This document shows, piece after piece, positions 1-64,000 of a DNA stretch of 64,000 bases; position 1 is the stretch's first letter; every line of letters starts with the position of its first letter. The stretch is taken from contig JAFCMP010000051.1 in assembly GCA_017506865.1 (NCBI GenBank), positions 1 to 64,000 on the forward strand. The letters are read 5' to 3'. The DNA is from Tribonema minus. Its lineage: Eukaryota; Sar; Xanthophyceae; Tribonematales; Tribonemataceae. The notes below the pieces were generated by a model. That model worked only from the letters and a program-made list of their open reading frames with translations, was not told the origin of the DNA and made no database searches. Position numbers and translations under genes: made by a program.

Positions 1-266
1 TATGAATATTTACACATGTAGCATAAATATCTAAGATACTGATACAGTTCTACTCTTGCGATTCACACAGTGCTGAGCCTCAGTTATTGAGGATTGGTTT
101 GGTGACATCAGGCTGCCGCCCGCGGGCTCTCACGGCACGACGTTTCTCGCAAGAGCCGCCGCACTCTTTTCCCGCGATCGCCCTGCTGCGGGCGTGTGAA
201 TGGCACGCCATTCGGTCAGATGGAGTTAATACACATCATTGGCTCAGCAGAGGGCATCGCAGAGCA

Positions 267-295
267 CCCCCCCCCCCCCCCCCCCCCCCCCCCCC
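267..295. repeat. Poly-C run (29 bp)
   Basis: An uninterrupted C homopolymer. Its length may be unreliable, since long G/C runs are prone to sequencing and assembly error. Confidence 0.9.
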
Positions 296-1289
296 AGTAA
301 AAATGGTGTGTAAAAAAACATGCTTAGCAGGTAGTTCTTGAGTGAGGGTATACATTTATCTATCTTGACTGTAGTGTACTGACATATGTAGACATGTTGA
401 AGTACATGTAAAGCAGCATACACAGCAGTGCTTGTGCGTCAGGCAACAGCTTTGAGTCAAGTTCAGAATACTCCTTCACGTAGCGTATGAAACGACCTTT
501 GCCATGTACTAACATGCGCGTACGTTTCAAGCACACATGTACAGCAGTACATACGCAGCAGTGCTCAACTTAAGTCAAGCCCAAAATGCTCCTTGACGCA
601 GGACATTCGCACGCATCTATCTCTCAACTCTGTACTGACATGTGCATACATAGTTCCAAGCACATGTATAGCAACGTGTAGTGACATATGCGCAGCAGTG
701 CTCAGTATGCGCCTCAGGTAACAATTTCGTCACAAAAGCCGCCCACGGGATGCTCGGAGCGCAGCGCCACTTTGTTCGAGGCGCCGCAGAAGAAGATCAC
801 CCTGAGCACCCCGGTACTGGACGTGTGAATGGCACGCCATTCTGTCGGTCGAGAGGTCAATTTTTGTCATCATCACCGGCGCAAGCACTGCTGCCTAATC
901 CTACCGTAACCCTAGCCCTAACCCCAAGAACATTATCACCGGCATGAGCACTGCTGCCTAACCTTAACCTTATCCTAGCCTTAACCTTAAGAGCACTGCT
1001 GACGCGAGCAGTTTACCAGGAGCCCTAGCCCTGACCCTGCTCCAGCTCTAAGCATGGTCCTGACTTGACTGGGGGTAGGGTTAGGGTTAGGGTGAACCCT
1101 GCTGAACCCTGTTGTGAACGCCGAGTAAGGCCTAAGAGTCTTTCCAGGCAGCACTCGAACGGAACCCAGTTGTTGTGCTTGTGCATTCGTGTAACAAATG
1201 CGGCCAAGCATGTCGGCGGCGCGCTGTTGTATCAGCTACAAATGGAACCAGCACAGTAAAGGAGATGACTTTCCAGTTTAGTTCCGTGA

Positions 1290-1960
1290 GTGCGCACAGC
1301 CGACGCAGCAGTGCCGGGCCTCAGCACACCCACCCATGCTTGTTGATCTAATGACCCAGAAGGAAGAAAAGAGATATGCCCCTCTACTTCAATTTCATGA
1401 GCGCGAACAGCAGACGCAGCGGTGCCAGGCCTAAGCAAGCAAGGTTGACTTTTTGAATCATGTCGCCGCCCCAGGCATTGCAAGACACACATCCCGTTAT
1501 GCTTGTCAGCAAACCAGAAGAAGAACATAAAAAAGGCGCTTTACTTCTACTCCACGAGCATAACAGCAGACGCACCTATGCTGGTCAACGAATGTCACCA
1601 GAAGAAGAAGAAAAACGACGCCCGACTTCAAAATTAATGAGCGCGAACAGCAGACGCAGCGCTGCCGGGCCTCAGCAAGAAATCTTGAAATCACGTAGCC
1701 GCCCCAGGCATTGCAAGACACACAATCCCGCTATGCTTGCCATTTGATGAAACCAGAAGATCGCTATGCTGGTCAGCAAATGAAACCAGAAGACCAAAAA
1801 AGCGACACTCTACTTGAAAAATAGTGAGTGCGAACAGCAGACGCAGCGGTGCCAGGCCTCAGCAAATAAGGTTGAAATCACGTTGCCGCCCCAGGCGCTT
1901 GGGGCGCTCGGCAGCCCCCCGCTATTCGCAGGCGGCTGCGCTGTGACTGGGTGCCCCAAG
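1290..1960 (-). repeat. Imperfect tandem copies, unit about 80 bp
   Basis: Four related segments near 1290-1340, 1400-1480, 1630-1720 and 1815-1960 share the word AACAGCAGACGCAGC followed by a GCC-rich tail. Read on the minus strand the tail gives similar short peptides in each copy. No intact exon could be chosen among them. The pattern matches the decoy-exon arrays of the DNAAF5 gene to the right, so these may be copies of a later DNAAF5 exon. Confidence 0.6.
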
Positions 1961-2355
1961 CGCACAGTTGTGAGGGCGTGTGAATGGCTCGCCATTCAAT
2001 CATGGTTGAATTGAGGAAACGGGCATCACTGGCGCGGCACGCGCTGCTGCTGCTGCTTGCTGTTGCGCTCTGCTTTCCGTGCGCTCGTGCTGCGGCGATT
2101 GCGGTGCGGAAATATATACCTACAGTACCTACGTTGTACAGCAGCGCAGCATTGCCGCTGCCGCTTGCTGTTGCGGCTTCTGCTTTCACGGCTCTGGCGC
2201 TGTGCGCAATCGCCGCGTAGAGCGATACCCGCGCACCATAGATATGTACCCTACACAGCAGCACGTGTTCTCAAACGCACCCGTGAAACATCCAGGTACA
2301 AGTGCGGCTGCCGTGCGCGCAGCAAGCAAATACTGGTTCCGTGACAGCGGCTTGC

Positions 2356-5300
2356 CTGTTGTAGAACGCCGCCGAGCGTTGCTGCGCATGATGCCACTGC
2401 AGAGCGCACATCCGCCTCCTCGTCTTGGCTGGCAGCGCGCAGCTGCGGCACCTGCGGGTTGCGAATAAGGTTTGAGGTTAATAGCAAGTTTGGCAAAAAA
2501 CGGTCAAAGAGGGTTGCGAGGAATCCATGCCTGAAAAGGGGGTCGGGAACTCTGCACCGCATAGTAGATTTGCACTTACCGCAACAGACGTGCCAGACTG
2601 AGCACTGAGCACGCTGTCAATCTCTCGGGCGCCTGCAGGTTGCGAATCAGGTTTGAGGTTAGATGTTACACCTGCTGCGGTCGTTTAGAAGTGATCGGCA
2701 ATGCGCGTTCAGAAGACACGTGTAGATTCTGGCTGCAAGTCCATGGACATCCGCCATCGGGGTTCTCGCGCCTTGAGCGAGAATTAATCAGGAGTACACC
2801 TGCCGCAACAAACGTGCAAGCCAGACTGAGCACTGAGCACGCTCTCGATCTCTCGGGCACCTGTAGGTTTTGAAAAAGGTTCGGGATTACATTTGCACCT
2901 GCCGCAAAAAACGTGCAAGCCGGACTGCGCACTCTTGCAGGCCAGACTGAGCACTGCTCATGCTCTTCATTGTGCGTGGCAGTGCTCAACTGCGGCGCCT
3001 GCGAATTAAGGGTTAGAGATAGCGGCACCTGCAGGTTTCAGATGAGAGAAAGAAAGTTGACAAAACATGTGCCACAGTGATCGTGCGGAGCTCAGCTGAG
3101 CACTGAGCACGCTCTTCATCTCTCGGCCGGCAGCGGTCAGCTGAGGGGTAGGGATAGCTAGGGTTTGAGGTTGCACCTGCAGAGAGACAGAGCGCTCGGC
3201 GTTGTGCACCAGGGTAGGCAGGTATGGCGCAATGTTGTCAGCGCTCAGCGCCACTCAACAGGGTAGGTTGGTATAGCACAATATCGTCAGCGCTCAGCAA
3301 CACTCACCAGGGAAGGTAGGTATAGCGCAATGTCGTCCCCTGCGTAGCGAATGAGCCGCTGCAGCAGCTGCACGGCGCGGTGGCGTGACTTGACGGTCCA
3401 GTGGCCTATGTCCTCCAGCGTTGCTGGCATCATCTGCAGCAGCGCAACGCGGACATGGGTGCATGCATAAGTGCGGGATCAAGATGGTGGGCTGACGCAG
3501 GGGTGGATCAAGTGAAGGATCAGGGTTTGATCATGGTCTAGTGGCCTACGTCCTCCAGCGTTGCCGGCATCATCTGCAACGCCACGCAGAAAGGGACATT
3601 GATCAGCATTAGGGTCTGGGCGCGTGAGATTGGAATCAAGGTGGTGGTGCTGACGCAGGGGGGGCACACTGATAATCAGGGTTTGTTCATGGTCCAGTGG
3701 CTGATGTCCTCTAATGTTGCCGGCATCACCTGCAACAGCATATGGTCGAGGACATGAGTCAGGGTCAGGGTCAGGGTCAGCATAGGGCATGGACGGGCAT
3801 ACGGTGGGGGGTTAGGGACCCAGGGGTAGGAAAAATCAGGGTGAAGGTGCGAGCATGGGGGGTGGAGACAAAAAATCAGGGGTTTGTTCTTGGTCCAGTA
3901 GCCCGTGCCATCTAGTACTGTTGGCATCATCTGCCGCAGCATGGCACCATGGATTTGAGCCAAAAATTGGGGTGAGGGCCAAGGCCAAACATCGTGGCTA
4001 CGCAGGCAGAGTGGAAGTTGAGGTTAAGGTTAGGGCTGGGGAGGGTTCACGGCAACACTGGCAGAATTAGGGTTTGGATCAGGGCTAGAGCGCGGACCCG
4101 TGTCCCCCAGCATCAGGTTAGGCATTGCTCAGAGGTAACGCATTCCTTGAGGCCTGGTGTCTGTTGTGTTCAGCGCTGCCAGAGGCATACCTATTCGCCT
4201 GCCAGCTCCTCCACTTTATTAAAAACATAATTACAAGAGCCTCGGTTTTGAACCCATTCCACCATGCAGTGGCAGCAAAGCGCTCACAGCTTGCACATGC
4301 CTCGACGCCTGTGGTCACCGCGCTGGGCCCTGCTGTTGAGCACTGCTGCAAAAAGTCAAGGCCGTCTTTTCATCAACAAGTAGGGACCAAAATGCCATTT
4401 AAACCGGATTGGGCATCCCCGCATTGAGCCTGCACCCTGCAAACGTCAGCAGTTCTACACATTCTCCTCGTCTCCAACGGTCCCTGCCCGATTGCGTCGC
4501 CAATTCATTGTCCTCATTCCGTGGCAAGGTCCAGGTCACTTTCATCCGACACTGGTGTGGAACTGCTACAGCTGTGTGCCCAGTCTTGCTGGTCGGTGCC
4601 CAGCAAAGAGAGATGCAGCTGCTGCTGCCTATTGCAGACTCCTTGCTGAAACTTCACACTCTTGAAGACCTGTTCCCCCGGTTCAGGCTCCGTTTCTTCA
4701 TGCCCAATCTGAACGCCATACATACATACATACCACGGTGCCCTGAACAAGACCTTACCTTGGGCATCTGCGACAGACAATACGCCTTGGCAGCCTGGCC
4801 ATCCTCTGTAGGGGCTGCAGAAGGGGGATGAGGGGGGTGCGCCGGCGATTCTGGTTGGTCCACATCCATATCCGCCACCTGTGATTGGTGGGTCGCCCAG
4901 AGTTGTCCCAGTTCATCCACCTGCACAGTGCCAGCGACAAAAGTGGGGGTGAGTTCGGCAAGCGCGCAGAAGGGGCCATCGCAACAGGCAAAGTGCGCAG
5001 CGTGTGCATTCATCCATTCATTCATTCATTTACGCCGCTTCATTCATGAAATCATTTGTGGTTGCCTCACAGGTCGCTCTGCCGCATCATGAGCCGCCTT
5101 GGTCGCAGCCTGCTCCATGATAAGCAGCGCCAGCAGCAGGTGTCGGTTCATGCATTCATTCCCGCTGCTTCATTCATTGGTTCATGTGTGATTCACCAGC
5201 CGCTCCGCTTCGTGCGCAACTTTCATCGCATCGTCAGCCTGCTTCATGATGAGCAGTGTCAGCAGCGTGCACGTTCGTTCGTGCACGCCAATTCATTCAT

Positions 5301-8300
5301 GAATTCATCCGTGACTCACCAGTCGCTCCGCTTCGTGCGCACCTCCTATCGCGTCTCTGCCTGCTCCTGGATTTGCAGTGCTAGCAGAGTGTGTGTCCAA
5401 TAATCTGGTCATTCACATTGTTTGATTCATGAATTGATGAGTGACTCACCAGTCGCTGCGCTTCATGCGCCACTTCCATCGCGTCATCAGCCTGCTCCAT
5501 GATGAGCAGCGCCAAACAGCGTGTGTGTTCATTCATTCATTCACACCGCTTCATCCATGGATTGATGAGTGACTCACCAGTCGTTCCGCTTCGTGCGCAA
5601 CTTCCGTTGCATCGTCAGCCTGCTCCATGATGAGCAGCGCCAACAGCGTTGCGTGGTGCGGGGCAAGGTAGGCAGCACGCGGCTCACTCGTCACGAGCAG
5701 CCGCAGCAGTCGCGCTGCAACAGCAATGACAGCAACCAAGACACACGCAGGCACAGAAAGGGAATGATTCACAACCAGTGAAGCAACTTCCAAGTGGACA
5801 TATTTCGAAGTTACTTTAGCGTACTTTTGAAGCATGCACAATAATGTGAGGTAGGCAGCGCGCGGCTCACTCGTCACAAGCAGCCGCAGCAGTCGCGCTA
5901 TGACAGCAACCAAGGCGCATGCAGACACAGCAGCGGTGAGGCAAATGGCAGTTGAACATGCAGTATGACGCAGGCGGCGCGGCTTGTGTGGCCCGGGAGC
6001 CTGCAAAGGACAGCTGATGCCGCCGCCCACTGCCCCGCAGCCTGTGGCGGACGTTGTCAGGTGCGCAGCCCACAGCGGTGGCAAGCGCAGCAGCCGCAGC
6101 AGCAGCAGCAGCACCGCACACTCTCGAGACACAGATGAGATGTCAGCCAACAATATCTATTGTTTTAATTTTAAAATGGTGGTGGTCTGCTCTGAAAAAC
6201 GTTGAGTGCTGCTCACCTAGTGCCTTTCCAAGCTCAAGTCGGACCGCAGACGTCCTGCCACACACAGAAAACAGCACGGCAAACACATCAGCAGCGACAG
6301 CAGATGTGCCGTGCGCTAAGAGGATTGGTGCAGACCATGCAGCAATGCTCAGCCACCAGCAGTGTGCGCCCCGTATCAGCGCATACTGGACTTCTGCTGG
6401 AATACTTCAATCAGCAGCATTGCACATGTTAGCAATCACAATCGATTGGGCGCTGACGTGTTGCAAATAAGCTTGACATCATTATTGAGGTCAAGGCAGC
6501 ACTGCTTCATCCTCCAGCGGCTATCGTAATGATTGCCGGCACAAAGCACGGCGTCGTGCTGCAAAGCTGCGAAGTCACTGCACGTGCCACACCGAGCTAA
6601 TACATACCCTCAACTGCAGACATGGCATCAGCCGAGTCAATGAGGTACTGGGTCTCCACCAGTGGGTCAAAGTTGAAGTTATCTCAGATCGGGGTTCGGT
6701 GGCACGTCACCTGTCGAACACGAGCTTGTTGAGCCGTGGCAGCTCCTCAGAGTGTGTTAGGGCTAGCTCATCAGTGCTAGGTGTGGCACGTCACCAGTTG
6801 AACGAGCTTGTTGAGCTGTGGCAGCTCCTTGAAGAACGTATCAGGGTTAGGGTTAGCTCAAACTAGGGTTGGGTGGCACGTCACCTGTCAAAGACAAGCT
6901 TGTTGAGCTGTGGTAGAACCAGCTCCTCCAGCGGTTTGGCCAGGTCATCGGCGCCGCAGGCGAGCAGCAGCGACAGACCCTCCACTGTCAAGTTGCACAT
7001 GCAACAGGGGGGCGCACGAGGGTGCCTACAATAAGCTTTAAATCTTGTTGAGGATTCAGGGAGGCAGGGCCCTCCACTGTCAGTTTGAACATGTAATAGG
7101 GGACGCACGAGTGGTGACTACAATGCTGTGACTGACCTCTGATGTCAAGTGGTACATGGGACGCATGAGTGGCAACTACGATGAGCTTCAATTTCGTTGC
7201 ACATCCGGGGGGGCAGGACCAGGTACAGCTGCTCACTCCGTGCAACACAAAGCACGCAACTGATTAGGGTAGTGCATGTACTGTTCTTGCAGTTACAGAG
7301 TTTCAGGAAAATGTTGTACCACGACTTCATGATGTTGTCACAGCATCAGTCATCCAGCATAATCATAATTATGATTGCATGCACACGCATGAGTCAAGGC
7401 TGCGAAATGCAGAAGAGCCAGAAAGGCTGGTGAGGCAGAGAACAGGCGAAACGCCGCAAGGCATGCTCTGGCCTACAGCACAGCCACAAGCTCAAGTCAC
7501 CTGTCATTTGCCGCGTCTTGGCATGCTGGTGCCCTGAACACGCACACATTCAAACAGGTACAAGCGCGTCAGCACAGCACGTACAATTTGAAGGTATACA
7601 TGTATATCAGCTAGGGTGCACAACAAAGTAGCCCTGCATAGTCGCCAACGCAAGGCAGAAGATGCAATACCTTAGTGACAAGGCACGGCTCAACAGTGTG
7701 TGAGGAGTCAAGGCCTTCTGAGCACTGACGTGCTTGCTGATACAGGTGTCCTGAACACGCACGCATTCAAAGAGTTACAAGTGCTTCAGCATAGCACATA
7801 CACTTTGCAGGTATACACGCATATCAGCAACAGTGCACAACAGAGTAGCCCTGCACGATCGCACGCACAAGACGGAGAATGCTGTGGCTTAGTGACAAAG
7901 CACGGCTCAACAGAGTGTGAGGTTGAGTCAGGGCCTTCTGAGCACTGACGTGTTTGTTGATCCAGGTGCCCTGAACACGCACGCATTCAAAGAGGTACAA
8001 GAGCTTCAGCATAGCACGTACACTTTGAAGGTATACACGCATATCAGCAAAAGCGCTGGTCCCCAACGATCACTTTGGGCAATGCATGCCCTGGTTGAAG
8101 TAGGTCTTGAACTACACATGGTGCCTCTGATGTGATGGTCTCAAGCACGGTGGTGAGGCCTGCGGTCGCACTAAGCCGTTGAGCACTGTTATGGCAGCGC
8201 AGGTACGCTGTGTCTTTAAATCTAGCCCTGTCGCCCTGCGAGAGCCTATCCGTGACCCTGAGAACCCCTCGTCGATTTCTGTCTCTGCGCTGCGTGCAAC

Positions 8301-11300
8301 ACGCAACTCTGCTGCAGCGAGCCTCAGCGAACCAAAACCAGCAACTGAAGTTCGGTCAACTTTGGTCGCCCCACCGAACCGAAATCAGAGTCCTACTTTG
8401 ATTTAGCTACAACCAATTCCCGCCGTGCCGAACACCTGCACATAATTTCTCCCTCTGCTGCATGTAGGGCCTTTTTCAACACAGCGGTTACAGCAGTTAC
8501 AACAGTTACAGCAGTTGCGAGGCTCACCTAAGTTGCCGACCAGCGGCCGCAGCAGCCGCCCGAGGTGCAGCCTCACACCCTCCGGCGTGACCTGCACAGC
8601 ACACAGCAGCGGCGCAACAGTGTGAGCCAACGCAGAACCACTGGCATTTAGCGCCGAAATCTGAGAAAAAGGGTGCGCTGCAGAGCGCGCACGCAAGCAC
8701 TTCTTGTTCACGCATATCATTTCTGTGTTGAAGACAATGTGGTGGCCCCAGCGATCAGCAGGGGACTGCACAGCACGCCTAGGGGATAGGAAGACTGCCA
8801 ACGGGCTGGTTCCGCACCCAATACACGTCAGAATGAACTTGCTCATTCGATTGTGCGTAGTGGTAGTTTACTTGTCGTGACAACACGTGACCTTAGCTTG
8901 TGTGGCAGCGCACAGCAGAGGCGGTGTAGGTTTAGGGCTAGGGGTAGGGCTACAGCACAGCGCCGTGAACCGCGGCACTGGAGTTGATGCACGCAAATGC
9001 CGCAATCTCAACTTCAGGAGCTTGACGTCATTTTGTGATCAGCTAGCACAGTGTTGTTGCATTGGCGCTAGAGCTTGTCCAGCAACAGTGGAACAGGAAA
9101 ACGCAGCGCGCACTGCCTCGTCGGCGCTTGTGTTATGGTGAGTGTCAATCTAGAGGTCACAGCTGCGGCTGGAGCGACCCTAGAGTGCAGAGGCTTGGAC
9201 TCTGGGTGAGGGTTAGGGTTATCCTGCCGCTGCCAGTGTCGCTGGGTTCTTGAGGAGTTACTGGATTACCCGTTCAGTCTATTATCATCAACAAAAGAAA
9301 GCGAATGAGTGCGGAATGGTATTCTGACCATCGCAATCAGCTGTTCTGGCAGCCTTCCTTGCGAGCGAGGCACGCAGCTGCTGTAATCATGGCAATCCTA
9401 ACTCTAACCCTAACGTAACCATCAACCATGCAAATACTCGACAGCCTTTCCCGCAAGCAAGGCCATGTCAACACACTCAATTTCCGCCGCAATGCAGCAA
9501 GGCAACGCGCACACCAGCACCCCCACACAACACATCGCTTTTGTGTACTGCTTGGAGTATGTGCCATGTGCTCCTCTGCATCTGGCAATGCGCTAAAGCT
9601 GGGTAAGCTCAGCTTCATCATCAAACAAGAGTACACAGCAAGCACAGGGAGCGCATTCTCCCACACTTGTGATTAAGTTCAGAGTCTTACAGTTGAAGCT
9701 GAACGTATTTCAGTTGAAGTCCATACTTTGTGAAGTTTAATGTATTCTAGTTGAAGTTGACAAGTATGCGCAGTGCTCAGCGTACCTGCACTGCGCAGCT
9801 CAGGAGCACGCAGCACTCGCGTTTGGCATGGGTATTGTTCTTGAAGTCAGTAGTGTGTAGTTGAATTTGAAAGCATGCACAGTGCTCAGCATACCTGCAC
9901 GACGCGCCTCAGGAGCACGCAGCACTCGCGCTTAGCATCGGGGAATGGGTCTGCCAGGGCAGTGGCGAGCACGTCCGCTGTGCCTGGAAAATCAAGCAAT
10001 CAATCAATCAAGAGAGAAAGAAAGAGATGTGAGGGGGTTGGGAGGGCAGGTTGAAACCAATGAAGACAGAGAGAGAGAGGTGTGAAGGGGTTGAGAGGGG
10101 GGGGGGGGGGGGGACCAACGAGGGGTCAAAGAGGGGGCGTGCGGGGGCTGGCGGGTGGTGGCCTTGCTGCCAGCAACGCTCAAACATCGTTACCGCGAAC
10201 GAATGCGCTGCGCAGCAACTGCACATGAGCGCGTGTACGCAGTAGCTGACAGTTTTGTGCAGCCAAATTCCAAGAAAAACAAAAGAAATGCGCTGTGCCT
10301 GTACTCAGATGATGATGCCAGGAGTCATTGGTGCGGCGCCGCGGGAATGGGTCTGCGAGAGCAGTGGCGAGGACATCTGCTGTGCCTGGAAAATCAAACA
10401 ACCAACCTAACGAGGAAGAAAGATATGTGAGGGGGTTGAGAAGGTGGGCTGAGTTCAATAACATTACTATGATCTTTTGATTTGTTTTCATTACTATGAC
10501 TTCAATAACATTTCTACTTCCTAAAATGTACATCAAAACTGCTCTAATAACGCAGGTTGAGCATCCACACACGTACCTGAGGTGGCAGTGCTGTTGAGGG
10601 ATGCCCACGCGACTGCGGACTTCAATAGCATGGCCACTTCAGGATATGTACTCCACAAGTGCTGTAATAACACATGTTGAGCATCCACACACGCACCTGA
10701 GGTGGCAGTGCTCTTCGGAGATGCCCACGCGACTGCCGATTCCCGGCTCCAGAGCACGGTCAGCAGTTTCAGCAGCAGTAACCGAACCTCCTCGGCCGTC
10801 TCTTCAACGGGCGTTGAGCCTGCAGCGGCGGCAAGTCAACATGAAGTTCAAAGTTGAGGTTTCACGATTACAATGGCCTACAGGAAAGCAATGTTCTGGC
10901 CTGGAAATACAAGGTGGCAAGTTCGGCTTGGACTTCCAAAAGTTCGTTAATAAGTCGCCACGGCCCACCGCAGCCTTGCGTGCGCTGTCTGGGAGACGGG
11001 CAAGCGCAAGCAGCCAAGGCGACAGAGACCAAGTAGGATAAATATGGCTAACGTCGGTGATGCTACAGCACCGCTCAGAGTGGAACCAATGGGCACAGGC
11101 GCCACACCTCCCATCGTTCTATAACAGCCTGACCCTCAGTCTCTTCTGCAATGAAAAGCAGCACTGCAGTTGCCAATGCAGGCCAGGTTGGCCCAGGCCG
11201 GGTTTGCCCAGCAGGCGCGGTACGACAACGAGGAAAGGGGGGGGGCGGGGGGGGGTAATGCGCCGCTCCCGTCGCGGCGAAGCAGCGTAGCGCGCAGTGG

Positions 11301-11460
11301 CGGTCCGCTGCGTTCAGAACTGATTGTTGTGGTGGCACACGGCAGCCCACCACGGTTTGCTAATGCCATCACGGGCACGAATGCTGAGTGTAAACTTCCA
11401 CTGTAACCTCACTGTAACTGTAACTTCCCACTGTGTATTCAAGTTTGCCAACTTCAACTT

Positions 11461-11504
<44 letters not shown>

Positions 11505-14500
11505 AACGCGGCCGCCGCCGTCGCAGCGTTGCGTGCAGCGGCAGTCTGCGGCGTTCAGGGCGCTTGCGGTGGCGGCGCACAACAGACCACCACGGTTTGC
11601 GAATGCCATCACGCAGACAAGCTGCGCCGCCCAACGCAGGCGCTGGGCGTCAACAACAATGTGTGAATAGCGTGTTGCCATCATAAACATATACTTCGAA
11701 GTACTCGTTGCGTCCGCAGGAAGTCAGCAGGGCGCCGTGTAGTGGCGGCGCATGGCGGACTACCACGGTGTGCGAATGCCATCACGCGCACAGAAGCCGG
11801 CAGGTTCGCCGCATGACGCAAGCGCTGGGCGTCAGTAACAACAGTATCCCCCATAACCGCAAACATCGTGTCCGTCATCATAAACATTGCGTCCGCAGGA
11901 CTTCCGGCATGCGCACGCGGCATGCATGGGGGGTGGGGCGGGCAGTCTCACGTGCGCTGGAGTTCGGGTTATCCTGACCCCAGGAACTCCTTCCCCTCGC
12001 CACAGCAAGCGCTGCGTCTATTCTCGACACCTCTCTTTTTTAAGGCGTTCCAAGCCCCTTGCGCAGGGCGTTTCGGGGAACCATTGACCTGTGGACCTAG
12101 CACGTGCGGCTGCCACCCCACTTATGGTCAGGTTCAGGGTTAGGTTAGGGTTATTGTCCCTAGCTCTAACCCTAGGTGCACAGCTCCAGGGCCCACCAAA
12201 ACGCCCCGCGGATGGGGCTCGAAACGCCTCGGCAGAAAGCGGTGTGGAGATCAAACGCAGGGCTTGCTGCAATGAGGGGTAGGAGTTTCTAGGGTTAGGC
12301 AAATCCTAACGTGAGACGCCCCCCCCCCCCCCCCCCGCCCTAGCGCATGCTGCGTGCGCCTGCTGGAATTCCTGAGGCCGCAAGGAGTGCGTGTGTATGA
12401 TGGCGGGGCGGACACAATGGTCGCCGTAATACGGATGTTGTTGCCACTACCCGGTGCCTGCGCCATGCGGCGAAGCTTGTCGGCATCAGTGCTCGTGATA
12501 GCATCGGCAAACCGTGGCGGCCTGCCATGCGCCACCACTATATACATGCGCCCTGAACGCATGCACGTGCTGGCACTCCTGAGGACGCAACAAGTTCATG
12601 TTTGTGATGGCGGATACGATGTTCGCCGTAATGCGGATGTTGTTGCTGACACCGCACCACTGCATCTGCAGGTACCCACGCAACTGCATCCCGCGCATGA
12701 TCGCCAACGACGAGCGCCATTGCGCAGTGGTACATAGAGATCGATGCTTTTAGACGGTCAGCGAAAGAGCTACGGCAGACGGGTTCGTGGTCCCGGACAC
12801 AGGCGAACTTCAAACATTCCAAAACCAAGATGTCGCTGAGGAAGACCTTCTGCAGCCTAGATGCCATGATCAAGTCATGGTGGTGCAGGGGGCCTTCCCC
12901 AGCCATATCTTGGTTTGTTCATGTGTGAAGTTCGTCTCCGTCTGGGGCCGCGTACCCCTCTGCCGTGCCTCCTGCACAAACCGGCTGACAGCGATGGTCT
13001 CTACACACCACGGCACAGCCGCGTTCGTCGTTGGCCACCATGTGCGGGATGCCGTTGCGTGGGTGCAGATGCAGTGGTGTGCCCTCCACAACAAATTTTG
13101 ATAAACTAAACACGCGAGTGAAATCTTGAAGCTTGCTGGTCCGGGAGGTGAAGTGCAGGCATGGGCCTGTTTTGCGCCAACACCCAAAGCCTGTGCTGCC
13201 ACGCAGTGAGGCTTGTCAGCGTCGATGCTCGTGATGGCACAGGCAAACCGTGGCGGCCTGCCATGCGCCACCACTACATCAGCCGTGAACGCACAAACTG
13301 CTACTGTGCGCCACGATGCTTCGCCGTGACAGCGGCGGCCGCGTTAGATGCTGCCCTCCCCGGTTGAAGTTGAAGTGGGAAAAACTGACCAACAGTAGGG
13401 AATCATTGGTGAACGGCACTTGCGGCTAACCATTCCTTGTCACCTATGTGGAGCTCCACGATCTTTGGAATCAGTTCCAAGTTACAGTTACAATTGAAAG
13501 TTGAACAACCAATCAGTGGAAGATGATATGGAAACCTTGTTTCTGTGTCTGAGCACGATTACAGCCTGGATGTAAGCGAAACGTGCTGCGCGACAGTGCT
13601 GGTGGAGCACTGCTGCAGCACAGTCCACTGGTACGTCAACGCACTGCACACACCTTCAGCAATAGTGTGCTCGTGTGATTGTGGTAGCCGACGCGGCTCC
13701 CTCAAACAGTTCGCAGAGTCAACAAGCATACAGCCACAACATACAATTACATCAAAGGTCAGCAATGTGGGGACTCTAAAGTGGCGCTTGCTGTGCCGCT
13801 TCTCCACTTCGTAAAGTGATCAGTTCAAACCTCAACGGGAACTACAGCGCACTCGTTGTACTGTCCGCAATGTGTCACAGGCGATGCATTGGTCGAGAAT
13901 CAACCGCTGCGCACTCACCTATTCGTGCACAGACGGTGGGAACGACAACCTCCACAAGCGGCAGCGTGACGTCAGTTCAAACTTCAACAAGAACCACAAG
14001 CGCACTCATTCTGACCGCAACGTGTCACAGACGGTGTATTGATTAGGGAAAAAAACAGCCACGCATTCACCTATTCGTGCACAGACGGTGGGAACGATCA
14101 CCTCCACAAGCGGCAGCGTGACGTCAGTTCAAACCTCAACAAGAACTACAAGCACACTCGTTGTCCTGTTCGAAATGTGTGCACAGATGGTGTGTTGACT
14201 CAGGGAAAAAACGCCATGCACTCACCGATTCGTGCACAGACGGTGGGAACGATGACCTCCACAAGCGGCAGCGTGACGTCAGGAGTGTCCTCCGTCCTGG
14301 CGACGAGCGAGATGAGCAGACCTGCAAATGGCACCAGTGATACCCGTTGCAAAGGATTAAAGGAGAGCAGGCTATCATAGCACTTCAGGAGATGTCCTTG
14401 TCGAGCGAGATCAGCGAACCTGCAAACGGCACGCATTGAAGGAGGGCAGATGATCATTGCACTTGTCGAAACGTGATTGACGCAGTGCACAATGCAACCA

Positions 14501-17379
14501 ACCACTAAACTCACTAGAACCGCACGGCAAGTGAGAGTAGATAATGATTGCACTATTGGAAACACCATTGTCATTGTCTTGTCATGAAATGATGCAGTGC
14601 AGAATGCAATGAACCACTAAACTGACCAGACTCGGTACAGCACAAAAATGGTGTCAAACCAGATCACAAAAGTACACAGGAGCACAACATGAGTACACTA
14701 AACACAGCAGTTCACACAAGTACACAGGAGCATAACACAAGTACACAGGAGTACAAGTGCACCACAGCAGTTCACAAAAGTACACAGGAGCACAGCATCA
14801 GTACACGTGAGTACAAGCGTCACCTGCGCTCAGTTCCCTGCACTTCTCCACAGGGTCCCTCAGCAGCTGCGCCAGCGGCCCACGCAGCACCTGACAAATG
14901 CATGCGTTTACATGTATGCACGCATGTCCACATGTGGTTCACACTCATGTTCACACTCATGTATGCACGTATACCGTGTACATGTATGCACGCATGTCAA
15001 CACATGGTTTGCACTCATGTATGCATGTATGCCGTGTACATGTATGCACGCATGCCAGCACAATGCTGAGCACATGGTACGCCATGGGGTTCACACTCAT
15101 GGATGCACGAGTCAGCACAGGGTTCACAACGCAGCGAACAAGCTATGTAACTAAACCCAGGCCGACTGCACCGGCACCACAATGTCGAGTTTTGAAGTGG
15201 CGGAACGTGTACGCTACAGCAGATACCTACCCTTCCGCAGCACCGCAGCTGTCACATATTGATGCAGGGCTCCTTATGTCACAGGCGTCTAGGAACGACA
15301 ACAGTGCTTTCCCTCAAAAATGCACACTTTTTGAAAGCTGCTGGAGCAGCCAACAACGGCGGTTTCAGCGCACGTACTTCAGGTTCTTTTTCGCCAGCTG
15401 CGTAGTTCAACCTGCTGGAGCGGCGGACACCGGTGGTGTTGGCACACACACTGCAGCTGTTGTTCGCCAAGTGCGACAGGAGCTTTGGCCAGTGGCGCTG
15501 CAGCAGCTATAGGCGCTCAGCATGCTGGCATCAGCAGCACTGGTGCAAGCATTTCGCGGTGCACATGTATGTTGCAGCGCGCTGCCTCGTTGCAACAATT
15601 CCAGGTGCCGCGAGTCACCTGCTTGAACTTGGCGCCAACCTACTAGAAGTTGGCACCTATACTTGGCATGGCGCTGCCACCTGCATCGGCTGACTTTATT
15701 GTTAGTATGTCTCTGTGTGCCGAAAGCATGGAAGCACAGTAGCTAACACGTGCATCAACTCTCAGACAAAACCAGTCGCACCTTCACTATAGGTTTTAGA
15801 TTTATTGAAATCACCTGCGACAACCAATCCCTCAGCATCGCCACGGCACTGTGAGTTGCATACAAAGCAGCAAAGTTCACTAATACAACGATTATGCAAC
15901 TCAATGTCGTTCACCTGTGTGAAGTAGGCGCCGAGCACGGATGCGTAACTGCCGTCCTTGCTGCTGTCCGCGCCCACCAGCACCTTGTCGAGCTTTGACA
16001 GTGCGCGCCGTCGCGTGGTCCTGACAGTTGCATCAGTTACATCGGTTACCAAATAAACCGAGAGAGCAGGCGGAGTCAGCAGGGCCAGAAAGCTCGAGGA
16101 GACCACGACCGTCGAGTCAGTATTCACACGCTCGGCGCCGCGCCAGACGCCGTCACGATGGCTGCGCCTGCCTCAAGCTGCTGACGCCAGTGCAGCCGCC
16201 TGGCGGGCGCTCCCGCGCAGTGCTTAACGCTAGAACGTGCGGGGTGACTCCAGCAATCCACCTGCCTTCAAGTTCCTGGCTCTGTTACGGCAGGGCATGC
16301 AGCCTGCACCTGCTATTTTTTGTACTCTGAACGTTGCTGCTAACACGTGGTTCGCCGGACACGCCATTCCAGGAGGCACACTCTGAAGCTATGATATTCA
16401 GCACTGCGAGAGAGCGCTTTTCTACTTCTTACAAGGACAGTGGCGTTGGCTCTGGGCACTGCCACTGCCAGCATTGTCAGTGTGCGTTCACAAAGCGAGG
16501 GAGCAGGCAGAGTCAGCATTGCAAGGATGCAGGAAGGAAAGGTGAGTGAGTGTATAGTGTGTGCCTTGGTGGCTCAGAGCGCTGCTGCTTGCGCATGGTC
16601 CTATGGCAAGTCAGTTGTAGGTTTAGGGTCACATTGAGGCGAGGGGCACAAAGCGAGAGGGACGGCAGCTGCAACATCACAAGGAAATGACTGTTGGTGC
16701 ACACACCACTCGCTCTCAGCCTGCTGTCGTGTCAGAATAAAAAAGATGGGGGTGCACTGCTGAGATGCCTTGTGCACTGTTCAGAAGTACCTGCATTGAC
16801 CAGTTCCAATAGCTCGTTTGCACTGAAAATCAACATAATGGTTACTGCGTAGAGATATGTAGTAAGCTCATGAGCTACAACACTGCGCGCCATGAAGGAG
16901 TGTTCTAAAATTGAGAAAAGCCCTGCCAATACTTCAGCGCCGTTGGTGCGCAGAGAGGGGGTACCGCCATGCACCCGCAACGCACATCCCCCTTTGCAGA
17001 AGGTGCCAGTTGCATCGGCATTGCCAACACAAATTAAGAACAAGCCCTTACAAGTATCAAGCAAACACATGCTCGCGGGCAGCTGATATTCTACAGGTCT
17101 TTGGCAGTTGGAAGCCTTTAAACATTCGCTTTCTGAAACTAACAATGGCTGTGATGTACAATCCACGTATGATACGTATGATTATTGCAGAGCACACTGG
17201 CTGCAGCTCAAGCTAAGCCACAGAGCCCGCACGCACCTGTCTGGATCGCTCAGGCAGTTGACGTCCCGCTGCAGCTTGAGGGTGAGCTGGTGCAGCGCTG
17301 CTGCCTGTTGCTGTTGCAGCTGGGCGGCGCGGTCATCCGCAGCCGCTGTCGATGCGCCTGCCGCTGCTGCGCCCTGCAT
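2356..17379 (-). CDS. DNAAF5: Dynein axonemal assembly factor 5 (HEAT repeats), partial
   Basis: Cytosolic HEAT-repeat protein required to pre-assemble axonemal dynein arms. Placed exons, high to low: 17379-17237 (ATG at 17379, upstream in-frame stop), 16020-15915, 14890-14824, 14321-14226, 10819-10697, 9983-9895, 8591-8528, 8221 to about 8170 (3' end uncertain), 6984-6885, 5714-5578, 4920-4759, 3433-3308, 2451-2356. Phases agree at nearly every junction. Peptides follow human DNAAF5 (HEATR2) in order: RRRALSKLDK, EETAEEVRLLLLKLL, ADPFPDAKRECC, TQRTCAAITVLNG, LWATHQSQVADMD, MPATLEDIGHWTVKS and SQDEEADVRSAVASC against human CTDEEAAVVQSC. A short exon between 6885 and 5714 is missing from this model (candidate near 6608-6650, entry phase unresolved). 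The second half of the protein lies left of 2356 or outside the window. The last intron seen uses a GC donor (GCAAGC, ending at 2355). Identification is from remembered family sequence, not a search. Confidence 0.82.
2580..3300 (-). repeat. Degenerate copies of two DNAAF5 exons
   Basis: Between exons 3433-3308 and 2451-2356 lie at least four diverged segments (near 2585-2650, 2800-2870, 2905-3010 and 3080-3140) sharing GAGCACTGAGCACGCTC. One (about 2930-3010) is clearly related to the 5' part of exon 2451-2356. Segments near 3205-3245 and 3250-3290 are copies of the 3' end of exon 3433-3308. They sit in the intron as partial exons with their flanks. Confidence 0.65.
3520..3960 (-). repeat. 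Three acceptor-side copies of a DNAAF5 exon
   Basis: Segments near 3530-3600, 3680-3750 and 3890-3950 repeat the acceptor and first 20 codons or so of exon 3433-3308. Each keeps an AG acceptor, a MMPATLED-like start and a version of the GHWT motif, then diverges. They lie upstream of the complete exon in the direction of transcription. Confidence 0.8.
4360..4545 (+). mobile_element. Fragment of PIF/Harbinger-like MITE
   Basis: Starts with GGCCGTCTTTT and then follows, with substitutions, the reverse complement of the right part of the element at 28014-28267, including the shared core ATTGAGCCTGC and AAACGTCAGCAGTTCT. The other terminus is not present, so this is a 5' fragment. It lies in the DNAAF5 intron between exons 4920-4759 and 3433-3308. 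Confidence 0.65.
5070..5540 (-). repeat. Four donor-side copies of a DNAAF5 exon
   Basis: Units near 5070-5145, 5200-5265, 5320-5390 and 5450-5520 repeat the 3' half of exon 5714-5578 with its GTGAGTCAC donor, at about 125 bp spacing. Each copy still encodes a version of IMEQADDATEVAHEAERL on the minus strand. All lie downstream of the complete exon. An acceptor-side copy of the same exon lies near 5850-5925. Confidence 0.85.
6700..6830 (-). repeat. Two donor-side copies of a DNAAF5 exon
   Basis: Segments at about 6705-6750 and 6785-6830 repeat the 3' end of exon 6984-6885 (peptide LNKLVFDR in the intact copy) with its GTGACG-type donor. Either could serve as an alternative exon end. Acceptor-side copies lie near 7065-7100 and 7130-7160. 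Confidence 0.75.
7530..8060. repeat. Three tandem units of about 215 bp
   Basis: Near 7530, 7740 and 7965 the sequence repeats a unit beginning CCTGAACACGCAC and running through GTATACACGCATATCAGC. The second and third copies are the closest. The repeats lie in the DNAAF5 intron between exons 8221-8170 and 6984-6885. They carry no recognisable exon, so they are ordinary intronic tandem repeats or copies of an exon edge I cannot see. Confidence 0.8.
11463..11503. repeat. Poly-G run (41 bp)
   Basis: The longest homopolymer in the window. Related tracts sit at 10098-10113, about 12319-12336, 23396-23414, 45300-45316, 61927-61942 and 62119-62140, nearly all in introns or intergenic DNA. Confidence 0.9.
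11735..12545. repeat. Long imperfect palindrome (arms about 350 bp)
   Basis: The left arm, about 11735-12083, is matched in inverted orientation by about 12186-12545, with a spacer of about 100 bp. Matching pairs include the pieces around 11980-12083 and 12186-12300, 11890-11980 and 12300-12400, and 11735-11880 and 12400-12545. Part of the arm (core CCACGGTTTGC) recurs directly near 11330-11375 and 11565-11655 and inverted near 13195-13285. It lies in the DNAAF5 intron between exons 14321-14226 and 10819-10697. A fold-back element or a local inverted duplication would both explain it; no transposase is visible. Confidence 0.75.
12658..13082. repeat. Second palindrome, coding-like arms
   Basis: Arms of about 210 bp (12658-12870 and 12876-13082) are inverted copies meeting near 12873. 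Translated outward from each arm, the peptides are alike: RNCIPRMIANDER in the left arm (+) and RNGIPHMVANDER in the right arm (-), followed by related PDTGELQ and PDGDELH stretches. This suggests a once-coding segment duplicated in inverted orientation. I do not recognise the family. Confidence 0.65.
13910..14130 (-). repeat. Two donor-side copies of a DNAAF5 exon
   Basis: Segments near 13915-13980 and 14065-14130 repeat the 3' two thirds of exon 14321-14226, including TCATCGTTCCCACCGTCTG (read on the minus strand) and the donor. Spacing is about 155 bp. A short copy of the acceptor side lies near 14395-14430. Confidence 0.85.
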
Positions 17380-17818
17380 GGCCACGCCAACACCTGCTCA
17401 GGTACCGGACCCGCTCTCCACTAATAAATGCGATCTTGCGTTGCGCCCGGACTGCACCACATACAATGGCCTAGCGTGCCACGCGCTAGCGTTGCGTGGA
17501 GCAAACTGGCAGCTGACCAAGCCCCAGCGATGCTGATAGCAGTACTGCAACTGTGGTGAGAGCATCACCCTCGGGTCGGTAAAAACGCGCTGAGCACTGT
17601 GTTCACATGAGAGAGGATCAAAGACACAAGACAGGTGTGGGGGGGAAGCTGGTGACGTTGTTGCAGAAGCAGCTTCTGTACCTGTTGTGGTGTCAGTGCC
17701 GGAAGCACTAGGCGCGCCCCGTCGTGCTCGTCTCTCGCAGCCAAGCAGCGTGCGTTCAAATATCTGAAGGGCGGGAGGGAGCCAAACAGCAGCGACTGGA
17801 GAGGGCAGGGCACGGAGC
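17380..17818. promoter_or_regulatory. Divergent promoter region between DNAAF5 and CCT5
   Basis: The two ATG codons face away from each other across 439 bp, so both promoters must lie here or in the first exons. No TATA box stands out. The arrangement suggests a shared bidirectional promoter, but start sites cannot be placed from sequence alone. Confidence 0.6.
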
Positions 17819-35047
<17,229 letters not shown>

Positions 35048-36597
35048 GAACCGCAGGCTGCTGCTCTGGCCGCCCTAGCAAAGCCACGCTTGCACTCTGC
35101 TGGGCGCAAGAGGGCATGCTGCTTGGCTTTGCCGCTTGCGGTTTAGCTGCAAAAGGCGGCGGGCGGGGCAATGCAGGAGGCTGCTGCAACAAGAAGCCTT
35201 CAAACACCACACAAATGCACAGCATGGTGATTGCTTAATCTGCGCCAATGTCTTGGTATTTCTGTGGTTTCTGCGCCTCCAATGCCTTCAGTGATGGTAT
35301 GTGTGCGTTCCCTCAAGCATGCTTGCGTGTACGCAGACCTCCATGCCGCACCATCTGGTGCATCCCGCACATACCATCAGAGCGAGACGGAGCATACACA
35401 TACATACAAACCCTCATTGCATCTGCATACAATTCTGCGCAGGAGCAATTCGCACAGGACACTGTGCGATGCAATGTTCAGATGACAGCTTCAGTATGCT
35501 GTGTGTTGAGCATAGCCTGTTTGAAGCACTGCGGCATGTACAGTTTGACTCAGCTGAAAGCAAACTGCGCGTGCATTATCGGCCAGTGCTTTGAAGTGCA
35601 CATGTACCATCAATTCACAGTGCTCAACACTTTAATTGGCACTCAGCGGTCGGTTGCTACACCACGATTGCTGCGCTGAAACGCAAATATACCTGCGTCA
35701 GCTGCTGATGACCAGCAGCACTGCGGCGGAAAAGGTATTTTGAGGCATTCCGCCTAGTTCATCCCATCAGATATCCCAGACCTGACATACTCCCGTCAGC
35801 TGTTGCATGCTGTACTGTATGTATGTAGTCATCACTGCAAAAAAAACACCCTATTTGCCATGAAAAATTATCATCGTCGTGTACTCACATTGCACACACA
35901 AGTGATTGCAGGCCTCATTGCATTTTTGCCAACAGCTTCATTCTGTTGTCTGAGGATTGCAAAGGGGATGCACCTGAGCCTGTGAAGCAGCGCGTCGCAT
36001 GCACCGCAAGTTGCACCACACAACAGCTGACACACGATGGCCTTCCAGTGCGGTCTCACCTGAGAGAGGTCTCACCTGAGAGAATGTTCATCATCGCCGG
36101 TGGTATGGGATGATCATGTGGCTGAAGGTGTGTGCATGTTACTACGCTGACATTGCGCTTGCTGTCGACCACCAGCAGCGTGCGCCGGACACCCACTACT
36201 TTACCCACGCCTGCATGCAGACTGTGTGGCGCAACATTACGCTCTGCATAAGCTTATCGCTGCCATGCTGCGCCTGCAGGCGCAGATGCTCTTCAGCGGG
36301 CCACCATAATACATGCTGTACTCATACACCGGCTCGTGGTTCACCGCGCTAGGAACCAACCAAAACACGAAGATATCATTGGTGACTATTAGACTGTGGC
36401 ACCCCCCGCCCCCTTTCAGCCAAGCCTAGGTCACTTGATGGGCATTGCTAATGATGCAGCACATAGCTTTCTTTTGATGTAGTCAAAAAGAAGGCGCTGC
36501 GCTTAGAGGTGGACGAGCTTCATATCGAACAGCATGCTATGAACCCGTCTGTGAACACGAGAGTGCACCGCCGGGAATCGGACGCAAGATCGAAAGA
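35048..36597. other. Intergenic region downstream of CCT5
   Basis: No gene recognised. Short open frames here show no family signature or supported splice structure. A polyadenylation signal could not be placed. Confidence 0.5.
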
Positions 36598-36676
36598 GCC
36601 CCAAACGGGATTCGAACCCACGCCCACCCCCTGCGAGGGTTGAGCAAGGACCTTTTTACCACTAAGCTAACCAGGC
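36598..36676 (-). tRNA. tRNA-like element (degenerate tRNA or SINE head)
   Basis: Read on the minus strand it contains a perfect Pol III box A (TAGCTTAGTGG, 36669-36659) and box B (GGTTCGAATCC, 36618-36608) at tRNA-like spacing, with a plausible D-arm and T-arm. The acceptor stem pairs imperfectly (GCCTGGT against TTGGGGC). The best anticodon stem (CCTTG with CAGGG) leaves a loop longer than 7 nt, so no anticodon is assigned. A tRNA pseudogene or the 5' head of a tRNA-derived SINE is more likely than a working tRNA. Confidence 0.5.
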
Positions 36677-36845
36677 AGCGCAACGGCACGAAGCCAATGG
36701 CGCCATGTAAGCCAGATGAGGAGCGCGGGAAACCCAAGGGGTCTGTCGGCACCACTGTATTACCCGCCAACTGCAACCAGTTCTCTTGGGGTACTGTTGA
36801 AGTATGTTCTTTCCCTCTCCGCAATGACACATTGCGACAGACATC

Positions 36846-39800
36846 ATGGAAGAGCAACAACAGCAAAGCCCTCAGATGAAAGTCTTCGTCTCTGGTTGCT
36901 ATGACATCCTGCACGGTGGTCACGTTGAGTTCTTCTCCCAGGCGAGGGCTCTCGGCGACTACCTCATCGTGTCCTTCGCATCAGATGCGGTGCTGGCGGC
37001 GCACAAGCACGGGCGGCGATCTAGCATCCCCACCGAGCACAAACGGAAGCTGATCGGTGCACTGCGCATGGTGGACGAGGTGGTCGTGGGCGAAGGGCAC
37101 AGGTCAGGGCTGGACTTCGAGGACCATTTTTTGCGCATCAAACCGCAGCTGCTGGTGGCGACGGAGGACGACAAGTACAGCGGAGTTAAAAGAGAGCTCT
37201 GCGCAAAGGCGAGTGTGCTGCTGTAGCTGCTGCCTCTGCTATAAGAATGATTCCTTCCATGGCAACTTCCTGAATATACCTGAAGAGGCTGGGCACCACT
37301 GGGGCTGCTTCTGGTGTAGTGAATAATAATCAGTGTCTCTACATCGCCACCATGGCCGAAGGTAATCATCAGAAATCTGTATTGCAAAACTGCATGGTAG
37401 TTGCGGTGAGTGCAGGCGGCAGTGTCAGAAAATACGTGGTGGATGTCGAGTCTGAGTGTGCAAGGTTGCATGTCGCGCACATTGTAGAATGACCTACTCT
37501 TTAAAGGTTAGTGGCAAGCACTCATCCCACCGTCCTGCACCTTATGTGCCACAAACCGCAGCAGAGCCTTTGCTATGACAAGCATAGACTTAAATCATAA
37601 ACGATAGTGGGCACCAGTGTCATTACCTGGATCCTGCGCTTACAAACACACTTTACCGCGCGCTGAACAGGAAGCCTTAGAATGCAAGATCTCCCCCATC
37701 CAAATGGTGGAATGCTACAAGTTGCATGCCTGGTGCCCCAACTCCCTCTCAACAGTTCCAAACATTGTTGTTGCCAGCTGTTACACAAAGAAAATACAGG
37801 CGCTCTCTGCTAGTGGGAGGCACAAGCTACCGCGCATGTACTAGTAGTCTGATCCCGCCCCAAGCAAACCCAAGTTTGAACTTGGCTTCACACGGACACT
37901 GGCCAGGGGGAGTCACATCCTTGCTGACACATGGACTTTGACCCTCTGTGATGACAAGTGCTCCCTTGTTTTGCACCACAAGCGGTAGCAATCAGCCTTC
38001 GCCTGCCTGACCACTAGCGCGCTAGGCCGCCAAAACAGTCAGCATCACGCTACTGAGCATCATCCTACTGAGCAACATCACCTCACTTCCGCAAGTGGGC
38101 GCGGAATACGTAACCCGTAACCCTCCCCAAAAGCCTCGGCTACACGACGGTCAGCACCAGCCAAGTACTCGCGGTATCCAGCCGTACGCTGCACTATTAC
38201 ACCCTGATACGCCATCACACAATGATAATCTACTGAGTGTCATCCCCTTACTGAGCATCATCACCTCACCACACACAGGTTGGCGCGGAGTGCGTAAGCC
38301 TGTCCACAACCCTCGGCCACGCACAGCCAGATACTCACAATACCCAGCCTTCCGCCGCACTCCTGCACCGTGCTACGCCGTTAAATCATGATCGTCTGCA
38401 TCCCTTATGTGCTCTGACCCCACAATCGCAGGTTGGCGCGGAGTACATAATCCTCCCCAAAACCCTCGGCTACACCCCCGTCAGAACCAGCCAAATACTA
38501 GCGGTATCCAGCCTTCGGCTGCACCATCACACCGTGCTATGCCGTCACACAACAATGGCCTACTGATTATCATCCCCTATCTCCTCTGACCCCACAACCA
38601 CAGGTTGGCGCAGAATACGTAATTCTGCCCAAAACCCTCGGCTACACGCCCGTCAGCACCAGCCAAATTCTCGCTGCGATACGCGCCCCTGAGCGCTGCC
38701 CCCTGCGCGTCGACTTCGGCGGCGGCTGGCTAGACGTCCCCAAACACGCGCGCGAAGGCGCTTTCATCGTTAACTGCGCCATCACGCCCATGGTCGCGTT
38801 GGATGAGTGGGGGTACCACATAGGGGGGGGGCTGGGGGGGTCTGCGGCGTATGCGCTGCTGCGGGGGTGCGACGCCGTGCAGAGCGAGCTGGATCTGGGC
38901 GTCGGCTGGCAGGTATGTATGTAGTGCCAACAGGTATGTATCCTGGCAGGTATGTAGGTATGTAGAAATACGTACGCGCTGCTGCGCGGGCGCGACGCCG
39001 TGCAGAGCGAGCTGGATTTAGGGGTCGGCTGGCAGGTATGTATGTATGCAGTAATATTATAGTGCTAAGCTGGGGGTAGTGGACCGGGGGGGGGGCTGCA
39101 GAGTTTACAGCGTGCAGAGCGAGCTGGACCTTGGGGTGGGCTGGCAGTATGTAGGTAAAAATGGCATTACCTTTGCACAGACTAGTAGTGTGCAGAGCGA
39201 GCTGGACCTGGGTCGGCTGGCAGGCGTGGTGCTAACCTTGTTTTACAGGGCCAGGGTGTTTGAAGCATGGCACCATGCTAATCTTGTGGTACGGGACTGG
39301 TGGTATTGCAGCATAGCACCGTGCGTGAGCGAGCTGCACCTGGTTGTGGGCTGACAGGTATGTATACAGCAGCCTGACAGTAGGTAATCTGGAAGAGAAA
39401 TTGTAGCCTTTGGGGGTTGAGGTATTTGTGGCACATGTGCGTGTGCTGCCGCATGGCTGCTACACGGTGCTAAGCAGGCTGGATCTGGCCATGGACTGAG
39501 ATGGCTAGCTGCTTGACAACTGACACATGGTGGGGGTATGCTAGGTGCCATAGCGGGGTATGCTAGGCATGCGGCGTCATGCGCTTGCTGGGTCTGGGCG
39601 TGGACTGGCAGGTATGTAGGTATGATAGCACAGCACCGTCATGTGCTCAAGTCATTATACCTGCGATTATCTGTGAAGTCGAAACACTTCACTCAGCACT
39701 CACACACACTCCACACTAGTTCTTGTAGTTAAGTATCGCACCCGTGTCAATGACATACTCAGGAGATCTATGCTCTTGGGCGCAGGACCCGGCAGTGATC

Positions 39801-40885
39801 CGCGAGAACGGACTTGTGCGTGTGGCGCAGCAGCACGACGCTATCATTGGACTGCAACTCCAGCGGTAACTACAAAACCTGCCGAGCAATGCCTCATGCA
39901 GCGTCTGTGCGCTTGAACCTGGCGGCTCGCCTACAGAACCGCAGAAAAAGAGCGCATGTCTCATCGTGCGCAGGACGCGGCGGTGAGGTATGCAGGTATC
40001 GTAGCACAGCACCATCACGTGCTCGTAAGGTCGTTGCGCCCGCAATCATCCCTGAAGACAAGAGATCTGTATGCCTATGTATATACTTCTATATTTCTAT
40101 GCTCTCGTGCACAGGACCCGGCGGTGATCCGCGAGAGCGGGCTGTGCGTGTGGCGCAGCGGCGCGGCGCCGGCGCTGGACTGCAAGACCAGTGGAGCGCT
40201 GCTGCGCGGGCGCATGGCGCTGCTGTGGACAGGCGCGCCGCACGTTACGCCGGAGAAAACGGACGTCGCACGCAACTATGATCTTGTGGAGGCGGCGGGG
40301 CGGCTCGCGCGCACTGCAGTGCTCAGCAGCATCAGCGTCGCTCCCCCGGAGCAGCGGCAACAGCCGCAGGGGGCGGCGGCGGCGACCGGCGGCGGCGGCA
40401 GCGGCGGCAGCGGCGGCAGCGCGCAGCAACGGGACTGCAGCGCTGCGCTGGCGGCACACACCAACGGCAGCAGCAGCGCTGAACAAGGGGACGGCGAGGA
40501 GGCTCAGCGGCAGGTGGCGCTGGTGGCGGATGCTATCGGCGGCGGCGGCAGCGGCAGCGGCGCGCAGCAGCAGGGTGGCGGCGGTGCTGCGCTGGCGGCA
40601 CGTGCCAACGGCAGCAGCAGCGCTCAACAGGGTGACGATGAGGCTCAGCGGCAGGCGGCGCTGGTGGCAGGTCTCGCGGCGGCAGTGGCGGCGTCGTGCG
40701 AGATGCAGGAGCTGGAGGGCATGGCGGCGCTGCCGCGGCACGGGGAGCTCGCGCGCAAGTACTGCGGCGGGGGGTGGGGGGGGTACGCGCTGTACCTCTT
40801 TGGCAGCGCTCCACAGCGCGACGATTTCGTTGCAAGAGTGGAGGGCGCGTTGAGCATAGAGCCGTATCTGTCGTCGGTTGCGTAG
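36846..40885 (+). CDS. Cytidylyltransferase-like and GHMP-kinase fusion
   Basis: Three exons: 36846-37208, 38604-38912, 40115-40885; 480 residues with consistent phases. Residues 11-150 form a nucleotidyltransferase fold: VFVSGCYDILHGGH carries the HxGH signature (H23-H26), followed by TEDDKYSGVKRELC and LPKTLGYTPVSTS. Residues 155-480 look like a GHMP kinase: RVDFGGGWLDVP (substrate-side motif 1), GGGLGGSAA at 195-203 (ATP loop) and CGGGWGG at 441-447 (motif 3). The likely role is phosphorylating a sugar or polyol and activating it with a nucleotide; the substrate is unknown. Domain order and kinase type differ from bacterial HldE, where a PfkB kinase comes first. Intron 1 uses a GC donor (AAG then GCGAGT). 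Exon 3 contains an in-frame duplicated Gly/Ser/Ala-rich linker. Starting at residue 11 is possible. Confidence 0.85.
38090..38500 (+). repeat. Three acceptor-side copies of exon 2 (kinase fusion)
   Basis: Copies begin near 38094, 38279 and 38432, spaced 155-185 bp; the intact exon starts at 38604. Each repeats the exon start (VGAEYV, then the LPKTLGYTPVSTSQ region) and breaks off into shared intron sequence carrying TACTGAGCATCAT-like words. Confidence 0.9.
38970..39355 (+). repeat. Four donor-side copies of exon 2 (kinase fusion)
   Basis: The exon 2 end (AVQSELDLGVGWQ, donor GTATGT) recurs at about 38974-39032, 39101-39147, 39185-39222 and 39320-39358, with increasing divergence. Further copies of the flanking intron lie at about 39590-39690 and 39965-40055. 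Confidence 0.9.
39787..39870 (+). repeat. Acceptor-side copy of exon 3 (kinase fusion)
   Basis: Begins after a CAG acceptor with GACCCGGCAGTGATCCGCGA and follows the exon 3 start (DPAVIRESGLCVWR) for about 75 bp. A shorter, more diverged copy starts near 39971. The intact exon begins at 40115. Confidence 0.85.
40388..40680 (+). repeat. In-frame tandem duplication inside coding exon 3
   Basis: Two units of about 150 bp start near 40388 and 40538. Both encode a Gly/Ser run, then an Ala-rich stretch with NGSSSA and EAQRQ(V/A)ALVA. The duplication keeps the reading frame and expands the linker before GHMP motif 3. It shows the duplication process acting wholly within an exon. Confidence 0.85.
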
Positions 40886-41086
40886 GGTGCGTCAGGACGC
40901 GCCTTGCGGTGATTTTTGTTTAATGCACTTCTACTGAAGTTATGCTTTTTGCAGCGTTAAATGGCAGCAAATTGGTCATTGCATGCACGCACCCTACAGT
41001 ACTGTCAGGTGCTGTCTGTCGTCGACACGACACGAATATATATTGCGTTTTCCGATTTATTCCCCGCCGCACTCTCTGCCAGCAGC

Positions 41087-44002
41087 ATGTCTACAAAACG
41101 GAAAGCAGCTGGAGGCGAGGACGGGGCCAGCACGGAAGCTGCTGCAGGAGGTGAACCTTCGTCACGTTTCCCTTCCGCTGGCGCAGTGCAGTCCGATCGT
41201 GATGTTGTCGGGGTCGAGGCATTTGTCAAGCGTATGCGCGAGAAAGCCGAGTCCCGCGCCCTCAAGAACTACGAGCCTGTCCTCGAGGCCATGATGCGGC
41301 ATCTCGACGCCGCCCCACGATGGCAGTTTGCGCGTGAGGTGCAGGGCAAATACTACGACAAGCACGAGATCTGCTGGATGGTCGTGGGGTACGGGTGGAG
41401 CGGCAAGGTCGTGTCAGAACTGGTCATCTGGGATCAGAACTGGGGCACCGAAAATCTACGAGCATTCAGGCACGAGCCAATGCAGGCTGCCACGAGAGCA
41501 GCCATTGAGGGTACTTATTTTGATGACTGTCATCCTCCGGACGCTTTGATATGCGATGCGTCCTTGGTGGACGCAGTGAACGCGTTTGTGATGATCGCCA
41601 ACGCCTTTGAGAAAGCGAAGGACCTGGACTTGGCGGCCAAGCTTTCAACACACAAGGTTGCGGAGGCTCTGTGGCCCCTGGCGTTCATGATTGTGATAGC
41701 CGGGGGGGCGACGAGTCAGGACGATCTGCAAGGGGACCTCCTGAAGTGGTGCGAGGTGAGTGCTCAGGCTGCAGCATAATGATATCATATGCGTACGTAT
41801 GGACTTGTATTTATAAAGGCCCAAGGGAGGCCGGGTTGCCTATGCAATCGAAAAGCTTGCGTCAACGCAGCAGCCTAGTCTGCGCTGTGCCCTAGCAGCT
41901 TGGATACCGGCGCCGCAACACAGCCCAGCATTCGCGCTCCACGTGTGTACGCCATGACGCGCTCCGCCAACTCCCGCGCCAGCGATATGCTCAGCTCAAT
42001 GAGGATCTGACGCTTAGCTAACCCGGCCTTGCGTAACACATCATATGCGTACAATATGCAAGTAACTGCAAGCAAATGCCTGTTGGTTTCGCGCCTGATA
42101 GCAGGCCACGTCGCCGAAATTAATTTTTCTGAATCCACTACTACCAGACTAGTAGGTACTAGCTTCCTCATGACTATCGTATGCGATGTACACATTCTAT
42201 GAGCATGTAGTGGCCAGACATCATGCATTGTCTGAGCTACCTGCTGTGCTAATCACCTCTCTAGAACGGCTTCTAGTGGCAGGCGCCAATAGCTGTGTTG
42301 CACCATTGCTGACACCTACTTCGGAAGTACATGGGAGTACATTACAAGCGTACTGGCTAGCCATGTCTTTATCCACAGCACAGATTGTAGCAAGCTTACA
42401 CCATTCTTGCTCATGTATCGCCCATTGAATGTGATGTCATACGACTCTGGTGCATGACAAACTTCAATTGAATGATTTGTGAACCTGCTGCTTGTTAGTA
42501 TGAAATGGCCGATTCCTAACAAACCGCAGTTCTCTGGCTGGTTCAAGCTTAATGAATGGATTGCACTATAGCAGCTGGATTGTCAGTTGTCATACTTTCA
42601 GGGCGCATGCCAAGTCAGCTAAGCATCACTGCAGACCATGGCCAAAACGTAGCAATATCCAACACCAGCTGAAGTCATAGGCATCATGCTGGCAGCAAGC
42701 TTGCACACATGGCACGGCAACTACGCGGTCAGGCATTCAACTTGTGATGACGTTCGCCCTCAGTATAGTTCGAACTGCCTCTCTCCTTGCACAGCCCCCA
42801 GCGCACGGTGACACACTGGCGGGCGGCCAGTTTCTCATACACGATGCATACCTCATGAGCGCCAACGGCCGGAACACGCTGCATATGACAGGTATGTGTG
42901 CACATGGTCCAGAGGCTTAAGCAGTGGGTCCAGAGGCTTTTGAAGTGTAGATGTATACTTGACGGTGTACACTTGTCAGCGCAGCCTAGGCTGCTGCGTT
43001 GACGCAAGCACGACAAGCTTTTCGATTTGCATAGGTGACCCGGCCTCCCTTGGGCCTTTATAAGTACAAGTCCATACGTACACTTATCGAAAAGCCGAGG
43101 TGGCGGATGTCAAGCTTGCTACCAGGATCTACATGCATTTTGTGACGACATGAAAGTGTCTCAACAGGCAAATAGCATCACTGCTACGCGATGTCCTCAA
43201 GTGGTATGTCCGCCTGCACCACGTCCTCATCCACCTGTCTACCCCCTTTGGACTGCGCCATGTGAGTCATACCGCGCTTGTGTATTTCGCCAAGCTTTCT
43301 ATGGCAGCCAACACCATGAAATTCCGATGCGTATACTTACTTGAAGTACATATATATGCGCTTGCTCTCTACTTTCAAAGCAGCTGACACCATTGCCACT
43401 GCGTGCTATGCAGCATGATATGCTGCAAGCTGGCTGTATGCTGACTTGATGGGAGAAACTTGTGCCTGTGACAAATGATACTTGAAGTATTTCTTTTCCT
43501 GCTTATGGTACGAGTCGAGTCGAGTTCCAGGTTTCACACGTGTTACAAAGCAGTGCTTTGCATACAAATCCACGTAAGCGCCTCTTGTCATCTATCATTG
43601 CATACTTGGACAGACGAAAAGCATAAGGCACACCACATGCCCTCCCCCACTGCTTGCCGTGATCTGCCACTCCCTGCATATGCGGCAGAGGAGGGTCTGA
43701 GCTTGTACCACGGCACCTGCGAGGTATGGAACGCGTGCAAGCCTGATGATGATGACGATGATGAGCCCATCAAAACAGTCATGCGCAGAGACGGCAACCT
43801 GGTAATCCTCGACAAAGCTGGCAAAGAATTGTGGTCATCGGGCACGGCCGGGCACCCAGGCGCTTCCCTCGTCATCCAGGACGACGGTCAGCTGGCGATA
43901 TGCGCTGGCCACGGCACAAGCAGCAGCGATCAGCAGGGTGGTGCCAACCCCATCTGGTCGGCGCCAATTGGTGGCAGTGCTCAGGGCGAGAAGCGAGGGT
44001 AG
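41087..44002 (+). CDS. Novel N-terminal domain plus bulb-type lectin domain
   Basis: Exons 41087-41755, 42795-42891 and 43689-44002, all phases consistent; 359 residues. Residues 1-223 have a charged, Ala/Gly-rich start (STKRKAAGGEDG) and a region with GYGWSGKVVSELVIWDQNWG that I do not recognise. From residue 224 the protein follows a bulb-type (B-)lectin: GDTLAGGQFLIHDAYLMSAN, then LHMTEEGLSLYHG, VMRRDGNLVILD with WSSGT, and LVIQDDGQLAIC with PIWSA. These are three beta-prism strands of the QxDxNxVxY type, but no copy of the sugar-binding motif is complete, so binding may be altered or lost. A run of six Asp separates strands one and two. There is no clear signal peptide. It starts 201 bp after the kinase fusion stop on the same strand. 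Confidence 0.8.
41793..41960 (+). repeat. Dispersed repeat family, copy A
   Basis: Starts TACGTATGGACTTGTA, continues through AAGGCCCAAGGGAGGCC and matches the copy at 25231-25385 over about 150 bp. It lies in intron 1 of the lectin-domain gene. Its first 90 bases or so are matched in inverted orientation at 42974-43080. Confidence 0.75.
42974..43080 (-). repeat. Dispersed repeat family, copy B (inverted)
   Basis: The reverse complement matches copy A over about 95 bp with a handful of mismatches, a 1-bp and an 8-bp indel. It lies in intron 2 of the lectin-domain gene, so copies A and B bracket exon 2. Confidence 0.8.
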
Positions 44003-45560
44003 CGCTAATGACTCGGAGCCTGACGGCGGTAGCAGTGGTGACTTGAAGGGGAACGAACGCGTTGTGGAGACGTAAAGCACAGCCAGCGACAGCAGCGCTC
44101 GCAGTACGGTGTGAGGGCCTCCCAGAGGTCAACAGAGGCAGCCTGAGTGAGAGTGAGACCTTCAGGATCGGCAGCAGCGTCAGTGCTGAGCAAAGATGAC
44201 GTTACGTACGCTCCAGGGTCTTGCTCAGGGAGCAATGACGGCTCTGAGAGTGTTTGTGGGAGAAAGACAAGGCTCGGTGATTGCACGCGTAGAGTAATGT
44301 AGGTGCCTGCCATAGTCATACAGAGCGCCACGCACTTCTGGTCACCTATATATACGCAACAACCAATCGAGAAACGAGGCAGATTGAAGGGGCGCAGTAA
44401 GAGTCAGAGCAAACTGTGGTCACCAGCTGACACCTGCCTTACAGGTGTGTCGGAGTCTGTTGGTAAACTAAATGAAGCACATTTGTGTGAACAGGAGGTT
44501 GACAACTTAGGCACCCCATGCCATAACCAGTCATCATATGGGCTAACTTGTTTGTGTGCCACACAGAACTGCTTGAAATAGCATTCTGTATGCCCAGGTG
44601 TTTCCAATGTGATCGCATGCATCTCGGTACCTGTACACATTGCATCGACAACACCTGTGCGCTGCAATGCTGCAACACACACAGGGGGCGGCACCCCCCA
44701 AGCAATGAACTTGGCAGACATACTAGTAGACTTGGCATAGGTATGCATGTGCTGCCATTGCTTCATCGAGTAGGTGGTGCGCTTGGATCTGACGCGCCAC
44801 TCAATTCCTGCACATGCAATCAGTGAGCATTGGAGTTGCTGAGTGGGGCACCACTTTACATCACATGAATGTGCCTTCACTCATGCCGAATGAATCATAT
44901 GATCGGTGAGGGGAAACTGCATTGGCGAAGCAGGTGACAAATGCCACATACAAGCCTGAAGCACTTTCAGAGCTGTCAGCCTGGCGGACACTGTGTCATG
45001 CCCCACTTGCGGCGAGAGTCTGGTGCACTCTGAAGCTGAATGCTGGCGCAGTTGCACGACATTGTTGCGCAGACGTGACAACAGCGCGACATGCACCGTA
45101 AACACAATGCAAACATGACCGCAATGCACAACACTGCGCATTGCAATGATACATGATAAAGCCTGATGTGTCTATTACTTTGTCAGGCCATCTGAGTCTA
45201 GCCCCTGTGCCCCTGCCTGTGTGATTGTGCTCAATAGCTGTGATGTCTAACCCTTGTGGCACGCAGCGGCAATAAGCTGGTATACACATGCCTAACGAGC
45301 CCCCCCCCCCCCCCCCAAGTTTGCCTCAGGATCCGACAGCGCAGGCCGCCTGTGCCGAGCGCTATTCGCAGTTGAGACGACATTAAGCTGAGCCACAGCA
45401 CAGCAGCATGAGAGCTGTTCGTGCCGCTCTGGCTGCCAATGTCCACTATCTCACGAGATCACGCACGGTTTGCGCCCCCCTCTGCATGCGCATGCGAAAT
45501 GCACTCAACCTGTCCCCCCTCCTCCCCCCCAGAAATGGCGCTCAGCCCTGGCACAGCAGT
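44003..45560. other. Intergenic region between convergent genes
   Basis: Downstream of the lectin-domain gene (+) and of IspF (-). Apart from the poly-C tract at 45300-45316 I see no gene, RNA or mobile element here. Confidence 0.5.
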
Positions 45561-45800
45561 GTCAGCACACAACGTAGCACTTGATTGCGCGCTTCTCACG
45601 ATCAAAGCCCAGCCATGCGTGCGCACACACTGCACCGAACTTGCTGACAAAGCGCTGCACCAAAGTCGCAGCACTGCCCCATACCCAAGTGAAAAGAGTT
45701 CTGCCCCCGTCACCCACGCTGAGCCCTTGTAGAGCAGCGTGAGCACGACGTGCCACCCCATTGCGCGACTCTCGCGAACAAAGCCCAGCCATCCGTGCGC
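45560..45800 (-). repeat. Two copies of the IspF terminal exon end
   Basis: Segments near 45560-45645 and 45720-45815 repeat the 3' end of exon 3 (SVGESRAMECHVVLTLLYKG in the intact copy), at about 145 bp spacing. They lie beyond the real stop at 45855-45857, so they are either 3' UTR or past the transcript end. Confidence 0.85.
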
Positions 45801-45854
45801 GCGCGCGCTGCCCCAAAACCCATCGACGAAAGCGCCGCCACTTACGCTGAGCAC

Positions 45855-48800
45855 CTACGCCGACCCCTTGTAAAGGAGCGTCAACACGACGTGGCACTCC
45901 ATCGCGCGGCTCTCGCCTACCGAGTCCACGAGTTCGTGCGTGCGCGCTTTGACGTTGACGCGCCCCGGCGGCGCATGTAGCAGGCGTGCGATGTTATCGG
46001 CCATCGCCGGCTTTATGTCGCGCACTTTCGGGCGCTGCAGGATAAGGGTGACGTCGACGTTGCCGATTTCGTAGCCGCGCCCCGCCATGCGTCTGTAGGC
46101 CTGGTACATCGATGAAATAAAGAACGCATGAACAAGGGAATGAGTGCATGAACGAATGAATGAGCGAATTAATGAATGAACAAATTGATGGATGAATGGA
46201 TCATCAGATAAATGTGAGCGCCCGTGACCAACTGATAAAAGTGAGCGCCCGCAGGCCTCACATAGGTACATGAAAGTCATGGAAGACGAATGCGAGAGTG
46301 AACTGATGAACGTGAGAGCAAGGGTGACGTCCACATTGACGAACTCGTAGCCGCGCCCCGCCGTGCGCCTGTAGGCCTGGCACATGAATGAATTCATGGA
46401 TGATTTGGGGAAATTGATGAACGTGAGCACCTGCAGGCCTTAGGTCGTGATATATGAAATGACTGCACAAGATTATTGACAAAATATGCATAATATGTGA
46501 GCGCCTGCAGGCCTCAGGTTGGAACATGAAGGTCATTCAGGAGTAATGGAAGAGTGATCTGATGAATGTGAGAGCAAAAGTGACGTCCACATTAACGAAC
46601 TCGTAGCCGCGCCCCGCCATGCGCCTGTAGGCCTGGCACATGAATGAATTCATGGATGATTTGGGGAATTTGATGAACGTGAGCGCCTGCAGGCCTTAGG
46701 TCGTGATATATGAAATGACTGCACGAAGTTATTGACAAAATATGCATAATATGTGAGCGCCTGCAGGCCTCAGGTTGGTACATGAAGGTCATTCCGGAGT
46801 AATGGAAGAGTGAACTGATGAATGTGAGAGGGTGACGTCCACGTTGCCAATATAATGTACCGCCTGCCGGCCGCAGGTCGATACATGAAAGTCATGGACG
46901 ACAAATGCAATGAATGCGAAAGTGAACTGATGAATGTGAGAGGGTAAAGTCCACGTTACCAAACTCGTAGCTGCGCTTCGCCATGCGCCGGTAGGCCTGA
47001 ATGAGTGCAGGAATGAATGATTGAATGAACGAATTGATCAATCGATGGATGTGAGCGCCTGCAGGCCTCAGGTTGGTACATGAGGGTCATGTCTCAGGAT
47101 TAATTAACAAATTAATGAACACAAGAATATGTTAGGGTGACGTCCGCATTGCCAATCTCGCAGCCGCGCCCTGCCATGCGCCTGTAGGCCTCAACGTGAA
47201 TGAATGCATGCATGAATGCATGGACGAATTGATCAACTGATGAATGTGAGCGCCTGCCGGCCTAGGTCATTACATGAACGCCATTGCAGACGGATGAGAT
47301 GAATGCGAAAGTGAACTCTTGAATGTGATGGGTGATGTCCACGTTGCCGATTCTGTAGCCGCGCCCCGCCATGCGCCTGAAGGTCTCTACATGAATGAGT
47401 TCATGGATGATTAGGGAGAATTGATAAATATGAGTGCCTGCAGGCCTCAGGCCATGGTACACGAAGCACTGTACAAAATTATTGACAAAATATGCTAAGA
47501 ATGTGAGCGCCTGCAGGTCTCGTCAGCCTTGCGTGCTCACTACAACCAACCCCACACTACAGGCCCGTTCGGTCTACTGCTGCAGCTGCTGAGAACAACC
47601 ACAGCCACCGAGTACCCTGCCTCATCTGCTTTGAGCACTGCTGCATCTGGTGAGCAGTGAGCACTGCTGCAAATGCAGGCTTAGCAGATGAAGCAGTGCT
47701 CAGCACCAGCACCGCAACATTCACCCAAACCCCAGAGCACAGCACATGCAGCAGTGCTCCACTCAGCACATGCAGCAGAGCTCAGCAGCAGGCGTGCCAG
47801 TACTCAGTGGCTGAGGCAGTTCTCAGCGGCCGCGAGGCAGCGGTCAGTGACGGAGGCAGCTTGTTTGCCCATCGCATGTCACGCTGCTGCTCACCTCCTC
47901 CATAAAAATGCTGCTGTCAGAGCCGCTCCACTGCGGGTCGTTATCGGGGAACAGCTGTCCGATGTCGGGCATGCACAGCGCGCCCAGTATCGCGTCGACG
48001 ACGCTGTGGTAGATGACGTCGCCGTCGCTGTGCGCCTCCGCCCCCTTCTCAAAGGGGATGTCCACGCCGCCTATTACGAGCTTCTTGCCCTCGGCGAGGC
48101 GGTGAATGTCGTAGCCGTGGCCGATGCGCACCGGCAGGTCCTGTCGGCACGGCGGCGACAATAGCGTGGAGGAGGTTCATGTGCAATATTCATTGTGAAG
48201 ACACTACAAGTAGTACTTGGAAGTGTACAAAGTCTGTAGATCTATTGAAACGGTGGATGTCGTAGCCATGGCCGATGCGCACCGGCAGGTCCTGCCGCGT
48301 GCAGCAGTGTCGAGCATACATTGGTTGATGCATGTACGCTGACGTATACATGTATGTACACGATGTAGACTAGTATTCAAGCACAGCTGTACGCTTCTTG
48401 CCCTCGGCGAGGCGGTGGATGTCGTAGCCATGGCCGATGCGCACCGGCAGGTCCTGTCAGAATGGCATGTACAGATGGTTGATTCAGTGTATACATGTAC
48501 TTGAAGTACAGGAAATGGTATTGAAGCACATATATATGCTTGTGTATGCATACAAAGCGGTGGATGTCGTAACCGTGCCCGATGCGCACCGGCAGGTCCT
48601 GTCGGCACGGCGGCGACAATAGCGTAGAGGTGGTTCATGTGCAATGTGTAATGTTGAGACACTTCCAGTAGGTATTTGGAAGTGTACAAAGTCTGTAGAT
48701 CTATGAAGCGGTGGATGTCATAGCCGTGGCCGATGCGCATCGGCAGGTCCTGCAGCACACAGCAGCGCCGCGCATACGTGTGTACACGTGTGGTTGATAT

Positions 48801-51800
48801 GTGCACTTGAAGTATGATACTTCTATAGGAGCATGTATGTGGAGGACTTCGTATGCAACCATACAAATAGTTGTGGTTCTGTAGTACTTCGAATTTATAC
48901 AAGGCGGTGGACGTCGTAGCCGTGCCCGATGTGCACCGGCAAGTCCTGCCAGAGCGTAGATGTAGATGATATGCATTCAACTGTCAATATTAGCAACATA
49001 CCTCAAAGTAAACGAATTAGGTTTTCAGAAGTGTATAAAGTCTGTAGATTATGAGCGATGAATGTCGTAGCCGTGCCCGATGCGCACCGGCAGGTCCTGT
49101 CAGCGCGGAGCATACATATGGTGGTCAGTGCTCTCATGCATGGCAGTGTAGAAGTACAAGGTTCAGTATGCAAGCATACACATAGATGTGGTTCTGAAGT
49201 ACACAGTGCGGTGGATGTCGTAGCCATGGCCGATGCGCACCGGCAGGTCCTGTGCGCACAGCTGTTAGAGTATACACTTGATGTGTACTTGTGCATACAT
49301 GTAAACAGAGTATGTATGCAGTGAGCATGTGGCCGATGCGCACCGGCAGGTCCTGCAACGCGCAGCAGTGTCCAGCATACATATAGTTGATGTGTGTTAC
49401 GATACGCAAAGCATACACGATGGCAAATGTACGCTTCTTGCCCGCGGCGAGGCGGTGGATATCGTAGCCATGGCCGATGCGCACCGGCAGTTCCTGTCGA
49501 GAACGTGAAGGTGGTTGGTACATGTACTTCGGAGGTATTACACTTCAGGGTACATATACATAGTACTCAAGCACATACGTAAGCTTGTGTAAGTATACAA
49601 AACGTTGGATGTTGTAGCCGTACAACATACACAAATCAGGTTTCAGAGGTGTACAGAGTCTGTAGATTTGTGAGCGGTGGATGTCGTAGCCGTGTCCGAT
49701 GCGCACTGGCAGGTCCTGTCAGAATGGCAGCCGCGAAAGTGTCCAGGTGGTTGACTAAGCATTTGTGTAGGCAGAATGTAGTACTCAAGCGTATGTACTT
49801 CGAAGTATTCGCCTGTGAAGTATACATGAAGGGGATGGCTTAGCCGTGGCCCATGCCCACCAACAGGCCCTGTGCGCACAGCCATCATATGGAAGTAATG
49901 TGTATGTGTACATCACATCTAGAGAGTATGAACACAGAGTTCGCGACCAATGTACATCAGCAGGTCCTGCACAGCATGAGGGAGGATAGAGGTGGTTTTG
50001 TATGTGTACATACATACCGAATACGAATTGCTAATGTATTTCTGAAGCACCAAAGAAAAACTTACTCTGAAATACGGAGTGTATGCTCAAGGCCGGCCTG
50101 CATGCATTGCAACATATACACTTCCAAACCCCCACTTTTTCTGGAGTATAAGGCTCGATGCGAACCAGAGGGCGCTGTGCCCATGGCAGCCAGAGCATAG
50201 AAGATGTGTGGTATATGTGTGTGTGTGTGTATACAGGAATCCAAACCTGAAATTACAAATACGTACTTGAAGCGTGCATATTCGGAAATAGAACAACTAA
50301 TCACCACGGTATAGTGATTGGCCTCGTTTGCCCGGCCGTAGCACGGCGAAACGGAGCTGATCTCAAGGGTTGACCCTCATGAGCCAGCCCATACTGGCAT
50401 GACGAGGTAGGCATATCTACTGCTTCTTGTGGATGCTCGTTGTCAGTGACCTGACTACTGGAGCTCGCGTGAGATGACACTAGTTGCAATGATTAAGTAC
50501 GCAATGAGCCAAATGTTGAAGTTTGCCATGCGGCGCAACACACTGGATGTGACTGCATCCAGTGACTGGATGTCATTGCACTGCACAGGCAGGTCCTCGG
50601 GTTAGGTCTGGGCAAGAATTAGCAGCAGATTTTGAAGCAGCAGATTTTGAAATGAAGTTGGGGTTAGTATTGATTCATCACATGCCAGTGCTTTCCAATA
50701 GCAAAAGCGATTGGTTCCCCGCGCCGCGTGCATGTGCAAGCATGGTCGCAGCGACTACGGCTCAAGTTAGCGCTCTTGGATGTCATGTTGTAGGTTGGGA
50801 AACTGTTTTGCCGGGGTTTGATTGTGCGAGGGAGAGGCGCAGGCGAGTGTACTGGCCAACTGGTTGGGAAAGTCTGACCAGGTAGTGCGCATACCTTATC
50901 AGTTGAAGTGCACCTGTCTCTTTGAACAATGCGATTCACTCCCCACTGACTCAAGCAGCGCTCAGACCCCCCTATTTGAAGTATGGGGCTATCTCATGTA
51001 CGAGCCTGCGCCTCAAAAGTGACTAATGTAGCACATGCATGCGGGCCCATGCTGTATGAGGTGTGCGTGTGGGGGGGGGGGGATCGGGTTGCTTCAGCCT
51101 GCAGTGGGTTTGAGCATTTTGTGTGCTGGTGTTGGTACGACAACATTAGTGCTAGGCTCATGAGAAGTGGACTTGCTGCTGCCCAAGCCATGGCAGGCAG
51201 GCAGGGCGGCCACATGCTTGCAGGCTGAGCCTTGTGACAGCAACCGGTTTGCAACCACGTTCATTGACCCAGAGCGCCACAGCCAGGTCACTAGATTCAA
51301 GGTTTGTATGGGTATGGTGGTCACACGCTGGCACATCAGCGCATTTGCGGATGCTGCAAGCCCATGAAATACTGCAAGATGGGAAGCCACGCACAGAGTC
51401 TCCCATCTTTGTTCATGCTCTTGAACATTTGCAGATGATGAGTCGCTGAAGGCACAGCGTCATGGAATGTTTCAGGCGCTGACATGCAGCCGTGGCTGGA
51501 CCAGCAAGTTGCACTGTGACATGCTCTTGTGAGCAGATTCGGCACTCAGATTCCGCAACTGGAAGTACGTGCATGATTTCACACATACACGTGCGCACGC
51601 AGTCTGTGCTGCACCTTTTTGTGCTCAGAATTAGGCCACTTACCCCCGATTCTGCCGCCAGCATGTGCAATTGCCGCTGCTGCGCGCCTCCCCCTCTAGT
51701 CCGCAACCAAGCATGTTGTCCTATGCTGGTGTTGATGATGCCTGGCGACCCCACAAACCCGTGCACGAGGCATGAAATGCACGCCGAAGCCACGAAAGCT

Positions 51801-51829
51801 AGCTGCAGCAGAGCTCGTGCTACCACCAT
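45855..51829 (-). CDS. ispF: 2-C-methyl-D-erythritol 2,4-cyclodiphosphate synthase
   Basis: Plastid MEP-pathway enzyme converting CDP-ME 2-phosphate to cyclic MEcPP. Exons 51829-51644, 48140-47895 and 46100-45855, all phase 0; 225 residues. Residues 1-24 look like a signal peptide (hydrophobic ALLQLAFVASACISCLV, small residues before F25), and 25-62 like a transit peptide, the bipartite leader of secondary red plastids. The enzyme begins DLPVRIGHGYDIHRL with the metal-binding D73 and H75; AHSDGD gives H99; GYEIGNVDVTLILQRPK and KARTHELVDSVGE carry the other family motifs. Length matches plant and bacterial IspF once the leader is removed. The start codon lies 109 bp from the divergent ATG at 51939. 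Intron 1 (about 3.5 kb) and intron 2 (about 1.8 kb) are filled with partial exon copies. Confidence 0.93.
46320..47390 (-). repeat. Six acceptor-side copies of IspF exon 3
   Basis: Units near 46320-46383, 46578-46640, 46828-46870 (short), 46940-47000, 47132-47195 and 47330-47387 repeat the exon 3 start (AYRRMAGRGYEIGNVDVT in the intact copy) with the AG acceptor. They share intron sequence with GCCTGCAGGCCTCAGG and ATGAATGAATTCATG words. Period varies from about 120 to 260 bp; all precede the intact exon in transcription order. Confidence 0.92.
48249..49975 (-). repeat. At least 12 acceptor-side copies of IspF exon 2
   Basis: Copies of the exon 2 start (DLPVRIGHGYDIHRL in the intact copy) lie near 48251, 48391, 48557, 48708, 48903, 49054, 49209, 49328, 49431, 49605 (scrap), 49676, 49833 and 49938. 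Most keep the AG acceptor and 10-20 codons. The copies at 48391 and 49431 reach AEGKK or AAGKK. A higher-order repeat is visible: 48120-48300 closely matches 48580-48760, so three-unit blocks of about 460 bp were also duplicated. The intact exon is last. Confidence 0.95.
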
Positions 51830-51938
51830 TCCTCCTCACGCCCGGAAATTGACACGCGAAACTTCAACCAAACTTCAATGCCAAACTTGAAGATTGCGAT
51901 GGATTCAGGAAAAACTGTGTGAAGTGAAGTGCACCACC
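51830..51938. promoter_or_regulatory. Divergent promoter, ispF and hypothetical gene
   Basis: Only 109 bp separate the two divergent ATG codons, so one short region must serve both genes. No TATA box is evident. The word AACTTCAA occurs twice in it with variation, which may be coincidence. Confidence 0.6.
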
Positions 51939-53842
51939 ATGGAGGCCGCATCGAAGCAGGATCAGCATGGCGCAGCTGATGTGGTGCTCACAATGGCGTT
52001 CTCGGTGCCGGGGCCGACACCGCAGCATGCTTTCTCCAGCAGGGGCGATGAGCCGGAGTATGCACCCACGGTGGCTGACGCCGACAACAAGTATACACAT
52101 GCCTATACTGGAAGACATGACGACGGAGCGCTGCCTGAGATGAGAAGAGGAGGCCCGCACGAGGCTCTGATGGTGGCTCTCATGGTAAGAATTTGATTTT
52201 AGTGCTGCAAAGTTCAAGTCACACAAAGGATCTCAGGACCCACGAAAACAGAGACTCTGCTGTTAATAACACATACATTTTGATTGCGCCTGTCCAGAAA
52301 ATCTTGCAGACCTGCAATTGTACGGAATCAAGTGGGCTGCAGAGAAATCATGCTTGCATCATCACTCTCATGCATCTCTCCTCGAACGCTCTATCAAACG
52401 ATGCATTGTCAACAGTGCGATTCGGCACACACTCACTTTTGGCAGTTGTGGCTTGAAGAGACTTGCTCCACTGCACATGGCGCGCGCTTCGCGTGGCGCA
52501 CAGTACTCGCAAAGTAATGGTTTATGAAATGGCATTGGATTCATTGGACTGTGCAATCATTCACAACACCAGCACGTCACAGTAGAACCTTGCCGGTCAG
52601 CGTCATGCTGGCACCAGGGTTGTTACGGTCGAGCCATATCATTGCATGCGATCGTAATCATTGGCGGTAATGCGACTTGTTAGAAGTGATCGATATCCGC
52701 GAGCCGGCTACTGGCCATAAGCGAGTATGGCAGACCATCATAGAGAACTTCCAAAATCTCTCGCTGCTCGCGCTCGCTCTCGCTCGCTTGCCACGCCCTC
52801 ACCTGAGCTCACACCGATCCTGTGCGGAAGGACAAGTGGGTGTGCGGGCCTGCGACAAAAGGTTCAGGCTGCCCCACCTTGATTTCGTTGGGCAGCTGCT
52901 TTGGAAGCAAACTCCAACACCAGCGCACCTACAGCTGCCGCAAAGCAAACATACTGCCGCCAAGCGGGACATAAATGAGCAAAGGAGGAGAAGGCGAAGG
53001 CAGCCGACCTGCTACGGCTGCAACGCTTAAACGCAATAGGGTTGACCTCTAGAAAGCGGACAACTTCGCTGCTTTTGGCGGCAGGGTTAGGGTTAGGGTT
53101 AGGGTTAGGATGTAGCTCTCCAAGTGTGTTACTTGACGTCCTTCACGGAGCTTCAAGTGCCCTTAAGCTCAAACCCTAAAGGTAGGGTCAGGGCTTGCTC
53201 GTTGCCGCTGACCAAATGAATACAAGCGATCGTTGACATCGCCGATCATTGCTGTCGTTCACTTCTCGCTCGCAACAACCTTGGTTGCCACATCTGCTGC
53301 CAAAGCTCTTGTCAAAGTGTACTGTGATATTTCCTCACATACGTAGATATCAAGGTGGCTAATGCAACAGATATGGACGCCAGTCGTGTGCTGCTAGAAT
53401 TGTACCGTGGTCTTTCCAGGGGGTGTAACCGCCGTAACCGTCAAGCGAGCCAACGGCAATGAGCATGTAACTGCCATATGCCTTAACAGCATCACATCTC
53501 TTTATTGTGCATACATGACAGGCTGCGCAGGCCGACAGCGATGCCTTCCTGACGGCGGTGATTGACTACGAAAAGCAACAACAGCCGCTGCAGCAGCAAC
53601 AAGTACAACGGCAGCAGCCATCTAAAGCGCCGCAGCAGAAGCGCGCTACAGCAAAAAAGCCGACCAGCTCACCACGGCAACCAGCTGTGAAGCACAAGCT
53701 GCAGACCGAGATTGTGGGTGGCGAGGAGGCAGGGGAGGGGGGTGCAGGGGCAGCACCACAAGTAGGAGCACCGGAATTAGCAGCGTCGGCGGCAGCAGCA
53801 GCAGCAGCATCTCAGCCAGCAGAAAAGCGACTGTGTTTATAA
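51939..53842 (+). CDS. Hypothetical low-complexity protein
   Basis: Two exons, 51939-52184 and 53522-53842, both phase 0, give 188 residues. The ATG sits in a good context (CACCACCATGG). Exon 1 encodes a polar acidic stretch with a LTMAFSVPGPTP segment. Exon 2 encodes ADSDAFLTAVIDYEKQQQ, then a Gln-rich and Lys/Pro-rich region (KRATAKKPTSSPRQP) and an Ala run before EKRLCL and the stop. It is likely intrinsically disordered and possibly nuclear. I do not recognise a family. The splice is supported only by phase, site strength and the good start; an extra exon between them cannot be excluded. Confidence 0.55.
53083..53109 (+). repeat. Interstitial TTAGGG run
   Basis: Four consecutive telomere-type hexamers in an intron. 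Similar short runs lie near 1077-1092, 12150, 29670-29690 (C-rich strand), 30750-30765, 33250-33270, 56585-56600 and 57001-57030. Confidence 0.85.
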
Positions 53843-55838
53843 AACACGCGGTGATTTTTGACTTTGGCTTTTGAGAGTGGAAACCCTCCTGTGCTGATGT
53901 CCTGTGCGCTGCTTGCGCAGCATGCGAGCGATGCTCAGCACGTTGTTGAACTAGTACTTGAACTTGTTGCACTCTCGCTCGAGGCCTCTTCCGAGCCTGT
54001 GTGTGTGCTGTACAGTCCTGCAGATGGCATGATTTGTGACTTAGACATGTGAGCATGTTTTCGATGGGTCATCTGCTGAGGAGTTGTCGTCTTGCACTGT
54101 GCTGAGCAAAGCAGATGAATGTGGGCTTGCACGTAGAGAACATGTTGCAATGTAGGAAGCCGCAGCTGACTAGCCTGGTGCTCCACACCAACATCAAGGT
54201 AACTGTTGCAGCAAAAGGCCGACACCAGTCGTATGCTACTAGAAGTGAATGCAACGTGGTCTGTGTACGGGCAAGTATAACTGCCGTAACTGTCAAGCTT
54301 GCAAACGGCAATGAGCACGTAAGTGCCATATGCTTTCAAAGGATAGACATGCCAACTGTGGTCAACTGCTGACACGCAGTCATTGTGCCCTCTGCTGAGC
54401 AATGAAACTCACAGGGCCTGCACATACATACATGCGCAATGAGCTGCTCCTCTGCTGAGAGGTGGTCGCCTCCGCAAGCAGCAACGAGAGGGAAATTGCA
54501 GCTACCGCTTCCGCATGTCTGCGTGCGCAGGCTGTGGATTTCTGTGATGGCACTGCGGCGGCTGCACAGCACACCACCATCATCCGCTGCGATGGTGTCA
54601 TCCTGAAGTAGCACAAGTGCTTGCATTTGTGCATAGCAGCAACAGCCGGTGTGCATGCAACCAGTGCGTTTCATCAGAGTCGGCTAAGCAATGCAGATGT
54701 AGTGTTCACACATACATACAGCACATTGTCAGTGTGGAGACTGGGGCCGTACAGGTACGCAGATGCCTTATATCAGCGACACCTGGACGCACATCAGCAG
54801 CTGCAACACTTCGTGCAGCCAACCGTCGTTCCGTCACGACGCTCAGCTGAGCACTGCAGGTGTAGTTGCCCATATGTAGTTGCCCATACATACATGCCCA
54901 AGGTCAGCACAGTAAAATTGTGTGCAGCCAGTGCTCGTTTCGGCACACAGTCGGCCGGGCTATGCAGACGCAGGGCTTTTTACATACATGCCCATTGTAA
55001 GGAGTTTCATGTAAATCATAGAAATCGCAAGGTGGTACAGTACTTACCCCCGGAAAAGTGTTGTCGCATGGCGGGTGGCGATCACCAAGTGCTCTCAATG
55101 GCGGAAAACCAATTCAAATCTCTGTTGCATAACTATAGAGGCCACTCGCAAGACGCAGTAACCAGTGCTCTTGGTTGACATGACCGTGCCCACCACAGCC
55201 ACTGTCATGCACAAGCCAGATGCAGTTTGGAGAGTTAAGGTCCTCTCGTAGTAATTGTTGCGTGCTCAACAATATCATGGTACTTCGAAGTATGCAGAAT
55301 GCAAGCCCCGCCTGGCCGCGTAATTGATGCTGTTGCAATGCGACAACGATGATTATGGTTGCAGCAGCAGCAGCAGCAGCAGTCTCACCAAGCGCCTGTA
55401 TCCTGAGCACCGTGATGAACACTGTATTACCATCGTTTACTGCGTTGTCATTTGGAATCCTTGTGAAGAATTGGCATCTGGAACCGATATTTACTGGCCC
55501 TCTGACGCTACTTGTGCATCACTCTCCACCCCCTTCTTTGTTCATAATTGTGGTATCTTACAGCGGCCGCAATCGCGCTTACGTCACAGTGGAATTGCAA
55601 CAGTGTGAGTGAGTTGGGGTCAGGCTCTCGATTGTGACCAGCAATAAGCCCAAAATGCATGTTGTGCGTCAGCTGCTCACACGTACTGCGTGCCTTGGCG
55701 CCCCTCAGTGAACCTCATGCATGAGAAACACGGTGATTGTGACAACGGTCTACGTATCGGGGGGTGATGTGTGTGTGTGTGGGGGGGGGGATTGGCAAAG
55801 GTAAAAGGGGGGGGGGGGTCGCATAGAGTGCACCGCAG
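53843..55838. other. Region without assignable gene
   Basis: No exon could be supported. A segment of about 110 bp near 54230-54340 is a diverged copy of 53370-53480 in the intron just before exon 2 of the hypothetical gene. Several AAG-GT-like donor contexts occur but no consistent protein emerges. A CAG run (GCA repeat) lies at about 55358-55380. Confidence 0.5.
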
Positions 55839-56215
55839 TTGCGTAGCATATGAACCCATCATTCCCAACTGGCGCCATGGCGCTGCTGCACGTGAAGCTG
55901 TCTCTGCACATCTCGCAGCTCAACCTGCACGAGCGCAGGCACGCCCACTCAAAGCGCTCTTCATGGAGCGCGCCGCGCTCAAATGATTCATCCCGGTGCC
56001 ACTGCTGCAGAGTGGTGGTGTGCCTCACGGCTCAACACGCGCGCGTGTGCGCGCACGCGTGGAGCGCTCTTTATTGAGCGTGCAGCAGCCACAAAGCGTG
56101 CAGTGCCATAGCGCGCAGAGCTGTGGCACACTCCACAACCAGCAGCCCACACGAATGTGCACTGGCGTGCACACAGGCGCAACGCTCTCCTCCGCGCAGC
56201 GTCCGCAGCAGCGGC
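55839..56215 (-). repeat. Copies of the ankyrin gene terminal exon end
   Basis: Segments near 55840-56000 and 56040-56215 repeat the 3' end of exon 6 (ERDGFVRYASAARSM region and the CKSGAALA region in the intact copy). They lie beyond the stop at 56228, paralleling the post-stop copies at IspF. Confidence 0.75.
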
Positions 56216-56227
56216 GGCAGCGCTACT

Positions 56228-59200
56228 CTACATGGAGCGCGCCGCGCTGGCGTAGCGCACGAATCCATCCCTCTCTGCCGCCGCCTTTGCCGCCAACGCG
56301 GCGCCACTCTTGCACACGAAGCTGTCGCGCGCCTCATCTAGCAGCGCGCGCACGTCGCGACCGCCGGGCGCGCGCGCGAGAGCAGCGCACGTGAGCGCCG
56401 CGTCGTCGGCGACGGCGCCGCCGCTGAGCAGCGCTGCGACGGCGTCCGCAGCGCCGACGCGCGCGGCGAGCGACAGGGGGGTGGCGCCGGTGGAGTCTGC
56501 GGCGCGGGGGCGCGCGCCCGCGGCGAGCAGTGCTTCAACGAGGCGTTCCATCCTGCGCAGCAGCGCTCAGGACGGGGGGTGGAATTAGGGTTAGGGTTTG
56601 TGATTGGGGTAGGGGTAGGGTCAGGGGTAGGGTTGGGGTGGAGTCTGCGGCGGGGGGGCGCGCGCCCGCCGCGAGCAGGGCCTCGACGAGGCGCTCCATC
56701 CTGCAGCAGCGCTCAGAAGGGGGTGGAATTAGACCTTGACTCAGGGTTTGAGGTAGGGTTAGGGTGGAGACGCGGGGGCGTGCGGCAGCTCTCAGGACGG
56801 GGATGGGATTAGGGTTAGGGTTAGGAGTAGGGGTAGAGGTGGGTTAGGGTCAGGGCTGAGGCGTGGGGGCGCACGCCTGCGGCAAGCAGGGCCTCGACGA
56901 GGCGCTCCATCCTGCGGCGGCAGCGCTCAGGATGGAGAGGAGGTTAGCGTTTGAGGGGATAGGGGTAGGGGCAGGAGTAGGGGTAGGGGTAAGGTCAGAA
57001 TTAGGGTTAGGGTTAGGGTTAGGGTTAAGGGTGAGGCGCGGGGGTGCGCGCCCACGGCGAGCAGGGCGAGTAGGGCCTCGGCGAGGCGCTCCATCCTGCG
57101 ACGGCAGCGCTCAGGAGGGGGGTGGAGTTAGACCTTGGGTCAGGGTTTGGGGTAGGGTTAGGGTTAGGGCCAGGGTTGAGATGCAGGGGCGCGCCCTTGC
57201 CGCAAGCAGGGCTTCGATGAGGCGCTCCATCCTGCGGCGGCAGCGCTCAGGAGGGGCGTGGAATTAGGGTTAGGGGTAGCGTTAGGCGTATGTTGAGTGC
57301 CCACCAGGGCCTCAGCGAAGCGCTCTATACTGCAGCGGCAGCGCTCAGGCTGACAATAGAGGTAAAGTTCGAGTTTGGAGGAGGGGTAGGGTTAGGGTTG
57401 GGGTTGAGGGTTAGGGTTGAGGGTTGAAGGTGCAGTTGGCGCCGCGGTGGCAGTGCTTTGGACAGAGCGAGGATTAGGGTTGAAAGTGAGGGAAAGGGGG
57501 GCGGGGTAAAATTGGAGGTTAGACTGGCTGAAAGCAGGGCCTCAATGCAGAAGGCCAATCTGCGACGTAGCACTAAGGACGAAGTTGCAGTTGGGGTTAG
57601 GCTCACGGGTATAATTGGGGTGGAGTGTAGTTGTCGCAACACAAGATGTGCTAGAGAAGTACTTCTACTTTGAGGTTACTCGCCGCATTGCTTGGCAAGC
57701 TTTACACTCAAAGCAATGTGCTCTGACCATGTTCAAGGTGAATGTGCTCATTGCAGCACATGGCTCACGCGAGAGTACTTGCGGCAGAGAGCTGATACAT
57801 ATGTTGTTGTTTGAAGTGGGGCATGCCTTGTCTTTACCGCTTGATGGTGATGGTGAAGCGCACCCGCTGCGTGCCCAGGAGTGGCTTCGCGCTGTACATG
57901 CAACTGCTGCTGGATGTTATGTACACATACTACTCCAGAGCACTGCGTTTACTTCTACTTGCGAGGGGGAAACGCACTTGACGAGGCTGGCACATGGAAC
58001 ATAGTGTGCCCTCGCGGCAGTGCAAGTCAAAGCCTTGAATTCCGTGGGGGGCCCCCCACCTCTGGTATGTCAGCATCTATTGCGGCGAAACGGGGAGAAA
58101 AAGGCTTGAAAACACCAGCAATTATGCAATATGCAGCCGTACCTGAGTGCACAAGCGACGTGCAGTGGAGCGTCCCCCTTGAAGTCTGCCATGGCGACCA
58201 GAGCGGGCCGCTGCCGCGAGTGACATGCCGCCAGCAGGTCCAACGCTGTCTGCGGGCCAGCATGCATGAAAAGAGTACCGTGAGATGATCACAGATGTCA
58301 TGTGATGGGTGTACGTATGGGTGATGGTCGATGCAACTCAACGGTGCGGTATGCGCTTCAGCAGGTATCAAGTACATGTACATGAACACATACATTCAAT
58401 GACCCTGCGCCCCCCCCCCCTCCCCCCCTCCAATTCCCTCCCTCCTCCCCCCCATCGTCAAGATCCGCCAACTTTTGACTATTGCAGGTGCGCTCTACTG
58501 TACTGGTTCCTTGTACCTCCTCGTGACAATCGATGAATGCGAGCACAATCGGTGTCCCTGATGAGCACTGCTGCGCCCCAAGTCTTGCTCAAGATGTCAG
58601 CCAGGGCACGCACAGGCGATGGTGGTGAGTATGGTCCTACCGTGTTGATTGTTGGCTGCCGCGAATGCACTCGATCGCCTGCGTACATACCTTATTGTCG
58701 CAGTTGATTGCGCGCACATGCATGAGGGCCTGATGAGCACTGCTGCGCTCATGGCAGCGAGCGCTGCCGCAAGCCGCGTCAAGATGCTATCTTCGGTACA
58801 TACCCACAAGTGACACTGTAGTTGTTCGTTGTCACGTTTGCCGTCCAAGTGGATGTCTCAGTACCTTTTCGTGGTTGATGACTCTCACTAATCACTGCTG
58901 CGCCCATTGTGGCAAGCACTGCTTTGATGTTGTAATAATGACAAACAATTGCAACTAAAATGATGATTCATCCTGCAATTGCGCTTCGCCAAAGCTGTAC
59001 ATACCTCCTCATGGCAGTTGATGCATGCGTGCATGGAGGCTCTCCTGCCATCGGCATGATGTTCCTCAACGAGCACTGCGGCGCCCATGGAGACTCGTGC
59101 TGCTTTGCATTATTATCACAAATAACTGTTGGTACTGATTATTGTACATTGTAATTGCACTCTGTTGAAGTAGTATGCACCTTCTCGTGGCAGTTGATGC

Positions 59201-62200
59201 ATGCGTGCATGAGCGCGCACCTGCCATCAGCATCTTCGACGAGCACTGACGCACCCATGGAGATGAGCGCTGCTTTGTCTTCTTATTACGAACAACTGTC
59301 AGCATTGGATATTGTATATTGCAGTTTGCCAAAGCTGTACGTACATCTTCGTGGCGGTTGATGCATGCGTGCATGAGGGCGCTTCTGCCATCGGCATCCT
59401 CGACGAGCACTGACGCGTCCATAGCCACAAGCGCTGCTGCGAGCTCGCCATGCCCCATCAGACACGCCATCATGAGCGACGTAATTCCCCCGCGTTCGTA
59501 GAGTGGCGGTGCAGGTTCGCCTGTCGCGAACGACAGGGGTGGGTAGAAAGAGGAAGTGATTGGGGCTCCGTGAGCTACAAGTTCAATGCGTCTGTGGCTT
59601 TGTCGGAAGGCGCAATGAGGAAGTGGTCACAGGGTTAGGGTGCGGGTTACTGAGGTTGGGGGTAGGTTAGGGCTAGTTGAGTACCTAGTCGTGGCTTTGT
59701 AACTGCCTGCCACGACAGGCAGGGGCAATGAGGCAGTGGCCGTGGCTCCGTTGAGCGACATAGTTTTACGCCATGAGAGCGGCGTCATCCCGCCACGCTC
59801 GTATAGTGGCGGCGCAGGTTCGCCTGCCGTGACACGCAGGGGTAGGCACAATGCGGTGGCTCCGTTGAGCTACAAATTCAGTGCATTTGTGGCTTTGTAA
59901 CCGCCTGCCATGACAGGCAGGGGCAACGAGGAAATGGTTGTGGCTCTGTTTGGCTACATGGTCTAATGCGTGTGTGGTTTTGTAGCCGCCTGCCGTGACA
60001 GGCAGGGGCGGGCAAAATGAGGAACTCGTCGTGGCTTCGTTGAACTACATTCAGGTAGTGCTATGCATTTGCTGGCTACAAGATTGTAGGCTACAGCATC
60101 CCGCGTCAGTCTACTGCACTCGTGAAATGGCGGCGCAGGTTCGCCTGCCGCGATCGGGTACAGCAATGAGCAAACTTTTTTATTGCATGGGCAACCCGGC
60201 CTCCATTGGGGCCTTCATAAATACCAGTCCACAAGTACAGCAATCAGCTCTTCAGCTATGGCCTGCGCACCATCAGGTGACAGTAGTATGGCTAGGAAGG
60301 GGCCTTGCATCACTCCGCGCTACACGCATCAGGTGCATCGCACATGTATATGCACTGCACAGACTTGTGGGCTGCGTGTTTAGCATGTTAATTGCGGATT
60401 GACAAGGGCTTGCAGATTGACGAGGTGGTGGTGGCAGCGCTCGCCCTAGCCCTATCCCTAACATTAACCCTAAGCTACATATTACTACTCCGAATTCTGT
60501 GTTTTGTGACTCTATTGAGCTCCAAGTTCTACTTCAAGAAGTATGTGTCTGTGGTTTTGAAATGGTTACAAGATATACGCTACAGAACCTCAGTTACTGC
60601 GCACTGTTTCTTCGAGCTATGAAAGTGGATGCATGCAAGCTCTTTCAAGCAGAAAACAGAAAAACCACTGCCGCTACTGCAACAAAGCTTCTCAGACCGC
60701 CGCTGACACCCTCACTGCCTGTACGACACAGCTGTGTGACACACTACACTACATGTACAACATGGTTCCCGAGGCGTGTTGCACTACAACACCGCCTGGG
60801 CGCACAGTACATGTGACTGTTTGACACAGTGTAGATAGTGCATGTGTTGTACACTTGACACAGCGCATGTGTACACAAGTTGCATATTTTGCTTGTGTTC
60901 ATAGGGTTTTTGCCTCTGAAGCAAGAGTAAGTGAAGTACATGTAAATATGACATTTAAGATGTGTCCATGTACTTTGCAAATTGATGTGCAGCAGTTCAC
61001 TCACCTTTTTTACATTGCTCCGCTGGCTGAACGAAGGTGGCTCGATCGATGTTGGCACCATACTTCACCAGCACTTGACATGTGACCTTGCAGCCGCAGA
61101 TTGTGGCAGCGAGCAGCGGAGTGAGTCGCTGCCGGATGCCTAGGCTTGGAACTTCAACTTCAGCTGCGGGGGGGTCTGCAGGCGCACCCTGAGGAAGAAG
61201 CACATTGAAGTTCATACATTGCAGGTGGGATGATAACATGATAACAATTTTACCAAGAGAGCATGCACATGTGGACAGTTCACTGCACGACGGTGTAACG
61301 ACGCTTTGAGAGGAGAAGTGAAATACTGCTACAGTCATTGGCGAATCTGTCCATGAACGCGCAGGGCCACCGTACATTCTCCAACTTCAAGTTCAACTGG
61401 CACAGCATCACGTCACCAATACCTCACGAGCACATTGCACATTTACTACTCACTCACACCCACATTAGCAATCCGGTGACAGCTCAGGCGCCGTTGATGA
61501 GTGTGGCGTATACCAGTACTGTTTACCAATACTTGAAGTAGTACCAACAGAACATCATTCAACTTCATACTGTTCATCTGTTCTGGTACCTATAACTGTT
61601 TTCGAGAAGAACTTCTGTCGTGATAAAGCAACCGCTGGACTGCTTCATCTGGTGTGATGATAGTACACTGTTGTGATGAAGCGACCGTTGGCTGCTTCAC
61701 CTTGCGCAGCATCATGCCGGCGAGCACTGGCGCGCTGGCGCCAACCAAGCACGCCCACAGCAGCGCTCCGGCGCCGTCGCTGTTGACGAGCGTGAGGTCG
61801 GCCCCCGCGTGTGCCAGCACAAACGCGACCTCGATGTGCTCTTGCTGCAGGGCCAGCATGAGAGGCGTGTTGCCGTGCGCGTCGCGGATGTTGAGGTTGA
61901 CGCCGGGGTGAATCTGCACATTTGAGGGGGGGGGGGGGGGGGTAGGAGCTGATGAGGCTGAATTGAGATTACAGGAGGGGGGGAGGGGGGGGGGGGGCAT
62001 GGAACTTCAGTGTTCAGATCAGAGGTCAAGGCGTTGGTTAGAATTGGGAGCATTGGCGGCGGGTTGCCTTGTGCGTTGCGGGTGTTGAGGTTAACGCAGG
62101 GTGAATCTGCACGTTTAGGGGGGGGGGGGGGGGGGGGGGGTTAAGGGGCTGATGAGGCTGATTTGAGACTACAGGAAGGAGGGGGGGGGGCATCAATGTT

Positions 62201-63157
62201 CAGGTCAGAGGTCAAGGTGTTGATGAGAATTGGGAGCATGTTGGGCGTGTTGTCAGGGCATCGTGCAAGTTGAGGTTGATGATGAGGTGCAACTGCGCAT
62301 CAGAAGTGAGGGGACGGGGGGGGGAGTGGAGGGGAACAGGTCATGGGAGCTCTGTGTCTCCTTGAACTGCTACACCATCATTTCAGCACTACCACACGTT
62401 TCAGTTCGCCTCCAGTTTGACGGCACAACGTTTCACAACAGGGCCTCAGCCTCACTCAGTGGCAGTCACTCGGGCACATGCCACAACGCGCTGCTCTCAC
62501 TAGCACGCAGCCATGCTACCATTCAACTCGACGCTTCACCAGGGGCGGAAAATAGGAGGCTCAGTATGCCGTGATGCTCACCTTGGATGGGTCAATCTTG
62601 CATTTCAGCCGGCTGCCGGGGGGGCTGCCAGCCACCTTCGCGCTCGGGCGGCCACTATCGGCAGACAGCAATGGCATTGCAATCGGACCGCCACGAGGCG
62701 ATCCCGGCGGCGCAGCCGCAAGAGCGCGCGGCCGCTGCGGCTCTGCATCGAGCGGCGGTGCGGCGCAGCGTCGCGCGTGCGGCGGCGCGCGGCACAGCAG
62801 CGCCGTCACCGCCGCGGCGTCGCCGTCCCTGGCCTTCTCCAGGAGTCCTGAGCTCCACGCGAGCGACCACGCGAGAGAGGGCGCGCTGCCACTGCCGCCG
62901 TTGCTGCCGCTGCCGCTGCCGCTGCCGCTGCCGCTGCCGCTGCCGCTGCCGCTGCCGCTGCCGCTGCCGCTGCCGCTGTCGCTGCCGCTGCCGCTGCCGC
63001 TGCCGCTGCTGCCTTTGGCGCACAGCGCTATGATAGGGGTGTCAGCGGGCGGCACGGCGTCCGATGGCACGCACACGCGCGCTGATGATTTCGTGTTGCG
63101 CGCGGGCGGCGGCGGTTCCGATGCGACAGATGCAGTCGCGGTCTGCAGTGCGTGCAT
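56228..63157 (-). CDS. Ankyrin-repeat protein with Gly-Ser linker
   Basis: Modelled exons, high to low: 63157-62582, 61913-61701, 61128-61005, 59520-59345, 58249-58143, 56552-56228; phases agree and give 506 residues. Exon 1 carries a long Gly-Ser dipeptide run (about 62895-63010) between a short N-terminal part and LLEKARDGDAAAVTALL. Ankyrin helices follow: HGNTPLMLALQQEHIEVAFV, GANIDRATF, DADGRSALMHACINRHED, KGDAPLHVACAL and TGATPLSLAARVGAADAV. A protein-binding scaffold role follows from the fold; no enzymatic domain is seen. The 5' boundary of exon 3 was chosen by phase and is the weakest point. An upstream exon near 63650-63790 (MAMTEKTVSASG on the minus strand) could precede exon 1. Confidence 0.75.
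56640..57580 (-). repeat. Up to six acceptor-side copies of ankyrin exon 6
   Basis: Units near 56645-56710, 56865-56925, 57035-57100, 57185-57245, 57290-57345 and 57530-57575 repeat the exon 6 start (MERLVEALLAAGAR in the intact copy) and its CTGCAGGATG-like acceptor. Between them lie G-rich segments made largely of TTAGGG and GGGGTA-type words. The intact exon is last in transcription order. Confidence 0.9.
58500..59260 (-). repeat. Donor-side copies of ankyrin exon 4
   Basis: Segments near 59160-59255 and 58985-59090, with weaker ones near 58700-58770 and 58510-58580, repeat the exon 4 end (VLVEDADGRSALMHACINRH in the intact copy). Period is about 170-180 bp. All follow the intact exon. 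Confidence 0.85.
59519..60165 (-). repeat. Acceptor-side copies of ankyrin exon 4 with hairpins
   Basis: Six related units (near 59519, 59704, 59819, 59905, 59987 and 60139) contain the acceptor side of exon 4. Most carry a short palindrome, CCTGCC and GGCAGG around a 6-base loop. The units near 59820 and 60139 also repeat the first exon codons (GEPAPPLYERGG-like). Spacing is 80-190 bp. Confidence 0.8.
60183..60240 (-). repeat. Dispersed repeat family, copy D (inverted, short)
   Basis: The reverse complement carries GGACTGGTATTTATGAAGGC and the GGAGGCCGGGTTGCC core of copies A-C. Only about 55 bp is recognisable. Confidence 0.65.
61914..62300 (-). repeat. Acceptor-side copies of ankyrin exon 2
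   Basis: Two copies of the exon 2 start and its poly-C tract lie near 62065-62150 and 62245-62330, spaced about 185 bp. They repeat the GVNLNIRDAHGN region in diverged form. The poly-G runs at 61927-61942 and 62119-62140 are the pyrimidine tracts of the minus-strand acceptors. Confidence 0.85.
62895..63010 (-). repeat. Coding hexanucleotide microsatellite (Gly-Ser)n
   Basis: Tandem GCTGCC/GGCAGC units inside ankyrin exon 1 encode alternating Gly and Ser. The plus-strand reading (Leu-Pro repeats) is an artefact of the same repeat. Confidence 0.9.
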
Positions 63158-64000
63158 GACGTTGCGCACTGAGTGTGTCAGCGCGCGGGTGAGGCACCTG
63201 TTGCAGCTGCTGAAAAACTGGTTGTGTGTGCCAGTTCCTTACGTGAAGGTGCTAACGGCAATCACACACTTTTGTTAGGACGTGCAAAAACTGCGGCAGT
63301 TCAAACTACGAATGACCTTCCTGCACTGATACAGCATCAACTGCTACGCCACACTGACCGGCCGGCGTTGCGATGGGACGACTTCGACAGGACAGGGCAG
63401 CCCATATGCAACAATGCACTCTCAACAGGGACGCAAAGGGTGAGCACAGGGCGTGTTTTACCTGCTAAACCTCTTGACAAACTCTTGACGACTATTTGTA
63501 CTCGCCATGTTGCTGGCCGAAGCGACGAGCGAGGCACATCGCTATATGAGACCTACAGACAGTTGTGCGGGAATATATTGATGATCCGCAGTCGTTCTTG
63601 CCTCTTCATGCTTCTCCGCTGAAGGTTGGCGGCCTACGCCGCATGCTGCGGCGTGCGAGTCTGGCGGTTCTTGTTCTTGCACAGTTTCCATCTGCACAGT
63701 TTCCACCTGAGACGAAAAACTGTCTGCCCCAGACGCCGACACTGTTTTCTCGGTCATGGCCATCGAGACGCCTGAACCCATTGCCACTGTCGTGATAGTG
63801 CAGCCGGACGAGGCCTATGTAGCCGGAGGCTCCTTTAGAATGCCTTCTTGCTGGCTGGAGGGAACGCATAAATGCAGTGAACAAGCCAGGTTGAATTCAG
63901 CTTGGGGCCGAACTTGACCTGTGCTCGGACGTGGTGCGGCGTCTGGCACATAGTAGGTAGACGCTTGCCTTGTCTGTCCAGCATGCACCCCTTTGCATCG
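63158..64000. other. Right-edge region
   Basis: No gene assigned. A minus-strand open stretch near 63650-63790 (SFSSQVETVQMETVQEQEPP) could be an upstream exon of the ankyrin gene or part of another gene. I see no repeat array here. Confidence 0.4.

Follow-up and report, generated by a model that had tools for sequence, protein, structure and literature searches.

Introner elements are introns composed of copied, dispersed sequence, and in tandem exon duplication, as in mutually exclusive exons, exon copies lie adjacent to each other in introns. Coding or splice-site DNA can also be duplicated locally. In the potato RdRp gene, tandem duplication of an intron-exon segment gave rise to one new spliced intron, according to PMC4974935. 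In the Rogers/Hellsten model, as outlined in PMC4974935 and PMC2891723, duplication of an exon segment containing AGGT creates an intron. Direct repeats of 4-30 bp near both intron borders are interpreted as insertion scars in PMC11782384.

We analysed a window of 64,000 nucleotides (positions 1 to 64,000 of contig JAFCMP010000051.1) from the yellow-green alga Tribonema minus, whose genome comprises 158 Mb. The analysis confirmed that many genes of Tribonema carry rows of broken exon-edge copies within their introns. The units are short direct duplications of about 100-230 bp at exon-intron boundaries. They lie there well above chance expectation and give rise to dozens of decoy sites that go unused. 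A literature search, with subscription papers mostly outside its coverage, recognised no description of such arrays.

Truncated exon copies and their geometry

Local direct repeats make up 29.0% of the window. Shuffled controls, which the first-pass annotation had proposed as a check, upheld this signal, as three dinucleotide-preserving shuffles contained no such repeats. Near pairs of at least 40 bp were direct in 147 cases and inverted in 7, and only 2 direct pairs were far apart. Arrays had been claimed for six of seven gene models in the window (Table 1). Computation recovered them for CCT5, IspF and one unnamed gene; those of the ankyrin gene, and of a gene on the minus strand at 5.0-5.65 kb, were identified by eye. 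The protein encoded by the joined exons of the chaperonin gene CCT5 corresponds to residues 1-533 of the EukProt transcript protein P0001, which derives from an independent transcript, and one CCT5 exon ORF matches Pfam Cpn60_TCP1 (E=1.8e-25). In this transcript check of one gene, P0001 passes directly through the intact exons and skips the copies. The IspF exon at 47895-48140 matches Pfam YgbB (E=1.1e-33), and the unnamed gene exon at 38604-38912 gave no Pfam match.

Table 1. Source exons and arrays of truncated copies in the window.
Position	Strand	Feature	Basis
5017..5649	-	Donor-type array, four truncated copies, minus-strand gene	by eye
17819..34505	+	CCT5 (TCP-1 epsilon) gene, 18 exons, intact source copies	transcript protein and Pfam
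18454..18828	+	CCT5 exon 2, acceptor-side copies (short exon part)	
21087..21389	+	CCT5 exon 4, donor-side copies; exon end 21126	
21449..22453	+	CCT5 exon 5, acceptor array; exon start 22361	
21612, 21792, 21991, 22178	+	Copy junctions of the CCT5 exon 5 acceptor array; older copy at 21449	
22558..22777	+	CCT5 exon 5, donor-side copy; exon end 22627	
23206..23953	+	CCT5 exon 6 (23427-23495), acceptor copy upstream, donor copies downstream	
24117..24600	+	CCT5 exon 7 (24117-24182) with donor-side copies	
25403..25873	+	CCT5 exon 9, acceptor array; exon start 25822	
25876..26502	+	CCT5 exon 9, donor array, four copies; exon end 25973	
27752..28361	+	CCT5 exon 11, donor array; exon end 27811	
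28493..29127	+	CCT5 exon 12 (28835-28912), one acceptor and one donor copy	
29741..30035	+	CCT5 exon 13, donor array; exon end 29788	
31003..31245	+	CCT5 exon 15, donor copy; exon end 31069	
31303..32460	+	CCT5 exon 16 (31657-31778), acceptor array and donor array	
38050..38674	+	Unnamed gene exon (38604-38912), acceptor array	exon edges by eye
38848..39630	+	Unnamed gene exon (38604-38912), donor array; exon end 38912	
45539..45800	-	Truncated copies of IspF coding 3' end, 3' of stop codon	
46044..47521	-	Last IspF coding exon (45855-46100), acceptor array, five copies	
48080..49971	-	IspF exon (47895-48140), acceptor array, nine clear 5'-part copies and two weaker matches	
58978..60054	-	Ankyrin-repeat gene, donor array (58978-59438) and acceptor array (59464-60054)	by eye
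61855..62334	-	Ankyrin-repeat exon, acceptor array; exon begins near 61907	by eye

Junctions were tested at four loci, namely CCT5, IspF, the unnamed window gene and an ATPase gene in region L020 on another contig, giving 44 junctions in total. At least one truncated copy was found in the neighbouring intron for 29 of these 44 exon edges. The first-pass annotation had described a fixed geometry, with the intact exon last at acceptors and first at donors, and this was borne out: 76 copies lie in the predicted-side intron and 6 in the wrong-side intron, and none is inverted. All 6 wrong-side matches came from acceptor queries of exons of at most 83 nt, where the query takes in most of the exon's 3' part as well. 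The claim that the copies supply decoy splice sites likewise held, since GT or AG is retained in 49 of the 56 copies that cross a junction, with about the same conservation as the adjacent bases. An intron flank resembling that of the intact exon, above the 99th percentile of controls, accompanies 47 of 66 copies; 11 of the 19 copies without one belong to IspF. Whole-exon copies were absent from the 17 junction-spanning CCT5 families (28% expected from unit lengths taken by eye from self-BLAST offsets, P=0.003).

A wider sample comprised 20 regions on other contigs (200 kb), including L020, which is common to both sets. As anticipated for other scaffolds, partial copies with the same geometry are present there. 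For predicted coding segments, concordant and discordant copies stood at 49:1 under the strictest coding threshold and at 57:4 and 59:6 under laxer ones; the window outside CCT5 gave 19:0, 19:0 and 21:0 under three coding thresholds. Copies also exceeded the control, with a nearby copy at 29 of 108 predicted coding segments versus 16 of 216 matched non-coding windows (P=5e-6). In these regions, 6 of 67 copies covered over 80% of the predicted segment at the middle threshold and 1 of 51 at the strictest. The region carrying alanyl-tRNA synthetase (L010) showed copies at none of its 11 coding segments. Dispersed elements were considered as a source and rejected, since only part of one of 28 arrays matched when 200 kb of other contigs were compared.

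Divergence and age of the copies

The copies drift near-neutrally and the real exon is constrained, with a mild shortfall of changes at codon positions 1+2. Across 75 copies, codon positions 1+2 differed from the intact master exon at 157 of 2122 sites, position 3 at 204 of 1058 and the intron flank at 320 of 1841. If a copy evolves freely and its master is constrained, the expected ratio is 0.5. After correction, positions 1+2 relative to flank gave 0.39 (95% 0.28-0.56), and 0.32 (0.19-0.51) in the 36 copies aligned on both sides; the ratio of positions 1+2 to position 3 was 0.34 (0.24-0.52) over all 75 copies. Copy-to-copy comparison of positions 1+2 with position 3 in 16 arrays gave 0.72 (0.50-1.02), where 0.5 to 1 is expected; differences were greater at position 3 in 10 of these arrays and showed the opposite in 6. 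A weak test for a period of three among mismatches yielded z=6.5 for CCT5, 2.6 in the 20 regions and, for the initial 17.8 kb of the window, about 0. CCT5 exon 5 and IspF had at first suggested that the copies are under coding selection; the later counts left only the mild shortfall at positions 1+2.

Divergence between copy and intact exon reaches about 24% and increases with distance. In 14 of 17 arrays, divergence was higher in the farthest copy than in the nearest one (rho 0.39, P=0.002). At position 3, the 19 copies without a recognisable flank differ by 18.3% and the 47 copies with a flank by 19.9%. That flankless copies are no older at this position was counted in support of re-copying, as was a copy in region L008 with an identical exon part of 50-odd nt beside a strongly diverged spacer. 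On the other side stand the 32 young pairs (at least 86% identity), in which the spacer is at most 19 bp in 3 cases and unlike either flank in 20. Plain tandem duplication does not predict such spacers, and this counts against the explanation that we favour below.

Concentration of duplications at exon edges

In CCT5, 17 of 21 repeat families span junctions, compared with 7.9 under random shift (P=1.8e-5), and with exons masked 11 of 16 families abut a junction (1.9 expected, P=6e-8). None of the 21 is more than 15 bp from a junction, and this includes the 11 single-pair families, 7 of which span one. Single-pair families should show founding events, and re-copying alone predicts a weaker bias among them; this result therefore argues against it. 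A simpler and weak mask-shift test found 17 of 34 junctions against 11.4 expected (P=0.03). In the window outside CCT5, a crude test counted families holding a predicted coding edge and gave 17 of 32 against 15.0 at the laxest threshold (P=0.28) and 9 against 5.9 at the strictest (P=0.09), neither of them significant.

We simulated the explanation offered in the first-pass annotation, namely tandem duplication spread uniformly along the gene, with loss of every event that does not keep one exon intact. It accounts for the geometry, the near-neutrality and the scarcity of whole-exon copies, and its elements of direct edge duplication and a preserved intact exon stand. The junction share, however, came out too low. 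On CCT5, a mean of 29-35% of simulated families crossed junctions (maximum 58%), and 35-42% were no more than 15 bp away from one (maximum 68%). Simulated copies accompanied exons less often (0.27-0.31) than non-coding windows (0.48-0.57), the reverse of real CCT5 (0.60 versus 0.36), and adding random deletions lowered the junction share. The exon list used had the CCT5 exon 12 start one base late, which shifts only third-position assignment in the last exons. Uniform duplication was consequently rejected for CCT5, and as a general explanation we consider it very unlikely. The simulation approached the real bias only when intronic duplications were accepted at well under one tenth of the junction rate. 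Exon-edge duplications must therefore be favoured, or persist, at least about tenfold. This bias may stem either from a mutation process tied to junctions or from constrained exons acting as durable templates for re-copying. The further claim that introns grow mainly by copying their own junctions goes beyond what the data show, as detectable local repeats cover 35% of CCT5 intron bases (28% with exons masked) and the coding segments of L010 have no copies.

Origin of the arrays and comparison with known systems

The account that we favour, and hold to be probably correct as a whole, combines recurrent edge duplication, neutral drift, tolerance of half-exons and re-copying at constrained edges. 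Each duplication would take one exon edge plus adjoining intron. The outer copy, a partial exon without its partner splice site, would be stranded in the intron, and the intact exon would go on working. New copies would form mostly next to the intact exon, so that older and more decayed copies come to lie farther out, and all would afterwards drift near-neutrally. In its support, the copies show the predicted geometry, near-neutral change and an ordering by age; they are of local origin, recur in the other regions sampled, and are biased to edges beyond the uniform expectation. Against it count, besides the spacers and single-pair families, the copies past the IspF stop codon, the shortfall at positions 1+2, the near-whole copies in the 20 regions and the weak mask-shift result. 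Tolerance of half-exons may come from recognition of each exon as a unit through both its splice sites; half-exons would then escape recognition and whole-exon copies would be purged. The least certain step concerns the edge bias, which may arise because the exon edge alone is held constant by selection. It could thereby offer a lasting partner for in-register re-copying, and purely intronic duplicates would lose similarity and then disappear.

Alternatively, mutation might be coupled to active splice junctions or transcribed exons and create the duplications there initially, for example through exon-limited RNA:DNA hybrids that end at exon borders together with local re-replication. We regard this as possible, though rather unlikely. 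It would explain why every CCT5 family, single pairs included, sits at or near a junction, why intronic acceptance had to be set so low in the simulation, and why new copies adjoin the working junction even though older copies have much the same sequence. It fits poorly with the copies beside the IspF stop codon, which suggest that splicing may not be required, and with copy-free genes such as that in L010. An extended form, in which working splice junctions are mutation hotspots and re-copying coupled to transcription or splicing grows introns outward from their ends into a layered, dated record of past exon sequence, is tentative and in our judgement doubtful. It is improbable that the copies serve as alternative exons with a function, or as regulated splice sites, and are subject to some coding constraint. 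The low ratio of positions 1+2 to position 3 against the master, the 10 arrays with more copy-to-copy change at position 3 and the retained GT or AG would fit; the copy-to-copy ratio is nevertheless consistent with neutrality, 6 arrays show the opposite, GT and AG are no better conserved than nearby bases, the copies are truncated inside the exon, and the single transcript protein P0001 skips them. An assembly or sequencing artefact is hardly credible in view of the extent of divergence from the intact exon, the codon-position signature and the distance-dependent age.

Returning to recurrent edge duplication with half-exon tolerance, a rough extrapolation from 67 copies per 200 kb (middle threshold) suggests tens of thousands of half-exons in the genome, and most of those tested still carry GT or AG next to real exons. 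Tribonema thus appears to be a natural experiment on two open questions, how introns lengthen and how splicing separates real from decoy sites. If the junction bias is mutational, splicing or transcription would be linked to a specific type of local duplication. Within this lineage, such half-exons could also confuse the prediction of genes and the mapping of transcripts.

The arrays share copied intronic sequence with introner elements, from which they differ in being local instead of dispersed. Unlike the products of tandem exon duplication, the copies stop short within the exon and are missing one of its splice sites. The remaining systems compare as follows. The potato RdRp unit contains intron tail, acceptor and exon sequence, as do the acceptor-side copies of Tribonema; the latter, however, are truncated and multiple, lie outside P0001, extend existing introns and occur in many genes (PMC4974935). 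The Rogers/Hellsten model likewise has coding DNA that is tandemly duplicated and becomes intron, but the Tribonema units include intronic sequence together with a splice site that already existed (PMC4974935, PMC2891723). Instead of a new intron between two exonic AGGT copies, the signature of that model, we found copies that carry the flank of an existing intron and sit inside it. The direct repeats of PMC11782384 also lie at splice sites, whereas the Tribonema units measure 100-230 bp and derive from one border only. Local duplication at splice sites is thus already known in kind, and the Tribonema arrays are unusual in scale.

Gene models and samples

Testing repeats against real exons required gene models that are independent of the repeats. 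CCT5 (chaperonin, TCP-1 epsilon) exons picked by eye gave a joined protein of 401 aa with a 100% match, over the whole query, to a EukProt transcript protein. This transcript protein was used to place the 18 CCT5 exons, whose joined translation equals its residues 1-533, and this one transcript protein contains none of the truncated copies, i.e., partial exon-edge duplicates in introns. The translation of the two IspF exons equals the NCBI model and is 100% identical to an NCBI protein labelled Tribonema. In two further genes the exons were delimited by eye: two in an ATPase gene on contig C160 (L020), the first matching Cation_ATPase_N, and a single one in an unnamed gene. From the genome (158 Mb, 554 contigs; the window sits at the beginning of C51) we took 20 regions of 10 kb on 20 contigs, picked blind to their sequence. 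The coding score was trained on CCT5 and IspF and recovered 16 of 18 CCT5 exons at threshold 8.

Geometry and divergence of the copies

Local direct repeats covered 29.0% of the window, compared to none in three shuffles, and copies were found at 29 of 44 junctions over the four loci (Table). The first-pass annotation had placed acceptor-side copies upstream and donor-side copies downstream of the intact exon. This geometry was borne out at the 44 junctions: 76 copies lay on the side it predicts, 6 lay opposite, and none was inverted. The decoy splice sites it had claimed were recovered as well, GT or AG being retained in 49 of the 56 copies that cross the junction well, with a conservation about that of neighbouring bases. 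Of 66 copies, 47 included intron. Among 28 listed arrays, one has a part that matches in 200 kb of other contigs. The copies past the IspF stop may mean that the pattern does not depend on a splice site, or a 3' UTR intron may be unannotated there. Ordinary recent tandem duplications also occur, as the one in L022 indicates.

Table. Loci and sequence features (W, window; L, 10-kb regions on other contigs)
Feature	Coordinates	Observation
CCT5	W 17819-34505 (+)	copies at 20/34 junctions
IspF	W (-)	copies at 3/4 junctions, coding end counted as one
L020 ATPase		copies at 4/4 junctions
Unnamed gene	W	copies at 2/2 junctions
CCT5 intron 3	W 20504	starts GC, not GT (GC-AG intron)
CCT5 exon 5 array	W 21449-22453	between-copy differences ~threefold commoner at third codon positions
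IspF exon array	W 48080-49971	as for CCT5 exon 5
IspF coding end	W 45539-45800 (-)	truncated copies past stop codon
Dispersed element, ~70-110 bp	W 41793-41861, 43014-43082, 60170-60238; L019 2175-2243	both orientations; 69 bp at 100% identity in one pair, different contigs
TTAGGG/CCCTAA telomere-like stretches	W 9200, 29660, 30750, 33240-33290, 53083-53109, 57381-57431	away from contig ends; some in CCT5 introns
Tandem duplication, 646 bp	L022 5996-7288	99% identity
(CGCTGC)n array	W 62884-63012	21 units; overlaps long open frames

Excluding the copy beyond the IspF stop, 75 copies differed from the intact exon at 157 of 2122 sites in codon positions 1 and 2 and 204 of 1058 in position 3, and from its intron flank at 320 of 1841. 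If the exon is constrained but its copy is free, the copy is expected to differ at positions 1 and 2 at half the flank rate. The observed ratio was 0.39 (0.28-0.56) versus 0.5, and 0.32 (0.19-0.51) for the 36 copies well aligned on both sides; relative to position 3 it was 0.34 (0.24-0.52), again versus 0.5. Between copies of the same array the ratio was 0.72 (0.50-1.02; expectation 0.5 to 1), and 10 of the 16 arrays diverged more at position 3 than at positions 1 and 2. Taken together, these ratios make the copies passengers, or close to it. The mild shortfall at positions 1 and 2 would be accounted for by some coding constraint or by a recent refreshing of copies from the master exon. Farther copies were older in 14 of 17 arrays.

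Junction bias and possible mechanisms

The copies are direct, local, mostly intron-including, near neutral and youngest beside the intact exon. In CCT5, 17 of 21 repeat families span a junction, versus 7.9 expected by random shift (P = 1.8e-5). With exons masked, which removes the help of exon conservation in detection, 11 of 16 families abut a junction versus 1.9 expected (P = 6e-8); a mask-shift test gave a weaker result, 17 of 34 junctions versus 11.4 (P = 0.03). We simulated uniform duplication on the CCT5 exons, with survival only if one intact exon remains, as the first-pass annotation had proposed, near-neutral decay and the same detection. Simulated families spanned a junction in 29-35% (maximum 58%; real CCT5 81%) and lay at or near one in 35-42% (maximum 68%; real 100%), and adding random deletion did not rescue the uniform model. 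Simulated exons had copies less often (0.27-0.31) than non-coding windows (0.48-0.57), the reverse of real CCT5 (0.60 versus 0.36). Direct, local duplication including intron stands; uniformity plus the survival rule falls short on the junction share. Intronic acceptance rates of 1/10, 1/30 and zero gave on average 74%, 84% and 99% near-junction families, which puts the excess required at junctions at ten- to thirtyfold or more.

Such an excess could come from exon-anchored re-copying, in which the exon edge would serve as a repeated template. Two observations hint at this: third-position age is equal in copies with (19.9%) and without (18.3%) recognisable flank, and in region L008 an identical exon part adjoins a spacer full of differences. 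Against it count the 11 single-pair CCT5 families, which are also at or near junctions. The spacer matches neither flank in 20 of 32 young pairs; the sample may be biased by exon constraint, or filler DNA may belong to the process. Whole-exon copies were not seen in CCT5, where 28% were expected (P = 0.003). This fits a putative purging of copies with both splice sites, which would be spliced in and then removed by selection.

Other genomic regions and known systems

Repeat cover in the 20 regions ranged from 0 to 54%. After 6 wholly coding families were dropped, a predicted coding edge occurred in 40 of 63 families versus 27.2 expected at threshold 8 (P = 2e-4) and in 32 versus 17.6 at threshold 12 (P = 1e-5). 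For the window with CCT5 left out, the counts were 17 of 32 versus 15.0 (P = 0.28) and, at threshold 12, 9 versus 5.9 (P = 0.09). At threshold 14, copies lay within 1 kb for 29 of 108 coding segments in the 20 regions versus 16 of 216 matched windows of non-coding sequence (odds ratio 4.6, P = 5e-6; 3.7 at threshold 12, 4.2 at threshold 16); 57 copies were concordant, 4 discordant and a few, 6 of 67, near-whole. The window outside CCT5 gave 5 of 11 versus 1 of 22 at threshold 14 (P = 0.01) and 6 of 18 versus 6 of 36 at threshold 12 (P = 0.18). Genes differ greatly in copy content, since the alanyl-tRNA synthetase region (L010) had exon-edge copies at 0 of 11 predicted coding segments.

Our searches of open full text brought up no paper that we recognised as describing truncated exon edges in arrays throughout a genome. 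The bias to junctions is the core of the phenomenon. As for related cases, one potato intron is described as born of a tandem duplication carrying an intron-exon segment (PMC4974935), and some Drosophila introns are attributed to tandem duplication of proto-splice sites within exons (PMC2891723).
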